A model generated the notes under the pieces. The model saw nothing but the letters and a program-made list of their open reading frames with translations, was not told the DNA's origin and ran no database searches. A stretch of DNA of 64,000 nt from Psychrobacter immobilis. GTDB taxonomy: Bacteria > Pseudomonadota > Gammaproteobacteria > Pseudomonadales > Moraxellaceae. The stretch is from positions 1-64,000 of the forward strand of contig NZ_CAJGZN010000008.1 in assembly GCF_904846235.1 (NCBI RefSeq). The letters are read 5' to 3'. A program made the translations under genes and the position numbers. Of the stretch, positions 1-64,000 are shown piece after piece; positions within the stretch are counted from its first letter, which is position 1, and each line of letters begins with the position of its first letter.

Positions 1-127
1 ATTGCATAGCACGATTGGATATGTGTCACCCTTTGAGTTTGAAAAGCGGTATTATGATAATTTAACCCTGTCAGGCATCGCTGCCTGACTCAAGTAAATC
101 ACTCTCCGATAAAGTCGGGGCGGTTCA
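1..127 (+). mobile_element. 3' end of an IS3-family insertion sequence
   Basis: Bases 2-91 read as the C-terminus of an IS3-family OrfB transposase (HSTIGYVSPFEFEKRYYDN, then a short tail and stop). This is the usual ending of these DDE transposases. Bases 102-127 follow and, read on the minus strand, begin TGAACCGCCCCGACTTTATC, a typical IS3-family terminal inverted repeat, so the element probably ends at 127. The rest lies outside the window, so it is not possible to say whether the IS is intact. It abuts the GTP-cyclohydrolase cluster and may be linked to its arrival. Confidence 0.8.
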
Positions 128-239
128 CAATGACATGAAAGTAAAACTATTAAATAGTTTTGACTGAACTACTAGCTTATTAACACAAGAAGCTTTATGA
201 CCTTACTATGTAAATATAAAAGCTAGTTGTTCATTAGCA

Positions 240-3200
240 ATGGAGTATCGTGTGAACGCCCCACAAATAGCAGTGATTATTGCGACTAAAAACAGACCTA
301 ACTTACTAAAACAAAGAGCTATAAACTCAGTATTAAATCAATCAATATCACCGAACTATATCATTCTTGTAGATGATTCTGCTGAAAAAATTCAGCTCCA
401 AAACAGACTGGTAGTCGAATCTATTCCATCAACTAACTGCCATGTTAGATATTTATTAAACCAGCGAACTCTAGGTGCTAGTGGAGCATGGAATACGGCA
501 ATAGAATACCTGAGCAACGAACAAAAACAGGAATTCGGTTCACTATTTTTAGCATTTCTTGATGACGATGATGAATGGCATCCTAATTACTTAGAAAACT
601 GCAAATCGTTAGCAATCACACAGCATTGTAATATGGTGGCAGCTGGCTTTTACCGTTATGAAGGTAATGCACAACAGCCTATCAAATGTATACCTCCTGA
701 CTCACTAAATGAAGAGCTGTTTTTATGCGGAAATCCAGGTATTCAAGGCTCTAACTTATTCTTATCACTAGATATTATGTTGATGGCAGGCGGTTTTGAT
801 GAGCAACTATCAAGTTGCACTGATCGAGACTTGTGTATACGTCTCTGTGAATTAGACGCAATACGCTACTGCAATATAAAGAAACCACTACTAAATCACT
901 ATGCCGATATTGACCGTCAGCGCCTTAGTACACCAAACTCACTAGCCAAGAATAATGGATTGGCAGTTTTCTGGCAGAAATACTATGGGCGCATGAGCGC
1001 TGATCAAAGTAACGCGTTCCTTGAACGCGCACAGCGCCTATTTTTCTGGCAGCCAGAAATATTACCAACAAAGATACTAAAGCAGGAATTTCAAATCGCA
1101 TTAACTCTTGGTGTTGAATTTGGAAGTCTTTTATTTAACCAATTAGAACAAGCTATTGAAAAAATTCATCATTTAGGCCAAAAAAGTCTGGTTAGATTCA
1201 ATATCGTTTTGACCACAACTAAAAAATTGGATCAGATTGATTTGCGTGCGTTTATTGAACAGATGAATCAATTGGGAGTTACTTGCTATAATTTATGCCA
1301 TCAGCAAACGTGTATTGAAACAGCCACAGCATTTGTTGCCAAAGAAAATATTGGTAATAGCGCATGGGTATTAAAAGATGCTGACTTTCAAGAGCAACGC
1401 TCTATTGAAAGCGAGAACGATTTATCAACAATACTGACGAACTTAGGCGCTCGTCATTTATGTACTAACCGCTGTAATGAACTCCTCATCAAACCGCATG
1501 CGACACTCATTAATAGAATAAAACAATGCCGCATTGATGCAGCTAATGATCGTATCAGAAGACTATTTGGTATTCATGAGCTTCTACTACTTGGTATGGG
1601 CTCTGAAGCTGTTGTTATGACAGATGGTCAGCGTATTTTTAAATGCATTGACTATTGGAAAACCCATATACCTGCTGAGCAAATCAAATTTTTAAAATGG
1701 TTTAGTTCACAACAGTACAATCTACCTGGTTTGTATACTCTTGACGAAGTTATATCAGATAGAAAAACTTTGGTACTCACTTATCCTTTTGAAAATAGCA
1801 TTCCTTATCAAGGTGGCAACTGCGAACAAGTGATTGGCTTACTACACAGTTGTAGCAAAGCAGGAATCGTATGTAATAACATGCACCCGAAAAACTTAAT
1901 AAAAACCCAGAGTGAAGTGAAACTGATTGATTATGGCGCGGATATTCGCCCGTGGAATGAATTAGGGTTTGAACACATGGCTCGGAGGGCTTATCTAACT
2001 ATTCATCATGCGGATCATCCAAATCTCAAGCACTTAATGCGCCAATCTCTGCATACAATAAATATCCCGGAAATGCAGGGCTATCAAGCATTTCGTCAAA
2101 GTTTAACTGGTATTGATTGTAACCTTAAACAAGCACAGGACGCGTGGCTGCCACTTACCCCACTAGAAAAACCATCCAAGCCATTTGCCCTAACTATTGG
2201 TGTGATTACCGGTGATACGCATAAGTTATTGCCATTATTAAATAGTATTGCTGATCTTGCACAATGTGATTTTTTATCCAGTATAAACTCCATAGTACTA
2301 TGCAACGGTTGCTCAGATACCTCTGTGAAAGAAACACTTTCATTCAGCAAAAGGCCATTGGGTGATATAAAAATAATAAGCGAAACACAACAGATAGAAG
2401 ATGCTGTAAACGGCTTATTTGGTTCTGACTTGGCAAAACGACCAAAAGGCCAAGTGGGAATTGCACATGCACGGAGCATGCTGCAAAAATATGTTGGTTT
2501 AAAATGCATAACGACTCCAAATAACTATGCTTGGATCCTTGATGACGATATGCGTTTAGATGCCCGAGCCAAACAGTTTCTAGCTTGGCTACCAATGTTT
2601 AAGCAAGCAGATGTCGATGTAGTGATTGGACAATACGAAGGCTCATCTCCTAATCCTCCATTAAATGGCCTACGTGGCCAATTGGTAGATCTGCTTCATA
2701 ACTTACGCTGGCTTGATAAACTACCAAACAATATCGAATTGCCTGATCGCAGCCACGAAAATACAATACTTCGAGATAAGTATCCTGATTATTACTATGA
2801 TTTATCTCGTAAACATACGGCTCATATCGAAGCGCCATTTTGGCTTGAACCCGCCTACAAAGGTGAAAGCGTCACTGAAGCTCGCTCTCGATTGATTGCA
2901 CATGCACCTTTATTGGTCACAGGATTTCCACTCACTCGTGGTATTGTTCCAGCATGTTCAACATCTCCATTAGCTGCAGCAAAAGATACGGTAAACCGTG
3001 GAGGCAACACCTTTGTACTAAACGCTAAAGCCTTAATACAAACGCCTAACCTAATTTTTAAGATTAACGGCCGTGAAGCTCGCCGTTCAGACATGGTCTG
3101 GGCAATAATCAATAAACATTACCATGGACTAACTATTAAAAGTGCGCCATTTCCTGTTCAACATACTGGGCGCATACAGCACGAACCAATTTTGAACTTA

Positions 3201-3593
3201 AGTAAAGTACAGGATGAAATCATGGGATCAGCATTGTACGCTGGTCTGCAAGAATTTCTACGAAACAACGAACGACATAACTTGGTTTTTACCGATATTG
3301 ATATTAACCAAGTATGGAAAGCGACCAAATCAGAATGCAATACTCGTCTTTCACGTTTAAGGCTCAGCTTTTATCGGATTAATGGCTTAGTGCAAGCTTT
3401 ATCCAAATATCCAGAACTAAGCGAGTTATATAAATACTTGGCTAACTCATTTAACCCAAATGCTTTTACTAAATTAGAAACCCAAGTTAAACAAATGAAC
3501 GAGTGCCATATTTACGAATTTTTAAATCAAATAGTGCCGCAGAGTAACCGCTTTGCAAAAGCACATCAGAAAACCCTTGAGAGAATAGAATAA
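240..3593 (+). CDS. Glycosyltransferase - kinase-like - glycosyltransferase fusion protein
   Basis: A 1117-residue multidomain protein that heads a four-gene operon. Residues 8-250 look like a GT-A fold family 2 glycosyltransferase: an AVIIATKNRPNLL start, VDDS near 45, and a DDDD metal-binding stretch at 108-111. Residues 445-600 resemble a protein-kinase or aminoglycoside-phosphotransferase fold: LLGMGSEAVV as a glycine loop near 449, a lysine in IFKCIDYW near 467, NMHPKNLIK near 546 in place of the HxDxxxxN catalytic loop, and IDYGAD near 563 in place of DFG. Residues 648-1000 hold a second glycosyltransferase-like unit, with TIGVITGD, an LCNGCSD segment and WILDDDMRLD near 764. The kinase-like part has His instead of the usual catalytic Asp, so it may act on a small molecule or be inactive. 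No membrane segments are seen. It lies one base upstream of the RibA-NADAR gene. Substrates are unknown; sugar or phosphate decoration of a GTP-derived product is an inference. Confidence 0.7.
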   Translation: MEYRVNAPQIAVIIATKNRPNLLKQRAINSVLNQSISPNYIILVDDSAEKIQLQNRLVVESIPSTNCHVRYLLNQRTLGASGAWNTAIEYLSNEQKQEFGSLFLAFLDDDDEWHPNYLENCKSLAITQHCNMVAAGFYRYEGNAQQPIKCIPPDSLNEELFLCGNPGIQGSNLFLSLDIMLMAGGFDEQLSSCTDRDLCIRLCELDAIRYCNIKKPLLNHYADIDRQRLSTPNSLAKNNGLAVFWQKYYGRMSADQSNAFLERAQRLFFWQPEILPTKILKQEFQIALTLGVEFGSLLFNQLEQAIEKIHHLGQKSLVRFNIVLTTTKKLDQIDLRAFIEQMNQLGVTCYNLCHQQTCIETATAFVAKENIGNSAWVLKDADFQEQRSIESENDLSTILTNLGARHLCTNRCNELLIKPHATLINRIKQCRIDAANDRIRRLFGIHELLLLGMGSEAVVMTDGQRIFKCIDYWKTHIPAEQIKFLKWFSSQQYNLPGLYTLDEVISDRKTLVLTYPFENSIPYQGGNCEQVIGLLHSCSKAGIVCNNMHPKNLIKTQSEVKLIDYGADIRPWNELGFEHMARRAYLTIHHADHPNLKHLMRQSLHTINIPEMQGYQAFRQSLTGIDCNLKQAQDAWLPLTPLEKPSKPFALTIGVITGDTHKLLPLLNSIADLAQCDFLSSINSIVLCNGCSDTSVKETLSFSKRPLGDIKIISETQQIEDAVNGLFGSDLAKRPKGQVGIAHARSMLQKYVGLKCITTPNNYAWILDDDMRLDARAKQFLAWLPMFKQADVDVVIGQYEGSSPNPPLNGLRGQLVDLLHNLRWLDKLPNNIELPDRSHENTILRDKYPDYYYDLSRKHTAHIEAPFWLEPAYKGESVTEARSRLIAHAPLLVTGFPLTRGIVPACSTSPLAAAKDTVNRGGNTFVLNAKALIQTPNLIFKINGREARRSDMVWAIINKHYHGLTIKSAPFPVQHTGRIQHEPILNLSKVQDEIMGSALYAGLQEFLRNNERHNLVFTDIDINQVWKATKSECNTRLSRLRLSFYRINGLVQALSKYPELSELYKYLANSFNPNAFTKLETQVKQMNECHIYEFLNQIVPQSNRFAKAHQKTLERIE

Positions 3594-3594
3594 A

Positions 3595-4653
3595 ATGCCT
3601 TTTAAAGATTACTGCGAACTCCCAACACTACACGGCACATTTAGAATGTACGATACTGGCAATGAAATGTTACGAGTAGTCACCTTTGGTGATATCAATA
3701 AACTAGAGAGTAGACCAATACTGCGATTACATTCTTCTTGTCTAGCCTCTGAAGTATTTGAAGCAAGGGACTGTGACTGTGCCGACCAATTGCGCGAATC
3801 CATGAAGATAATGGCACACAATGGAAGTGGGATCATTTTCCACTTACATCAAGAAGGCCGTGGTCAGGGCCTTTCTAATAAGATTCAAGCAGTATACAAA
3901 ATGCAGAGTGAAGCTTTAGATGCAGCAGAGTCATTTGAGGCACTGGGTTTAGAACAAGACGTTCGCAACTATGCACCAGCTATAAATGTGCTAAAAGAAA
4001 TGGAAATAAAACAAGTGCGCTTGGTATCAAACAACCCACGTAAGCGACGCGCACTAGAACAAGCAGGAATCGAAGTAGAACTACTTAATACACACCCACA
4101 AATACGGCCTGAAAATATAGATTACTTGAAAAGTAAAAACGAAAAATTAGGGCACTGCCTGCCTTTAGGTTTCGAGTATGACAATATTAACTCTATTTTA
4201 TTTTACCATTCAGACCAAACCTGGGGAGAGCTTTCCAACTTTTCAAAACATGCCATATATCTGCATAATAAAATTTGGCCGACAACAGAGCACTTTTACC
4301 AAGCACAAAAATTTAGAGATCATACATTGCAAGAGCGCATACGCTGTGCAGCAAGTCCTATGTTAGCCAAACAAATGGCTAAGCAGTTAGAATCACAACA
4401 CTTGCAACCTAACTGGCATAACATGAAGGAAGATATAATGCTTCAAGCACTTACAGCCAAGTTTACTCAAAACCCTGAACTTGAAGCGTTATTATTATCA
4501 ACCCAGCAATATCACATAGCCGAACATACGATCAATGACAGTTATTGGGGCGATGCAGAAGATGGTAGTGGCTTGAATCGGTTAGGTGAACTGTTAATGC
4601 AATTGCGTAATCAGCTACAGTTCAATGAAGAAGCGCAACTATGTGCGGAATAG
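3595..4653 (+). CDS. GTP cyclohydrolase II fused to NADAR (YbiA/COG3236) N-glycosidase
   Basis: Residues 1-180 match GTP cyclohydrolase II, which opens GTP to a ribosylated diaminopyrimidinone. The zinc cysteines are Cys49, Cys60 and Cys62 (SSCLASEVFEARDCDCADQL), the QEGRGQGLSNKI loop is at 86-97, and the Asp122-x-Arg124 catalytic pair is present. Residues 200-345 match NADAR/YbiA: FYHSDQTWGELSNF, WPTTEHFYQAQKF, and WGD...GLNRLGELLMQLR near the end. The YbiA family is known to cut the N-glycosidic bond of early riboflavin intermediates, and RibA-COG3236 fusions were reported in Vibrio (from memory). The pair would therefore make a free pyrimidine from GTP. Unusually, the position equivalent to E. 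coli Tyr105 is Val100. The gene overlaps the downstream AsnB-like gene by 13 bases. Being fused and clustered with transferases, it is unlikely to be the housekeeping ribA. Confidence 0.9.
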   Translation: MPFKDYCELPTLHGTFRMYDTGNEMLRVVTFGDINKLESRPILRLHSSCLASEVFEARDCDCADQLRESMKIMAHNGSGIIFHLHQEGRGQGLSNKIQAVYKMQSEALDAAESFEALGLEQDVRNYAPAINVLKEMEIKQVRLVSNNPRKRRALEQAGIEVELLNTHPQIRPENIDYLKSKNEKLGHCLPLGFEYDNINSILFYHSDQTWGELSNFSKHAIYLHNKIWPTTEHFYQAQKFRDHTLQERIRCAASPMLAKQMAKQLESQHLQPNWHNMKEDIMLQALTAKFTQNPELEALLLSTQQYHIAEHTINDSYWGDAEDGSGLNRLGELLMQLRNQLQFNEEAQLCAE

Positions 4654-6077
4654 TCGTGCTTCACGGTGATACCGCCGAACAGAATATATCAGCTACTTTA
4701 ACTCGCCTTGCTCATCGAGGTCCTGATGACCAACACTATTGGATCAAGGGGAAGTTAGCTATTGGGTTTGCACGTTTGGCAATTAATGATGAAAGCATTA
4801 CAGGTCGCCAACCTTACAAATTGGGCGGTATGATAGGAGCTTTTAATGGCGAGATTTACAATGCAGATTTACTTGCAAAACAATATGACCTCTTCCGTAA
4901 TAGCGACTGCGATACACATGTAATCGCACCACTATTTGCTCAACTGGGTGAACAGGTACTAAGCGAGTTAGACGGGTTTTATTCAGGAGTTATTTATCAA
5001 CTGGAGACAGATTCAATTCTATTGTTTCGCGACCATATGGGTAAAAAGCCACTGTTTTACGGTCAAGCCAATAACAACCTATTTGTTGTCAGTGAACTTA
5101 AAGCCCTACAAAATATTGACTGGTTCGAGCAAGTGCCTCTTGGTATTAGTCAGCTTGACTTAACCACGGGCACGCTTACCCAAATAGCACGCCACCAACA
5201 GTCAACCAGTACAACATCTAATCTGCTTTCAGCAATGGAACAAGCAGTCATTAAACGCTTACCTAAGCAGCCCTTCGGTGTTTTCCTGAGCGGAGGTCTA
5301 GATAGTTCGATTATTGCGGCTATAACTTGTCAGCATCGCCAAGATGTAACTTATTTTACTCTGGGAGATTCCGATAGTATTGATTTTGCTATGGTTGAAA
5401 GGCTTGTTAAACACCTAGGATTAAAGCAAGTTATATACATCCCATTACCAAGTGAGCAAAAGTTACCCGCATTGATTGATAAGGTACTTTACGCAACTGA
5501 AAGTTACAATCCATCGATCATTAGCAATGGTCTTGCGACCTATTTATTAGCTCAAGCCGCACGCATGAAAGACTTAAAGGTAGTACTAACCGGAGAGGGG
5601 GCAGATGAGCTATTTGCTGGTTACCATGAGCAACTATCCGAAAAAGAGTGGCAAGTTATTCGTACTAGACTGATAACCGATATGCACTTTACGGAACTTC
5701 GCAGGCTTGATAAGTGCAGCATGGCTCATAGTATTGAAGCTCGTTGCCCATTTTTAGATCGTACAGTAAAAAAAGTTGCCGATGACCTTGAGCATAAGCA
5801 GTTCTATATTCCCGGTCATAACAAGATAGCACTTAGAGACGCCTTTAGGCACTTATTGCCTGTCGAGATCGCAAACCGAAAAAAGACCTCTTTTGATGTT
5901 GGTAGTGGCATCCGAAAGTTGGTAGTGGACCATTTAACCCGTAACGGTAATACAGAGATAGCAGAACTTAAGAAAATATGGAAAGATGCGTTCACATATG
6001 ATGTAGACGATCCTTACTTTTTTAGCTATCCAACATTTGATTCTGCTATTGCTAAACGAGGAGGGGCTCATAGATGA
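4641..6077 (+). CDS. Asparagine synthase-like glutamine amidotransferase
   Basis: Class II asparagine synthase family (AsnB type), 478 residues against about 554 for E. coli AsnB. Cys2 is in place as the glutaminase nucleophile (MCGIV), followed by HRGPDD (25-30) and FNGEIYN (68-74). The C-terminal synthetase domain carries the PP-loop SGGLDSS (217-223) for AMP transfer and a GEGADELFAGY motif. The family transfers glutamine ammonia to an adenylated carboxylate; many short relatives in natural-product clusters form amides or rings on other substrates. Its start overlaps the end of the RibA-NADAR gene by 13 bases and its stop overlaps the next start by four, so translation is coupled. With no asparagine-pathway neighbours, a role in modifying a product of this cluster is inferred. 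Confidence 0.85.
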   Translation: MCGIVVLHGDTAEQNISATLTRLAHRGPDDQHYWIKGKLAIGFARLAINDESITGRQPYKLGGMIGAFNGEIYNADLLAKQYDLFRNSDCDTHVIAPLFAQLGEQVLSELDGFYSGVIYQLETDSILLFRDHMGKKPLFYGQANNNLFVVSELKALQNIDWFEQVPLGISQLDLTTGTLTQIARHQQSTSTTSNLLSAMEQAVIKRLPKQPFGVFLSGGLDSSIIAAITCQHRQDVTYFTLGDSDSIDFAMVERLVKHLGLKQVIYIPLPSEQKLPALIDKVLYATESYNPSIISNGLATYLLAQAARMKDLKVVLTGEGADELFAGYHEQLSEKEWQVIRTRLITDMHFTELRRLDKCSMAHSIEARCPFLDRTVKKVADDLEHKQFYIPGHNKIALRDAFRHLLPVEIANRKKTSFDVGSGIRKLVVDHLTRNGNTEIAELKKIWKDAFTYDVDDPYFFSYPTFDSAIAKRGGAHR

Positions 6078-6754
6078 CAGTGCATTTAGCTCAACAAATA
6101 CTACTCGATAAATTTATTCAAGAGCCATTCCATAACTTATACTTACTCAACAACGTACACCCTGCAACGATGGCATATGGCGGTACCTGTTCAGACAAAG
6201 CTCTAAGCTACTTAGCTGCAACCAAAGCAGCTGGATTAGATGCATACTTGCACTCTGCTCGCATTGGTGGACAAGATATTCACCGACTAGTAAGACTTGA
6301 AATAAACAACCAGCGCTATTTTGCAGATATTGGCAATGGATGGCCATCCATTCAACTTATCCCAGCCGCAACCCCGATTCTATATGAGTGTTACGGTATG
6401 CGCTTTAGGACCACGCTAGAAAATGGTGTGATCACAGTCTACCACCGAAAACGTAATGTAGAAAAAAAACAAATGGAAATTGATATTGCCGCAAAGTCTG
6501 AAACTGAAATCTATCACAGTATTGAAAACCGCTTTTCTGCCGATATTATCTATCCATTTAGTAGCCAGTTACGTTTCTCGATGGTTGTTGGTAAACGCTT
6601 TTTATTTATTCGCGATACCCAATTAGAAATTTACAGCAATAGTGGCTACGAGGAGGTGCTAAACATCAGTATGAGTAACCTGCGAGACGTTATAGAGGGG
6701 TATTTTGGCTATGATATTAAGCCAATCGAGTCTCAATTTAGCAATAGAAACTAA
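6074..6754 (+). CDS. Arylamine N-acetyltransferase (NAT)-like protein
   Basis: 226 residues. The N-terminal half has the order of a NAT cysteine-protease-like triad: Cys39 in AYGGTCSDKA, His70 in GGQDIHRLVRLE, Asp85 in RYFADIGNG. This matches the RGGxC...H...Y..D.G.G layout of arylamine N-acetyltransferases, which move an acyl group from acyl-CoA to an aromatic amine via a thioester. It is shorter than typical NATs (about 280) and the C-terminal half is divergent. It is the last gene of the operon and overlaps the amidotransferase by four bases. A plausible substrate is an aminopyrimidine made by the RibA-NADAR protein, since such compounds are aromatic amines, but this is inference. Confidence 0.6.
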   Translation: MTVHLAQQILLDKFIQEPFHNLYLLNNVHPATMAYGGTCSDKALSYLAATKAAGLDAYLHSARIGGQDIHRLVRLEINNQRYFADIGNGWPSIQLIPAATPILYECYGMRFRTTLENGVITVYHRKRNVEKKQMEIDIAAKSETEIYHSIENRFSADIIYPFSSQLRFSMVVGKRFLFIRDTQLEIYSNSGYEEVLNISMSNLRDVIEGYFGYDIKPIESQFSNRN

Positions 6755-6832
6755 TTCTCAAATTTGATCTGATAGTTTCATTCCACATGTAATACTCCTA
6801 TCTCCCAAGTTGATGTGTACGGATTTGACGGT

Positions 6833-6855
6833 ATAGGTCCCACGTCAGTGGGCCT
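6833..6855. repeat. Short inverted repeat after the biosynthetic operon
   Basis: TAGG-T-CCCAC / GTGGG-C-CCTA form a stem with one mismatch and a four-base loop. No T-run follows, so it is not an obvious terminator. It lies in the roughly 180-base gap (6755-6938) between the operon and the phage remnants, where nothing else was seen. Confidence 0.4.
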
Positions 6856-6938
6856 ATCTTCCTGAAGATACAATCATTATCAGGGTAACGCAAACCACTG
6901 ATAGCGGCAATTCAGTATGACCGATATAGTGGGTAGAT

Positions 6939-7040
6939 ATGCAGCGAACCAGCTTACCGACCAGTGAGTATATTGGTTCGATTGTAAAAAGCCACAAAGT
7001 GGGCGAACTTGAGCAAGCGATCGCGGATGTATTTGCATAA
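6939..7040 (+). pseudogene. 3' fragment of a probable phage structural gene
   Basis: An open frame of 33 codons (starts MQRTSLPTSEYIGSI, ends ELEQAIADVFA) with stops immediately upstream. It ends directly before the ATG of the next phage-like remnant, the spacing expected of neighbouring phage genes. Only this tail end survives. The phage origin is inferred from the neighbour. Confidence 0.35.
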
Positions 7041-7581
7041 ATGGTTGATGATTATTCTCTGAATGCGCTCAATGGTATTTTCAACTATATTTAATTACAG
7101 CGTGCTGTGTCAGGGTCGTCAGTCGGTCGTAGAGTGCTTTACTAAGCTAAACGGTTTAGTAGTACTTAGACGTGATGATGAGGGCTTGTCAGACAGGCTG
7201 ATGCGGATTATCTATGCCAATTGGCAAGCGCTGGCAAGTGAGCGCGGGCTGGGATTTTTGCAGTTTGTTCTTGATACGCTATACCCCAAACAAAATGAAA
7301 TTATGAGGCTTTGGCACTCTAAATCCTTAGCGCACAAATATCCCTCATATCTGACCGATACCGCGCGTACAGATAGGTTTTTGACCAGTCATATTCGTAT
7401 TAAACTTGATGCAGTGGTAAATATCTGCGAGCTGTCAGAGCTTGCTCCTACATTATCACGGCTTGTGCCGTGGCAAGTTGTGCCAGAGATTGCGGTTAAC
7501 CTACCATCAGCTGAAAATATGGACGTCAAGGTTGCGGTGGCTAGCGAAGTTATCGCAGTAGCTGATTTTTCCCCTTTTTGA
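7041..7581 (+). pseudogene. Frameshifted phage tail-type protein remnant
   Basis: The frame from ATG 7041 (MVDDYSLNALNGIFNY) stops at 7092. The same coding sense continues in another frame as a 172-residue reading frame (7063-7581) with YSVLCQGRQSVVE near its start and ending EVIAVADFSPF. Joining the two at about 7092 restores one protein of about 180 residues, so a small insertion seems to have broken the gene. The composition, with RIKLDAVVNICELSELAPTL and a short conserved-looking ending, suggests a phage tail or baseplate protein, but I do not recognise a named family. A short downstream-only translation from 7063 remains possible. Confidence 0.45.
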
Positions 7582-7598
7582 AATATTTAAGAATAAAT

Positions 7599-7627
7599 TT
7601 GACATAATATAACCCTAGGGTTATATT
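7599..7627 (+). promoter_or_regulatory. Sigma-70 promoter of hicAB
   Basis: A consensus -35 TTGACA at 7599-7604, a 17-base spacer, and -10 TATATT at 7622-7627. It points at hicA, which begins about 73 bases downstream of the -10. The spacer and -10 sit inside a perfect palindrome, so bound repressor would directly block RNA polymerase. Confidence 0.75.
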
Positions 7628-7656
7628 ATAATTAATGATTCATACCCCTAGGGTTA
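7604..7656. promoter_or_regulatory. Palindromic operators of the HicAB module
   Basis: 7604-7629 is a perfect 26-base palindrome, with half-site ATAATATAACCCT repeated in reverse complement. A second copy of its core, TACCCCTAGGGTTA at 7643-7656, has one mismatch. HicB antitoxins with a ribbon-helix-helix tail bind such palindromes as dimers and repress their own operon, which fits the HicB encoded at 8026. Two sites allow cooperative binding. Confidence 0.7.
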
Positions 7657-7699
7657 TTGTTATTACAATAGAAATGAATTTTGATTATAGGGGGGTTTT

Positions 7700-7882
7700 A
7701 TTAAGTCATCCGAGCTTATAGATATGCTCATAGCAGATGGATGGTATTGGGTCGCCACTAAGGGTAGTCATTTTCAGTACAAACATAAAACAAAAAAGGG
7801 CAGGGTTACTATCCCACACCCTAAAAAAGACCTACCGAAAGGTACTGTTAATAGTATTTTCAAACAAGCTGGATTGAAATGA
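7700..7882 (+). CDS. hicA: HicA family mRNA interferase toxin (ATT start)
   Basis: A 60-codon frame reading (M)KSSELIDMLIADGWYWV, then KGSHFQYKH, then IPHPKKDLPKGTVNSI and ending KQAGLK. This is a full-length HicA: a double-stranded-RNA-binding-like fold with the catalytic His in the GSH motif, cutting mRNA in a translation-independent way. An in-frame stop at 7688-7690 limits the start. The only candidate codon at the expected family start is ATT at 7700, four bases after a run of six G that can act as a ribosome-binding site. AUU is used by infC and a few other genes at low efficiency. Either HicA is translated weakly by design or the start codon has been lost by mutation. hicB follows 143 bases downstream. 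Confidence 0.8.
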   Translation: MKSSELIDMLIADGWYWVATKGSHFQYKHKTKKGRVTIPHPKKDLPKGTVNSIFKQAGLK

Positions 7883-7901
7883 TCCAGTGGCTTTAGCAAT
7901 A

Positions 7902-7929
7902 GTTAGCTTTGTTTGCAAACGAAGCTAAC
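7902..7929. repeat. Near-perfect palindrome between hicA and hicB
   Basis: Arms GTTAGCTTTGTTTGC / GCAAACGAAGCTAAC form a 28-base palindrome with one mismatched position, which is a G-U pair in RNA. AGCTAAC appears once more at 7940-7946. There is no T-run, so it is probably not a simple terminator. It could be a second repressor site or an RNA hairpin that sets the hicA:hicB ratio. Confidence 0.55.
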
Positions 7930-8025
7930 GTTTGGCTACAGCTAACTTGTAAATGCTAATAAAAAATCTGTTTTGAAATAATCTATACCGTTGAATTAAT
8001 AAAACCCATATAAAGGAGTCTAGCT

Positions 8026-8436
8026 ATGTTTTATCCTATCGCAATCGAGAGAAGAGATAGTCATACAGCGCATGGTATTCGTGTACCTGATTTACCAGGA
8101 TGCTTTTCTGCTGCTGATAACTATCAAGATGCTGTTGATATGGCGATTGAAGCTATCGAGCTGCATTTAGAAGGCTTGGTAGAAGACGGAGAACAAATCC
8201 CACTTCCTTCTGATATCGGTACTTATATGGATAATCCAGAGTACGAAGGTGTAACTTGGGCTTTAGCGCCAGTCGATGTAAATCGTTATCTCGGAAAAAC
8301 TGAAAAAATCAATGTAACTTTACCAAGTCGTCTGATTCATATGATTGATGAGGAAGTTGCAAGTAATAAAGAACGTTATAAGAGTAGAAGTAATTTTATT
8401 GCATTATTGGCAGAAAAGAATTTTTTTGCACATTGA
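8026..8436 (+). CDS. hicB: HicB family antitoxin
   Basis: 136 residues. The N-terminal half is the HicB partial RNase-H-like fold: MFYPIAIERRDSHTAHGIRV, then DLPGCFSAADNYQDAV with the conserved DxPGC, then the EAIELHLEGL helix. The C-terminal 45 residues (INVTLPSRLIHMIDEEV) look like a ribbon-helix-helix DNA-binding domain. The protein neutralises HicA and represses the operon. A strong ribosome-binding site (AAAGGAG) sits eight bases before ATG 8026, unlike the weak start of hicA, which favours antitoxin excess. Confidence 0.93.
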   Translation: MFYPIAIERRDSHTAHGIRVPDLPGCFSAADNYQDAVDMAIEAIELHLEGLVEDGEQIPLPSDIGTYMDNPEYEGVTWALAPVDVNRYLGKTEKINVTLPSRLIHMIDEEVASNKERYKSRSNFIALLAEKNFFAH

Positions 8437-8451
8437 TATTAGTGTTCTAAT

Positions 8452-8480
8452 AAAAAGTCTCGCATTTGCAGGGCTTTTTT
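8452..8480 (+). terminator. Terminator after hicB
   Basis: AAAAAGTCTCGC / GCAGGGCTTTTTT form an imperfect stem with an ATTT loop followed by a T-run, 16 bases after the hicB stop. Confidence 0.6.
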
Positions 8481-8508
8481 ATTTCAAGAAGTAGATAGAG
8501 TTAAATTA

Positions 8509-8826
8509 CTATTTTAATCCTTCCGTTAGTTTCTTCTCGACATATGAATTCCAGGCTGCCATTCGCATTTTCTGCCAATTTTCGTAAGTAGTATTTTCTT
8601 GAATAAAACTATCCCATTTTTCGTTTGGGATAGCTTCAAAGCCTTCTAGTGACTCCCTCTCAAATCCAGAAAACTTTAACAATTCATCAAAGTTAGAATA
8701 TTTGCTACAGCTCGATATGAATTTAGGAGTCATCAGTTCATCTATTGGTATCTCATGTTCACTAGATAGGCTGGCTAAATTTTTTTCTAGCTGATCAAAC
8801 CCTGTAAGATCCATTTCATTTTTCAT
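8509..8826 (-). CDS. Small hypothetical protein, prophage-like
   Basis: 105 residues, acidic and mostly helical (MDLTGFDQLEKNLASL, IPIDELMTPKFI, FEAIPNEKWDSFIQENT). The composition and the 'GFDQLEKNL' opening resemble small hypothetical proteins of prophages in other bacteria, seen from memory only. It stands alone, converging on hicB, with a modest GGGAA ribosome-binding region upstream. No catalytic motif or membrane segment is visible. The function is not known. Confidence 0.55.
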   Translation of the reverse strand: MKNEMDLTGFDQLEKNLASLSSEHEIPIDELMTPKFISSCSKYSNFDELLKFSGFERESLEGFEAIPNEKWDSFIQENTTYENWQKMRMAAWNSYVEKKLTEGLK

Positions 8827-9060
8827 AATTTTCCCTTGCGACAGTGATTTGTAGGCGTGTTAGATTTTAGTAAAAAAAAGTTCAATAACACTATATAAAG
8901 ATAGCATAGTAAATATACTCTAAGCCTTTTTTTATAAAAACTCTCACTGCTACTTAAACCACGGAACACTCCCCAAATCTCCAATTTATCTTTGCCACAA
9001 TAGCCTTATCAAAACCCCAATTTTGATAAACTCGCCTGAGTAAATTTTCGAACCCAAAAG

Positions 9061-9101
9061 GGTGCTAACAATATGCCGTATATAGCGTTAGCACCTTTTT
9101 T
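9061..9101 (+). terminator. Orphan rho-independent terminator
   Basis: GGTGCTAAC (9061-9069) pairs with GTTAGCACC (9087-9095) and six T follow. It is a clean terminator on the plus strand but no complete gene precedes it, consistent with gene decay around it. Confidence 0.65.
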
Positions 9102-9152
9102 ACTACTACTTATATCTAATCATTATCGATATTTACTCATCACGCTAATAGT

Positions 9153-9186
9153 CTTAAACCCTTAAACCCTTAAACCCTTAAACCCT
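9153..9186 (+). repeat. Tandem octamer repeat CTTAAACC
   Basis: The unit CTTAAACC is repeated about 4.2 times without mismatch. It lies in non-coding DNA; copy number may vary between strains by slippage. Confidence 0.8.
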
Positions 9187-9378
9187 CTTTAACAAGGCTA
9201 TAAGCATCTAAGAAATTACTACTTAATCCATAAAATAATCTTATTAAAAGCATAATCGTCAGCGAGCTTTAGTACTAGCAAGATATTGAAAGACTAATAA
9301 ATACAATGATAAATACTAAAATAGTTGCTAATGCGCCGAAGCGACCTAGTGCAAGATCACCATGATTAAACCCGTCAG

Positions 9379-9752
9379 TATGAATTTATATCGCAGATTA
9401 TCGATTACGATAATAAGGATGTAGAGAAGCTAAGTCTTTATGCTCACCACTTGCAACCTATGCTACGTGAGAGGCTCGATACCGCTTTTCTAAGCTACGT
9501 CAACAGGATTTAAAATTGTAAGAGGATAGTTTCTATCCGCTGAATACTGGTAGCGGTAGAGCTGGCAATGCTAAGGATAAATAAGAGAACTGGCTATCGA
9601 AAATAGTCGCAAGGTTAAATGAGCTATTCGATACTGAAAATCTGACCGATAGAGATCTAATCAATTACTCGCAAACTATCTGGGATAAGGTTAACGAAAA
9701 CCAAATCGCCATGAATACGAATAGAGTTAGTGTCTTGAGTGAGAGGTATTGA
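9379..9752 (+). pseudogene. Decayed C-terminal fragment of type I restriction subunit HsdR
   Basis: Two frames carry the sense. 9379-9510 reads YEFISQIIDYDNKDVEKLSL...LQPMLRERL, then a stop. About 30 bases later another frame reads EDSFYPLNTGSG, an in-frame TAA, then ENWLSKIVARLNELFDTENL and RDLINYSQTIWDKVNENQI, ending at 9752. The pattern 'LNELF...LTD.D..NY...I.DK..EN' is the C-terminal region of HsdR motor/endonuclease subunits. There is no upstream helicase part. It is therefore a relic of an earlier type I system, separate from the defence operon at 18-33.5 kb. Confidence 0.6.
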
Positions 9753-9802
9753 TTATGTCAGATAAAAACATCAGTTTTTTAGCCAAAAGTAGATTTGATT
9801 GT

Positions 9803-10123
9803 TTATTTGCTAATAAAGTCACTTCTCCACATAGCATGCTCACATACTGCACAAAACCAACTCTCTTTTGCCCGCATATAGGCGATATCAGCAGGTACTT
9901 CAATCGGACAGGCGCTACCACAATATTCACAGCAAACATCATCTAAGCAAGCATAGCATTGGCTTATAGTTTCAAACAATGTTTGCGAGCTAATATTGTA
10001 TTTTTGACAGAGCATACGTACATAATCTACATAGCTGATTTTATGATTATAAGCCCAATAATCTTCACAGACCCGTTTGTCCCAAGCATTTTGTGTCATG
10101 CTCCATTCAATCTTGATGCCCAC
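9803..10123 (-). CDS. Cysteine-rich small protein, possible zinc-binding
   Basis: 106 residues. The second half has a dense cysteine pattern (QCYACLDDVCCEYCGSACP, then WFCAVCEH) that could bind one or two zinc ions. The first half is rich in aromatic and charged residues (EWSMTQNAWDKRVCEDYWAY). The GTG start at 10123 is chosen because AAAAAGGAG lies six bases upstream. Two other frames over this stretch lack such a signal. No family is recognised. It lies in decayed mobile DNA, so it may be phage-derived. Confidence 0.55.
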   Translation of the reverse strand: MGIKIEWSMTQNAWDKRVCEDYWAYNHKISYVDYVRMLCQKYNISSQTLFETISQCYACLDDVCCEYCGSACPIEVPADIAYMRAKESWFCAVCEHAMWRSDFISK

Positions 10124-10373
10124 AACATACTCCTTTTTAATGGCAGAATGACTATGATTAGTATCACATTTTTATGGTGACTATATCTGTCGAACAAGTC
10201 GCACCCATCATAGTTAGCCAGCTATTGAGCAGCAAGATGAGTCTATGACATAATAAAGCGTTAGTCAGCACAAAATAGTTTTTGACGGAAACTTAGTTAT
10301 TGCCAACGAGTATTATTTTAACAGAAAAGTAATCACTGGCAAGTATTTTTTACTTACCAATAAGGATTTTATT

Positions 10374-10592
10374 GTGATTTCATGTAATCTACCAGTGCTT
10401 TTAGCGGAAAGAAGATTGCGAGTTGCAGATTTAGTAAGGATGACAGACATCAGCAAGTCAACGCTTCATAGAATTTATAACGATGAGACAACTCGCATAG
10501 AGTTCGATACCCTGAGTAAGTTGTGCCAAGTATTAAAAGTCACCCCAGGGGATGTTTTAAAGTATGTTCCCGATGATAATGAAGAGAACTAA
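10374..10592 (+). CDS. XRE/Cro-type helix-turn-helix regulator
   Basis: 72 residues forming a single Cro/C1-type domain: LAERRLRVADLVRMTDIS, then STLHRIYNDETTRIEFDTL, then LCQVLKVTPGDVLKYVPD. This is the layout of small one-domain repressors (YozG/antitoxin-like). The GTG start at 10374 follows AAGGA by about eight bases. It sits directly upstream of the recombinase trio but is separated from it by a terminator-like hairpin, so it may control its own or the island genes. Confidence 0.85.
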   Translation: MISCNLPVLLAERRLRVADLVRMTDISKSTLHRIYNDETTRIEFDTLSKLCQVLKVTPGDVLKYVPDDNEEN

Positions 10593-10656
10593 GCTTGATA
10601 GGAAGGTCGACTGATATAAGACGTTAACCTCCTCACCCAACTAAAATTGAAATTTT

Positions 10657-10705
10657 AAAATACTCTTTAGCCTTTATTTATCATGGGTTAGGGAGTATTT
10701 TTTTT
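10657..10705 (+). terminator. Terminator after the XRE regulator
   Basis: AAAATACTC pairs with GAGTATTTT, with further G-U/G-C pairing toward the loop, and eight or more T follow. It separates the regulator from the recombinase operon. Confidence 0.65.
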
Positions 10706-10836
10706 GTCTAAAAAATGGTTATGAATCAGTATTTGAGTTATCCAAAGATAAAAATATAACAGCAATATTAAAGGCTTTACAATCGATAAGTTATAACATA
10801 TCATAATTAGTATAATTCACTATTAACTATATTAAA

Positions 10837-11406
10837 ATGAATAGTATTCATCTAAAGTCTACTCAGAAGTTTATAACTTTCAGTAAATATAATTTGGTTG
10901 TTCATCAAGATGCGCAAAAGGCATTGTTGATATGGCATCAATTTAGGCCAAGAATGAGAGGTATAAATATAGGTGGCTTGGATGATTATTATCGCCCACC
11001 GCTACGATTGGTAAATGATAAAAACGAGACTTATTATTTTTTTAATGAGTTTAGAAGGTTTGATGAAATTCTAATAGAAGAGACCAATTCACGTCAGCCT
11101 TGCTTAGTTGCTGCTGAAAGCCTGAGAGATATTAAGCGCTTAGCTTGGAGTGAGGTTGTCGAGCTGGCCTTCTCAAGGGGAATTAATCATCCTGAGTTTC
11201 TAAAGGCTTTAAGCTCTAGTGCACCAAAAAGTATTATTTGCGAGCTCATGAACATTGAGCGACTGACGGTAGACAATTATTGTAGGTTTGCTGGTATCAG
11301 CCAAAGTGCTTATGAGTATCAGCAGTGTAAATTAGCCAATGATGATGCGATGCTGGGGCTGCCCAAAAACCTGAGTTGGATGGAAACTTCTTATGGTTCA
11401 CACTAA
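10837..11406 (+). CDS. First gene of a recombinase trio; function unknown
   Basis: 189 residues with no recognised family. There is a segment YNLVVHQDAQKALLIWHQF near the start, then ESLRDIKRLAWSEVVELAFS, and a C-terminal part (ERLTVDNYCRFAGISQSAYE) that could be a helix-turn-helix. No membrane segment is seen. The stop overlaps the start of the next gene by 14 bases, so it is translationally coupled to the two recombinase-like proteins. It may be a DNA-binding accessory or directionality factor, by analogy with other three-gene recombinase modules. No good ribosome-binding site is seen before ATG 10837. Confidence 0.6.
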   Translation: MNSIHLKSTQKFITFSKYNLVVHQDAQKALLIWHQFRPRMRGINIGGLDDYYRPPLRLVNDKNETYYFFNEFRRFDEILIEETNSRQPCLVAAESLRDIKRLAWSEVVELAFSRGINHPEFLKALSSSAPKSIICELMNIERLTVDNYCRFAGISQSAYEYQQCKLANDDAMLGLPKNLSWMETSYGSH

Positions 11407-13705
11407 ATTATTTAATGATGTGACCGACAGGCGAGTGTTTGATAAGCTTATCCCAGTAGGTTCACCACATCACATACAAATGTCTCAGCTTGTGATTGAT
11501 GTGATTAATTTAGTACCAGATGATGATATTGATTTAGTGCCCTCAACACTAGAGTCTAATTTTGCAGACTTTACTGGCATAGACTGCACTGAGGTAATGA
11601 CACAAATTATTCGGGAAGGTAAAACTGGAGAGTGGGCGGTCAGCTATCTACTGATTATCTTTTATCAGGCATATGGCGAAGTTGATATCAATAATAATGC
11701 TTGGCGGTTTATGAGCGGCTACTTAAAAGTGATATTTATGATCACAGCACGCCATGACAAGCACTTTGCCAAAATAGATAAGCTTGGCGTACGGGTTCGA
11801 ATGGCGCTAAGACCTTCTGATCCGCAGTGTGAGATTCTCGACCAGTTAATCAGTATTCACGATCAGTGCGATAGCTTGTCCTCATGCTTATCTTATATCA
11901 GACAATATGAAGCAAGCGTTAAACAGAAAGAGGCAACAGGTAAAACAGCGAACCAATATCTTGGTAGTAAAATAGGTCAAATCAGGCTGGCTTATGAGGT
12001 GGTAATTAATAATAAAACCTTTGTTGGCAAAACTTATACTGAGAGTACTAAACGCGTAAAGTCGGCTCAAACCGTCATCAAGACATTAGTGGATACTGAC
12101 AATGAGCCACTACAAAGTATAGTGTTTGGTACGAAACAATCAAAAAAGCACAGTAACGTGGCAATCGCTGAAAATATTGCTGATGACAACGAAGTACCTT
12201 TGCTAGACAATGACTTTAAGCCAGCCACACAAATTGCTAAATCCTCTGAGCTGCAGCAATGGCGATTGAAAAATAACCATCAACATGCCCGCCGTAATCA
12301 ATTTCATTTCCCAACCAATCATCGTCAGCTAAGCATTACCGGATACCAAATGTTATTTGCCACGCTTTGGCAGCGCTTTATGAGTGTTGATAAAGAAAGT
12401 GGCACTGGGTATGTCGTCTTACTACTGTCACTATTAAGTGGACTTAGTATCGATAGCATCATTGCTGATTGGCAATGCAGTCGCAGTCAACGGAAGTATT
12501 TCGTCTATGACCGTGTCCGTAAAGTTAGTAGCATTGCCATCACGATTGATGTGACGACCAATACTCGAAGTCATCTGCTTGCCCACAGACAAAGCTATGG
12601 CAGTACCTTTTATCGTGCAATTCCTGAAGCTTTACAAGTTATGCTTGAGGATAAAATTACCGTTTCATCCGATACTGTTAAAGACGCTATCTCTTATGCT
12701 AAAGATCTGCTTAACCTACCAGCACTGAGTCCGCAGTATATTGAAGCAGGCCTGTTTATATTGATCAAAAACGAGCTTAATAAGCCCTTATATGCTGATC
12801 TGATCACAGGTGTTGATGTACGGCATAGCTCTTCGCTGTATTACCTTAGCACTAAAACGGTAGAGCTAGAGCAAACTTATATAAAAGCGGTAGAGCTGAT
12901 AACTGAATATTGCAATGATGAGCAAAAAGTACTTTTAATAGATGAGTGTAGCGTACCGATGAACGGGCATAGAAGCCACATTGGTAGTGATATGGTGCTA
13001 AAGACCACAATGTGCCAGCAGTTCTTTAATCAACTGGCTGTCAGTGCCGAGAGCTTTAATGGCAAGCTAAAGTCCCACATGGATCGCTATATTGCGCAGT
13101 TCAATAGCTATAGTATTTGGTTGTGGCATATTGTCATGATCCAAACGGGTATCCGCCCAGTTAAGCACGCACCAGGCTTGCTACACCAGTTTGACTTTCA
13201 GCGGCGCATGTTATGGGTATCTGACAAAGAAGAGCGTCATGCGCAGTCTGATGGCAGGCTCATTCCTCTTAGCAAGTTTTTGATAACGGCTATTCAAAAC
13301 TACATTATTTATATTAAGCAATTTGCCGCTATCTATAATTCATTATGTCCAACAGAACCTTATCCCATCAATGACATCTTGCAATCAGAACAACCCCTTA
13401 TTCAAATTTACCAAAAAAATCCAAAAGGCTTTGCCAGTATTACGCCAAGTCGCGTCCGATACCAGTTGCAAAACTTTTTTAGTCATCAGGACAATTGGCT
13501 GCGTCATCAGCTGAGATCCATGCTCATAGGGCGCGTGCCTGATTATCTGATTTGCGCGCTTTACGGTCATGAGCATCCTGATCAAGAATTTATGCACACG
13601 ATGTCATCAAGCTCTATCAATCAGCTGCACCAGCTCAGTCCTCATTTAGATGCGATTGCTACAGATCTTCACTTAAAACAAATTGAGGTTCGTCTATATG
13701 GATAA
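11393..13705 (+). CDS. Tyrosine-recombinase-like protein lacking the catalytic tyrosine
   Basis: 770 residues. The C-terminal part resembles a tyrosine recombinase catalytic domain: Arg in QTGIRPVKH near residue 587, a basic strand (RLIPLS) near 625, an H-x-x-R-like RHQLRSM near 705, and the second His in YGHEHPDQEF near 725. In active enzymes a Tyr follows that His by about nine residues. Here the stretch reads EFMHTMSSSS with no Tyr, so strand cleavage by this subunit is doubtful. The large N-terminal half (about 1-560) has no recognised domain. Start ATG 11393 overlaps the upstream gene, and the end overlaps the downstream ATG. Large proteins of this kind occur in gamma-mobile-trio islands (from memory); membership is not shown. 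Confidence 0.65.
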   Translation: MVHTKLFNDVTDRRVFDKLIPVGSPHHIQMSQLVIDVINLVPDDDIDLVPSTLESNFADFTGIDCTEVMTQIIREGKTGEWAVSYLLIIFYQAYGEVDINNNAWRFMSGYLKVIFMITARHDKHFAKIDKLGVRVRMALRPSDPQCEILDQLISIHDQCDSLSSCLSYIRQYEASVKQKEATGKTANQYLGSKIGQIRLAYEVVINNKTFVGKTYTESTKRVKSAQTVIKTLVDTDNEPLQSIVFGTKQSKKHSNVAIAENIADDNEVPLLDNDFKPATQIAKSSELQQWRLKNNHQHARRNQFHFPTNHRQLSITGYQMLFATLWQRFMSVDKESGTGYVVLLLSLLSGLSIDSIIADWQCSRSQRKYFVYDRVRKVSSIAITIDVTTNTRSHLLAHRQSYGSTFYRAIPEALQVMLEDKITVSSDTVKDAISYAKDLLNLPALSPQYIEAGLFILIKNELNKPLYADLITGVDVRHSSSLYYLSTKTVELEQTYIKAVELITEYCNDEQKVLLIDECSVPMNGHRSHIGSDMVLKTTMCQQFFNQLAVSAESFNGKLKSHMDRYIAQFNSYSIWLWHIVMIQTGIRPVKHAPGLLHQFDFQRRMLWVSDKEERHAQSDGRLIPLSKFLITAIQNYIIYIKQFAAIYNSLCPTEPYPINDILQSEQPLIQIYQKNPKGFASITPSRVRYQLQNFFSHQDNWLRHQLRSMLIGRVPDYLICALYGHEHPDQEFMHTMSSSSINQLHQLSPHLDAIATDLHLKQIEVRLYG

Positions 13706-16700
13706 TATTAGCGCTCATAAACTGCGACAGCTTAATAGAGAAGAATCCAAAAAAAGTGTTAAGCGTGATGCTAAAAAATTAATCGAAGAATATATCAATC
13801 AAAATTCCATGCAGCCGCCTTGTGAGCTGCAGCATCATTATGAAGCAATTAACCAGTTGCTAGAGGAGAAGTTCGATACCGCTCAAAACTTCCAATTGGC
13901 TCGGCGCGGGTTTTTAGAGTTTGTTCGTGATTATAATAAAACTCACCAGATATATCTTAATGAGCCTGTGGTACCGATACTGGCAACTCGTGAGCGCTTG
14001 ACCATTAACTATGATTGGTTTGTGAATGGACGTGCTGTGGCAGACAGTAGTGTGACAATGATAGAGGTTTGGCAACGAAAACGGCGTTTCTCAGTAAACG
14101 ACTTGGTTGAAGGGGTGCTGTATTGCAGCATCATGTATGGCGGTATTAATGATATTGAGGTGTTAAGAGCGCTATACGATTGGCTGTTTGGTGAGCGCCG
14201 TATGTATAAAATTGACATGCCAGCGATTGATGAAAAAAGCAGAGTAGGATATTTGGCTATAATACCGCTTAGGGTATGTGACGATAATTATGGCTGCGCG
14301 GCTGATGAGAGTGAAAGCTTACTCCGTTTTGTTGATTATGTTCCCGATGATATGAGCTTGTGTTTTTTATATGCTCTAAAAGATAAAGAGTTAAACACGG
14401 CCAAAATAAAGCCATTTAATACTGTAATTAACGATATCTCAAAAACGCTTAAACTCATCAATAAAGATATCGATCGCCCGCAGCACTCACTGCTCATCAA
14501 ATATGCCAACTATCACTGGCAGCAATTGGAAGATAGCCAGATTGATGGGGCGCTTGCCGCGATTAAACAGGGTGACCTCAAAACCACAGGACTGCCGACT
14601 GATAAGCTCATTCATTATAATCGAGAGGATATTAAGTCAAATCCTGTACCACTAACGTGGTCTGAACTGTTTAATGCTAGTTATCAAGTATCAGAGAAAG
14701 CACAAGAAAAGAGCAATACCATAGCCTACCCGAGCTTTAGTAAAAATGTGATTAAAGAAGTTCAAGAGGCACTTAAATTAACCAAAAATGACGCTATTTC
14801 CACTATCACAATATTAAAAACAGACGCTAGCCAGCCCAATGTACAGCGTCTGCTGAGCTGGGCGCTGTCTTTACTTGGTGATCATAGCATTCGGCTTAAT
14901 ACGGTCAGTAAATATATCGGCTGTATTGGTCGCGATTGGCTGATGCTGACGATTGATGAGGACGTTGCTCAGTGGGAGAGTGAGGATTTTGAAGAGATAT
15001 ACGAGCAGATTATTCAAAGTAAGGTTAAGGACGGTCGCAGGGTATCTGTGCTGAGCAAGTCATCAGAGTTTGATGATGGCGTGCTCAGTAGTAGCAACAA
15101 CGATAATAATGTGATTAGTCAAAAGCTGTCTCATCTTAACCGTTTAAAAGACAGCCAGAAATTCACCTACGGTCGTCTGAAAGCTTTTCATGATTATCAG
15201 CGTACGCACTTTGACGCTCCCTATGTCTATTTTCCATGGGGTAATAACCGTCAAGTGATTAAAGCAAACATAGTATCACCGCGTATTTATCATGCCATGA
15301 AAGATTATCTCAAATCATCAGCTTTAGAGTCGGATCAGAAACGACTGTGCTTAGTCGTCTTGAGTTTGGCGTATCGTACAGGTATGCGTATAAATGAATT
15401 GATTGGTATAAAGGTCTCTGATGTGACCGATATCTATACTGACAGCCTCAACCAAAAAGTTGAGTTTCCTCAAGTATTATTGAGACCCAATCGTTATCGA
15501 CGACTAAAAAGCAGCAGTGCCAAGCGAATGATACCAATAGATTGTCTACTCAAACCAGATGAATTAGAGCAGTTCCTTAGTTTATATCACTATCAGACCA
15601 GACTAAAACAACGCTACTTGTTCTCACAAGGATCAGGCGATCAGCCGTTGCCTCATATGTTTTTTAGTAATTTGATGAAGGTTATGTGGGATCGCTTGCT
15701 TGGTGATCATGATTTCACTTTTCATAGTCTGCGGCATACGGCAATCAGCCATTTAGCGGTTGTGCTCAGTCAGTCACCATTGGCGCAGTTATTAACAGAT
15801 TACGATGCTACGCATTGCACGGCCATATCCAAAGGGGTTCTGGCATATAATCAAGATCAGGGAGTATGGTTTGGGCTGGCTAGCTTTGCTGGGCATCTAA
15901 CACCTGATACGACATTTGAGCATTATATTCATACAGCGCACCTACTGGCGGGTTGGCAAATGAGTGAAGCAAAACTAACCCTACCATTAACGGTTCTAGA
16001 GGCAGTCACAAAGATAAACTACCAGGCAGTAAATAGAGAGGATGCTAGTGCCTACGACGCTAAAACTAAGCTAGTCGCCTTAAGTAAGCTACGTCCGTAT
16101 CTTATAAAGAAGTTAGCTGGTCATAAAACATCTTTGTTTGTTGAAAGTGTAGAACAAAGGAAAGGCTCTGAATCTAGCCAGCAAACAACTGAAAACATAA
16201 CAGACACAGAGAAATCAGAAGCAAAATCTATTTTAATCCATCCAAAATATCATGATGTGATTGCATTTTTAGAAGAAATACAAGAACTAAAAGTTGAAAA
16301 AAGGCAAGAAAAACTAGTAGAGGTTGCTATAAGGCATGGTATCAGTATAACGGAAGCAAAATGTATCTATCACAAGGCAGAGCAAGTATTTACAAATAAT
16401 AAATTGCTGCTAGGTGCACCGAGAGGACGTAAGAATCAAGAGCTGCTTATCAAATTGCTTGATAGGGTTTACCAGATGTCTATTGAAGAGCCTGAACAGT
16501 TAACAGTATTCGTAGAAATATTCTCTAATAAACATAATGTGAAGACATCCTCTCTGCATTTTGGGGTAAAAGAATCACAATTAATAATGCTAAAACAGTT
16601 CGTAAGTATAGGAACTAGACTCGTTGATGGCTTGTATTGGCAGATTCGTGCGGATAGCGAGAAGACGGTTAGTCATCTTAAAAAGGAGCTAAAGCTGGAC

Positions 16701-16871
16701 AGCAATATACGTACTGGATCTCGTGAAAACTACAAAGGTTATGAAGTCAGAGTAGTACAAAGAAAACTTAGACATTCTGATAAAAACTTGGCTAAGGCGG
16801 ATAGCTACTATGCTTCTTCAGGACTTCTGAAATACGTGGGCTACTTACTTATGATATTAGTTGAAAACTAG
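13698..16871 (+). CDS. Large tyrosine recombinase with C-terminal extension
   Basis: 1057 residues from ATG 13698. This ATG overlaps the stop of the previous gene and has GAGG nine bases upstream, so it is preferred over TTG 13683. The catalytic set is complete: Arg in YRTGMRINELIG (about 562), Lys/Arg in KSSSAKRMIPI (about 612), HSLRH (about 675-679), AGHLTPDTT with the second His (about 731) and Tyr in FEHYIHT (about 742). The first 450 residues hold helical, unassigned DNA-binding-type sequence. The last 250 (after SSQQTTENITDTEKSEAKS) form a separate low-homology extension. It is probably the active integrase of a mobile element, helped by the two preceding proteins. Confidence 0.75.
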   Translation: MDNISAHKLRQLNREESKKSVKRDAKKLIEEYINQNSMQPPCELQHHYEAINQLLEEKFDTAQNFQLARRGFLEFVRDYNKTHQIYLNEPVVPILATRERLTINYDWFVNGRAVADSSVTMIEVWQRKRRFSVNDLVEGVLYCSIMYGGINDIEVLRALYDWLFGERRMYKIDMPAIDEKSRVGYLAIIPLRVCDDNYGCAADESESLLRFVDYVPDDMSLCFLYALKDKELNTAKIKPFNTVINDISKTLKLINKDIDRPQHSLLIKYANYHWQQLEDSQIDGALAAIKQGDLKTTGLPTDKLIHYNREDIKSNPVPLTWSELFNASYQVSEKAQEKSNTIAYPSFSKNVIKEVQEALKLTKNDAISTITILKTDASQPNVQRLLSWALSLLGDHSIRLNTVSKYIGCIGRDWLMLTIDEDVAQWESEDFEEIYEQIIQSKVKDGRRVSVLSKSSEFDDGVLSSSNNDNNVISQKLSHLNRLKDSQKFTYGRLKAFHDYQRTHFDAPYVYFPWGNNRQVIKANIVSPRIYHAMKDYLKSSALESDQKRLCLVVLSLAYRTGMRINELIGIKVSDVTDIYTDSLNQKVEFPQVLLRPNRYRRLKSSSAKRMIPIDCLLKPDELEQFLSLYHYQTRLKQRYLFSQGSGDQPLPHMFFSNLMKVMWDRLLGDHDFTFHSLRHTAISHLAVVLSQSPLAQLLTDYDATHCTAISKGVLAYNQDQGVWFGLASFAGHLTPDTTFEHYIHTAHLLAGWQMSEAKLTLPLTVLEAVTKINYQAVNREDASAYDAKTKLVALSKLRPYLIKKLAGHKTSLFVESVEQRKGSESSQQTTENITDTEKSEAKSILIHPKYHDVIAFLEEIQELKVEKRQEKLVEVAIRHGISITEAKCIYHKAEQVFTNNKLLLGAPRGRKNQELLIKLLDRVYQMSIEEPEQLTVFVEIFSNKHNVKTSSLHFGVKESQLIMLKQFVSIGTRLVDGLYWQIRADSEKTVSHLKKELKLDSNIRTGSRENYKGYEVRVVQRKLRHSDKNLAKADSYYASSGLLKYVGYLLMILVEN

Positions 16872-17964
16872 AGCCTTTCACAATTCTGAACGACTATTTT
16901 CCTTAATATAATTTGCAATCGTCATCGAGCTGACTCATTTAAATAGGTCATATAAGCATTAATAAGCATATCAATAAGGTGACAGAGCGACAAGTCATAA
17001 GCTGAAAGGGTTGTAAGCTGATTTTCGACTTGTATGATCGAGGAAGCTGTCACAGATAATATTGCTCTGAACACTATAAGATATAAAGGTTGTCACACTG
17101 TCACGGTAAAAAAGGAGGAGGGGTGTATGGTGGCTAAAACACTCTACCTATTTAAGTATGGCAGTTAATTATCACAACGCTTACCTCACGCATCTGCTAG
17201 CATGTTATGAATGGCTTATTTAGGTTAGGAGTAAAACTAAATCAAGTTTAAATGGGGAAATTAAAACAAAGCATGTATTACGTAAATTTAGTTCAATTTT
17301 AGTGGGAAAATATTTAAATTATAGGCAACTATTTCCTGTTATCTGCCGAAAGTTATCTGATCATGTGAGAGCTTGCATTATGAATAAATATTAATCTGAA
17401 CCTGCATACAGTATGTTAATAATATCGAATAATAATTTACATTGTATTCATCCTTACTGAACCCGATATTTTGAATGGTTATTTGCTTAACATAAGGCAT
17501 TGATAATAAATTTTTTGGCACTTGATCAATGCTTGAAATAGGGTTTTCATAAAAATATTATCACCGTATATAAGATGATTATTAACAAGTTATTCAAAGT
17601 ATTTTACGAACTTTACCTAGTTTTTACTATCAGCGTTTTGCATATGTTCTTAGGACATCCAGTCTTTGACCATAATAGAGTGGTGTAGGACAGGTGTTTT
17701 TAGCGTGACACCGTGACAAGTCTTATTCTATATAGCTTAAAGGCATTTAACATTCGTGACAACATAGTTGCCTACTAGAATGAAGGATAGATGCAAAGCC
17801 ATATTGTTTAAGGTCTGTCCCGGTGTCACGCTTATAATAATGCGAATTTTATGAAAGTTAATAGCTCTTTAATGGATAGTTATATGATGTCCTATTAAGT
17901 GAAGTTGGCTAGCCTACCTTAAACAGTCAAAAACCCTTGAAAATGCCTTTTTAAAATTAATCAG
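16872..17964. other. Gene-free AT-rich region between recombinase trio and defence operon
   Basis: About 1.09 kb without a credible reading frame. Several copies of TGTCAC/GTGACA occur (for example near 16978, 17046, 17093, 17102, 17706, 17824), some joined as GTGACACCGTGAC. The transcripts from both sides end here, trio reading in from the left and defence operon from the right. Recombinase binding or an element end is possible; no RNA gene was recognised. Confidence 0.5.
17702..17832. repeat. 12-base inverted repeat pair with TGTCAC core
   Basis: AGCGTGACACCG at 17702-17713 is the exact reverse complement of CGGTGTCACGCT at 17821-17832. Both are followed on their inner side by a further GAC/GTC. 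The same core recurs at 17102-17109 as TGTCACGG. Such pairs flanking about 107 bases are typical of protein-binding sites, for example for a recombinase. Confidence 0.6.
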
Positions 17965-19434
17965 TCACATGACACCTAATTTTGTGTATAAGGCTTTTTT
18001 ACTTATCATATTAGCGTCTAATGGAGCTAAACGTAATGCAGCTTTTAAGTAGGCTACTGCACCTGAGTAATCACGCATTTGCTCGCAAACTAGTATTAAT
18101 TGGCAAAGCACTTTAAATTTCATTGGCGTCTTTTGATTCACTTTTTCCAAGAGGGCTCTTGCTTCTGGATACTTAGCTTCGAGACCAAGTATTGAGGATT
18201 CGAGATACATTGTAGTAGTGTTTTCTTCTGCAGCTTGCTTCCGCTTTAATAGCCAATATTTAGCCTGATTAATATCACGAATTTGTAGATTTGCTTTAAT
18301 GATTAATTCGAATAGATCTAATGGATGCTGCAATTCGCCCTCTAACAAAACTGCTCTGTTCTCTTCAACAATCTTTTCAAACTCAAACAAGCGGTTCGCT
18401 CTATATAGTGCAATGAGTTGTTGGTGTAATGCTTGTAGATCTTTACTACGATTGTACTCTTGGGCAGAGAGTAGAGCGGCTTTTTGATAGGCTTGCTCAG
18501 ACATGGCAGCTATTACTGCACTAGACCAATCTTGCTCAGGCTTACTTTGATATATAGGGTTGATAGTTATTGATTTAAGTTGTTTCTCAACGGCACTATC
18601 AAATGCTTCAACTAATAGCGATACTGACTGATACCTATGTCTAGGTTGTTTTTGAAGGCAAGTCAGCACTACTTGCTCTAAGTCTGAGTGAATAAAGTTA
18701 TTAATTTCTGTAGGTCGCCTAAAAGGTGCATGGCGTTGAACTTGTGCCGGCGTATTATGTGGTAGTTGCCCTGTAATTAGTTGGTACAGTAGTACTCCTA
18801 GACTATAGATATCTCCCAGTAGCAACTCTTCCAAGCTACCTCTCCGGCTATCCACATTAGAGAACTCAGGTGCTGAATAAAGCACGGTGCCGCCATTTTC
18901 CCTAGAGCGAACGTAAATTTCATCAGGTAAAGCTGAGCTACCGAAATCTGTGAGCTTCACTAAATCTTGTTCGCCCACCAAAATATTATGTGGTTTGATG
19001 TCACCATGAGAGATTGGCACTGATAGATTAGCCAAGTAGTGTACAGCGTCAAGTACTTGCCGATAGATACTGAAAAGTCGCTCGTAAGTTTGACCAAAAT
19101 TTCTCTGATGGTCATCTAACTTTTGCGCCAATGTTTGACTGGGAAAGTATTCCATTTCAATATAAAACCATTCATTCTCGATTCGGCCCATATCAAATAT
19201 CTGTACTATATTAGGATGCACCTCAATCCCTAGTAGCTCTTTTCCTTCAGCTAATTCTCTATCTTCACGTGTCATATCTTTAGGTATTTTAACTGCAACA
19301 ATTTGATTATCTTGTAAGCGCTCAGCGCGCCATACCCAGCCATGACTACCATCACCCAAACATTCTAGAAGTAAGTATTTATCACCCAAGCGTTTATTTG
19401 TGCCTGGTAAGAAATGTGCTGACTTTATATTCAC
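17965..19434 (-). CDS. Serine/threonine protein kinase of the defence operon
   Basis: 489 residues. Residues 18-290 are a Hanks-type kinase: glycine loop GDGSHGWVW (27-35), Lys49 in VAVKIPK, catalytic loop SHGDIKPHN (142-150, HGD in place of HRD), DFG at 163-165 and APEF as the APE motif. The C-terminal 190 residues are helical with TPR-like repeats (QALHQQLIALYRANRLFEFE, VAYLKAALRLAPLDANMI), probably a protein-docking part. There is no membrane segment, so it is cytoplasmic. It is the last gene of the eleven-gene operon and overlaps the preceding gene by four bases. Kinases are a known component of MADS and of some BREX types. It may switch the effector on by phosphorylation (inference). Confidence 0.9.
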   Translation of the reverse strand: MNIKSAHFLPGTNKRLGDKYLLLECLGDGSHGWVWRAERLQDNQIVAVKIPKDMTREDRELAEGKELLGIEVHPNIVQIFDMGRIENEWFYIEMEYFPSQTLAQKLDDHQRNFGQTYERLFSIYRQVLDAVHYLANLSVPISHGDIKPHNILVGEQDLVKLTDFGSSALPDEIYVRSRENGGTVLYSAPEFSNVDSRRGSLEELLLGDIYSLGVLLYQLITGQLPHNTPAQVQRHAPFRRPTEINNFIHSDLEQVVLTCLQKQPRHRYQSVSLLVEAFDSAVEKQLKSITINPIYQSKPEQDWSSAVIAAMSEQAYQKAALLSAQEYNRSKDLQALHQQLIALYRANRLFEFEKIVEENRAVLLEGELQHPLDLFELIIKANLQIRDINQAKYWLLKRKQAAEENTTTMYLESSILGLEAKYPEARALLEKVNQKTPMKFKVLCQLILVCEQMRDYSGAVAYLKAALRLAPLDANMISKKALYTKLGVM

Positions 19435-19988
19435 AGTAACACCTCATTGTGAATTCGGTCTAATGCTATTGTTGACAGGATTTTTATAAATATAAACCTG
19501 CTAAGAGTAACTTCTAAATTATGATGAGCAGAAATACGGTTACCAGTTGAAGAGGTAAAGCCATATTTACAGATATTTTTTAGACTTTTTACATCAGGTG
19601 CGTTTACCAATCCTTGGCTCCAAGTACTGAGTACAAGTTGTATTGGGGAGTGCTGCCATCGCTGCGCTGATTCAAGTAGATTTTTTAATTTCTCTTCTAG
19701 CTTAAGCTGACTAGGTTTTGACCCATCGTATCGCTCAAATTCAATTAAGCACAGCGGTTTTGTTGTGTGCATCTCAAACCATCCTGAATCTGAGCGTATA
19801 TCTGCACCAGAAGTCCCAGGCGCTGGACATTCAACAACTGCCATGTAACCTTGATCATGACCGAAGGTATTCCAAACACTACAACCTAAGCTATGTACTA
19901 GAACATCTTGATCTATAAGTTTTGCACTGGTTAATAATGGAAAGTTGTTTGATACCCACTCAAAGTTGGGCAAAGTCATATTAGCCAT
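19431..19988 (-). CDS. Small protein, possible PD-(D/E)xK-type nuclease fold
   Basis: 185 residues from ATG 19988, which overlaps the end of the HerA gene; a longer frame from 20054 is possible but would overlap HerA by 74 bases. The core ADIRSDSGWFEM (62-73) followed by LCLIEFERYDG (79-89) and a helix (LKLEEKLKNLLESAQRW) has the D...ExK strand-helix look of restriction-endonuclease-like folds, but reads E-F-E, so the lysine is missing or moved. It is not assigned to a family. Its place between HerA and the kinase, with overlaps on both sides, marks it as a true part of the system. Confidence 0.6.
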   Translation of the reverse strand: MANMTLPNFEWVSNNFPLLTSAKLIDQDVLVHSLGCSVWNTFGHDQGYMAVVECPAPGTSGADIRSDSGWFEMHTTKPLCLIEFERYDGSKPSQLKLEEKLKNLLESAQRWQHSPIQLVLSTWSQGLVNAPDVKSLKNICKYGFTSSTGNRISAHHNLEVTLSRFIFIKILSTIALDRIHNEVLL

Positions 19989-21666
19989 TAAATGAGCCCC
20001 AAACACGTAATACCTCTGGCGATTCACCACCATGAATGAGAGCTTTACTACCAACTTTAACTAATAGGGGCGCAGGGATTGAACGTCCGCATACTAATGC
20101 TTCACCAGTAGATAGACTTGGTAACTCATCAAGGTCAGCTTTACTTATCATATCTGAGGCCTTAGCAATAAAGCGTTGATCGTCTGGATTCTTTAGTCGC
20201 ATAGTAATTAGAGTGTTACATTGTGAGGTTACGTCAGGATCTAGTTTAGATGGTCGTTGGCTAACAATGCCAAATCCCACACCAAATTTACGTCCTTCCC
20301 CGGCGATTTTTTTAATAATGCGATGACTAACAGCTTTACCGCCTGCAGGTGCAAAGCTGTGGCCCTCTTCATAGATGATAAAGCAAGGACGAAGTGGATC
20401 TGTTTTACTTGAAGCCGCTTTAAGGATTTCACTGGATAATAGAGCACAAACGACTTGTTTTGCTGTATCGCTGAGACCTTGCAAGTCTACAACAACTAAG
20501 CGTCCTTGTTGGTTGTTAGGACGACCAATCATTTTGTATATGTCAGTGGGCTCTGACATAGCAGCACTATAAAAGCTTTTGCCCTCATTAAGAACTCTAG
20601 ATAGCTTCATAGAAGCAACTGCAGCACTTCTACCAGAGAGTGCCTTTGCTTCTGCTTCAGATAAATCACTCCATTCTTTTAACTCTTCAAGTCCATCACC
20701 TAAAAAATGTCTCAAGCGGTTAATGTCTCGTGGTTCAGTCTTATCGGTATAGCGCCAGTAACGAATAGCAACGTCTAAGACACGTTGCTGTGGTTCAGTG
20801 AGTCCTGGAAGGATTTCAGCGATATCATCCATCTCAAAATGATCAAACTGCAAAGCTAAAGGAATGTTCTTACTAGCATATTTGTGTTTGAACTCCTCAT
20901 TTTGCGGTGTATAGATTTGAATGCCAGCACCGGCAGCTTGAAGTTTTTCAAAAGTTTGTTTTATGATCGGTAGGGTTTCTTTATCACGCGTATCTTCACT
21001 AATCTCTAAGTTATCTGCAAACTGTAAGTTACCACCAGCAAGTGCTTTACCGTATTCGCCATGAGGATCAAACACTACGACTGTACCGTTATTGAGAGTT
21101 ACCAAGCGTTCAATAATTCTACCTACTGTGTATGACTTCCCTGAACCTGTCATAGCTAATACTGCCATATGCTCAGTCACTAACTTGTTCACATCGATAA
21201 ATACTGGAACTGTATTTTCGCCCTTGTCGTACCCAACCAAATTACCAAGGTGTAGGCTTGTATGCTCATTAAATTCGTAAAAATCACTTAAAAACTGAAA
21301 ATCAACGGTTTCTACAGCAGTTCCGGGATTTAAAGGTCTACGTGGTATTTTTATTTGTCGTGAAATAGGATCTCGATATCCGACTAACTCAACTTGTGCG
21401 AACATATTCTCGCCAGTAACGTTTGCACTTGGTAGTAGTTCTAACTCAGTAACACCATCACCAAACCCAGCGTTGTAAAGCATATTGCTACGATTAATTT
21501 TAGTTATTCTCCCTAATACTGCTACTTCGCCTTCATCTTTTCTTTCTTGATGCATAATACGGACAAATTCACCGCGTCGAACAGCAAAAGAGTCTTGCAC
21601 GACCATAGTTAATTGGTTTGCGTCACCTGTATTACCAACGAGTTTTCCCAAAACCTTATATACCAT
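19981..21666 (-). CDS. HerA-like hexameric DNA-translocating ATPase
   Basis: 561 residues. There is an N-terminal HAS-barrel-like part (residues 1-130, GEFVRIMHQERKDEGEVAVL), Walker A AMTGSGKSYTVG (171-182), Walker B CFIIYEEGHSFAP near 430, and a downstream GEGRKFGVGFGIVSQRPSKL sensor/arginine-finger segment as in HerA/FtsK ATPases. HerA rings pump DNA and work with NurA nucleases in archaea, and with SIR2 or other effectors in bacterial defence. Here the gene directly follows a NurA-like gene (11-base overlap), which supports a HerA-NurA pair. It probably supplies the motor for DNA degradation by the defence system (inference). Confidence 0.92.
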   Translation of the reverse strand: MVYKVLGKLVGNTGDANQLTMVVQDSFAVRRGEFVRIMHQERKDEGEVAVLGRITKINRSNMLYNAGFGDGVTELELLPSANVTGENMFAQVELVGYRDPISRQIKIPRRPLNPGTAVETVDFQFLSDFYEFNEHTSLHLGNLVGYDKGENTVPVFIDVNKLVTEHMAVLAMTGSGKSYTVGRIIERLVTLNNGTVVVFDPHGEYGKALAGGNLQFADNLEISEDTRDKETLPIIKQTFEKLQAAGAGIQIYTPQNEEFKHKYASKNIPLALQFDHFEMDDIAEILPGLTEPQQRVLDVAIRYWRYTDKTEPRDINRLRHFLGDGLEELKEWSDLSEAEAKALSGRSAAVASMKLSRVLNEGKSFYSAAMSEPTDIYKMIGRPNNQQGRLVVVDLQGLSDTAKQVVCALLSSEILKAASSKTDPLRPCFIIYEEGHSFAPAGGKAVSHRIIKKIAGEGRKFGVGFGIVSQRPSKLDPDVTSQCNTLITMRLKNPDDQRFIAKASDMISKADLDELPSLSTGEALVCGRSIPAPLLVKVGSKALIHGGESPEVLRVWGSFNG

Positions 21667-22804
21667 TATTTAATTCCTCATCTAAGCCAGACAACCAGCG
21701 AGTTTCAATATCATTGTTTTTAAGTGCACCATGTAAGCTTTGGCGATAAAACTTAGTAAATTTGGGCAAAACCCCCAGTTGCTGATAACCTAAAAGCTGA
21801 GGTAGTGGCATAGCATTAGCCTTGCTTTGCATATCAAGCACCATTAAGCGAGCTGCTACTAAGTCTAGGCCTGTCGTTTCCCAGTCTGGCTCGTCGCCAG
21901 CAAGCTGTACCATCTTTATTTGGCCACCACGAGCACTGCGATAATGAAAACCAATTAAGCCTTGTTGAACTTCCATACTTGGCTCTATACGATTTTCTTT
22001 TTCAGATAAACGAAACGCAATAGTACGTGAATAATTTCCTAAAACCCCATTGATGAAGCGCAGATCGCCAACTCCAGCTAGGCTTTCATCTAAATCAGCT
22101 AAGTTCATCATACGCTCTTCAGAGAACCCGTCACTTAGAAGTATTTGTTGACGACCTTTTTCTGAACGTAAATCTTGTTTGGCAATACTGACGATAGCGC
22201 TAAAGCGCTCGGCTAATATGCTGGCAAGAACTACACCTTTTTGGTTCCATGGAAACAGTTTTGCACGGTGTTTTTGCCAAAATGTCTCAATAGCTTGTAA
22301 GGTATTTTCATATTCTTGCTTATGGCGAATATTTCGATCGAGTGGTGCCATATCCCTTGCCAAAAATAGCGGAGTATCTAGTAAGATTAAATCACAGGGC
22401 TCCCCATTTAGTAGTTGTTTTTCCACTAATTGATAAGCTTGACGAATCTCTATCAAGTCTAGACGCTTACGCTGTGCTTCAAAATCAATATCATCGAGTT
22501 CGGAAACAGAGTCGCTACCTTGTGTGCTAACTTTATTGTCTTCAATCAGCAAGTCCGTGCGGACAGCAGCACTAGCATAAATAAATCCGCCAAGCGCTCT
22601 ATCTATGCAAGACTTAGTTGCAATGCCTGATACTCGGAGATTAACCACAGTTGACTTTGGTACTGCTTTAACCAATCCAGCATCACGAAACAATGGAGCC
22701 ACTTGCTCAATGTCTCTAATTTGCTTAAGCAATCTACCAGCACTTCCTGGCAGACGTAACTGGCTATCTATCGCTAAAGACTGTGCTAAATTCATATTTT
22801 TCAT
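21656..22804 (-). CDS. NurA-like nuclease-family protein
   Basis: 382 residues from ATG 22804, chosen because it overlaps the upstream stop as TAATG (a longer frame starts at 22834). The layout follows NurA: a strand-Gly-rich segment NLRVSGIATKSCIDRALGGF (55-74), an AxAVRTDLLI strand, an IEIRQAYQLVEKQLL helix and CDLILLDTPL (137-146). The latter matches the 'LLLDGSL' motif of NurA. NurA is an RNase-H-fold 5'-3' nuclease. The first motif usually contains an Asp-Gly pair where this protein has Ala-Thr, so a catalytic metal ligand may be changed or the alignment shifted. Adjacent to HerA, it is the best nuclease candidate of the operon. The family assignment is tentative. Confidence 0.5.
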   Translation of the reverse strand: MKNMNLAQSLAIDSQLRLPGSAGRLLKQIRDIEQVAPLFRDAGLVKAVPKSTVVNLRVSGIATKSCIDRALGGFIYASAAVRTDLLIEDNKVSTQGSDSVSELDDIDFEAQRKRLDLIEIRQAYQLVEKQLLNGEPCDLILLDTPLFLARDMAPLDRNIRHKQEYENTLQAIETFWQKHRAKLFPWNQKGVVLASILAERFSAIVSIAKQDLRSEKGRQQILLSDGFSEERMMNLADLDESLAGVGDLRFINGVLGNYSRTIAFRLSEKENRIEPSMEVQQGLIGFHYRSARGGQIKMVQLAGDEPDWETTGLDLVAARLMVLDMQSKANAMPLPQLLGYQQLGVLPKFTKFYRQSLHGALKNNDIETRWLSGLDEELNNGI

Positions 22805-23655
22805 TATTGCGTCCCTGTTCTTAACTGTTCGCATAATAGCTCAGCATAAGCCCAATAGTCAGAATTCATGAGTACATTAGACCCTTTTTCAGTTAGTCTA
22901 TTTTCACTAATAAAGCCGTATTGGCATAGATCTAGCCAGCGTTGATCAATCGCTAGGGTAGAGGTATCAAATAACATTTTAACCGCTTGATGCTGACAAA
23001 TCTCTTTCGCTGCGAAACCTGGGATGGCATAGATTAGGAGTAATACTACCTCATCTTTTTTGTCAGGAATAAAATCAGCCTTATTAACTTCAACTATAGA
23101 GAGAGTCGTATCTCCCGAATGAGTAATTAGCCAATTTAGCCAATCCAATAATATATCGCTATGATCTAGTAGGTTTAGAGACCAAAGGGGTAAGGTGGTC
23201 ATCGCAAATAGACCACTGTTACTGTGTTTACGAATATATCGCGTATGAATTACATCAGCTATCTGATGAAGGGTTGCGTTCGAGCTGCCACTAAAACCTA
23301 TAATTTTTTGGGTGATTTCATCGGCTAGTAATTTTGTTAGGCCATCAGTATTAGCATCGATAATATTTGAAGCGGCTGCCAGATGCCAATCAATTTCAAG
23401 TTCAGGTGCTTGCCAGCAGTCAGTTTTACTGGTTAACGGATCCACTACTAATGCTGCGCAACCAGTTTGCATTGACCAATGATACAAGGTTCGCCAATCT
23501 TCTACTTGGTTTAACTCATCACCTTGCACCAGTAGTAAACCTTGTTGGGGTGGGTTGGATTGCCAGTCACTCGTCAATGGCTGCGCTTGTACAATACTAT
23601 GCAAAAAACGCCCTTTGCGATTACTACCCAGTTTAGCTGATATATATATTGTCAC
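22804..23655 (-). CDS. Defence-operon protein of unknown function
   Basis: 283 residues, GTG start at 23655-23653 overlapping the stop of the big ATPase gene (TAGTG). There is no recognised motif. The N-terminal part is alpha/beta (QGLLLVQGDELNQVEDW, GCAALVVDPL) and the C-terminal part looks like a winged helix (WLDLCQYGFISENRLTEKGS). It is embedded with overlaps on both sides between the ATPase and the NurA-like gene, so it is likely an obligate subunit, perhaps a DNA- or partner-binding one. Confidence 0.6.
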   Translation of the reverse strand: MTIYISAKLGSNRKGRFLHSIVQAQPLTSDWQSNPPQQGLLLVQGDELNQVEDWRTLYHWSMQTGCAALVVDPLTSKTDCWQAPELEIDWHLAAASNIIDANTDGLTKLLADEITQKIIGFSGSSNATLHQIADVIHTRYIRKHSNSGLFAMTTLPLWSLNLLDHSDILLDWLNWLITHSGDTTLSIVEVNKADFIPDKKDEVVLLLIYAIPGFAAKEICQHQAVKMLFDTSTLAIDQRWLDLCQYGFISENRLTEKGSNVLMNSDYWAYAELLCEQLRTGTQ

Positions 23656-26600
23656 TAAGCCCCCAAGCTTTCTGCAAAAGTTAAACGCATTTTTAGGATG
23701 CCTTTATCTACCAATATTTGTTGTTGCTGAATGTTCAGCTTTGGCTCTTCATTCTGATTAATGAACTCATAGATACGTTGCCACTCATCTAAAGACAGTC
23801 CAGTCCCACTAAGTGCTTTATTAGCTATTTCTTTCCAGTCATGCAATGTTCTATCACATGTTAGTAGCACCTCGCTCACCATAAGCTCTTTCATGTCTGA
23901 GAGATTCAATACAGTAGGATGAGGGCTAGAGTGCTGCTGAGAGATGAATAAAGGCTTTAGCATGGGTAGCCAGGCATTAACCTCTTTAATAGAGTTATCT
24001 TTCATTTGATTTAAATGTTGACTGATCTTTATTAGATCGCCATGTATGGGGGCGATTTGACCACGAGCAGGCTTTAATAGCTCATCTGGCAAATCTCGAA
24101 GGGCAGTAAACTGACCATTACGAAGGCTGGCTTGTATGAGCTGACGTTTTTGTTCAGCATCAGAAGGCAAGTCCTCTATTGCGTCTTCGATTAACTGTAG
24201 TTTATTAATCAGTTTAGGCAATTTGGCTATATCGTCTGGATGTGGGTAAGAAGCAGGAGCATCTGCTAGCTGCCTGTGGAGGCAAACAGCTTGAGTCTTC
24301 TGTTCAGCCAAGTTGTCCAATAGTTTTTCAAATCGTGTTTTAAAATCACGGTAACTCGTCAGAATATAACCTTGAATATCAGCAAGAGGTAGTTGTTGTT
24401 CGCTTTGTAGGTTCAATCCGACCTCAAATGCTAACGCATTCAATTTCTCCTGTGAATGAGATAAATCGAGTTTTCTTAAATAATGTAACAGTGTATCGCT
24501 ACCAGCTTGCTGCTCTCTTTTACCTGTGGCACTCGTATTATCTTCTTTCAAGGCTCCATCAAGGATATGGCCTATGGTACGTAAAGAATTGGTATAAAGG
24601 GTTTTTGGAAAATTGTTTAGAGTAGAGACATCGTTTTCAATGTCTGCGATTAAGTCGATTAAACGTCCATTGATTTTTTCAGCACTATCTTCAACGAACT
24701 CCGCAAACAAACAGGCTTGTTCGACACGCTGGAATAATGAGGTAGTCTTATCCTCTAAGTTTAAGTCATGTGAGCTCTTTAAGTTTATTTCAGAGCATTG
24801 TATAGGTTTTACTTTTGCTACTAGTGCTAATACATTAGCTCGTTTAGCGATTAGACCAGCAAGTACACCTGTATCACTGAGGTGAGAGATATCCTGTAAT
24901 TGCTCTTCTTTTTGTTTCAGGTCTATAAAAAGCTGGCGAGCTTTCTCAAGTTGCTCTTTGGCTTCCACGGTAGCGTAACCTAATGAGTTTCGACCAATAG
25001 GTGCAAATATATCGTCTATACGACCTTGACCATAGACTCGGCTCATCACCTCAACTTTGGCTTTGTACCCATCGATGCTATCGTCATTAAACCAGTTATT
25101 AGCTTCGATAATCGCATTATCTAATCGGGATCTTGGATAGTTTTGCCATAAAGCTTGTCTATCGTTAGGGTTTTCCAAAGTTAGAAGGTTTAGTTCACCA
25201 CACCACCACATCCACTCATCGAATACGCTCTTCGCTGTATTATTGGTATCACAAATATAGCCAAAATAAAATTTCTGTTTGAAAGATTCGAATTTCCAAT
25301 TCCATTGTTTATTAGGATGTGCGATACGAGATAAAAACAGTGGAATTTGCGCCTGACTACGCTGCGGATTATTAAGCTCAGTAAAAAGACCTGCATGTTC
25401 ATCAGCAGTAAAGCCTTTAGATATAAAGCTACCAGGAACTTTTAATTTGTCTAGTAAGCTCCCGAGCTCTTCCGATGCAACACCATGTTCACGTTGTAAG
25501 TCCATCAGACCGTTAAGGTTGGGATAGCCGATGGCTAAGGTATACCAGCCTTTAAATAATAAGTTACGATCATTCGTTGATAGCTTGCCATCCGCTTTAA
25601 ATGGCCAAGCAATTAAACCCCGCTCATGCAAACGATGACGCCATTTTTGAATAGCATTGGTTGCAAATGTCGTTAGAGCATTTAGCTTATTCCTAAATTT
25701 TGCTGTAAAGCTTTCAGTGTTTAAAGTGATGCTGTGTTTTTCGCACAACGCTAAGCTCAAGCCTATACGCTCTAACTGATCTGTTTCGCTGGAATTCACA
25801 TAGTGTAGTAGTACCGCATCACGCAGTAGAGAATCATTCTCTAAACGGCTGTATTGTTCCATTAAGTGAGCAGAAGCCGTTAATGCCAACACAGGTGTGC
25901 GACCATTTTTGCGTGCGTAATCAGATGCAAAGTCGTGCAATTGGTCCAACTCGGTTTTGTTGCTTATCCATGCAAGTAACACCTTACCATCAGGATGTAG
26001 TTTGAAACCATCTAGTGTAAACAATCCGCCTCGTGGTTCGCTAAGCAGTACTAAAGGCTGACCATTACTACCAGCACTATTACTTAGTAGGGTTTGATCG
26101 TATTTCCAGTTGTTGTCTAATAAACGGATAAAGCCTGTCAAACGAGCCAAAGATTTTAGAATGGGCTTGTGATTACTGTCCTGTAAAAGCTCAGCCATGG
26201 CTTTTTTGTGACCATCACCCATACTAGGGTCTTTGAAAATAAGCGAGTTTTGTTGCACGCTGCGGTAGCGCAAGTCCAGTCGTAATAGCATCGCAACGCT
26301 GGGTCCGATGTGGGTAGCTTCATGTGTATCAAGCTCGGTCGCTTCACCGACCAGTTTTTGCCATAGAGCATCGGCGGCAAATTCAATCGCTGGATGATCA
26401 TATAGTAAGCTCAGTAAGTGCTTAAACTCACCTTTGGACAACGGTAATAACACGGCATGTTTGTCTTCGCTTTGGACCTGCTCTTTGATAGAAAAAGTAG
26501 ATATATTATCGAGCAAAGTATCTAAGCTAAGAGCTTGTTCGACAGCGGGATAGTACCACTCCTCACCTTCACGTCGGAATTTGGCTTCTTCTAGAGCTTT

Positions 26601-27944
26601 TCGACATTGCCAGCGTTCTAGACTTAACTTGCGGTAAAGAGCGGCAATAGGCTCTTCATCTTCGTTTTTAAGCGCTAATAAGTCTTGAGCGTTTGCTATT
26701 TGATTGATTCGAGCGGGTAACTGACCATAGAGTAAGTTTTTACATTCAGCTAATAATGTTTGATCACGAGTTTGAATGCCCTCAATAGCACCTTTATCTA
26801 ATACATGTTTGGCCACCCGACCAGAACCTGCAAGTACTGCTTCAAATAGTTCTCCAATATCATTTAGTTGTCGGTCCGCTTGCTGATAGTGATATAAAAC
26901 AGCATCAACGTTAGCCATGATGACGTTAAACCAGCCAAAGTTTGCGCCGCTCATCGCATAAGCTGCTTCTACCAAGCCAGTAGGGTATTTATATGCCAGC
27001 TTTTCGTCTTTATCTAGGCTTGCTACGTAGTCAGAAACATCGGCAAAGGCGTTATGCTCTAATTCAACCAACTCAAAACGACGCGCGACGGATTGAATCT
27101 CCCGAAGTTGTTGCCCAAGTAGGGGTGAGCATAGCGCCACATAACGCAGCCAATGGAGCTTACGACGAGGGTCCTCTTCCTTGATTGCTTTACCAATTAA
27201 GCGAATAGCCTGACCGTCTAAGCGTTTACTATCATCATCTTCTAGTCCAAAGGTGGCAGCTTCAGCTACAGTTTCCAGCTCGTCTAATACTACGAGTACA
27301 TAAGATATACCAAAGCGCTCTAATACTTTATATGCGGATTGAACAAGATTTACTACCAATGTCGGATCGGTGTATAAATCCTCTTCACTGTGGTCGGCAC
27401 TAAGCTCTAACGCATCCGCTAAATTTTGCGCTGTGAAGCCAAGTGGCATTAAACGCTCATAGGCTTGCTTGGCAATTTCACTTTGAATTGAGCCATCGAA
27501 TTTCTGCGTTGCCAAAGGCAATAATGCCTGATACAAGCCAAAGGCAAACCAGTTATCAGAATTTTGATAGTCAGAGGCAGCTTGAGAGTAGCGAATATAC
27601 AGCGCTAAATATTTATCTTGCGCTTGTGAGTCGAAAAGCTGCTGATCATGTAGACTGCCATTTTTATCACGTACAAACCAACCTCTAGAACAGTCATTTA
27701 TTTGTGCTACCAGCTCATGGCCCAAGCGCGATTTACCGCGGCCCCATTCAGCCTCTATCGCAAAAACATGGGCAAAACGGTCTTCTTCATGGTCTACGGT
27801 GTGTAAAAAGGTTTGAAAGCGCTTAAAAAATCGGCTTTGGCCTACTAACGGATCACTCGGTGGATAGTCAGAAACACCAGTAGCCGCCCAGCGATGTTGC
27901 TTGGCAAGCGTGGCAACTGATTGATCATCTAGTTCAAAATTCAT
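23655..27944 (-). CDS. Very large P-loop ATPase of the defence operon
   Basis: 1429 residues. Residues 30-350 hold a STAND/KAP-like P-loop module: DPLVGQSRFFKRFQ (31-44), Walker A EAEWGRGKSRLG (64-75), Walker B YVLVVLDELETV (215-226). The remaining 1000 residues have no recognised domain and include long helical, possibly coiled-coil parts (EAKEQLEKARQLFIDLKQKEEQLQDI near 985). It overlaps its neighbours by four bases and one base. Large ATPases of 1200-1500 residues are the hallmark of multi-gene systems such as BREX (BrxC/PglY) and MADS, where they act with the methyltransferase in self/non-self discrimination. It probably forms the scaffold of the complex (inference). Cytoplasmic. Confidence 0.8.
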   Translation of the reverse strand: MNFELDDQSVATLAKQHRWAATGVSDYPPSDPLVGQSRFFKRFQTFLHTVDHEEDRFAHVFAIEAEWGRGKSRLGHELVAQINDCSRGWFVRDKNGSLHDQQLFDSQAQDKYLALYIRYSQAASDYQNSDNWFAFGLYQALLPLATQKFDGSIQSEIAKQAYERLMPLGFTAQNLADALELSADHSEEDLYTDPTLVVNLVQSAYKVLERFGISYVLVVLDELETVAEAATFGLEDDDSKRLDGQAIRLIGKAIKEEDPRRKLHWLRYVALCSPLLGQQLREIQSVARRFELVELEHNAFADVSDYVASLDKDEKLAYKYPTGLVEAAYAMSGANFGWFNVIMANVDAVLYHYQQADRQLNDIGELFEAVLAGSGRVAKHVLDKGAIEGIQTRDQTLLAECKNLLYGQLPARINQIANAQDLLALKNEDEEPIAALYRKLSLERWQCRKALEEAKFRREGEEWYYPAVEQALSLDTLLDNISTFSIKEQVQSEDKHAVLLPLSKGEFKHLLSLLYDHPAIEFAADALWQKLVGEATELDTHEATHIGPSVAMLLRLDLRYRSVQQNSLIFKDPSMGDGHKKAMAELLQDSNHKPILKSLARLTGFIRLLDNNWKYDQTLLSNSAGSNGQPLVLLSEPRGGLFTLDGFKLHPDGKVLLAWISNKTELDQLHDFASDYARKNGRTPVLALTASAHLMEQYSRLENDSLLRDAVLLHYVNSSETDQLERIGLSLALCEKHSITLNTESFTAKFRNKLNALTTFATNAIQKWRHRLHERGLIAWPFKADGKLSTNDRNLLFKGWYTLAIGYPNLNGLMDLQREHGVASEELGSLLDKLKVPGSFISKGFTADEHAGLFTELNNPQRSQAQIPLFLSRIAHPNKQWNWKFESFKQKFYFGYICDTNNTAKSVFDEWMWWCGELNLLTLENPNDRQALWQNYPRSRLDNAIIEANNWFNDDSIDGYKAKVEVMSRVYGQGRIDDIFAPIGRNSLGYATVEAKEQLEKARQLFIDLKQKEEQLQDISHLSDTGVLAGLIAKRANVLALVAKVKPIQCSEINLKSSHDLNLEDKTTSLFQRVEQACLFAEFVEDSAEKINGRLIDLIADIENDVSTLNNFPKTLYTNSLRTIGHILDGALKEDNTSATGKREQQAGSDTLLHYLRKLDLSHSQEKLNALAFEVGLNLQSEQQLPLADIQGYILTSYRDFKTRFEKLLDNLAEQKTQAVCLHRQLADAPASYPHPDDIAKLPKLINKLQLIEDAIEDLPSDAEQKRQLIQASLRNGQFTALRDLPDELLKPARGQIAPIHGDLIKISQHLNQMKDNSIKEVNAWLPMLKPLFISQQHSSPHPTVLNLSDMKELMVSEVLLTCDRTLHDWKEIANKALSGTGLSLDEWQRIYEFINQNEEPKLNIQQQQILVDKGILKMRLTFAESLGA

Positions 27945-29197
27945 AGTCCACTTCCTTGAATGTTAATAAGCTTCGCTGCTCGTATGTCTCGTGCCGTTTG
28001 TTTCATAGCTTGTTGTAAGCGCGCGCTTCTATAGCCAAAAATAGGTGCTAGTGGCAAGCTATAGCAAGCATCACCAAAGTCTGGGTTAATGCTATAAAGT
28101 CCTGCTTCATTACGTCCACCTTCCTTAAACTGCCAAATCTGATGGCTTAGTAGGTTTGCAACTAACGGCGCTAATGCTCGGTTGAGGTCATGAGTATCTG
28201 GTACTTGCGGATATATCGAGATATTTAGGTTATTAAGCAGTGCTAGTAAAAATGCTGCCAAATTTCCAACATTGACTTCATCGCCTTCTACGCCTTGCAC
28301 GACCACACTGATTTCTGTTGGCGAAAAGGCATTTTGGTTACTGGGTAATGTAAGTAGCAAGCTATCACGTTGTTCAGCTGCCCAAGCATCCTGTACAAAT
28401 ACGAGTAAGCTTAGAAGGAACAACCAAGGTTGCTGGGTGAACCGGGTTAAATGTGATGAGGTGTCACTACTTGAACCTCGTTCAGTGAGTATCCACGATG
28501 CATGAGGTTTAGTTTGATTTAATAGCGAATAAGGTAGTGCTAATAATCGTCTTGCACACCAGTTTTTATCAAGGGCTTTAGCGCTAGGATCAATGGGCGT
28601 TAGAGAGGTTAGTCTAGAGCCGGCTTCGTGAGCGCTACGCTCGGCAGAGCTAGCCAACTGATAACTGACTCTTAAAATCCTAAGTAGGGCTGGCAAGGCG
28701 GCATTATCGTGCAGGCTATGTCCGATCAGCTCATGCTCTAGATCACTTAATGGTCCAGTACAAAGCTGAGGATTCCTAGAAGTGCCTTCCAGCTCTTCTA
28801 GTACCCATGCACTGGCATTACCCAGTTGGCTAATGATTTTAATCAGCATCTGTGGATCGCGCATATTACCAGCTTCGCGGCAGCGTGCAGCAGCCAAGCG
28901 TAGCCAATGTTCGCGAAAGCTTGGATTTAAGCCTAAGAGAGCCAGTTGCCATTCACCAAGTTGGCTTAATGTACCAAAAGCCGTCAATAGTGGCGCGGTC
29001 AAAGTATATGCAATTGGCGTGTCTGGGTCTTGATTGTCGCTAATAGGTTGTAGCAGCCCGTTTTGCAAAAGTGGTATGGCAGCGAACACCTCAACAGCTT
29101 GTTCGACCGCTATACCACCTCGTTGCCAAAGTAGGGCACAAGTTGTGCTGGCATGTCGCGCTTGTAGCAGTAATGAGGTTTCGCTGATGGCCGTCAT
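27941..29197 (-). CDS. Defence-operon protein of unknown function (418 aa)
   Basis: 418 residues, leucine- and alanine-rich, largely helical (LLLQARHASTTCALLWQRGG, LGEWQLALLGLNPSFREHWL, LFLLSLLVFVQDAWAAEQRD). The last stretch is hydrophobic but has charged surroundings, so it is not a clear membrane segment. No family is recognised. It lies between the specificity subunit (2-base gap) and the giant ATPase (4-base overlap), so it is likely made in step with them and may bridge them. Confidence 0.6.
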   Translation of the reverse strand: MTAISETSLLLQARHASTTCALLWQRGGIAVEQAVEVFAAIPLLQNGLLQPISDNQDPDTPIAYTLTAPLLTAFGTLSQLGEWQLALLGLNPSFREHWLRLAAARCREAGNMRDPQMLIKIISQLGNASAWVLEELEGTSRNPQLCTGPLSDLEHELIGHSLHDNAALPALLRILRVSYQLASSAERSAHEAGSRLTSLTPIDPSAKALDKNWCARRLLALPYSLLNQTKPHASWILTERGSSSDTSSHLTRFTQQPWLFLLSLLVFVQDAWAAEQRDSLLLTLPSNQNAFSPTEISVVVQGVEGDEVNVGNLAAFLLALLNNLNISIYPQVPDTHDLNRALAPLVANLLSHQIWQFKEGGRNEAGLYSINPDFGDACYSLPLAPIFGYRSARLQQAMKQTARDIRAAKLINIQGSGL

Positions 29198-29199
29198 CG

Positions 29200-30723
29200 C
29201 TAGTCCTCACTATCAGCAGCAGTGGCGCTCGCCAGCAAACGATACAGCTCATCTATATCACTGAATAGTGGCGTAGCACCCTCTATAGCATAACCTTCGT
29301 TACTGAGTTTGCTTAATATAGCTTTATCTAATGTATTATCGCCATCTTCTAGCGCTTGCTGGGCTTTAATCAGTTGCTCTTCAGTTAGTTGGCCTTCGAT
29401 TAGCGCTTCGACTAGGGTTTTGGCTGTTCTTATGAGCGATTTTGACGCTCTAGTAGTAAGCTCATAATTTTCTAGTAGAGTTAAACAAGTTGTTTTTTTA
29501 TTTAGAACATAATCTGGGATGTATAATGCAAGTAGCTCTTCTTGACCAATCTGAGGCTGTACAGCGCCATAGCTAATCTTGTGAAGAAGTATTTTTCCGG
29601 CAGTAGAGTTAAGAAAGACTGAGACGGCTGCAGCTGTTTCTTCTTCTTCAAACTCTAAACGAATAAGATGACTACTTATGACACAACCCTTATCTAGTAT
29701 ATTTACTTTGATAGCTGTACCGATAGAGCCTGTTCTTACCACTAATACACATCGCTCATGAATTATAGCTTTTGAAGGTATGCTGATATCTGATCCAATT
29801 TGGGGAGCATCTTGTACATTTAACCGTCCTGAAGATACTTCTGTTACTGTAATATAGGGTACACCTTCATTAACAAAATTACGCTCTTCAAAGCCGTTGG
29901 CAATAGATTTAATCAGAGAGCCTAGTAATGTACCGGATTTTTTAGTAAAACGTTCTACAGCAATTGCTTTACTATCATAATATTTAGGATCAAGACGATT
30001 AGATAAGTCATTTAATGTTGGGTGACTAATTTTGGTGTCAGGTGTGTTACAAGCTACTAGATACTCACTTGTATTCAAAACTTGTTCAATTTCTGATTCC
30101 AGCTCTTTAGCCCAAGCGCGTAGTTGCTCAGCCTGACGAACTTTATCTCCAATATATTTTTGGGCTACCAAATGTGGATAATAAAGATTTACATTTTTTG
30201 TATCTGTAACACCTAAGTATTGAATAATACTACCGAGAGAATAGCGCTGAAGCTGCCCTACACCATAATAACTAAATAAAAATGTGGATATATAATCAAT
30301 ATCTATATGACTCTTAGGTCTAACAGCTATGATGTGTTGAGTTATATTCGCTTTTGGCAATGATTCAGGAACTTTACATATTTTTTCACCAACACTAGCT
30401 TTCACAATAAGTAGGTCGCTAGGCAGAACCTCCGAAGCTTTAAGTTCTTCATGAGATTTGGGAGATAAGTGCACAAAGCTTTCTGTTATAACTTCAAACT
30501 GACCAACATTAGTAACTCGGAATAAAGGTATTCCTTCTTCAACATATAAACTGCTTGGAAGTTTTGAGCCGAACGGACCTGTAAAAAAATGCCCAATAGA
30601 ACCTAGCTTTACGCAATTTAAGTGAGAGAGTACTTCGTCAATAACCAAATATTCAGGACGATAAAAATCAGAATCAAGTCTTTTAGTATTTAAACTGTCT
30701 ACGGATATTTTTCTATAAAACAT
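29200..30723 (-). CDS. Type I-like DNA specificity subunit (HsdS family)
   Basis: 507 residues with two target-recognition units. The first starts RLDSDFYRPEYLVIDEVL, KLGSIGHFFTGPFGSKLP and GIPLFRVTNVG (residues 15-95). The second starts RLDPKYYDSKAIAVERF and GVPYITVTEVSSG (about 235-310). Each is followed by a helical spacer (EQLRAWAKELESEIEQVL). This is the HsdS plan: each half reads one half of a split target and docks on the methyltransferase. The C-terminal 100 residues (LIEGQLTEEQLIKAQQALED...) are an extra tail beyond usual HsdS. Its start overlaps the methyltransferase stop by one base. No HsdR lies nearby, so it serves the MADS-like complex rather than a classical type I enzyme. Confidence 0.9.
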   Translation of the reverse strand: MFYRKISVDSLNTKRLDSDFYRPEYLVIDEVLSHLNCVKLGSIGHFFTGPFGSKLPSSLYVEEGIPLFRVTNVGQFEVITESFVHLSPKSHEELKASEVLPSDLLIVKASVGEKICKVPESLPKANITQHIIAVRPKSHIDIDYISTFLFSYYGVGQLQRYSLGSIIQYLGVTDTKNVNLYYPHLVAQKYIGDKVRQAEQLRAWAKELESEIEQVLNTSEYLVACNTPDTKISHPTLNDLSNRLDPKYYDSKAIAVERFTKKSGTLLGSLIKSIANGFEERNFVNEGVPYITVTEVSSGRLNVQDAPQIGSDISIPSKAIIHERCVLVVRTGSIGTAIKVNILDKGCVISSHLIRLEFEEEETAAAVSVFLNSTAGKILLHKISYGAVQPQIGQEELLALYIPDYVLNKKTTCLTLLENYELTTRASKSLIRTAKTLVEALIEGQLTEEQLIKAQQALEDGDNTLDKAILSKLSNEGYAIEGATPLFSDIDELYRLLASATAADSED

Positions 30724-32867
30724 TATTCACCCCGCTTATAAGCAGAGGCGATTAAATCCAAATCGTTGGGCACGCCAGCATTATAGTCTTCGATATTGTT
30801 CTTCACTAAATAACCTAGCGTTTCAGCCACTGCCATAAATACATCAGTCTGTGGCTCAGGTAAGAACTGCTCGGGCTGATCAGGACTGACACGACGCTTT
30901 TGTAAATACATGATTGAAGTCTTGGCACCAGTACCTGATAATTTAAAACAATCGCTAGGTAGTGATATCACTGCTTTTACGATGGCCTTACCACCGACGA
31001 ACTCACCAGACTGCTCATCCTTCTTACCCATGATGTACTCACGCACATAGCGGTCACCTGAGTTACATAATATGCCATCAGGTAACACGATCATCAGTCG
31101 TCCACCAGGTTTAAGTAGTTGCAAGCAGCGGTCTATAAATAGCACAGCTGGGTCAATGCTCGCACCGACTGGCTTCCAATTCCCTTTTTTATCAGGCTTA
31201 CTACCAAGGGCTAAGCCATCAGTAGAAGGTGCTAGGCTGTAAGTTGGTTTTTTATCAGTACCACCAGTTTGGCGTAAGTCGGTACGGTAGCCTGCCCATT
31301 TAGGGTTGCCGTTTTCATCGAGGTATAAGTCACCAGTATCATCCCAACGCATTTTTAGGTGGTCATAATAGGCGTTATAACTGTCAGTCACCTGTTCTGT
31401 GGGTCGAAAGCCACCGAGTATCTGCTCCATATCAGCTTCATAGGTCTTTTTCGACGCTTGTGCATTTTTATTGTTGGCGAATTTTGGTGTGCCAAACGGC
31501 GGGTTAGTGCAGATGAGATCAAAGCTGTTAGGCTTGAGCGCGGCGGTGGTTAGTGAATTGTCCGTATAAAATATCTGAGCCTTTGGAGCGCCTTGTAATG
31601 CCATGTTGACCCGTGCCAGCATCACCATACGCGGTGCAGCATCAGCACCCGTGAAGCCTTCATTACGCAGTTTCTCTTTTAGTGCTTCTTTTTCATAATC
31701 ATTTAATCCACCAAGCTGGGTATCGATAAGATGGTCTAATTGACTTAATGCCACTGAGCCAAAGCCAAATGAGCCACAGGTTGGATCACAGAAGCGGAAG
31801 TCGCCATTAGATAAGCGGGCGATAGCCTCATCGTCATTAGCGATATCGTTGATGGCTATCTCTAACATGGCTTGCTTGACAGGATTAGGAGTGAGGTAGA
31901 CACCTAGGCCGCCTTTGGACTCAAAGTTAGCACGCAAGAATACATCGAATACTCGGCCTAATAAATCACCAGAGACATCGCCTAAGGTACCTTGTTCTTT
32001 GGATATGCGTCCATCGTTATAAATGACTGGACCAAGATTTTGTAAGGCTTCAAGTAAATCTTCATAGTTTTTTGGTACAGATAATCTCAAATGAGTATCT
32101 TCCGAAAAAATAGCGTTATGCGAGCCATCATCACTGGTGACAATATAATCCTTATGTGATTTAAACTCATTAAAAGCATCTTTGATTAAGTTGACCGCTT
32201 TATCACCTTCTTTTTTTACATATTGCCAATTAAATACAGAGCTAAATAGGTGTTTATTACCCTGTTTATCAGTGAACTGAATATCAGGGTGATAAATACG
32301 AAAGCTCTCTAAAAATAACAGCTTGGCTACTTCTTCAATAATATCGTTTTTATCATTAACTTTATCTTTAGTAACGCGATAGACGTTTTCGTGAAACGCA
32401 TCGAAGCGGTGCATTAGGTGCGTATAGATACGCATGGACCAGCGAAAAGTAGGATCACGCTCTAACCGATCGAAACTGTTTAATTCCTCTAAGCTGGGAA
32501 GAACATCGACACCATGGGTACCATCAGAGCCATCAGAACCAAATAAACTCAGAATACGGCTATTGGTGCCATCGCTGATAACAGCGAATACCGGCCAATC
32601 GCTGTCAGTATCACTAAGTAGCGTATAGGCTAAATCATCAAACTTAGCCGTATCAGCCGCATTTTCCCAATGACCTTCTGCCAGCGCTAGTAGCATAACA
32701 GGTGGTGTCAGATTGCCTTCTACCATTCCCTGTATTAAGCCTGCTTTGGCAAACTCGTGTGATGATAGCTCTAATACGGGTTGATCGAAATTTCGATGTT
32801 GTTTAACCAGATGATTAAAGAGGTCAGTTAGTTGAGCTTGTTTGTCGATTTTATTGTCTTTTGCCAT
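30723..32867 (-). CDS. N6-adenine DNA methyltransferase (HsdM-like)
   Basis: 714 residues. There is an N-terminal helical HsdM-type region, then the SAM-binding motif I DPTCGSFGFG (about 357-366) and the catalytic motif IV NPPFGTP (about 454-460, NPPF). A late segment GGRLMIVLPDGILCNSGDRY resembles the HsdM motif 'GGR.A.VLP.G.LF'. It transfers a methyl group from SAM to adenine within the sequence chosen by the specificity subunit, marking host DNA as self. It is longer than common HsdM (about 520), due to extra N-terminal sequence. It heads the main coupled block, after two small genes. Confidence 0.93.
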   Translation of the reverse strand: MAKDNKIDKQAQLTDLFNHLVKQHRNFDQPVLELSSHEFAKAGLIQGMVEGNLTPPVMLLALAEGHWENAADTAKFDDLAYTLLSDTDSDWPVFAVISDGTNSRILSLFGSDGSDGTHGVDVLPSLEELNSFDRLERDPTFRWSMRIYTHLMHRFDAFHENVYRVTKDKVNDKNDIIEEVAKLLFLESFRIYHPDIQFTDKQGNKHLFSSVFNWQYVKKEGDKAVNLIKDAFNEFKSHKDYIVTSDDGSHNAIFSEDTHLRLSVPKNYEDLLEALQNLGPVIYNDGRISKEQGTLGDVSGDLLGRVFDVFLRANFESKGGLGVYLTPNPVKQAMLEIAINDIANDDEAIARLSNGDFRFCDPTCGSFGFGSVALSQLDHLIDTQLGGLNDYEKEALKEKLRNEGFTGADAAPRMVMLARVNMALQGAPKAQIFYTDNSLTTAALKPNSFDLICTNPPFGTPKFANNKNAQASKKTYEADMEQILGGFRPTEQVTDSYNAYYDHLKMRWDDTGDLYLDENGNPKWAGYRTDLRQTGGTDKKPTYSLAPSTDGLALGSKPDKKGNWKPVGASIDPAVLFIDRCLQLLKPGGRLMIVLPDGILCNSGDRYVREYIMGKKDEQSGEFVGGKAIVKAVISLPSDCFKLSGTGAKTSIMYLQKRRVSPDQPEQFLPEPQTDVFMAVAETLGYLVKNNIEDYNAGVPNDLDLIASAYKRGE

Positions 32868-32926
32868 GAGGTATTTTAATTCCTAAGATTTGGTATTTGA
32901 ATGTTCAGATGGTTGTTTGATGGATG

Positions 32927-33310
32927 TTAAGTATCAAGTACCAAAAATGGTCCTTTGACGTTCATTTGGTGGTTTTGTTCAGCCAGTTTACGTAATTGTT
33001 GCTCAGTGGTAGTCGTGCCAGCTGGTAGTTTCTTTAATACCTGTGTGAGAAGCATGCGCCCACCAGACTTTCGCAGTAGAGCAGTTAAGTGCTCTGTGAT
33101 ATTGGAGGTTGTTTGATATGCTGATTTAGATTCGTTTAATATGTTACGTGCTGGCAAGGAGGCTAGCCATAGTGTTACTTGGGCTTGATTAAAGCCTAAA
33201 AAATGCCAAAGCTCCTGCTGTTCACTAAAGAGGTCATCTGCAGATTTTTTTGACGTTTTAAGTTGATCAATAAGCTGATTAAGTAATGAGTTTTGAGTTT
33301 CTTGATGCAT
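32927..33310 (-). CDS. Small defence-operon protein, possible winged-helix
   Basis: 127 residues with no recognised family. The N-terminal part is helical (SLLNQLIDQLKTSKKSADDL), followed by an LWHFLGFNQAQVTLWL segment. The C-terminal 55 residues (LTALLRKSGGRMLLTQVLKK, TTTEQQLRKLAEQNHQ) look like a winged helix. It starts two bases after the HTH gene and ends 59 bases before the methyltransferase. It is probably a regulator or small subunit of the system. Confidence 0.6.
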   Translation of the reverse strand: MHQETQNSLLNQLIDQLKTSKKSADDLFSEQQELWHFLGFNQAQVTLWLASLPARNILNESKSAYQTTSNITEHLTALLRKSGGRMLLTQVLKKLPAGTTTTEQQLRKLAEQNHQMNVKGPFLVLDT

Positions 33311-33312
33311 AG

Positions 33313-33501
33313 CTATTCCTTGATCGTGGCTTGCTCAGTTTGCTTTAACACCCAAGTATCGAGGTCACTGCGTTTAAAACGCCAAGCATTGCCTACGCGA
33401 AATCCTGGTAACTCATTACTAGCTGCCAATCGATAAATAGTTCTCTCATTGACCTTGAGGTATTCGGCCACTTCTTTGATAGTCAAAACTTCACTGTCCA
33501 T
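33313..33501 (-). CDS. Excisionase-family helix-turn-helix protein, first gene of the defence operon
   Basis: 62 residues. A MerR/excisionase-type HTH: LTIKEVAEYLKVNERTIYRL, then GFRVGNAWRFKRSDLDTWV, the usual full length of this domain. It opens the eleven-gene operon and has AGGAG about nine bases upstream of ATG 33501. Such single-domain proteins often head defence or mobile clusters and could control the operon promoter at 33545-33572. Confidence 0.85.
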   Translation of the reverse strand: MDSEVLTIKEVAEYLKVNERTIYRLAASNELPGFRVGNAWRFKRSDLDTWVLKQTEQATIKE

Positions 33502-33544
33502 GACGAATAGCTCCTAGTTGTGTCGAAAGAGTACATATAAATAC

Positions 33545-33572
33545 AGTTTATACCAGTGGCTAGCTGTGTCAA
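33545..33572 (-). promoter_or_regulatory. Probable promoter of the defence operon
   Basis: Reading leftward, a -35 TTGACA at 33572-33567, a 16-base spacer and a -10-like TAAACT at 33550-33545 (four of six). The -35 lies between the arms of a small inverted repeat, CTGTGT/ACACAG, at 33564-33584, a possible operator. The first gene starts 44 bases downstream. Confidence 0.5.
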
Positions 33573-33642
33573 TGAATTACACAGTTTTTAAGAGCAGGCA
33601 AGTCTTAACATTATTTTTGAAAAATAATATAGTTAAATAAAA

Positions 33643-33679
33643 AAAGTCCGAGACCTGTGTTAGACAGGTCTCGGACTTT
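33643..33679 (-). terminator. Strong rho-independent terminator after the DUF3631 gene
   Basis: A perfect 16-base stem, AAAGTCCGAGACCTGT (33643-33658) with its reverse complement at 33664-33679, and a five-base loop. On the minus strand the stem is followed by seven T. It ends the satellite-module transcript before the defence operon promoter. Confidence 0.9.
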
Positions 33680-33750
33680 AAGGGAAACGCATGCTTCAAT
33701 ATTCTAGAAAATACCTAGATACCTTGTATTATCGAAAATAGAGGTAAACG

Positions 33751-35169
33751 CTACGATATATAACGTGACAAAGCATCTTGGAATTCATTGATATCATAAC
33801 CTCGACCTCTTACTTCCTTGCCATTTACGTCAATGGTTCTCATACACTTAGATGAAATACGAAATCCACTTAGTCGTTTCGAAATCTGTGGTAATGTGAT
33901 AGGTTTGCCATGATTCAAAGTTGACCAGATCATCTCTGGATCTCTACACAATGCTGCTAGCAAATGCTTACTTAAAAGTCTATCGGTTTCATGTAGATTG
34001 AAAACAGTTTGAATATCCGCTAATAGCTGTTCATTTAAGCTAGGCTCATCGCTACCATTACCTAATATATCCATGCATGATTTATGCGTTTTTTCTAACC
34101 AGTCATCACCCAATATCATACCTATTTTAAAGAGTATCTGCCAATTATCTTGCGCGCGATCGTTGATCGTAATAGGCAGCACTGGCTTAGCATCTTTTAC
34201 TGCTTGCAAATTATCATCTGACCACCTAGCAAGCTGTGACTGGATTTTGTTAGTGGTATCTACAGGCAGATCACGCACTCGTTTTTTTGACTCATTTTTC
34301 ATTTTACGTCGTAGCGTGAGCGGTATTGATCGATCTATTAACGTGTCTGGAATTTTACCGATACCAGAGATAGCTTTAGCGCCGTATACATTAAATAATA
34401 CAGGCTCATTATCATCACCGACACAGCGTATGATATATGGATTATCACGACTATGCCCTGCATTTAGTACACCTCGAATGCCTTCATTATCATTGATAAA
34501 TGTGTCAATTTCATCAATGAACAAAGTCGGCTTGAAACTCTCAATTGAGCGAAATAGAGCCGACCCTGTAATGTTGGACGTTGACAATGACCGTTTACTC
34601 ATACGGCTCATTAATGTTAAAAGCGTACTTTTACCGCAGCGCCTCTCAGGCGCATTTATCCAAGCAATAGGCAAAAAATGACTTGCTGATATGATCCAGG
34701 TTAATATAACCCATAATGTAGCAGCGATTTTAACTGCATCAGTACAGGCGACATGCTCGTCCAGTGTCTGATAAATTCGATTAGCTAATAAAGCGCCATC
34801 TACTGGTTCTGCGTATGGCTCAGTATCAACTACTAAGCTTTGAGCTTTTTCAGCGTCCAATTCGTTTCTGGCACTTTTCACTAATTGATCAAATGCTTTT
34901 AATGTTACATTTAAAAACTTGGCCGTATCAATTCTTGCTAGCTGATAATTTAGCTCAGGTAATCTAGCCATCTCATTGATAATAGTTTGCGCATCATATG
35001 AGCTAATTTTTGGCACATTTTGTGATAAAATATCTAATGATGGCTGGTCTATGTCATCTCTAGTAATTTCTGAAAGCTGAGCATCTTGCAGGATGCTTGG
35101 CTTTTTTATTATGTTAGCTGATGGCTCAGCAACAAGATTAGGAGGGGAGGTGTGAGTGTTTTTATTCAT
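33751..35169 (-). CDS. DUF3631-type ATPase of a phage-satellite-like module
   Basis: 472 residues. A P-loop ATPase with Walker A APERRCGKSTLLTL (173-186) and Walker B TLFIDEIDTFIN (215-226). A conserved-looking GVLNAGHSRDNPYIIRCVG segment follows, and the C-terminal half matches the DUF3631 pattern. Proteins of this type accompany integrases and AlpA in integrative elements and satellites and are thought to act in replication. The N-terminal 120 residues are unassigned; no primase domain is seen. Two bases separate it from the AlpA gene, so both are co-transcribed. Confidence 0.8.
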   Translation of the reverse strand: MNKNTHTSPPNLVAEPSANIIKKPSILQDAQLSEITRDDIDQPSLDILSQNVPKISSYDAQTIINEMARLPELNYQLARIDTAKFLNVTLKAFDQLVKSARNELDAEKAQSLVVDTEPYAEPVDGALLANRIYQTLDEHVACTDAVKIAATLWVILTWIISASHFLPIAWINAPERRCGKSTLLTLMSRMSKRSLSTSNITGSALFRSIESFKPTLFIDEIDTFINDNEGIRGVLNAGHSRDNPYIIRCVGDDNEPVLFNVYGAKAISGIGKIPDTLIDRSIPLTLRRKMKNESKKRVRDLPVDTTNKIQSQLARWSDDNLQAVKDAKPVLPITINDRAQDNWQILFKIGMILGDDWLEKTHKSCMDILGNGSDEPSLNEQLLADIQTVFNLHETDRLLSKHLLAALCRDPEMIWSTLNHGKPITLPQISKRLSGFRISSKCMRTIDVNGKEVRGRGYDINEFQDALSRYIS

Positions 35170-35171
35170 GA

Positions 35172-35453
35172 TTATGCCTCTTCCTCATTAGATGAAGAAA
35201 TATGACTATCAAGCCAGGCATTAATGTCGGACACACGCCAAAGACTGGCGCGTCCGATTTTTATTGGGGCAGGAAACTTACCTTCATTTATGAGGTGATA
35301 AATATGTTTAGCAGAAAACCCAGTGATGCCGCGTGATGCCGGTCTAGCTGTAATGATACGTTGCTGACCTGATTCAGTGGCATAGTTGCGAGCTGGACGC
35401 TCAGGTTGGTTTGCGAGATCTGACATTCGCAAATATCTATTTTTTAGTTTCAT
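35172..35453 (-). CDS. AlpA-family regulator/excisionase
   Basis: 93 residues from ATG 35453, chosen because GGAG lies seven bases upstream; a TTG-type longer frame begins at 35471. The core FSAKHIYHLINEGKFPAPIK, IGRASLWRVSDINAWLDSHI is the AlpA/MerR-like HTH of P4-type elements, which activates integrase and excision. It is coupled to the ATPase gene. Confidence 0.85.
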   Translation of the reverse strand: MKLKNRYLRMSDLANQPERPARNYATESGQQRIITARPASRGITGFSAKHIYHLINEGKFPAPIKIGRASLWRVSDINAWLDSHISSSNEEEA

Positions 35454-35581
35454 GTTATTACTCCATAGCACGGTTGGTTATGCCAAGTTTGGCTGAGTGC
35501 TACGAAGTAATATTAGGTAAAGTGATACATTAAGTCATTTCTATAGAAAAAATGTTTTTTTCTATAGAAAAAACATTTAAT

Positions 35582-36175
35582 CTAAGATTCTGTTTTAACT
35601 AAAGTTTTAGCATATTTTTTTGCTTCAGAAAATTTTTTGCTCAGTGTGCTTTTTGATAATCCACGGATTTTATATTTATCTAGAATAGTGTCAATAAGTA
35701 GCTCCTGGGTATATCTGTCTCCAGCAATATCCTTTATAGAGTTCATAACTACACCTAGAACTAGTAAGCTATCTCCCTGCTGTTCTTCCTGCTGAGGGTT
35801 AGAGTTTGAAGGTAGAGGAAGCTCTCTAAGTAAGTATAAATTTTGATACTTTTCTTTGAATTCACTTGATACTGTTCTTTCATCTCTATGCATTCGTGCC
35901 GCGTTCTGATAAAAATTAAGGTAATCCTGAGCTTCAGCTTCTTTATCCTTTTCTGCTAAGTTTCTGTAAATGCCATCTTCCTTAACATAAACATGGTTAT
36001 AACCATGAATGTTATCGTCAATATAAGTTTTCAAAATAGAAGAGTAATTAATCAGAATATATACTGCGGTAGAATGTATGCTACTCTGATGTTTATTTGC
36101 TAGAGCCTGCAAGTTTTCAGTTGCTAATATATATTTTTCGTCTTCTTCTAATCTTAAACTATCTAAAATACCCAT
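35582..36175 (-). CDS. Hypothetical protein of the integrative module
   Basis: 197 residues with no recognised family. It is charged and helical (LRLEEDEKYILATENLQALA, LAEKDKEAEAQDYLNFYQNA). The C-terminus (YKIRGLSKSTLSKKFSEAKKYAKT) looks like a DNA-binding HTH. It lies between integrase and AlpA in the same direction. The upstream and downstream gaps are each 100-150 bases, so it may have its own promoter. Confidence 0.6.
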   Translation of the reverse strand: MGILDSLRLEEDEKYILATENLQALANKHQSSIHSTAVYILINYSSILKTYIDDNIHGYNHVYVKEDGIYRNLAEKDKEAEAQDYLNFYQNAARMHRDERTVSSEFKEKYQNLYLLRELPLPSNSNPQQEEQQGDSLLVLGVVMNSIKDIAGDRYTQELLIDTILDKYKIRGLSKSTLSKKFSEAKKYAKTLVKTES

Positions 36176-36319
36176 AAATTATATCTCAAAATATATGTTA
36201 ATTAATAAAAGGAAAAATGTTCTGAATGTATATAAAGCAACTAAAGCCTAGATAATTAGACCCAGTCTTGCATTCAATTCCATAATAATTGCTGGTTTAC
36301 AAGAAAATCTGAGTTGTAA

Positions 36320-37786
36320 CTATTTCATCTGACTAACGAGCTGTGCTAATAGATCAGGCGACACACCCTGAGCTTGTAAGCTTTTTATTAAAACATCTTT
36401 ATCATGTAGCGCTATATCAGTAGCTTGCTCATTACGACTATCCATTTCTTTCTTGACTTCATCTGGTGTAAGCAAGTCGAAGCTCACTGCCTTACCAGCT
36501 CGCAGGTCGTCTAGATGATTTGCCCATTGATTCATCATCATCTGCCGTTCTGCTAGATGTGCTGATAAGTCATAACGCTTTTTGACACTGGACTGCTCAA
36601 GGTGAGCCAACTGTATTTCTATAAGGTTTTGACTAAACTGCAACTCGTATAGTCCAGTGCTGGCAAGCTGCCTAAATCCATGGCCAGTCATTTTAGGATA
36701 GGGGTCACCAGTGTATCCCATCCGCTTTAATGCTTGATTGAACCATACATCGCTGTACGGTTTGCTACGCTCAAAGTTATAAAATACGTAACCCGTTTTT
36801 TCTGTCAAAGGCCGCATACGCTCGATAATAGCCATTGCCTGTGGTGACAAGGGGATAATATGATCTTGACGCATTTTCATCTTATGCGCTGGGATACGCC
36901 AAACATTTTTATGATAATCAATCTCTGACCATTCAAAAAATCTTAGTTCTTTTGTTCTAACAAAGCACAGCGTCATCAGCTGCATGCCAGCGATAGTCTG
37001 TTGATGCGCGTTTGGATTATCTGCACCGTATTGATCAATATTGCGTAGTAGCTCAGGGAATTGGTGCTGCTCAATCGCTTTCATACGCTCAGCTTTATGA
37101 GGTCTTAATGCTTTGTTGCGACCATAAGCAATGTTGATGATATCGTACCCTAGTGTATTAATAGCATACTCAAAAACTGAGCTAATGAGGGCAACACACT
37201 TGTGTGAAGTATCAGTTGTCCACTTCCCCCGCTCTTCAAAATAGGTTTGGATTGCTAATCCAGTTTTGATAACGTCTTGAGCCGTTATAGAGGCAATAGG
37301 GTAGTCGCCTATATGCGGTGCAATATGCTTATCTAGATAGTTATGTAGTTTTTGAACGTTCTTAGGTGTGGTACTAGATCTTTCGTTAATATAGCTCTTA
37401 GCGATAACTCTAAATAAGTCTTTTTGCTCAAAGTTATTCTTTTCATAGTTTTTATGTTCAGTTGGATCAACGCCATCACTGAGTAGCGCCTGAGCTTTAT
37501 CACGTGCCAGCCGAGCCTCTTTTAGTGAGACTTCTGGTTTAAAGGCAGAATCAATAGTTTGTTTGGCAGGCTTATAAATGCCAATCTGGTAAGTTTTTTG
37601 CTTGGGTTTAAGATCTTTATCGGATTGATAGCGATAAGTCATCTGCCAAAATAGTGAGCCATTTGGATGTTGTATCAGATATAAATTGTTGCCATCACCA
37701 TGGCGTGTAACTTTGACAGGCGTGGATTGTTTGGCGATTGCTTTCACGCCAGCGTCAGTTAATCGGTAGTCTTGTCTTCTCGTCAT
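36320..37786 (-). CDS. P4-type tyrosine integrase
   Basis: 488 residues. The N-terminal DUF4102-type arm-binding domain (LTDAGVKAIAKQSTPVKVTR, NLYLIQHPNGSLFWQMTYR) is followed by a core-binding domain and the catalytic domain: Arg in CFVRTKELRFFEW (about 275), Lys region KMKMRQDHIIPL, HGFRQL (about 368-373), a second His in LAHLEQS, and Tyr in KKRYDLS (about 405). All key residues are present, so the enzyme is probably active. It lies 212 bases from a tRNA-Arg gene in the same orientation, the usual position for an integrase using the tRNA 3' end as attB. It probably brought in the island to its left. Confidence 0.95.
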   Translation of the reverse strand: MTRRQDYRLTDAGVKAIAKQSTPVKVTRHGDGNNLYLIQHPNGSLFWQMTYRYQSDKDLKPKQKTYQIGIYKPAKQTIDSAFKPEVSLKEARLARDKAQALLSDGVDPTEHKNYEKNNFEQKDLFRVIAKSYINERSSTTPKNVQKLHNYLDKHIAPHIGDYPIASITAQDVIKTGLAIQTYFEERGKWTTDTSHKCVALISSVFEYAINTLGYDIINIAYGRNKALRPHKAERMKAIEQHQFPELLRNIDQYGADNPNAHQQTIAGMQLMTLCFVRTKELRFFEWSEIDYHKNVWRIPAHKMKMRQDHIIPLSPQAMAIIERMRPLTEKTGYVFYNFERSKPYSDVWFNQALKRMGYTGDPYPKMTGHGFRQLASTGLYELQFSQNLIEIQLAHLEQSSVKKRYDLSAHLAERQMMMNQWANHLDDLRAGKAVSFDLLTPDEVKKEMDSRNEQATDIALHDKDVLIKSLQAQGVSPDLLAQLVSQMK

Positions 37787-37813
37787 AGCTTATACCCCAA
37801 GGTGTCGAGAGGT

Positions 37814-37886
37814 TTAACAACAACCTCACTGCATAATTAACAACAGAAAATGACGTTGTATATTATTTAACAACTCATTTAACAAC
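37814..37886. repeat. Four TTAACAAC direct repeats next to the integrase
   Basis: TTAACAAC occurs at 37814-37821, 37837-37844, 37867-37874 and 37879-37886. They lie between the integrase start and the tRNA, where arm-type integrase or AlpA binding sites are expected. Confidence 0.65.
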
Positions 37887-37998
37887 ATTCTAGAGGTGCT
37901 AGTAGGTAATGACAAGTGTTTAATAAAGACAGATAAATAGGTATGATAAGTGTTTAAAGGGTTTGAGGTAATGGGAGGTTATGTCTAAATACAATGAT

Positions 37999-38074
37999 TG
38001 GTGCGCCCACCAAGACTCGAACTCGGATCGATCGCTTAGGAGGCAACTGCTCTATCCTGTTGAGCTATAGGCGC
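37999..38074 (-). tRNA. tRNA-Arg (CCT anticodon)
   Basis: Read leftward from 38074: acceptor GCGCCTA pairs with TGGGCGC, discriminator A and encoded CCA end at 37999. The D arm is GCTC/GAGC, the anticodon loop CTCCTAA gives CCT (reads AGG), and the T loop is TTCGAGT. The cloverleaf is complete. Its 3' end faces the integrase and is the likely insertion site of the island. Confidence 0.95.
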
Positions 38075-38147
38075 ATTATGGAGTGACATTGTAGAAAAAA
38101 GCAGTCATAAAAGCAATCAACAAAAGACAAATAGAGACAATTTATCT

Positions 38148-38948
38148 TTACTCACCATTGCTAAGCGCGTCAGTGACATCTACAGCATGATCACCTGATG
38201 CATTTTTTGCCTGTGAGGTTGGTTTAAATAAGTCATTTACACTGTTCTTATAACCACTAATGTTCTCATAATCATATTTTTTTAGTATATCTTGACCTGT
38301 GCTCGATAGTAAAAAATTACGGAAGTTAATAGCAGTTGTATCGTCTGTCAGGATGACACCTTCAAGCGCCTGTTCATCTTTTAGCGCATAGTTAAAGGGG
38401 TTTAGAGTGTGTATCTTTTTATCTTTATCATGCGTACTATTATCACTATTTTTATCAGATGCATTACTTATATCACTGGCCTCAGTACTTTTCTGACTTT
38501 GACCATTTCTATCTTGTGCCTGTTGCAATTCTGACTGTAGGAGTGATACTCGTTCTGTAGATAGGCTATCGTCATTGGTAATAATCATATCTGTATCAAA
38601 GACAAAGAGTTTGTCTTTGGTAGAACCACTACTTGGTACTGTAAGAAGGTCGTTAGAGAAGACATAGCTCGCTAACACTTGTACGTGCGGATAACGAGAT
38701 TCAAAACTCACAATGATATCGTCCAAAGGTATCTGTAACTTCTCCTCTGCTCGAATGTATAAAACACTGTCAGCAATCTCTCTTGATTCATCACCTTTCG
38801 TACTAGAGTCTGCTTCACTTTCACTTGCCATGATTGGCAATGGGTCTGTGTTTTTGCGATTACTGGTCCACAACCAAATGAAGACCGCGATAAAGATTGT
38901 GAGCAGTAGCAAGATTAGCCCAGCCAGCAGTAGTTTGTAGTCTTTCAT
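38148..38948 (-). CDS. Membrane-anchored ModA-like periplasmic protein
   Basis: 266 residues. A single N-terminal transmembrane segment (LLLAGLILLLLTIFIAVFIW, 7-26) anchors a periplasmic part. The middle is low-complexity and polar (about 130-175, Ser/Asp/Lys-rich). The sequence FRNFLLSSTGQDILKKYDY (about 210-228) followed by GYKNSVNDLFKP resembles the end of molybdate-type (ModA) solute-binding proteins. It lacks an ABC transporter partner nearby. The linker and loss of the typical signal peptide suggest a repurposed binding domain. The ligand is unknown. Confidence 0.55.
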   Translation of the reverse strand: MKDYKLLLAGLILLLLTIFIAVFIWLWTSNRKNTDPLPIMASESEADSSTKGDESREIADSVLYIRAEEKLQIPLDDIIVSFESRYPHVQVLASYVFSNDLLTVPSSGSTKDKLFVFDTDMIITNDDSLSTERVSLLQSELQQAQDRNGQSQKSTEASDISNASDKNSDNSTHDKDKKIHTLNPFNYALKDEQALEGVILTDDTTAINFRNFLLSSTGQDILKKYDYENISGYKNSVNDLFKPTSQAKNASGDHAVDVTDALSNGE

Positions 38949-39014
38949 ATATTACTGCTCTTTTATTATTAGTTGATTCATAACAACGTTTATATACAGG
39001 GTAGTATCTAGCTT

Positions 39015-39539
39015 TTAAAGCTTTTGTTCTAGTACTTCATCGGTTAATTCAGCCAACATGTCTGCAAAAATATCCGTATTTGCAGAAGGGGGAGATACTT
39101 GTTCTTCATTAACTTCACCACTTTCATCAGTATGACCATTGGTTTGGCGATTTATTAGAGAATCAGGTTGGTTGTTTAATACCTTGGCAGGCGTAGTAGT
39201 TTGATGCGCTGCTAACGGCGATTCACCAGTTAACAATCTGTCTTTTAACCATCTAAACCCATGTGCCTCCCACCATGCTTTAAAACGCGGCAACGTGCTA
39301 CCACGTACTGCTACAGGTAGATCTAGCGTTCTCAATTTCTGCGCAAGGATAGGGTCGCTGATAGCTTGATGGATGCTCAAATAAAGTGAGCTACTATCAT
39401 TCGTATAGGGTCGTCTGTTTTGCCATGATCTATCATCAATTTTCATACGCGGCAGTTGCCACAACTCACCGCGATAATACACGACGTATAAGCGTTGTTT
39501 TGGATGGACAAAAATGGCATCAATGGGACGCAATGGCAT
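39015..39539 (-). CDS. Conserved hypothetical protein
   Basis: 174 residues from ATG 39539, with a GGGAT-type site about ten bases upstream; TTG 39560 is an alternative. The N-terminal half is globular (IDAIFVHPKQRLYVVYYRGE, FKAWWEAHGFRWLKDRLLTG). The C-terminal half is polar and low-complexity, ending in an acidic helix (DIFADMLAELTDEVLEQKL). No family is recognised. It lies 66 bases from the ModA-like gene in the same direction and may share its transcript. Confidence 0.6.
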   Translation of the reverse strand: MPLRPIDAIFVHPKQRLYVVYYRGELWQLPRMKIDDRSWQNRRPYTNDSSSLYLSIHQAISDPILAQKLRTLDLPVAVRGSTLPRFKAWWEAHGFRWLKDRLLTGESPLAAHQTTTPAKVLNNQPDSLINRQTNGHTDESGEVNEEQVSPPSANTDIFADMLAELTDEVLEQKL

Positions 39540-39560
39540 AATATTAAGTAATCCCGTCAA

Positions 39561-39979
39561 TAGAAAGTGTTATTTAGATACAGGTTGTAAAGGCCAATTT
39601 AAAAACCACAATGAGGTTATTTCATTGTAAATATGAATGATAGTATAAAACGACACTAAATGTCGCAAGCTTATTATAATATCGGCATCTACACTAGTAA
39701 ACGATAACCATCAATGGCACACTGATAGCAAATTTGGCAAGTCAACGTTATCAATGGATATGTAGAGTTTGCTACTATGATTGTTTTTGTTTATGGCCCT
39801 CATGCTAGCAGAAATGCATCATAGTAACGACCATCAAACATGGATTGATGAGTATCGATTTTTGTTTTGTCTAGATATTTTATGGTGTTTTTGACATTGG
39901 ATATAGACATCTCATCTACAAGTGAAGCCTTTTTTATTAATCCTAATATCTCACCTTTATTGCAATCAGATTATTGTCT
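39561..39979. other. Non-coding gap upstream of recC
   Basis: About 420 bases between divergent genes. A small hairpin (GCGACAT / rough ATGTCGT around 39654-39668) is visible; otherwise I see no gene, RNA or clear promoter consensus. Promoters for recC and the leftward gene should lie here. Confidence 0.4.
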
Positions 39980-42900
39980 ATGTTCACTATTATTCAGTCG
40001 CACCGTACCGAAAACCTCGTTGATCAATTGCTTGTACAATACCAGTCCAAGGATCAGCCGGTTTTTGAACCCTTCATTGTCATTGTACCGTCAATGGTAT
40101 TGGGTGATTGGTTGGACAAAACTATTGCTAGCCGTGCTGGTATTAGTACCTTGGTGCGTACTAAATTTTGGGGTCAGTATCAATGGACACTGATGCAAGA
40201 TGTATTAACCCGCCATAATGCATACTTACTGGCGCAAAACCCTGAAGCGACAACTCTAAATGTACCCGAAGTGGCGGTGTTATCACCGACAGTAATGCAG
40301 TGGCGATTGTTTGGGTATTTGACTTATTATCAAGAGACAATCGTTGCAGATGAAAAGCATCCAGTTCATCCATTGTTAGCGTCTTTGATTGATGACCCAC
40401 AGGCAAGCGCTCAACAAGACAGCTTACAACAGGATAAGGCGCAACAAGATGCTCGCATTTGGCAGCTGGCAAGCGATTTGGCTAGGGTGTTTAACCGCTA
40501 TTTGACTCACCGTGAGGATTGGTTGGCATTATGGTCGCAAAACAAGCCGTTGAACGTAAGTGAGTTGATAGCGGATAAAGACGCCTTATCCCTGCGCTTT
40601 GATAAGTATGCGCGCGGCACGCCTGAGTGGTTGGTCGACCATTATGTTGAGTTAGAAATTTCCCAACGTTTTTTATGGTCGCATTTATTTGCTGATGTTC
40701 ATCTACACCGTGTGGCACTGGAGCGTGCGTTCTGGTCAGCTTTAAAAGGCAACAAAGCGAATGAGCGTGATCAGTTGCCCAAAGTACTGCGTATATTTAC
40801 CATTCAGCAACTGCCACAGACCGAGTTAGACTTTCTACAGAGTCTGTCGCAATACATGAATATCACGCTATTGCATTACAATCCATCAAAGCTGTTTTGG
40901 GCAGATATCGTTGATAAATCATGGTTACAACGCCAGCAGATTATCAACCCTGAGAGTGTGTTTTTGCGTGATTATGGTCACAGCTTGCTATCGCGTTTGG
41001 GCAAGCAGTCGCGCGATGCGTTTGCGATGCTTGCCAATTTATCAGGTAATGAGCAATACGACGATGCGCTAGTCGAATGGCAAGATAATTTCGACGATAC
41101 ACTGAGCATTGGTTCTAATCATGAGGTTGCTGCTGAGTATATTGATGATGCTAGTAATACTCAAAATAGTCCAAGTTTATTAAGGCGTTTGCAAAACGAT
41201 GTGCTGATGCTTGATGAGCAATCGACCCAGCAAGCAACGGCTGCTACAGTCTCACAAGCAGTAAGCAAGCAACTAGAGTCAAGCTTTGATGAAGCTAAGC
41301 AAGAAACGGCTTGGTATGAAGATAAAGCGTTAGAGAATAAGCGTTTTGAGAAAAACCGTTTTTGGGCAATCTCTTCCCAAGATAATAGCCTAAGCATTCA
41401 TTCGTGTCATAGTTTGCAGCGTCAGCTTGAAGTATTGCGTATTATGATTGGTCGTTGGCTAAATGAACCTATCAAACTAGGTGAAAAGAAACGCCATATC
41501 TCCGACATCGTTGTGCTGCTACCTGATGTTGAACGTCATCATGCATTGATTGGGTCTATCTTCGTCAATGGTAAGGGTCAAGACGGTTTGACTTTGCCTG
41601 CTAAAGTGACTGGTGTTGTTGATTCCGACATTCGCCAGTTATGGGAAGCGATTATCGGTTTTTACAAACTATTGGGTAGTCATAGTGCCCGTTTTGAAGC
41701 AGCTGAAGTCTTGGACTGGCTCATGTTGCCGCCTTTATTTGAAAGCTTTGGACTGACTCATGAGCAGATGAGCCGTGGCTGTGATTTATTGGTAGAGGCG
41801 GGCTTTATTCGCGGTTTTGACGAGCTGCATCTTAAACAAACATTGGATAGTAATGATTACGACTATCGCTTTAGCTTTGCACAGGCATTAGACAGATTGA
41901 CCCTAGGTCTGGTCATGCCAGAGGCTGAGTTGAGTGATTGCTTATATGATCTAAATGACGATGAATGGCCAAGCACTGCGTTACCAGAAATGACCTTACC
42001 GTTACCACAAGTTAGCCTAAATGATGCGTTGATTGTTGAAGCGCTTTGCCGCATTTATACCGGCTTGGTCGCACGACGTGATGATCATACACAAAAAATG
42101 AAAGCGGAAGATTGGCTTGATCAGATTGAGACACAAGTTATCCATCGCTACTTTGGGGATGTAGACCAAACGCGTACCATGCGCGCCATCTACAACGCGA
42201 TGAATGGTTTTAAGTCAAGTCTGCGAGCCAATCGTCACTATAGGCAGTACGCTAGTGGTGATGTCGACAACAGAGAAGTGGAGCAAAGGCTGGCAGGTGT
42301 GGAGCAATTGCCGCTCAAGCTGAGCTTTATGCTAGACAGTATCGAAAACGAGCTTGAAAGTCAGCAGGTCAGTGCGGAGCCAACTGGGGTGATTACTTTT
42401 GGTCGATTTGGTGCACTAAGAAACGTGCCGTTTGAGTTGGTGGTGATGCTCAATATGGATCTCTCTGAGTTTCCTGGGCGTGACCGAGATAACCGCTATG
42501 ATTTGATGAAAGCGACCAATGCACGCCGTGGTGACAGAGTTAGTGAAGATGATGACAACGGCGCATTTTTAGATGCGTTACTGTGCGCGCGCAGTGCATG
42601 TTGGATGTTCTACAACGGCCAAAGCTTGACGGACACTCATGAGCATCTGCCTGCCAATCCAGTGAGTGAGCTATTGCAGTTTTTGCAAGGCGAGGTGCAA
42701 TGGCAGGTGAACTCGCTTGAGACATTACCCGAGAATATTGACCCCACCACCGAAAGCCTCAAGCGCTATTTGCCTAAATTGATTAAACAGTGGTTGGTGA
42801 CTGAGCATCCTGCACTGCCTTTCCATGAGAGTCTGTTTGAGACAGAAATCGAAGGCCATGATGTTTCTGAGCAAGCATCTCCTGATATTGATGACAATGC

Positions 42901-44461
42901 TCATGCTAATGCTCAGGATTCTAGCCCTGTCGATATGATTGATGAGCTGGATACTTTATTAAATACCGCCATGCGCAAAACCAAGCTGGCTCAGAAAAAA
43001 CAGTTTCCACCTGCACCGCTTTGGCAAGCGGTGTTTGATACATTGAAAGGGCGAGTGGCTAGTGAGCCTATGCAACTGGTTGGCTTACCCACAAGAGCAC
43101 AGTATGAGTCAATTGCTCAGGTGCTAGGTCAAGGCTTGGGACAATTAGGTCAAGTGGACAATAAAACCTTGTCTGCATTGGCTGATATGCTAGCGCTAGA
43201 TAAGGTTGTTGATATTAGCAATGTGAGTAGCATGACAGAGGCGCTCATCCAGAATTTATCTGATAGCGTATTTAATATTGGAGAGATAGACATTGAAGGG
43301 GTATTGGCTTACCAAGTACGCCATCCTGCCAAAGCGTTCTTACGGTCTCAAAAGGTGCATGTGGTACAAGGTGAAGAAGCACTGTCGCATCAAGAGCCGC
43401 TATTTCTAAACAGTTTAACTACCTATCAAATCAAAGATCATTTGATTAAGCAATTGGTCGCCGATGAGACTAAGGCCAATGGCGGTGATACAACTGCTGA
43501 AACCACTACGCCAATCCTGATGTATCAAAAAATCATGCCCGCTGGAGTCGCTCGCCAAACTACATTACCCAATCAACAGAAGAAACTGCAACAGCAGTGT
43601 TTGGAGTTCAAAGAGCAGCTAATTGCTAATGGCTTTGACGAAAGCAGTATTCTCAACGAGAGTAAGGCAGATAGCAGCAGTGTATTACAGCTACTGACGC
43701 CAACTGCCGAATATCCTGTCCAGATAGAGCTAAAAAATATACTGAATAACACTGACAACGAGTCAAAGCACCAGACGAATATAGACGGTATGGAAACACT
43801 GCTTAAGCTATTGCCAAAAACTATTAAAATGAAGGGATTAGTACCAATATTGGCACCCATATCAATTATTCAGGCGGGCGTGCCTTATGCTAAGCAATCC
43901 CCCAAGCAGTGGTTAAATATATTGCCCAATTCTGCCAGCCCTAGGCATTTACTCAAGTTTTGGTTGTCACATTTGTATTGGCAAGTGGCCAGACGTACCA
44001 CCGCTCAGCAAGTGGAATTAAATGATGGCGTGAGTATTTGGCGTTTTAATAAGCCTAGCTCACAAGTCAAAAAGTATGACAAGGTCATCGCATTTAAACT
44101 AACCCCGATTGTGTATGAAGATGCAGTAATTGAGCTGATAAAATGGACTGTTTTTGGCAAATTAACGGGTCAAGTGCCCATTACATTATTACCAGAATAT
44201 GCATTTAATTACCTTGATAAGTATCTAAAGCATGAAGAAGATGACGGCAACCGATACTGGCCAAAACGTGCCGACTTCTCCGACTGGTTAAGACCTAACT
44301 ATAACTCAGACACGGTATACGATACTTGCTCGCAGCATGCTATTTGGCAGTACGTGCTACGTGACCAAGATGCGTTTAAGGCGTTATCATCAGCGTTGAC
44401 TACATTAGCCCAGCCATTGTATGAGCCGATGTTTAACGCGTTAACTAACTTAGATGGTTAG
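39980..44461 (+). CDS. recC: RecBCD complex subunit RecC
   Basis: 1493 residues from ATG 39980 (TTG 39974 is an in-frame alternative); longer than E. coli RecC (1122), with polar insertions around 380-460 and 980-1040. The start FTIIQSHRTENLVDQLL matches the RecC N-terminus 'hSNRLd.L', followed by FIVIVPSMVLGDWL. RecC is an inactivated helicase fold that splits the DNA ends and recognises Chi. It lies upstream of recB and recD in the same orientation. Acidic low-complexity insertions (SEQASPDIDDNAHANAQDSS) are common in Psychrobacter-type proteins. Confidence 0.9.
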   Translation: MFTIIQSHRTENLVDQLLVQYQSKDQPVFEPFIVIVPSMVLGDWLDKTIASRAGISTLVRTKFWGQYQWTLMQDVLTRHNAYLLAQNPEATTLNVPEVAVLSPTVMQWRLFGYLTYYQETIVADEKHPVHPLLASLIDDPQASAQQDSLQQDKAQQDARIWQLASDLARVFNRYLTHREDWLALWSQNKPLNVSELIADKDALSLRFDKYARGTPEWLVDHYVELEISQRFLWSHLFADVHLHRVALERAFWSALKGNKANERDQLPKVLRIFTIQQLPQTELDFLQSLSQYMNITLLHYNPSKLFWADIVDKSWLQRQQIINPESVFLRDYGHSLLSRLGKQSRDAFAMLANLSGNEQYDDALVEWQDNFDDTLSIGSNHEVAAEYIDDASNTQNSPSLLRRLQNDVLMLDEQSTQQATAATVSQAVSKQLESSFDEAKQETAWYEDKALENKRFEKNRFWAISSQDNSLSIHSCHSLQRQLEVLRIMIGRWLNEPIKLGEKKRHISDIVVLLPDVERHHALIGSIFVNGKGQDGLTLPAKVTGVVDSDIRQLWEAIIGFYKLLGSHSARFEAAEVLDWLMLPPLFESFGLTHEQMSRGCDLLVEAGFIRGFDELHLKQTLDSNDYDYRFSFAQALDRLTLGLVMPEAELSDCLYDLNDDEWPSTALPEMTLPLPQVSLNDALIVEALCRIYTGLVARRDDHTQKMKAEDWLDQIETQVIHRYFGDVDQTRTMRAIYNAMNGFKSSLRANRHYRQYASGDVDNREVEQRLAGVEQLPLKLSFMLDSIENELESQQVSAEPTGVITFGRFGALRNVPFELVVMLNMDLSEFPGRDRDNRYDLMKATNARRGDRVSEDDDNGAFLDALLCARSACWMFYNGQSLTDTHEHLPANPVSELLQFLQGEVQWQVNSLETLPENIDPTTESLKRYLPKLIKQWLVTEHPALPFHESLFETEIEGHDVSEQASPDIDDNAHANAQDSSPVDMIDELDTLLNTAMRKTKLAQKKQFPPAPLWQAVFDTLKGRVASEPMQLVGLPTRAQYESIAQVLGQGLGQLGQVDNKTLSALADMLALDKVVDISNVSSMTEALIQNLSDSVFNIGEIDIEGVLAYQVRHPAKAFLRSQKVHVVQGEEALSHQEPLFLNSLTTYQIKDHLIKQLVADETKANGGDTTAETTTPILMYQKIMPAGVARQTTLPNQQKKLQQQCLEFKEQLIANGFDESSILNESKADSSSVLQLLTPTAEYPVQIELKNILNNTDNESKHQTNIDGMETLLKLLPKTIKMKGLVPILAPISIIQAGVPYAKQSPKQWLNILPNSASPRHLLKFWLSHLYWQVARRTTAQQVELNDGVSIWRFNKPSSQVKKYDKVIAFKLTPIVYEDAVIELIKWTVFGKLTGQVPITLLPEYAFNYLDKYLKHEEDDGNRYWPKRADFSDWLRPNYNSDTVYDTCSQHAIWQYVLRDQDAFKALSSALTTLAQPLYEPMFNALTNLDG

Positions 44462-44506
44462 CCCATTATCTAGAACAGCCTCTAATTAGTTTTTGCTATC
44501 TTGTTC

Positions 44507-44680
44507 TAGGGCGTGTCTTCATTTCAAAAATGGTGATAAAAATGAGATAAATTGCCGTCAAACGAGGAAAATAGTGCAGATAATATCGGGATATTAACCA
44601 GCTATTTGACGATGTTTGGCAAAATTTAGCTGTTTTTAGCCCATTTAGATAACTATCAAGTGAATTGAAGACATGCCCTA
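44507..44680. mobile_element. MITE-like element between recC and recB
   Basis: A 174-base segment bounded by 20-base inverted ends, TAGGGCGTGTCTTCATTTCA at the left and the reverse complement TAGGGCATGTCTTCAATTCA at the right (18 of 20 match). It begins and ends with TA, fitting a TA target duplication of IS630/Tc1-type elements. It encodes no protein. A 10-base match to its end (ACATGCCCTA) recurs at 53080-53089. Confidence 0.65.
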
Positions 44681-44709
44681 ATAAATAATAATTAAAAGTA
44701 TGCGCCCAT

Positions 44710-47700
44710 ATGACAGACATTAGCGATCCAACCAATACCATTGACTTGTCTACACAACCGAATTTATTTGATGAATATTCAGATGAGCTGCCTTGTTTGT
44801 CTGCTATACCTGAACGTAAAGCCGATGTCATACCAGCAGTCGATGTTGACCTAACGGGCAAGCACCTAATTGAAGCCTCAGCGGGCACGGGTAAGACTTG
44901 GACGTTGACCGGTATTGTACTACGCCTACTGATCGAAGCGCGACGTGCGCCAGAGCAGATCATTGCCACAACCTTTACTCGAGCTGCCGCTGCCGAAATG
45001 CGTCAGCGTATTCATGATCGTTTGGTGGATTTTTATCAGCTATTACAATGGGTCAATAGCCTAAGTGCTGATACTGGCAATAAAGAGCGTTTGTATCCCA
45101 ACATACTACAGGTTATGCCTGAGAGTAATAAAGACGCACAAGTAGGCAGTAGTTCAGATGTAGATGCAAACGCTGAGACAGGCATTGATGATTTAAATCA
45201 AGACCTTGCTGCTGATAAGCAAGTGGCGGCTGAGAAACGTAAACAAGCAAAAAAAGACCGTGAAGATTGGCTGGTTAATCAGGCCAAATATGTGCGCTTA
45301 GACGGTATTATGCAAGATCCTATCAACCTGCATCTCGTCGGTTATTTGCTAGATCATGTGTACAGTTACCCAATGGCTGAAGCTATCAGACGTACCGCAC
45401 TGGTACTCACTACATTGGATAAGCTGTTTGTAGGTACGCTCGATAGTTTGGCGCAAAAATGGTTGACGGAGTACAGTAGCGAGACTGGTCACCAGCAGGG
45501 CATGGGGATTATTGAAGACAGCAGTATTGAACAGGTGACTGACAGTATTATCCATGATGAGCTGCGTCAGTTTCAGAGCCGATTATATTATGAGCAGCCT
45601 AAACTTTACGCGCTAATGGATCAGCAAGATAAGCTGACTGCAGTTGGCGATCATAAGAAATATGTGACGCGCTCACTCAACTTTATCTCTGCACCGATTG
45701 ATGAGATAAGGCATGAGAAAAGCTTTGATTTTGATGCATACGAAAAGCTAATCAATGAGTTTTCTCAGTTAGATTTAGCTGATATCCAGCCTTATTTGAA
45801 TCCTGACTATAGAAAGTCTCAAGGGTTTCGTGGTGGTTCTAATTTAACCAAACAGTTTGATGCCCTTATTGAAGTGCATCAAAAGATATCAGAGTATCAG
45901 CTGACATTTAATAGCTATTTAAATGAGAGCGAAAACAAGATTCTGACATCATTGCAGGATTCTAGATATCCCGATGAAGATGGCAAAATCAAGAACTTTA
46001 ATAAGAATAAAGAAAAAGAGCATCAGACGCTTTTTGAGTTAGAAACCATTAGTAAGTTAATGGCCCTCTTAGACATGCTTGATAGTTTAAATCAGCATAT
46101 ATTGTTGGTATTGGCCAATCTTAACCGTCATATTGTGCTGGCTGTGCGTAATAGACTGCCAGTAATTTTGGAAGAGCGTGGCGAGACGACTTTTAGCTTG
46201 CAGATGGTACGCTTAAACCAAGCATTAACTGGTCGTCAAGGGGATAAGCTGGCGCGTTATATTCGTCATCACTACCCAGTGGCATTGATTGATGAGTCGC
46301 AAGATATCAATGGCGAGCAAGCCATTATGATTGAAAGCATCTATTTGCCAAAGAATAAGCGTAAACAGTTGGACAGTGACAAGCAGGCAACCACTAAGAA
46401 AGCCAATCATGAGTTTCTGCTATTGGTTGGTGATCCCAAACAGGCTATTTATGGGTTTCGCGGTGGCGATGTGGCCAACTATAATTATATGAAAGCCCAG
46501 TTTGACAAGAGTACGCTTTGGACACTAGATATCAATCGCCGTTCTAATGCGGGTGTGATTAACGCATTGAACTGCTGGTTTGGTATGGCTGATGCCACAA
46601 CTGCTGAGAATAAGCTGTCGCAACTAGGAACCGGTATTCATTACCAACATATCAAAGCGGCAAAACCAGAATATGAGCTGTCTTGGTTTAATGAGTCAAA
46701 TAGTCTGGATGATGTGCTGGTGACAGAGGTGCTTTCTGCTCAGCCAGTGAGCTTATTGCACCTGCCTTATGATAAGGACAAAGAGTTTGATTATGATGAG
46801 CATGAAATAACAGCTCGCCATATAGCCACTTTGCTTAATAGTGGTCAGACACTTAAAGGTAAGCCGATTCAGCCGAGTGATATTGGGGTGCTAGCACGTG
46901 CCAAAAAAGATCTGAAAAGAGTCGAAGACGAGCTAGTAAAACTCAATGTGCCGACCTTGACCACCAGTGATGTCAGCATATTTGAGACTATCATGGCAGA
47001 AGATGTAGCGGCGCTACTGAGTGCTATGCTATATCCGTATCGTCATGACATGATTAATCGGGTATTGACCAGCCATCTATATGGACTAAGTATCAAAAAC
47101 ATTAAAGCCATGATGACGGATCATGAGTCAGGAATTACCGAGGGTAGTAGTAAGCCAAGCGCCCATGCAAACAGTTCTAATTTGAAAGACTTCTCAACTA
47201 ATGAAGCTACTGATACTAAAAAAAGCTATCAAGACTTTATTACCTATCTAAAAGAAGGTGCCCAGCGTTGGCAGCACTTTGGCATATTATCGGCGCTACA
47301 TTATTTATTAGATAAAAGTCCCGTGCAGCCGCAAGGCGTTTGGCAGGCCCTAGCTGCTCATCCAGAAGGTGACCGTCATATCATGGACTTGCGTCATGTG
47401 ATGGACATCTTGGCGCAGTATGGTCTAGGTATGGGTGAGTATGAGTTGCTGGCGTGGTTCAGGCAGCAGATAGATAAAGCGCCTAATAGTGATTGGGCTA
47501 AGCAATATCCGCTACCGACAGAGTCTGGCGTGCAACTGATGACCATTCATAAGTCAAAAGGGCTTGAATTCCCTATTGTCTATGTATTGGGAATGGGTGA
47601 TGCCAGTAGGAAGTCTGGTAATAAAGAAGACTATGGGCTGTATTTATACAACGCGCAACAAGCGCCCTCAGCGCTAGTGCGGCAGCCGATAGACAGTCAA

Positions 47701-49236
47701 TCGACGGGAAATCAGCGCCGCTTCTCACCACTGCAAGGCTCTGCCACGGTTGAGGATTACTATACTGATATCGAAACACAAGAAGGTTTTGATGAGATAA
47801 GGCGGCTTGGTTATGTGGCATTTACTCGGGCCAGTGAGCAGCTTTATGTGGTGCTGCGAGATCCGAGTAACAAGACAGGGTTTGAGCTAAAGCCAGTGTT
47901 CTATTGGTTTGAATCGCCAGAAGCAAAGTTTGAGCTACCAGATAGGCTCAAAGGTACCATAGGCATGCTCAGAGGGCATAAGGTTAATGAGTTCTATGAC
48001 AATAATTACGCAAGCAATGGTGCTAGCTCAGCAGGTATAAATGACAATGTTCAGATGACTGCTACCAAATCAAGTGTTCATAAGCCTACAACAGAGGCTA
48101 TTGAGTACGCGCCCTTTGCTGAGGTGATGAAAACCAATTATTTTTATGGTTGGGCAAAGACCAGCTTTACCGCTTTGGCACGTCAGCTAGATGAATCTAC
48201 ACAAGCAATGGCGATAGTGGATGAGCGTATTGATGATGCGATAGACATCGATATGACAGAGTCTTCTGTTTCAGACCTCTCTTTACTTAATAACAACGAG
48301 TCTCTCGAACAAGACAGTGAACTAAGCCTCAAGGTAGAAGATGATATCCGCTTTACCTTTGTAAAGGGTGCCAATGCCGGTACGTTTTTGCATGAGATAT
48401 TTGAACAAATAGATTTCACTAATAAAGCCCAGTGGCATCAGGTTATTGATAGAGCGATTAATAGCTATCAGTTACCGCTGATATATAGTAGTGCTGAACA
48501 GCAGAGCCGCAGATCACAAGGAAGGAAGAAAGGAATCAACGGTGTCATTGATTTCGATTCAATAGATACAACCAAGCATGAGGCATTAATCAATTGGATT
48601 GAAGAAGTGTTGCATGCGCCACTGTTGGCTTCCAATCAACCCTTGATTGCTCTTGATAAAGGTAAGCGATTTGCCGAGTTAGAGTTCAACATGGGATTGT
48701 CAGAGAATTTCAAAGCACAGGATATTAGTCAACTTTTTCAACGGTATTTACCTGACGAGACAGATAAACACGTTACTCTAGTGCCACAAAATAAAGCACA
48801 TCTATATCGTTATTTGCGTGGTGAGATTGACTTGGTGTATGAGCATGCTGGCAAGTATTATGTGGTCGATTATAAGAGTAACTTTCTAGGAAATAGCCTA
48901 AGCGATTACAATGAAGATACGCTCAAGAAAGCAATGTCCAAGGCGGGGTACTGGCTACAAGCAGCAATCTATCAAGTAGCATTGCATCGGTTCCTTGCTA
49001 TGAGGATCAGTGATTATACGGGTAACGAAGATAAATATTTAGGCGCTGTAGAGTACGTATTTTTACGCGGTGTGTATGACCCGAATGCTCAGGCAGCTAC
49101 TATGCCTACATCGCAAGATGTGGTTCAGTCTAATCACGATAACTTGAGCAGTAATAGTTGCTATGGACTGGTTACTTGGGATATTCCCATTGCATTCATT
49201 AAAGGTCTAGATGCCTTGTTTGGCCTGCCTGATTAA
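44710..49236 (+). CDS. recB: RecBCD helicase-nuclease subunit RecB
   Basis: 1508 residues (E. coli 1180). The UvrD-like 3'-5' helicase has Walker A EASAGTGKTWTLTG (about 57-70), QLMTIHKSKGLEFPIVYVLG (about 940) and FTRASEQLYVVLR (about 1040). The C-terminal nuclease has RGEIDLVYEHAGKYYVVDYKSN (about 1375-1396), with the Asp and Lys of the RecB nuclease motif. With RecC and RecD it resects double-strand breaks and degrades phage DNA. The extra length comes from polar insertions, e.g. near 140-170 and 1160-1230. The recC-recB gap contains the MITE. Confidence 0.95.
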   Translation: MTDISDPTNTIDLSTQPNLFDEYSDELPCLSAIPERKADVIPAVDVDLTGKHLIEASAGTGKTWTLTGIVLRLLIEARRAPEQIIATTFTRAAAAEMRQRIHDRLVDFYQLLQWVNSLSADTGNKERLYPNILQVMPESNKDAQVGSSSDVDANAETGIDDLNQDLAADKQVAAEKRKQAKKDREDWLVNQAKYVRLDGIMQDPINLHLVGYLLDHVYSYPMAEAIRRTALVLTTLDKLFVGTLDSLAQKWLTEYSSETGHQQGMGIIEDSSIEQVTDSIIHDELRQFQSRLYYEQPKLYALMDQQDKLTAVGDHKKYVTRSLNFISAPIDEIRHEKSFDFDAYEKLINEFSQLDLADIQPYLNPDYRKSQGFRGGSNLTKQFDALIEVHQKISEYQLTFNSYLNESENKILTSLQDSRYPDEDGKIKNFNKNKEKEHQTLFELETISKLMALLDMLDSLNQHILLVLANLNRHIVLAVRNRLPVILEERGETTFSLQMVRLNQALTGRQGDKLARYIRHHYPVALIDESQDINGEQAIMIESIYLPKNKRKQLDSDKQATTKKANHEFLLLVGDPKQAIYGFRGGDVANYNYMKAQFDKSTLWTLDINRRSNAGVINALNCWFGMADATTAENKLSQLGTGIHYQHIKAAKPEYELSWFNESNSLDDVLVTEVLSAQPVSLLHLPYDKDKEFDYDEHEITARHIATLLNSGQTLKGKPIQPSDIGVLARAKKDLKRVEDELVKLNVPTLTTSDVSIFETIMAEDVAALLSAMLYPYRHDMINRVLTSHLYGLSIKNIKAMMTDHESGITEGSSKPSAHANSSNLKDFSTNEATDTKKSYQDFITYLKEGAQRWQHFGILSALHYLLDKSPVQPQGVWQALAAHPEGDRHIMDLRHVMDILAQYGLGMGEYELLAWFRQQIDKAPNSDWAKQYPLPTESGVQLMTIHKSKGLEFPIVYVLGMGDASRKSGNKEDYGLYLYNAQQAPSALVRQPIDSQSTGNQRRFSPLQGSATVEDYYTDIETQEGFDEIRRLGYVAFTRASEQLYVVLRDPSNKTGFELKPVFYWFESPEAKFELPDRLKGTIGMLRGHKVNEFYDNNYASNGASSAGINDNVQMTATKSSVHKPTTEAIEYAPFAEVMKTNYFYGWAKTSFTALARQLDESTQAMAIVDERIDDAIDIDMTESSVSDLSLLNNNESLEQDSELSLKVEDDIRFTFVKGANAGTFLHEIFEQIDFTNKAQWHQVIDRAINSYQLPLIYSSAEQQSRRSQGRKKGINGVIDFDSIDTTKHEALINWIEEVLHAPLLASNQPLIALDKGKRFAELEFNMGLSENFKAQDISQLFQRYLPDETDKHVTLVPQNKAHLYRYLRGEIDLVYEHAGKYYVVDYKSNFLGNSLSDYNEDTLKKAMSKAGYWLQAAIYQVALHRFLAMRISDYTGNEDKYLGAVEYVFLRGVYDPNAQAATMPTSQDVVQSNHDNLSSNSCYGLVTWDIPIAFIKGLDALFGLPD

Positions 49237-49310
49237 TAAACCTTATATAGCAATTAGATAGATAAAAATTGTTATAGCAGTTAATCAGATTAAAAAGAGA
49301 TAAATATACG

Positions 49311-51533
49311 ATGAGTAATGATAACAATAAGAGCAAGTCAGCCATTAGCTTACAAGAGAGCTGGGCTAGTAACATCAGCGATTATATCTTGTTGCGTCGT
49401 CAGCAAACACATGTAGCATATGACGCGGTAGATGCAAAGACAAACGATAAAAACAGAAGAATCGATAAGTCAAAAGATAGCGATTTATTTACGGCTCTAT
49501 TCGTTATTTTAGCGGCTCATTTGGAAGAAGGGCATACTGTATTAACCATTAATGCAGCCGATCATGAAGCTCCCATGCAAGGGCAAATTAATGGGGAAGT
49601 GGTCACGTTATACGCATGGCAGCAGCAATTATTGGGGATACTGGCAACACCAATTTTTGCGCTGATTGATACTCAGATGAAAACGCAACTAGACACGCAA
49701 CCAAACACGCAACTAGACGATGATACTACAACGGAGACATCGCTATTTGTATTACTGGACACTTTGTTTGGTCAGCGAGATTACCTGTGGGCGCAGCTAG
49801 CACTTAGTAATCATGAAAAAGAGACGTTGATCAAACGTTTTGATGCGATAACTACGTTATATCAGCGCTTGAAAAATAGCGACTTAAATACTTTCGTCCA
49901 TTCAATCCATGAGCATGCTTTATTTGCTAATATTAATGCGAACACTGATTGTAATAACTATCAAAATAGCCTAAGCAAAGATAATCAACCAATTATTTAT
50001 AACATCGCTAAGAATAAAGAAACCCAAGGTTCGAAAATCACATTTTGGCTACACCGCACATGGCAAGCAGAATTTAACTTAGCACAGCATATCAATCATA
50101 TTTTGAATCAGCAGATAGTGCCTTTAGACATTACCATGCCTGAGAACTTAAATGACCAACAGATAGCTGCTATCAATGTGGCGAACAATAATGCATTTAG
50201 TATCATTACTGGTGGCCCAGGGACAGGTAAAACCTACACTGTAGCTCAATTGGTTATCGCGTTACAACAGGCGACAGAGAGTAGGGGGGATGAGTCTGAA
50301 CATATTAGGTTTAGCACAGACAGTGCTAGTCTAGCATTAGCAGCGCCAACGGGTAAGGCGGCCCAACGTATGCAGGAGTCTCTACAGGCGGCTTTAGACG
50401 ACGCAAATGTAGAGCTACAGTTGCAAGAGGCAAAAACCATCCATCGTCTGCTAGGTATCGGTCGAACGGGTAGACCGCGCTACGATGCCAACAACCCACT
50501 CGGTGAAGATATTATCATCGTTGATGAAGCATCTATGCTCGGAGTTGAGTTAGCCAATTATCTTGTGAGCGCAGTAAAGCCAGGTGCTAGGCTAATACTA
50601 TTAGGCGATGCTAATCAGTTAGCAGCCGTCGATGCAGGAGCAGTATTGGCTGATCTCTGTCGCATTCCGCTACTGCAACCCATACATGCAGAACTAACCG
50701 AGAGCCGCCGATTTAGCGCCGACTCAGGTATCGGTAAACTGGCCACTCAAATTAATAAAGCAGAGACAAATCTTCAAGCTATTTGGCAATTACTAAGGCA
50801 AGACGCTGCCTTAAGTTTTCAATATGTTAACATGTTACAAGCAGAGTCCATATCAAATAACAAGATAAAAAATAGCCTAAGCAAAGAAAAAATTATTTCA
50901 AAAATCTCCAATAATTACCAATCATACATAAGTAAAATTAGAAATTTGCTAAAGGATCCAATAGAAAAATCCGTGCCAGAATCAGTTAAAAATACTACCA
51001 CTTCGTTAATGGAAGTATTTAATCAATTTAGAATCCTCACTGCTGGCCACAATGGTGAGTGGGGCGACCACTATATCAATAACTACCTTACTCAATGGCA
51101 TCTTGCTGAGCTAAAGTTACCGTTGGGTCAAAACACATGGTTCCATGGACGTCCTGTTATGGTGCTACAAAATAACTATGAGCTTGGGCTATTTAATGGG
51201 GATATTGGTTTCTGCTTACAAACATCAGATGAAAGGAGCCAATTAGAGGTATTCTTTGAAAATAAGACACAAGGGATAGCTGTTAATTTGCTAAATGAAG
51301 AGGTGATAGCCACGGCATATGCAATGACCATTCATAAGTCACAAGGGTCTGAGTTTGATCATGTGGCCATTACTTTCGATAATAGTCATGCAAGATTGCT
51401 GAGCAAAGAGCTTATCTATACAGCAGTGACTCGTGCTAAGAAGCAGGTAACGGTATATAGTACCAAGCACGCCTTAGAAAAAGCGGTTCAAACACCAACT
51501 GAGCGGCATACAGGTTTGGCATTACAGTTTTAA
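49311..51533 (+). CDS. recD: RecBCD helicase subunit RecD
   Basis: 740 residues. Superfamily 1B 5'-3' helicase: Walker A SIITGGPGTGKTYTVAQLV (about 297-315), APTGKAAQRMQESL, DE-box IIIVDEASMLG, and the C-terminal MTIHKSQGSEFDHVAITF and YTAVTRAKKQV. The N-terminal domain binding RecB is poorly conserved, and a low-complexity TQLDTQPNTQ repeat sits near 125-135. It lies 74 bases after recB and completes the RecBCD operon. Confidence 0.95.
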   Translation: MSNDNNKSKSAISLQESWASNISDYILLRRQQTHVAYDAVDAKTNDKNRRIDKSKDSDLFTALFVILAAHLEEGHTVLTINAADHEAPMQGQINGEVVTLYAWQQQLLGILATPIFALIDTQMKTQLDTQPNTQLDDDTTTETSLFVLLDTLFGQRDYLWAQLALSNHEKETLIKRFDAITTLYQRLKNSDLNTFVHSIHEHALFANINANTDCNNYQNSLSKDNQPIIYNIAKNKETQGSKITFWLHRTWQAEFNLAQHINHILNQQIVPLDITMPENLNDQQIAAINVANNNAFSIITGGPGTGKTYTVAQLVIALQQATESRGDESEHIRFSTDSASLALAAPTGKAAQRMQESLQAALDDANVELQLQEAKTIHRLLGIGRTGRPRYDANNPLGEDIIIVDEASMLGVELANYLVSAVKPGARLILLGDANQLAAVDAGAVLADLCRIPLLQPIHAELTESRRFSADSGIGKLATQINKAETNLQAIWQLLRQDAALSFQYVNMLQAESISNNKIKNSLSKEKIISKISNNYQSYISKIRNLLKDPIEKSVPESVKNTTTSLMEVFNQFRILTAGHNGEWGDHYINNYLTQWHLAELKLPLGQNTWFHGRPVMVLQNNYELGLFNGDIGFCLQTSDERSQLEVFFENKTQGIAVNLLNEEVIATAYAMTIHKSQGSEFDHVAITFDNSHARLLSKELIYTAVTRAKKQVTVYSTKHALEKAVQTPTERHTGLALQF

Positions 51534-51562
51534 CGATTCATTCAAGTTGTTGTCCGCGCAAT

Positions 51563-51592
51563 AAAAAAGCATCCAATTTGGATGCTTTTTTA
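51563..51592. terminator. Bidirectional terminator between recD and hpt
   Basis: AAAAAAGCATCC / GGATGCTTTTTT form a stem with a short AATTT loop. A-run and T-run allow termination from both converging genes. Confidence 0.85.
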
Positions 51593-51625
51593 GGATTTAA
51601 CTATTTTAATCAATTAAGTTTAGAA

Positions 51626-52189
51626 TTAAACTTTGTCTTCTTTGATTGCATAGATACCTGGCAGGTGACGCAAGTAACCATGGAAATCCATACCACAACC
51701 GTAAACATAACGATCTGCAACATCAATACCCACAAAATCTACGTCAAAATCTGCAACTTTGCGATCATGTTGCTTGTTAAGCAAGACACAAGACTCAAGT
51801 GATAGAGGCTTTTCTTTACTTAATTCTTCAACAACTGCTTTTAGAGTAATACCTTCGTCAAAGATGTCGTCGATTAACAATACGTGCTCACCTTCGATAC
51901 TAACATCAGGCTTGAATTTCCAATCAAGCTCATTAGTACCTTCGTTATCACGATAACGAGTCGCATGGATATAATGCATGCGATGGTAGAACGTAAGGTG
52001 TGTCAATAGTTGACCAGCTGGAATCAAGCCGCCGTTCATCACGACCATAACAATTGGGTTTAGACCAGCATAATGTAGATTGAGCTGAGCGGCCAAACGC
52101 TCATAAGCAGCAGCTACTTCGATACTGCTGATAAGGCACTCTGAGTTGCGTAAGGTTTTTTCAATTTCTTGGTTACTGATTTGGGTCAT
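51626..52189 (-). CDS. hpt: Hypoxanthine phosphoribosyltransferase
   Basis: 187 residues, normal length. The PRPP-binding loop VLLIDDIFDEGITL (103-116) and the upstream VMVVMNGGLIPAGQLL are typical, with a C-terminal FVGIDVADRYVYGCGMD matching the hpt/gpt purine-binding loop. It converts hypoxanthine (and guanine) with PRPP to IMP/GMP in purine salvage. Single gene, minus strand, convergent with recD. Confidence 0.9.
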   Translation of the reverse strand: MTQISNQEIEKTLRNSECLISSIEVAAAYERLAAQLNLHYAGLNPIVMVVMNGGLIPAGQLLTHLTFYHRMHYIHATRYRDNEGTNELDWKFKPDVSIEGEHVLLIDDIFDEGITLKAVVEELSKEKPLSLESCVLLNKQHDRKVADFDVDFVGIDVADRYVYGCGMDFHGYLRHLPGIYAIKEDKV

Positions 52190-52291
52190 CGGGTGCGCCT
52201 TTGGTAAAAAGTGCCGCTTATTTTAGCAAATTTTAGTGAATTTGCCCAACGTCATATGACTTTTGGGACAAAATTAATCCAACTTTTGGGG

Positions 52292-52960
52292 TTATTCTGG
52301 CTTTTCTATAATAAATGGACGGTAATAATTGGCCAATCTATTCAATGAGTCATTTGGTAGGTCAGGTAATAGCTTATTAAGTGCCATACTCATGCCTTTA
52401 TCAATTGCCGATTTGGCAACTGGAACTGACTTACGTTTGATCATGCCTAGCTTTAATGTCTCGGCATAATGACTGATGAAGTGGGTTAACGTTTCTTCGT
52501 TCATGGTTTCGAGTGCCGTTTTAAATTTGGCTCTATCTACATGCTCAGGCGTGATAGCAGCAAACCCTTCAGTGATGGTATTGGCATCTTTTTCTGACAG
52601 TTTAAAGCCGACACGTTTAACACCTTCATTATCAATAAAGGTTGCATGATCTCTTAGAAAATGAAAACTTGGTAACACGTCTTTGTTGTTTTCTTTACCC
52701 AATAAGATATTGAGCAGAGTATCTGTCGCGCGTTCAATCGTTCCAACAATTTTACGCATAGAAGCTTGGCGCTCAGGGTTCGGAATAATCTCTACCAAAC
52801 CAACCAATAAATTATCAGTAAGATCACGCGCTGTCTGATGCGTAAGAGCATCGCGATAAGGGTAGTACTCTACATTCTCATTTGAAGCAACGACTTGTTC
52901 GGCCTCACTGATTAAAGCTTTTAGTTTATCTGAGGGTACGAATCCAAAATAATGTGCCAT
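52292..52960 (-). CDS. Conserved hypothetical protein (222 aa)
   Basis: 222 residues, all-helical, no signal peptide or membrane segment (SDKLKALISEAEQVVASNEN, FKTALETMNEETLTHFISHY, SALDKG-like repeats at the end). No family is recognised; it has the feel of a core Moraxellaceae protein. ATG 52960 is preceded by AAAGGAAG at a good distance. It lies 102 bases upstream of hpt in the same direction and may be co-transcribed. Confidence 0.6.
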   Translation of the reverse strand: MAHYFGFVPSDKLKALISEAEQVVASNENVEYYPYRDALTHQTARDLTDNLLVGLVEIIPNPERQASMRKIVGTIERATDTLLNILLGKENNKDVLPSFHFLRDHATFIDNEGVKRVGFKLSEKDANTITEGFAAITPEHVDRAKFKTALETMNEETLTHFISHYAETLKLGMIKRKSVPVAKSAIDKGMSMALNKLLPDLPNDSLNRLANYYRPFIIEKPE

Positions 52961-53262
52961 TGCACTTCCTTTATTTGTTGTTTTTTATGTCTTACTTGCG
53001 TTACATTTATCACCAAATCGGTTATTATTCAAACAAAGTTTCAGTCTCAGGCTCATCAAACCAAATGCTGATTAGTGACATGCCCTAGTTATAAGATAAA
53101 TGACTTTGTTGATTGGTAATAATTTTGCAAATTGCTAGAATTTACCTAAACGATAGATGAGCTGAGTCACTCATCGCACACTAATTTAGCATATTTTTCA
53201 TATTTTAATTCAAAAAGCTTGAACTTATAAGGCTATTGACTACTTGTCTAGGGAGAGATGAG
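52961..53262. other. Divergent intergenic region before cstA
   Basis: About 300 bases between divergent genes. The only notable item is ACATGCCCTA at 53080-53089, equal to the outer end of the MITE at 44680, perhaps a relic of another copy. No gene or clear operator is seen. Confidence 0.4.
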
Positions 53263-54945
53263 ATGAATAGTGCTATCGTACTACTATTCGCCGTTGCCGC
53301 TATGCTTTGCGGCTACGTGTTTTATTCAAAATTTATCGCCACCAAAATTTTAGCATTGGACAACAGCCGTCCTACACCCGCACATACGATGAAAGATGGG
53401 ATCGATTATGTTCCCACCAATAAGTATGTATTGTGGGGGCATCACTTCACGTCAGTGGCAGGGGCTGCACCAATTATCGGTCCTGCCATTGCGGTTATTT
53501 GGGGCTGGGTGCCTGCTATTATTTGGGTAGTGGTAGGTACTATCTTTATGGCTGGTGTACATGATATGTCTGCTATTTGGGCAAGTATGCGTAATAGAGG
53601 GCAGTCGATTGGCTCTATCGCTGGTACTGTCATGGGCACACGTGTCCGCAGCTTGATGATGGTTGTTATCTTCTTATTACTACTGATGGTCAATGCTGTA
53701 TTTGGCGTAGCTATTGCCAATATGATGATCAAGACGCCATCTGCGGTATTGCCAGTTTGGGGTGCCTTAGTGGTTGCCTTTATCATCGGGCAGTGTATCT
53801 ATCGCTACAATATGAATTTGGTCTGGGTGTCCATTATCGGGGTAACGGCCTTGTACGGGCTTATTTATCTTGGCCCTATGTTCCCGATTGTGTTACCTGA
53901 GACCGTTATGGGTTTGCCTGATAACGCGGTATGGATCTTGATTTTGTTCGCCTATGCGGCGATTGCGTCGTTGTTGCCCGTATGGATGCTGCTTCAACCT
54001 CGTGATTATATTAATGGCTTACAGTTATTTGTCGGTTTGATTCTATTGTATGCTGCTATTTTTATTGGCACGCCTAATATTGTCGCGCCAGCGGTTAACA
54101 CTGCATTACCAGCGGATACACCGTCACTTCTACCATTGTTGTTTGTGACAATTGCTTGTGGTGCTATATCAGGTTTCCATGGTTTAGTCGCCACAGGGAC
54201 TACTTCTAAGCAGATTGATAAAGAAGAAGACGTTCGTTTCGTTGGTTACTTCGGTGCATTGGGTGAAGGTATGCTAGCACTTGGGGCAATCCTTGCAGCA
54301 ACCGCAGGTTTTGCAACTCTTGGTGACTGGCAAGCGGTCTACCAAAAGTTCGGTGATGGCTCTATCGGTGCTTTCATTGACGGCGGTGCGACCATCTTGA
54401 ATGCAGGCGTTGGTATCGATATGGTGCTATCACAGACCATGCTTACGGTAATGGCTGCATTGTTTGCTGGTACGACGATGGATACTGGCGTACGTTTACA
54501 ACGTTATATTTTCCAAGAATTTGGTGAATTTTATAATTTACCCGTATTGAATAAGAGTGTCGTTGCAACGTTACTTGCTGTCGGAAGCTGTTTGTTATTA
54601 GCGTTCGGTGCTGGTGGTATCGATGGCGCGGGTGGTATGATTATTTGGCCACTATTTGGTACAACTAACCAGTTAATGGCTGCTTTAACCTTGATGATCG
54701 TTACCATTATCTTGTTACGTAAGGGCAAGCCAGTTTGGTACACCTTAGCACCACTTTCATTCTTGTTGGTTATGACTGTCTTTGCACTATTGATTCAGCT
54801 CAAAACCTTCTTTACTGATGGTAATTGGCTACTTATTATTATGGATATTATTATCTTAATCGCAACTATTTTAGTGACGTTTGAGAGTTTGTCTGTACTA
54901 CGCAAAGAGTGGTCACTACATAAAGGTAAAAGCGGTGAGGTTTAA
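53263..54945 (+). CDS. cstA: CstA family carbon-starvation/peptide or pyruvate transporter
   Basis: 560 residues from ATG 53263, preceded by AGGGAGAG; a longer frame from 53236 adds nine residues without support. It is shorter than E. coli CstA (701). It is a polytopic inner-membrane protein with many hydrophobic segments. The CstA signature is near the start: NKYVLWGHHFTSVAGAAPIIG, then a HDMSAIWASMRNRGQSIG loop, and a TTMDTGVRLQRYIFQEF segment. Family members import peptides or pyruvate under carbon starvation. It is followed by two genes in the same direction (small CC-tail protein, ArsA-type ATPase), a recurrent neighbourhood by memory. Confidence 0.9.
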   Translation: MNSAIVLLFAVAAMLCGYVFYSKFIATKILALDNSRPTPAHTMKDGIDYVPTNKYVLWGHHFTSVAGAAPIIGPAIAVIWGWVPAIIWVVVGTIFMAGVHDMSAIWASMRNRGQSIGSIAGTVMGTRVRSLMMVVIFLLLLMVNAVFGVAIANMMIKTPSAVLPVWGALVVAFIIGQCIYRYNMNLVWVSIIGVTALYGLIYLGPMFPIVLPETVMGLPDNAVWILILFAYAAIASLLPVWMLLQPRDYINGLQLFVGLILLYAAIFIGTPNIVAPAVNTALPADTPSLLPLLFVTIACGAISGFHGLVATGTTSKQIDKEEDVRFVGYFGALGEGMLALGAILAATAGFATLGDWQAVYQKFGDGSIGAFIDGGATILNAGVGIDMVLSQTMLTVMAALFAGTTMDTGVRLQRYIFQEFGEFYNLPVLNKSVVATLLAVGSCLLLAFGAGGIDGAGGMIIWPLFGTTNQLMAALTLMIVTIILLRKGKPVWYTLAPLSFLLVMTVFALLIQLKTFFTDGNWLLIIMDIIILIATILVTFESLSVLRKEWSLHKGKSGEV

Positions 54946-54976
54946 ACGTTAAACCATATTGAGTGTCTGTTTAATG

Positions 54977-55008
54977 AAAAACGCTAGCAGCAATTGCTGG
55001 CGTTTTTT
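54977..55008 (+). terminator. Terminator after cstA
   Basis: AAAAACGCTAGCAGC / GCTGGCGTTTTTT form a stem (one mismatch) with an AATT loop and T-run, 30 bases after the cstA stop. Confidence 0.8.
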
Positions 55009-55060
55009 GTATCATATAGGCATGATAGATCATAAGAATTAAGTAAAATACGAGTACATT

Positions 55061-55372
55061 ATGGAAAATGAAAACACATCAAATAATATAGAAAATGTTC
55101 AATCATTAGAGGACACTCAACCATGGTGGCAACGGTTTAAGAGTGGACTAAATGAGTTTTATCATGCGCCTTATCGTCAGACGATGGCACGCGCGGCACG
55201 TGATGAAGAAGATTTTTTTATGTTACTCATGTTTGCTGAGAGCTTGGGTATTGATAATCCCGCCAGCTTTTATACATTAGAGTTGCAACCTCTATTTTTA
55301 GAGAACTTTCATGAGTGGCATACACGTATGGGAATGGATAGATGTCCATTTGAACACGTCGGCTGCTGCTAA
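55061..55372 (+). CDS. Small 'cory-CC-star'-type protein ending in Cys-Cys
   Basis: 103 residues. The core FYHAPYRQTMARAARDEEDFF (36-56), LLMFAESLGIDNPASFYTLE and a final segment MDRCPFEHVGCC with two cysteines as the last residues. This matches what annotation calls a cory-CC-star protein, which is typically next to an ArsA-family ATPase, as here (73 bases downstream). The function is unknown. The terminal CC and the earlier Cys suggest metal binding or handing over of a ligand to the ATPase (inference). Confidence 0.8.
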   Translation: MENENTSNNIENVQSLEDTQPWWQRFKSGLNEFYHAPYRQTMARAARDEEDFFMLLMFAESLGIDNPASFYTLELQPLFLENFHEWHTRMGMDRCPFEHVGCC

Positions 55373-55445
55373 CCGTAGTGGATTGACTATATAAAAAAGT
55401 AGCTAAGCATTTATTAGATAATGAGACAAAATACGAGATAACAAT

Positions 55446-56462
55446 ATGGCATTACACCCTTTACATGGATTGGTAGAGCAGTTAGAGACACAACCGATTA
55501 TATTTATCGGCGGCAAAGGTGGTGTAGGGAAGACCACCACAGCAGCAGCTCTAGCCAGCTACTATGCAAGCCAGCAGCAAAAAACCTTAATTGTCTCAAC
55601 CGATCCGGCACATAGTTTGGGCGATGTATTGAATATACGACTCAATAATGAGAAAACGGTGATATCACCTTATCTAGATGCGATTGAGTTAAATCCTGAC
55701 GTAATTGTCGATGAACATTTTGCTCAAGTCGAACGTACGATTAAAGCTTATGCCAACCCAGATATGATGCCAAAAATTCGTGAGCATCTGAGGCTATCTA
55801 AGTCGGCACCTGGCGCTCAAGAAGCCGCGATGCTCGAATCTATGTGCCACCATTTAGTCGAAGCGGCAGATGCTGGGTATGAACACATCATCTTTGATAC
55901 CGCACCGACAGGTCATACTTTGCGATTATTGGTATTACCGGAAATGATGGGGGCGTGGACGGATGGGCTGCTTGCACAGCAGCGACGACAGGCCAAACTA
56001 CGTTCGGTGGCGACGCATTTGGACAGTCACAATCAGAAACAGAGCACGCAAAAGAACGACGTGGCCAATCCATTTGCAGCAAAAAAATCAGATCGCTGGG
56101 AGCAAGCTGTATCCGTATTAGAAAAGCGCAAGCAACTGTTCCGTCAAGCAGGGTTGCTACTACATGACCGTACACAAACAGCGATTGTGTTGGTGATGAC
56201 CGCTGATGTTTTACCATTGGCTGAGACCAACCGCGCTATCGAGCAATTAGAAGACAGTAAGCTCCTGCCAGCAGCAATCATTATCAATCAGTTAATATCA
56301 ACCACACAGTCGGATGAGTTTTGGCGACGCCGTGCTGAGCGTCAGCAGCATCTGCTGCAGGATATCGAACAAAGCTTTACCAAGTACCCGCTGTATCCGA
56401 TCTATCTGCAACAGACGGATGTACGTGGTACCGATGCATTGAGTGCATTGCTAAGTGCATAG
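55446..56462 (+). CDS. ArsA/GET3-family ATPase
   Basis: 338 residues. The deviant Walker A GGKGGVGKTTTAAALA (22-37), switch region VSTDPAHSLGDVL (about 50-62) and IIFDTAPTGHTLRLLVLPE (about 147-165) are those of ArsA/Get3 ATPases. There is one ATPase unit rather than the ArsA double unit, and no arsenite-binding cysteine cluster, so arsenic export is unlikely and no arsB is near. It is probably a Get3-like or metallo-chaperone ATPase working with the adjacent CC-tailed protein. Confidence 0.9.
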   Translation: MALHPLHGLVEQLETQPIIFIGGKGGVGKTTTAAALASYYASQQQKTLIVSTDPAHSLGDVLNIRLNNEKTVISPYLDAIELNPDVIVDEHFAQVERTIKAYANPDMMPKIREHLRLSKSAPGAQEAAMLESMCHHLVEAADAGYEHIIFDTAPTGHTLRLLVLPEMMGAWTDGLLAQQRRQAKLRSVATHLDSHNQKQSTQKNDVANPFAAKKSDRWEQAVSVLEKRKQLFRQAGLLLHDRTQTAIVLVMTADVLPLAETNRAIEQLEDSKLLPAAIIINQLISTTQSDEFWRRRAERQQHLLQDIEQSFTKYPLYPIYLQQTDVRGTDALSALLSA

Positions 56463-56478
56463 ATAGTTAGCTAGTAAT

Positions 56479-58149
56479 TTATGACTCATGCTTATACAAC
56501 TGTAGTTTACCTGACAGTGACCATGCCATGTCTGTGCGTAATAACTGAGCTTGTTCGGATTTACCACTGCTGAGCGATGACCATTGTGGTTTACCACGCG
56601 CTTTTTTGAGCTCACTTGGTAATTTATGAGCTGGCCATACAGTAATTGGATTATTGTCTTCATCTGCATGGTCACTGTCGTCAGTTAACGACGTTCCAAG
56701 ACTACTGCCTTTATACAATAACTGAGTGGCATCTGTAGCAGCATGACCACGATGACGTAATGCCGTAAGTAAGTCTAATGCTCGCGTGGCTAATAGCGTC
56801 AACGTAGCAGGATCGATATATAAGCGTTTTACCCCAGTAATCCTATCGGCAATACTGCTGGTATTCGATAGCAGCCCTCCTGCGATCCCACCTATTGCGG
56901 CACCCAATCCCAGTGTCGTACCTAGGGCTGCTGCATCGATACCTAGTCCTAGAAGCGCACCAGCTGCTGCCCCAGAAGTGGTACGAATGCCGTAGCTTTT
57001 GAGAAGTTCAGGGTCGAAAGGGTCTTGTTGATAGGCTTGTAGTTCAAGCGGTGTTGCTGCGACCGCATTGTCATAAAACTTATATAGGTTAAGGAGATTG
57101 TGCTGCATCGCACGCTCACTTTGCCTGACCGCTTCTTGCATTTGCTGTAGTACAGGAAGTGGGTCGTCATCTTCATTGATCTCGCGCACAAAGGCAGCAA
57201 CATTCAATAAAAAATCAGCGATGATGATATTGGCCTCATCATAGAGCTGCGCCCAATCCTCAGTCCGTCGTTGCATCAGCTGCTCAAGCATTTCAGAGTG
57301 AGTGAGCATGGTTGCTAGGTTTTTCCATAGGCGCATCTCATCCTCAAACTCAAACGCGACCGAATCGAAACGCGTTGAAATATGCAGATTGCGTCTTGCC
57401 AGCATCGTCTGCCAGTCATCGATATTGGCATTCTGGCTATCTGTAAAATTAAAAACAGGCATCACAGGAATCGCAGCCCAAGACAAAATCGCTAGCTCAT
57501 CTTTATATTTACCCAATACAGGCTCACGAGCATCTACCACGTAGATGGCCATATCGCTTGCCAGCAGCTGACGAATTACCTTGGCTTCTTGACTATAATC
57601 GTAGGGCAAGGCATAACTGTCTGAACCTTGAGCAACATCCGCCGCCAAAAACTGTTGCAGACGTTCAATACCATCACGGCGACTGGCAGTGTTGTCCTCT
57701 AGCCAATCCATAAGCCCTGAAGCATCTTCCAGACCAGGTGTATCGTATAGTGCAACTAAGACTTCGCCAGTTTGGCTATCTGTCAATTGAGCCTGCTCGA
57801 CATGCCGTGTGGTCGCAGCTTCGTTTTTGACTTCACCAAAATATACGTCTCGCAATAACGTGCGCAGTATAGAGGTTTTACCCGTATTGGTATGACCGAC
57901 GACCGCCAATTTAAGCGGTTCACCACTGGTGATGGTTTTTTTTGTCATCTTTGACGCTGGTGCTGTCGTTGCTGATGCTTCGGTTGATACAGGTTGATTA
58001 TCCTGAGTAGCTATTGACTGAGCTACTGTGTATTTTGATGTATTGTCTGAAGGAGTGCTTGAAACATCAGGGGTCGTCTCATAAGCTTTGTCCGCAAAGA
58101 GCCCCACAGGCTTGTTCTTCTCATGATCATTTTTATTGTCGTTATTCAT
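56479..58149 (-). CDS. Era/TrmE-like GTPase with DUF3482 domain
   Basis: 556 residues. A disordered N-terminal 70 residues, then a G domain at 80-290: G1 VVGHTNTGKTS (83-93), G3 DTPGLED (about 140), and a late FNFTDSQN segment at the NKxD position (weak). A glycine-rich hydrophobic stretch, GIRTTSGAAAGALLGLG and GAAIGGIAGGLL (about 398-430), looks like a glycine zipper that may touch membranes. The DUF3482 type is usually paired with a DUF2868 membrane protein, found here 1.4 kb away with one gene between. The function is unknown; a membrane-linked GTPase role is inferred. Confidence 0.8.
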   Translation of the reverse strand: MNNDNKNDHEKNKPVGLFADKAYETTPDVSSTPSDNTSKYTVAQSIATQDNQPVSTEASATTAPASKMTKKTITSGEPLKLAVVGHTNTGKTSILRTLLRDVYFGEVKNEAATTRHVEQAQLTDSQTGEVLVALYDTPGLEDASGLMDWLEDNTASRRDGIERLQQFLAADVAQGSDSYALPYDYSQEAKVIRQLLASDMAIYVVDAREPVLGKYKDELAILSWAAIPVMPVFNFTDSQNANIDDWQTMLARRNLHISTRFDSVAFEFEDEMRLWKNLATMLTHSEMLEQLMQRRTEDWAQLYDEANIIIADFLLNVAAFVREINEDDDPLPVLQQMQEAVRQSERAMQHNLLNLYKFYDNAVAATPLELQAYQQDPFDPELLKSYGIRTTSGAAAGALLGLGIDAAALGTTLGLGAAIGGIAGGLLSNTSSIADRITGVKRLYIDPATLTLLATRALDLLTALRHRGHAATDATQLLYKGSSLGTSLTDDSDHADEDNNPITVWPAHKLPSELKKARGKPQWSSLSSGKSEQAQLLRTDMAWSLSGKLQLYKHES

Positions 58150-58400
58150 AATATAGTAGCGTCTTATATTTATTTATGGCAGAAACACACAGTAGCCATT
58201 TATTGTAAAACAAATCTGATTGGGTATCGATTATGAATGCGTATTGTCCATATCATAGATCGTAATCTACGCATTTTTGATCATGATATAGTCGGTTCAA
58301 TATACTTTGGATACAAGGAAAAGGAAGACGAATGAAAGCACTACAAATAGTAGGCTAAGCGAGACTGACACCGTATCCAATTTATAGAGAATTGACTATA

Positions 58401-59384
58401 TTAGACAGCACTAGGTGGACGCAGTAGTACTTTTAGCTTTTTCTTGAACCCTTTGGCACGAAAAAACCGCTGCCACATACGGTAAAAGACGCCAAATATC
58501 AGGCTGATGATATTGTCATGGCTGGCTTCACCAACCGCACCGTATTTGACAGGATTGTTGATAGTATCTTCTTCTACATAAGTGCCGAACCAACGATCAA
58601 AAATAATGAGAACGCCGCCGTAATTTTGGTCAATATATTCGTTATTGGTGCCATGGTGGGCGCGGTGATTGGATGGGGTATCAAAGACATACTCCACCCA
58701 TTTGGGAAATTTACCAACGGTTTCGGTATGGATAAAGAATTGATAAATCAAATCTAACGCATAGAAGAAAAATACCCAGACAGGATGCACGCCCAACATC
58801 ATCAGTGGGACAAAGAATAACCACCAACCCGTCACTGAGTACAGCAGGCTTTGACGCATGGCAGTGGATAGATTCATATGGTCATCTGAATGGTGCACGA
58901 CATGCGCTGACCAAAACCAACTCATACGGTGTGACGCGCGATGGAACCAATAATAGCTAAACTCAACCGCGACGAATATAGGTATGGCGGTAAGCCATGT
59001 CACCTCAATAGTAAATAAGCGATATTGATATAACCATAAGCAGATAGGTATGACGATAAGCGCTTGGACAATCAATTCAAACCCTAGATAAGAGCCGCCC
59101 AAACTAAAATTGGTCATCGCACGGCGCCAACTAAAGCTTTTACTATTGCCACGCTTGGACTGATACAGCCATTCTGCTAAAAATAACAAGAAAAATGGGC
59201 CACCAGCCAGCGGTAGCAGCCACTCCTGCCAATACGCAGGTAGAATGCTTGCCAGCATTGGCTGCCACGACTCTGGCGCAGCCGTTAAGATACTTTGGTT
59301 TAACGCCTCTCGGTAACCATCCAATAGTTGACCATACTGACCTAGGGTCATAAGGGGGCTGTCTAAAGAGATATCTGCTGCCAT
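58401..59384 (-). CDS. Sterol desaturase/fatty-acid hydroxylase family membrane enzyme
   Basis: 327 residues with several membrane spans (GGPFFLLFLAEWLY, IVQALIVIPICLWLY, WWLFFVPLMMLGV). The iron-binding histidine motifs are complete: HRASH (148-152), HVVHH (161-165), His220 and HRAHH (240-244). Such di-iron enzymes oxidise lipid chains; in bacteria the substrate is often a fatty acyl, carotenoid or alkylglycerol. It lies between the DUF2868 and DUF3482 genes in the same direction. Confidence 0.85.
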   Translation of the reverse strand: MAADISLDSPLMTLGQYGQLLDGYREALNQSILTAAPESWQPMLASILPAYWQEWLLPLAGGPFFLLFLAEWLYQSKRGNSKSFSWRRAMTNFSLGGSYLGFELIVQALIVIPICLWLYQYRLFTIEVTWLTAIPIFVAVEFSYYWFHRASHRMSWFWSAHVVHHSDDHMNLSTAMRQSLLYSVTGWWLFFVPLMMLGVHPVWVFFFYALDLIYQFFIHTETVGKFPKWVEYVFDTPSNHRAHHGTNNEYIDQNYGGVLIIFDRWFGTYVEEDTINNPVKYGAVGEASHDNIISLIFGVFYRMWQRFFRAKGFKKKLKVLLRPPSAV

Positions 59385-59590
59385 CTTGGGCTCCTAGCCA
59401 CTATAAAACATCCTTGTCGTCTTGATATGACGTCACAGCTATCAAAAAACTGCTTTAACCGCTGTCATATGAATGACTCTACTCATTGATGATAAATAGA
59501 ACCACTCATCTATGATATTTATTTATTGTATATCATGCTAGTCATAATGATAAGTTTAAGAAATATTATAGGATTACACCTTAAAATTTA

Positions 59591-60997
59591 TTAAGCATCA
59601 ATATCAACCAAGCCAATCTTTCGTGCAGAAAGAGCCGTTTGCCACTGTTGATAGCGAACGGCTTGTTTGTCTAATGGCTCATCATCGTTACGTGCGTCAT
59701 TCAAGTCAGCAGCAGATGCAGATTTGGTATCGCTAAGCAGCTGTACAATAAGACCATCTTTTGCGTGAGCAGCGATTTGATCGAGTTTGCGTAGCGTACC
59801 GCGGTCGGGTAATGCGTTGCTATGAATGCCAAGTAAAACTTGCACCGGATGCGCATCTAAGTAGTTTTTAAGCCGTGTCATATCATCACGGTCATCGACG
59901 ATACCAAAATCCTCAACTTCGCTTGATTGTTCAAAACCATGGTTGCTGCCATCAAGCCCTGACTGCCACCATTCGTCCTGATTTGCAGGGTATTCAAGCA
60001 GCGCAACTAACTTTTTGCCCATACTGACCGTCGCTTTTGGGGCGATAGGGGCTAGCGCTTCTATAAAGTCATCAGCATCTACCACGTGCCGCTGCCAAAA
60101 GTTTAGGATTTTTTGATAATACGGCTGTTTGATATCCAAACGCATTTTTTTGCGGCGGAACATCAATGCACAGAACGCCCATGCTATCGCTCGCGGTACA
60201 ATACCGTACATCAGCAAGCTACCGACCAGTAATCCTGCCCATTGCCTTGCAACAGACAGTGGCATGGCTTCAGTGACAAGCCTGCTCTGTGCGATTGCCG
60301 TACTGTCTGGCACACCAAATCCTACCATACTCGGTAGCCAGCCTAATACTTGAGTCAAGCTCACCAGTGCCTGATCAGAGAGTAATGTTGACTCCCAGCT
60401 AAAGCTATACTGACGTACAACCAGCAAAAATATAATCGCAAGCAGCATACCGGTCAATGTCGCAAGCCATAACTGATGGCTAAACCGTCCCAAATACCAA
60501 CGCATACCGCTGTGCTGCAACTGGCGCTCATACAGATCGACGGCAGCCTTAGTCACATCATCTTTACCACGTATGAGATAACTCGGACTGACAAAGCTCG
60601 CAAACCAACTGGGCGCTTGCTGATCTCGATTGATAAGGGTCATGACGAGCCAGCCACCAAGCATAATGGTATGAAAACCAAGTAGACAGACCAACACGTA
60701 AAAGAAATTCACAACATTAGACTGCAATAACGTAAACAACCCCAAAAAACCTGAGATACACCACACCACGCTCATAATGATCATGATGCCCTTTATACGG
60801 CCGTCAATCTTACCCAGTACATGCGCAAGCGCCCCGTTACTGTCTATACGTGATGCACGTCGATGCAGTTTTTGTATAGGCGTACCATCCTCGCCCTGTA
60901 GCTTTTCTGTTATTAATAACGGGTCAGTGGCAAAAACGTGCTGATCGGTCTCTAAAGCACGTACCAGCTCGGTCAGTTGGTCTTGGGGTGATAGCAT
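59591..60997 (-). CDS. DUF2868 membrane protein
   Basis: 468 residues from ATG 60997 (a TTG 61042 would add 15). Several hydrophobic segments occur: IKGIMIIMSVVWCISGFLGLFTLL, FFYVLVCLLGFHTIMLGGWLVM, LATLTGMLLAIIFLLVV, and QWAGLLVGSLLMYGIVPRAIAW. A cytoplasmic tail with DFGIVDDRDDM and VQLLSDTKSASAADL follows. It is the usual partner of DUF3482 GTPases. The function is unknown. Confidence 0.8.
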   Translation of the reverse strand: MLSPQDQLTELVRALETDQHVFATDPLLITEKLQGEDGTPIQKLHRRASRIDSNGALAHVLGKIDGRIKGIMIIMSVVWCISGFLGLFTLLQSNVVNFFYVLVCLLGFHTIMLGGWLVMTLINRDQQAPSWFASFVSPSYLIRGKDDVTKAAVDLYERQLQHSGMRWYLGRFSHQLWLATLTGMLLAIIFLLVVRQYSFSWESTLLSDQALVSLTQVLGWLPSMVGFGVPDSTAIAQSRLVTEAMPLSVARQWAGLLVGSLLMYGIVPRAIAWAFCALMFRRKKMRLDIKQPYYQKILNFWQRHVVDADDFIEALAPIAPKATVSMGKKLVALLEYPANQDEWWQSGLDGSNHGFEQSSEVEDFGIVDDRDDMTRLKNYLDAHPVQVLLGIHSNALPDRGTLRKLDQIAAHAKDGLIVQLLSDTKSASAADLNDARNDDEPLDKQAVRYQQWQTALSARKIGLVDIDA

Positions 60998-61216
60998 AAT
61001 GCGATAATATCCGTATGAAGGCGTCAATATAAGAGATAGCAATCTAAAAACACGCGTTTTAATCGTTATAGATTATTGTAGCGTATATAGAATGAGGATG
61101 ACTTGTATTATTTTTACCACAGTAAACGCTCATAATATCGGCCAAAATAAATATACAACACCAAATCTTGTCAAAAAGCGTATTAAAGAGACATATCAAA
61201 AAAGGGAAGGTGCCAT

Positions 61217-62008
61217 ATGAATAACGAAATGAATAATAAAACCTATCTTATCATCGGTGGAACAGGCGGCATTGGTCAAGCCATGGTGCAGCAGCTAATA
61301 CAAGGAGCGGCGGCTAATCAAACGGACAGTCAATCTAATCAAAGCCATCGCAGACAAGTCTTCGCCACTTATCATCGCAATGAGCCAAACATTGAAGCAG
61401 AAAACCTGCACTGGCTCCCGATGAACGTCAGTGATGAGGACAGCATTAAAAAAGCTGCCGATACCATCAAACAGACAGTCGGTCACGTGGATTGGGTAAT
61501 CAACTGCGTAGGATTATTGCATACAGAGACAGCGCAGCCAGAAAAGGCCTTGCGACAGATGGAAACGGAGTTCTTTTTGCAAAATATGCAAATCAATGCC
61601 CTAGCAAGTTTGCTGATAGCCAAACACATCAAACCATTACTCGCCAAGGCTAATCGCAGCGCCAATCATCCTGCTGTTTTTGCGACCGTATCAGCCCGCG
61701 TCGGTAGCATCACTGACAATCAGCTAGGCGGCTGGTATAGCTATAGAATGAGTAAGGCGGCTCTTAATATGGGGATGAAAAACTTAAGTATCGAATGGAG
61801 CAGATCACTTAAAGATATGTGCGTGGTGGTCATGCAACCAGGCACTGTCAACACTCAGCTGTCCGCGCCGTTTCAAGGCAATGTCGCTGATGGACATCTG
61901 TTCTCGCCAGCGTATAGCGCGGAGTGCTTATTGGAAGTGCTCTCAGGTATGACTGCTACCCAGTCAGGCAGTTTTGTCGATTGGGCTGGAGAGTCAATAC
62001 CTTGGTAG
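61217..62008 (+). CDS. Short-chain dehydrogenase/reductase
   Basis: 263 residues. Rossmann motif IIGGTGGIGQAM (12-23), the NCVG loop (96-99, NNAG-type), and the active site Ser (159 or 164) with Tyr176 and Lys180 in YSYRMSK. CsgA-like SDR with an insertion after the first helix (GAAANQTDSQSNQSHRR). GGAAGG lies about seven bases upstream of ATG 61217. NAD(P)H-dependent; substrate unknown. It converges on the prpD-like gene. Confidence 0.88.
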   Translation: MNNEMNNKTYLIIGGTGGIGQAMVQQLIQGAAANQTDSQSNQSHRRQVFATYHRNEPNIEAENLHWLPMNVSDEDSIKKAADTIKQTVGHVDWVINCVGLLHTETAQPEKALRQMETEFFLQNMQINALASLLIAKHIKPLLAKANRSANHPAVFATVSARVGSITDNQLGGWYSYRMSKAALNMGMKNLSIEWSRSLKDMCVVVMQPGTVNTQLSAPFQGNVADGHLFSPAYSAECLLEVLSGMTATQSGSFVDWAGESIPW

Positions 62009-62046
62009 CCGTTAAACTGACGCTAGCGTACTAGTAAGCCATCAAT

Positions 62047-63573
62047 CTAATACGCTTCAAACAGTGACATAAACTCATTCACAGGCGTCTGCTCCAGTTT
62101 TTCTTGATCGTCGCACAACTCAATGATCTGCTGACAGCGACTTTCAATAAAGCGAGTGGCCAGACTGGCGCGGAATTTAGCTTCCAGCACAGGGATGCCC
62201 TCAGCGCGGCGGCGTTTATGGCCAATAGGATACTCTACAGCCACTTTTTCTGTACTGCTGCCATCGTTAAAAAATACTTGAATGGCGTTGGCAATAGAAC
62301 GCTTACTTGGGTCATGATAATCTTTTGAATACTGCGCGTTTTCTTCTACAAACATCTTGCTGCGTAGCTCATCGATTGACAAATGCTGTTCGTGATAGTC
62401 ATCCTCGTAGTTCTCTGCCATCAGATCGCCTGTCAACAACGGCACAGCCACCATATACTGTAAGCAATGATCTCGATCGGCTGGATTGGCAAGGGCGCCT
62501 TCTTTTGAGATGATGCGAATCGCTGAGTCATGGGTGGTCAGGACGATTTTTTCGATATCGTCAATTCTGTCTTTGATGTGTGGGTGTAGAATGACCGCGG
62601 CTTCACAAGCGGTCTGAGCATGAAACTCAGCCGGAAAGCTTATTTTAAATAAGATATTTTCCATCACGTAACTACCAAAATCCCGCTGGAATTTAAAGCG
62701 ACGATCGCCTTCAGGCTTGGTCGCTAGATCCTTATTGGTATGACTAAATAGCACATCATAGAATCCCCACTGCGGTGCGGTTAATGCGCCAGGAATACCC
62801 ATTTCACCGCGCGCCGTTATATCTACCAGACGTACCGCACGACTGGTTGCATCACCTGCCGCCCATGATTTTCGGCTGCCAGCATTGGGTGCATGCCGAT
62901 AGGTGCGCAGTGCCTGACCATCGACGATGGCTTGTGAAATCGCTGCCATGATGCGCTCACGTGGCAGCTGATAAAGTTTTGCGACGATGGCAGTTGATGC
63001 TAACTTGACCAAAAATACATGATCGAGCCCCACACGATTGAATGAGTTTTCGAGTGCCAGTATACCTTGAATCTCATGTGCCATGATCATGGCTTCAAGC
63101 ACTGCTCTCATGGTCAATGGTGCTTGTCCTTGGCTGATATTTTTCTGACTAATATAGTCGGCGACCGCCAAGATACCACCCAAGTTATCAGAAGGATGGC
63201 CCCATTCTGCAGCAAGCCACGTATCGTTATAGTCAAGCCAGCGCACCATGCAGCCAATATCAAAAGCGGCTTTGATGGGGTCTAGTCTATAGAAGGTGCC
63301 AGGGACGCGAGCGCCATGCGGCGTTATTTGATCGGGGCAATCAGGCCCCAAGTGCTTGGTGCACTCAGGGAAGCGCAGCGCCAATAGACCGCAGCCAAGT
63401 GTGTCCATCAGACAGTGGCGTGCAGTATTCCACGCATCAGTAGGGTTTGGGGACTGCTCGTCTATTGAATAGTTGAGAACGTAATCGGCAATTTTTTGAA
63501 TTTCATCGTCATATTCTGGACGGACGTTACTCTCTACCGTCACATCATTTTTATTTGAATTAGTATTTGACAT
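62047..63573 (-). CDS. prpD: MmgE/PrpD family 2-methylcitrate dehydratase
   Basis: 508 residues (E. coli PrpD 483). Hallmarks of the family: [20 protein letters not shown] (about 47-66), [28 protein letters not shown] and [19 protein letters not shown] (about 92-145), [18 protein letters not shown]. It dehydrates 2-methylcitrate to methylaconitate in the methylcitrate cycle for propionate use. No prpB/prpC genes are in this window, so they may be elsewhere. The N-terminal 25 residues are disordered. Confidence 0.9.
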
Positions 63574-63727
63574 GGTTGGTTCCTCATCCTGAGTGTGCTA
63601 CTTCCTTGACTGAGACTGAGCTGATTATCTCAGCCATCCTTTTAAAGGAATCATCATTTAAAAGTAGCATACTCAATATGGAACAACCAATTTGAATTAT
63701 GTTAAGAATTAATACCTTACAAGCGGT

Positions 63728-63999
63728 CTAAATCATTAAGTACAACAGACCTAAAACAAACAAAGCGGCCATGATAAACAGCAGGAAACTTAAAACTTTG
63801 GTCGTAGTTGACGCAGTATCCGTACTCTCTTTTTTGATTTTGTTTTTCTTAGCAACGTATAGCACCATTTTTACATGTTCGATATTGTCCTCGAGGTAGT
63901 GCTCGCCTTCAGGCACAAAACCTAACGACTCATAAAAACTAAGTAAGTAAACCTGTGCCGAGATGATAATCGGACGCTTTTTACCGTACTTTTTTCGGC
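63728..63999 (-). CDS. GNAT acetyltransferase, 5' part outside the window, with C-terminal membrane segment
   Basis: The frame is open to the window edge (90 residues seen). It reads KRPIIISAQVYLLSFYESLG, then FVPEGEHYLEDNIEHVKMVL, the end of a GNAT domain of ElaA type (A.. FY..lGF...G..Y.ED.i.H..M). A charged linker then leads to a terminal hydrophobic helix, VLSFLLFIMAALFVLGLLYLMI. The membrane anchor is unusual for this family. The N-terminus and function cannot be judged. Confidence 0.65.
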   Translation of the reverse strand, partial: RKKYGKKRPIIISAQVYLLSFYESLGFVPEGEHYLEDNIEHVKMVLYVAKKNKIKKESTDTASTTTKVLSFLLFIMAALFVLGLLYLMI

Positions 64000-64000
64000 A

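Follow-up and report, generated by a model that had tools for sequence, protein, structure and literature searches.

A conserved ten-gene block on a Psychrobacter immobilis genomic island, proposed as a modification-guided, HerA-driven defence system

The window, the whole 64,000-nucleotide stretch of Psychrobacter immobilis DNA analysed here, contains ten genes on the minus strand (B–K, 17965–33310) that form a conserved, horizontally moving block of co-conserved genes. From their families and motifs, B–K is probably a modification-guided restriction-type defence system driven by a HerA translocase. No name or description of the block was found in the open-access PMC literature searched. Directly supported are the gene set and order, the kept catalytic motifs, target-domain exchange and island spread, together with the exchange with BREX at one site, the lack of a linked HsdR and a pattern of natural deletions.

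Operon layout and modification module

A preliminary description of this DNA proposed a single minus-strand operon of eleven genes acting as one system. The operon is real: all eleven open reading frames (17965–33501, Table 1) are present and neighbours overlap or almost abut. Overlaps are found at HsdM/HsdS (1 b), E/F (4 b), F/G (1 b), G/H (31 b as called), H/HerA (11 b) and J/kinase (4 b), and gaps at A/B (2 b), B/HsdM (59 b) and HsdS/E (2 b). The conserved unit, however, is ten genes rather than eleven. The order HsdM-HsdS-E-F-G-H-HerA-J-kinase is kept in 26 of 31 related loci, which excludes chance; in two of the 31 (L022 and L029, both metagenome bins) the upstream genes are missing from the available sequence. 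Gene A, whose excisionase-type HTH assignment was correct, belongs to a set of exchangeable first genes: a homologue stands before B in 7 of the 26 upstream regions read, and other genes, among them WYL, McrBC and a second HsdS-like protein, take its place in 19. B is followed by HsdM in 25 of the 26 regions, the remaining one being ended by a contig edge. The promoter and hairpin upstream of A are read only as suggestive, since neither promoter-like sites (38 in the region versus 40.6 in shuffles) nor terminator-like sites (10 versus 13.1) are in excess.

Table 1. Features of the operon and its surroundings in the window
Feature	Positions	Strand	Evidence or remark
Gene K, Ser/Thr kinase, weakly TPR-like C-terminal tail, 489 aa	17965..19434	-	Pkinase E 1.9e-33
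Gene J, ~185 aa, candidate nuclease with conserved D...ExE	19431..19988	-	probable start 19988 (ATG)
Gene I, HerA-family translocase, 561 aa	19981..21666	-	DUF87 E 6.6e-46, HAS-barrel E 1e-6
Gene H, 392 aa, encoded beside HerA, with partial NurA likeness	21656..22834	-	signature family of the system
Gene G, rapidly evolving core protein, 283 aa	22804..23655	-	conserved in the system
Gene F, P-loop ATPase of 1429 aa with a KAP-like N-terminal domain	23655..27944	-	KAP_NTPase in family members
Gene E, 418-aa core protein	27941..29197	-	conserved in the system
Gene D, HsdS-type specificity subunit of 507 aa with a pair of target-recognition domains	29200..30723	-	PDLC03120, 334 bits, full length
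Gene C, HsdM-type N6-adenine methyltransferase, 714 aa	30723..32867	-	PADLOC MTase_I PDLC03023, 1394 bits, full length
Gene B, 127-aa core protein, possibly winged helix	32927..33310	-	present in 26/29 genomes
Gene A, 62-aa excisionase-type HTH, non-core	33313..33501	-	HTH_17 E 2e-19
Sigma-70-like promoter before gene A	33545..33572	-	TTGACA-16-TAAACT, 10/12
Intrinsic-terminator-like hairpin	33643..33679	-	16 pairs, 8 G-C, T tail; upstream of operon
Tyrosine integrase of island	36320..37786	-	Phage_integrase E 6e-20
tRNA-Arg (CCT), presumed integration site	37999..38074	-	BREX at same site in same-genus relative

The modification module is the most readily recognised part of the block, and the methyltransferase motif NPPF is present in 50 of 50 HsdM sequences. 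HsdS swaps its two target domains singly, a restriction-modification signature. Relative to the window, one close Psychrobacter locus retains the first domain (88–100% identity) with a divergent second (15–38%) and another has a divergent first domain (12–40%) with the second retained (88–100%); in these same two loci HerA is 99% and HsdM 95–96% identical. The earlier claim that HsdR is lacking is supported by a survey of 30 genomes, where no HSDR_N was linked to the locus: 12 genomes have none at all, and in the other 18 it lies on other contigs or more than 400 kb off (G288 and G298), the loci L014 and L029 holding none of the 13 HSDR_N loci of their genomes. This survey rules out a type I system with linked HsdR.

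The HerA translocase and its neighbours

Pfam cut-offs were passed by the HerA, HsdM, HsdS, kinase and HTH proteins. HerA is the most conserved protein of the block, at a median identity of 85% to the window protein, suggesting that its role is central and mechanical; its tree mixes families and phyla. Its best PDB match is 9X1L, the Thermococcus HerA-NurA, at 168 bits versus at most 118 for the other eight. This likeness is not specific, since 4d2i, another archaeal HerA that we take to be the Sulfolobus protein, scores 115 bits, on a par with the bacterial ones.

Searches of 369 and of 297 genomes gave no hit for the neighbouring protein H beyond the known carriers. Its earlier assignment as NurA-like is unproven: of the 34 proteins of the family one reaches Pfam NurA (E 0.058), none of 22 genomes exceeds the NurA cut-off, and the aspartate matching the NurA motif-I residue is missing in an alignment made by eye. 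Profile comparison joined H to NurA nowhere, and missed its positive control too. Of the HerA-NurA pair, the HerA motor is present.

Gene J is a candidate nuclease, as judged from its motifs EFER[FY] (32 of 32 sequences) and DIRxDSxWF (28 of 32); its conserved D...ExE residues look like those of a PD-(D/E)XK active site. No family match was obtained in PADLOC, Pfam or NCBIfam, nor by structure profile. As called, J overlaps HerA by 74 b; the start at 19988, favoured by its relatives, shortens the overlap to 8 b. Kinase K keeps the motifs HGDxKPxN and DFG in 31 of 31 sequences, and its TPR matches are below their cut-offs.

In F the motifs EWGxGKSR (30 of 31) and LDELE (31 of 31) are conserved. 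KAP_NTPase is detected in 23 of 27 family members (best E 1.5e-4), the window protein itself scoring 15.7 bits, below the cut-off of 20; its best structure match, to coiled-coil viral chains (E 0.012), was taken as spurious. E matched nothing in PADLOC, Pfam, NCBIfam or the PDB at the thresholds used. G, with a median identity to the window protein of 33%, had none in PADLOC, Pfam or NCBIfam, and a best PDB match of only E 0.26. The PDB matches of B are all sub-significant, some being Z-DNA-binding domains (E 0.33–0.66), and this protein is possibly a winged helix. When profiles of B, E, F, G, H and J were compared with solved structures, nothing convincing emerged. RptR (PMC12255303) was considered as a counterpart of A or B and set aside by its description in the portion of that paper available.

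Island, distribution and natural deletions

The system spreads horizontally on islands. The genomic island postulated earlier is substantiated by an integrase and a tRNA-Arg site, at which a same-genus relative (G010) carries BREX proteins flanked by the same recombinase block on one side and the integrase/tRNA-Arg on the other; B–K and BREX thus exchange at one site. A search for attachment repeats at the tRNA gave just one 13-base repeat (9298–9310), which was discarded. The system's HerA is carried by 249 of 5,426 E. coli genomes, and at least 80% of B–K by 207 of the 5,426 (about 4% of complete genomes); the laboratory strain E. coli W carries the complete set of ten. Across species the system is rare, with H in 0 of 368 other genomes of the class. 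Plasmids searched for F and H gave no match, plasmid HerA matches were all below 60% identity, and phages gave two weak HerA matches. One E. coli copy sits on a plasmid. Six plasmid HerA neighbourhoods were opened, of which three hold an annotated NurA gene, one SIR2 and two neither.

Seven partial E. coli loci were opened, five of them without HsdM. Four of these five have also lost F, wholly or for the most part, and retain HerA, J and the kinase; in the fifth, ECCRA-119, F is present, J is truncated and no kinase occurs in the stretch read. A converse partial locus retains B, HsdM, HsdS and E. Loss of HsdM is accompanied by loss of F, or of J and the kinase, in all five of the HsdM-less loci, a pattern that we regard as weak evidence, the five deletions being contiguous and perhaps clonal.

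Proposed function, rival readings and comparison with known systems

In the assembled system, HsdM and HsdS would methylate adenines at a two-part host target and thereby provide a self mark, as their families and motifs imply. Together with E, G and B, the KAP-like ATPase F may form or load a complex that recognises unmarked DNA, which F would pass to the HerA ring to be pumped to the nuclease parts, putatively J, with its D...ExE residues, and perhaps H. Kinase K could switch or license the attack, or serve as a back-up effector. Whether B–K amounts to a distinct, undescribed restriction class seems to us evenly balanced; such a class would join type-I-style methylation and a KAP-like ATPase licensing a HerA degradation machine to a new nuclease family (J), a kinase switch, H as a degenerate NurA-like partner and exchangeable sensor/regulator first genes. 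If this is true, B–K illustrates how type I modification can be coupled to a HerA-based effector of unrelated kind, and it explains six 'hypothetical' proteins that roughly 4% of complete E. coli genomes encode, E. coli W included. It would also offer a testable case for the guidance of HerA machines by methylation, for the role of kinases in defence, and for whether NurA-like proteins that lack the motif-I aspartate can cut.

It is conceivable, although unlikely, that B–K acts by abortive infection, with modified DNA quieting the complex, phage sensing activating K and the cell stopping, and with HerA and H/J sensing rather than degrading. The catalytic motifs of K are intact throughout, the MADS kinase protein also bears a nuclease-like NERD domain, and the sole opened E. 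coli locus with F and without HsdM, ECCRA-119, shows no kinase in the stretch read. However, J is truncated there as well, so that effects of the kinase and of J are inseparable; the retention of HerA, J and kinase in four HsdM-less loci indicates that the kinase alone is non-toxic, and the strong conservation of HerA points to a mechanical role. A BREX-like, non-cutting block of phage DNA replication, in which F would replace BrxC, appears less probable still. It would fit the combination of a giant ATPase and a methyltransferase without linked HsdR, and a genomic site identical to that of BREX in the same-genus relative. Against it, PADLOC gives no match for F at E 0.01, HsdS, HerA, H and J are non-BREX parts, and neither PglZ, BrxA, BrxB and BrxC nor any Drm protein of DISARM is among the PADLOC matches listed for the ten proteins (for C, D and K, the best 25 of 29, 62 and 34); BREX models of the same names match the G010 operon strongly. 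PglZ was stated to be absent in the preliminary description, with which this agrees, as does the absence of DUF1998 from the Pfam matches of B–K.

The least probable reading, which we consider very doubtful, is that B–K is a divergent subtype of MADS, the methylation-associated defence system (Maestri et al. 2024, as cited in the part of PMC11980395 available). The preliminary description saw a fit to MADS and a possible new subtype; the likeness in content stands, the subtype does not. Methyltransferase, HsdS, protein kinase domain and a weakly related HerA-like ATPase are common to both. The reference consisted of two Pseudomonas loci with MAD6 over its NCBIfam cut-off, in one of which MAD2–MAD7 each exceed theirs; no MAD1 was recognised in either, and the ORF after MAD7 was labelled MAD8 by position alone. 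With hhalign the methyltransferase (99.7%), HsdS (99.8%) and kinase domain (99.4%) matched MADS, HerA matched the ORF labelled MAD8 weakly (68%, 135 columns) and reached 87.8 bits with PADLOC mad8. The profile search against the Mad families proposed earlier connects HsdM, HsdS, the kinase and, weakly, HerA. The other six core proteins (B, E, F, G, H and J) gave at most 0.9% with the compared MAD proteins, and MAD3, MAD4 and MAD7 at most 4.5% with the ten core families; with thin profiles of one or two MADS sequences each, this comparison is weak by itself. HsdM, HsdS and the kinase score 110, 127 and 117 bits with the MAD2, MAD5 and MAD6 models, far below the cut-offs of 720, 400 and 460, and the MAD3, MAD4 and MAD7 models, which match the Pseudomonas MADS locus strongly, match none of the ten at E 0.01. 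Gene order and protein sizes differ as well; Pseudomonas MAD6, which contains NERD and two stretches of kinase, is about 1,400 aa long, versus 489 aa for K. A MADS subtype is thus contradicted at the sequence level, and was ruled out by the model scores and the comparison with genuine MADS loci.

The restriction-type reading of B–K can be set against other known systems. With type I restriction-modification the block shares HsdM and an HsdS with two exchangeable target domains, and it differs in having no linked HsdR and eight extra core genes. BREX type 1 is likewise a multi-gene, modification-linked defence found at the same island site in a same-genus relative; B–K differs by its HsdS, HerA and kinase and by the Pgl and Brx proteins missing from the matches listed. 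Two published contexts were rejected: SXT/R391 elements as a source of the operon, their HerA-like gene (HS4) and BREX (HS5) being separate in the part of PMC7251087 available, and an E. coli defence-island paper as a prior description, HerA occurring once in the portion available, as the Gao SIR2-HerA. SIR2-HerA and DUF4297-HerA also use a HerA translocase against phage, although they are two-component systems (as outlined in an excerpt of PMC12948488) and B–K has no SIR2 or DUF4297 Pfam match. The HerA/FtsK and BREX-related capture systems (excerpts of PMC10853773 and PMC12839542) combine HerA with a large P-loop ATPase in a defence operon and have a proposed capture-and-degrade logic in common with B–K, differing in their PglZ, DUF6079, DUF4007 or DndFGH and related parts; the terms NurA, HsdM and HsdS have no occurrence in PMC10853773, nor NurA in PMC12839542. 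The archaeal HerA-NurA of Thermococcus kodakarensis, which depends on NurA Asp49 according to the available part of PMC12977600, provides the closest solved HerA; there, as in B–K, the protein next to HerA bears a DTPL/DGPL motif of similar appearance, and H differs in being without the motif-I aspartate by eye.

A conserved ten-gene unit with a variable first gene

All eleven minus-strand ORFs (A to K) claimed in the preliminary description were found at 17965-33501 (see table), and comparison with relatives suggests the shorter reading of J. With H as query against a collection of 84,980 species, each represented by a single genome, 31 loci were recovered, of which 26 carry all nine genes C-K, collinear and on one strand (L031 is counted here despite split C, F and I frames). 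The other five are three loci interrupted by a contig end (L014, L023 and L025) and two metagenome bins (L022 and L029) that lack upstream genes in the available sequence. Spacing between neighbouring genes has a median of -4 for six of the eight pairs. B was detected in 26 of 29 genomes searched and is followed by HsdM in 25 of the 26 upstream regions, the contig of L093 stopping after B.

The gene before B varies across these 26 regions, being an A-like HTH protein in seven, an HsdS-like ORF of 456-541 aa in seven, McrB-McrC in four, a 313-aa protein in three (with a WYL domain in the one examined) and other genes in five. A is therefore an exchangeable regulator or sensor and not part of the core; the proposed eleven-gene operon holds for its ORFs and for the unit B-K but not for A, since other genes precede B in 19 of 26 regions. 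The HsdS-like ORFs that replace A lie directly before B in L089, L090, L091, L092, L093, L096 and L097. Their profile matches D (hhalign 98.1%, E = 1e-13), the label having been checked in PADLOC for three of the seven, and this second HsdS-like protein may be a regulator that senses methylation or an additional target reader. Extra stretches absent from most loci were seen between D and E (~1.2 kb; L016 and L017) and between E and F (0.64-0.9 kb; L016, L017 and L032).

Features of the window and of the compared E. coli loci
Feature	Position	Strand	Length	Families and remarks
A		-	62 aa	HTH_17 (Pfam)
B		-	127 aa	sub-cut-off Pfam matches only
C (HsdM)		-	714 aa	N6_Mtase; full-length PADLOC MTase_I
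D (HsdS)		-	507 aa	Methylase_S; PADLOC Specificity_I
E		-	418 aa	no match in PADLOC, Pfam or NCBIfam at thresholds used
F		-	1429 aa	KAP_NTPase, E 0.009, under cut-off
G		-	283 aa	no match, as for E
H		-	392 aa	no match, as for E
I (HerA)		-	561 aa	DUF87; HAS-barrel
J		-	207 aa as called; ~185 aa from start 19988	no match, as for E
K (kinase)		-	489 aa	Pkinase
Three consecutive ORFs	10837-16871		189, 770, 1062 aa	last is a tyrosine recombinase
Integrase	36320-37786			at tRNA-Arg
tRNA-Arg	37999-38074			adjoins recC
recC	39974-44461			beside island
HNH_2 endonuclease and McrB-McrC before B (E. coli)	L044:1-4352; L106:4551-9004; L141:114-4567			McrC/B overlap of 4 bases

Catalytic motifs are well kept. 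Counting the window proteins, HsdM retains NPPF in 50/50 and DP[TA]CG[ST] in 48/50, HerA retains TGSGKS in 34/34, the kinase HGDxKPxN and DFG in 31/31, F Walker A in 30/31 and LDELE in 31/31, and J EFER[FY] in 32/32 and DIRxDSxWF in 28/32. KAP_NTPase is matched by 23 of 27 F members (best E 1.5e-4). Searches of the PDB with B, E, G, H and J returned nothing convincing. Median identity to the window proteins is 85% for HerA, 73% for HsdM, 69% for H, 60% for K and 55% for F, with a lower group comprising J (49%), E (41%), B (39%), HsdS (34.5%) and G (33%).

Target recognition and the candidate nuclease

Type I specificity subunits are known to shuffle domains, and comparison of HsdS pairs in 40-residue windows shows such shuffling here. 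The first target domain of the window HsdS is 88-100% identical to that of L003 and the second 15-38%, while against L004 the values are 12-40% and 88-100%; in the same pairs HerA is 99% and HsdM 95-96% identical. Of six further pairs compared, among them two E. coli strains, five retain the C-terminal end and diverge in both target domains; in the sixth (L027/L030) that end is only 42-58% alike.

The absence of HsdR noted previously extends to the relatives, as HSDR_N is nowhere linked to the locus in 30 carrier genomes. The 18 genomes with matches have them on other contigs or more than 400 kb away (G288 and G298), and none of the 13 HSDR_N loci in the genomes of L014 and L029 overlaps the available stretch around the locus. 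The HerA neighbour H had been called NurA-like. An archaeal HerA, 4d2i (presumably the Sulfolobus protein), matches the window HerA at just 115 bits, and for this reason the likeness of HerA to its top solved relative, 9X1L (168 bits; the other eight at most 118), lends weak support to a NurA partner. According to PMC12977600, 9X1L is Thermococcus HerA-NurA, and NurA D49A abolishes cleavage by the archaeal complex. We read Asp49 as the motif-I residue; by eye, H has S, A or V at this position, and keeps a DTPL motif resembling the DGPL of NurA. Pfam NurA is touched by one of 34 H members (E 0.058), no genome among 22 carriers passed the NurA cut-off in a six-frame search, and hhalign scored H at 0.18% with five genuine NurA proteins, the NurA-against-NurA positive control failing as well (0.14%). 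Among six plasmid HerA neighbourhoods, NurA lies nearby in three, all haloarchaeal (HerA 28-29% identical where shown), SIR2 in one and neither in two. The NurA-like label for H is not confirmed, the Pfam match being sub-significant and the motif-I Asp absent by eye. J is the better nuclease candidate, having a conserved D...ExE that we take to resemble PD-(D/E)XK.

Natural deletions in E. coli bear on the same question. Genomes with at least 80% of HsdM number 209, those with as much of F 208 and those with as much of the HerA-J-K stretch 245. Of 267 rows, 60 were sampled at even spacing; coverage of C-I is at least 90% in 46 of these, 74% in one and at most 35% in 13. Seven partial loci were opened. 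In MS6192, 41, 4600 and PEB08-01, HerA, J and K remain, and HsdM, HsdS, E and F are wholly or mostly deleted, as is G in the last three. ECCRA-119 (the 74% row) lacks HsdM and most of HsdS and retains E through I, J being shortened and followed by an insertion sequence, and the next 7 kb hold no kinase. 2017.18.04CC retains B, HsdM, HsdS and E; J-8 keeps HsdM and HsdS, with F frameshifted, J shortened as in ECCRA-119 and the kinase missing from the sequence read. Every one of the five opened loci without HsdM has also lost either F or the pair J and K. This pattern would fit F or J plus K attacking unmarked DNA, as an argument rather than proof, given that each deletion removes one continuous stretch and that the cases may be clonal.

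Distribution and the tRNA-Arg island

The system is rare among species. H was found in two of 36 same-genus genomes (the window's own counted; the genus is Psychrobacter, judged by L003 and L004 as nearest named loci). Among 369 genomes drawn from the class it was seen in the window's own alone, and among 297 from the phylum to which L022 belongs in that of L022 alone; H is therefore a signature family of the system, with no hit beyond known carriers in these samples. It also occurs on two IMG/VR contigs. The midpoint-rooted HerA tree splits Vibrionaceae over three positions and Moraxellaceae over two. A Fibrobacter bin and one of Desulfobacteraceae sit among Pseudomonadota within a nine-row clade (support 93/95, with less for the forks closest to them). 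With families and phyla mixed in this way, the system moves horizontally.

Among 5,426 E. coli genomes, HerA is present in 252, always on the chromosome (in 249 of them with 80% or more of its length), and at least 80% of B-K in 207; B-K matches map to 289 chromosomal places and a single plasmid one. All ten genes are present in E. coli W and in its derivative KO11FL. In all five intact E. coli loci, six of the genes (B, E, F, G, H and J) are hypothetical proteins in the RefSeq annotation, and B comes immediately after an endonuclease annotated as 'phosphorothioated DNA-binding', McrB and McrC; Pfam assigned HNH_2, AAA_5 and McrBC to one such set.

In the window, the operon is flanked by the three-ORF recombinase block on one side and by integrase, tRNA-Arg and recC on the other. 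Two genomes of the genus, G003 and G010, also have this block. In G010, which lacks H, the block is 84-89% and the integrase end 88-93% identical at nearly equal spacing, and the cargo between the two is BREX (G010:C11:16500-36400; BrxA, BrxB, BrxC, PglX and PglZ models, each at least 229 bits), putatively type 1 from its gene content. In G009 (G009:C5:135900-150000) the integrase end is 81% identical and the different cargo includes a type I restriction enzyme match (134 bits). The tRNA-Arg site is a hotspot that exchanges defence cargo. Two more long ORFs beside recC (region 39974-51533) are probably recB and recD. Elsewhere in the window lie a HicB-like antitoxin gene (8026-8436) and, at 240-6754, a gene cluster that may be a further module of the island, with a glycosyltransferase, a GTP cyclohydrolase II-NADAR fusion, an asparagine synthase/GATase and a NAT-like protein scoring below the cut-off.

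Relation to known systems

B-K is a real, conserved and mobile system of ten core genes, and is probably defensive. It had been read as MADS-like, possibly a new subtype. A search of 298 genomes gave two Pseudomonas loci with MAD6 over cut-off, and a class-wide sample of 229 gave no MAD6-type locus. In one of the two, MAD2-MAD7 pass the NCBIfam cut-offs, MAD8 being labelled by position only (a 1852-aa ORF after MAD7 without Pfam match). Profile comparison pairs C with MAD2, D with MAD5 and K with MAD6, and weakly I with the 1852-aa ORF. For B, E, F, G, H and J there was no match among the MAD proteins compared, a negative that is weak by itself with MADS profiles of one or two sequences each; the full NCBIfam MAD profiles agree with it, which speaks against a MADS subtype. 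A description of this gene set was not found in full-text searches of an open-access PMC library, and the published HerA capture and BREX-related capture systems (PMC10853773, PMC12839542) have other parts. The B-K system has its theme and four parts in common with MADS and two parts with type I R-M, and belongs to neither; we regard it as a new form of modification-associated defence, and there is a fair chance that it represents a class of its own.
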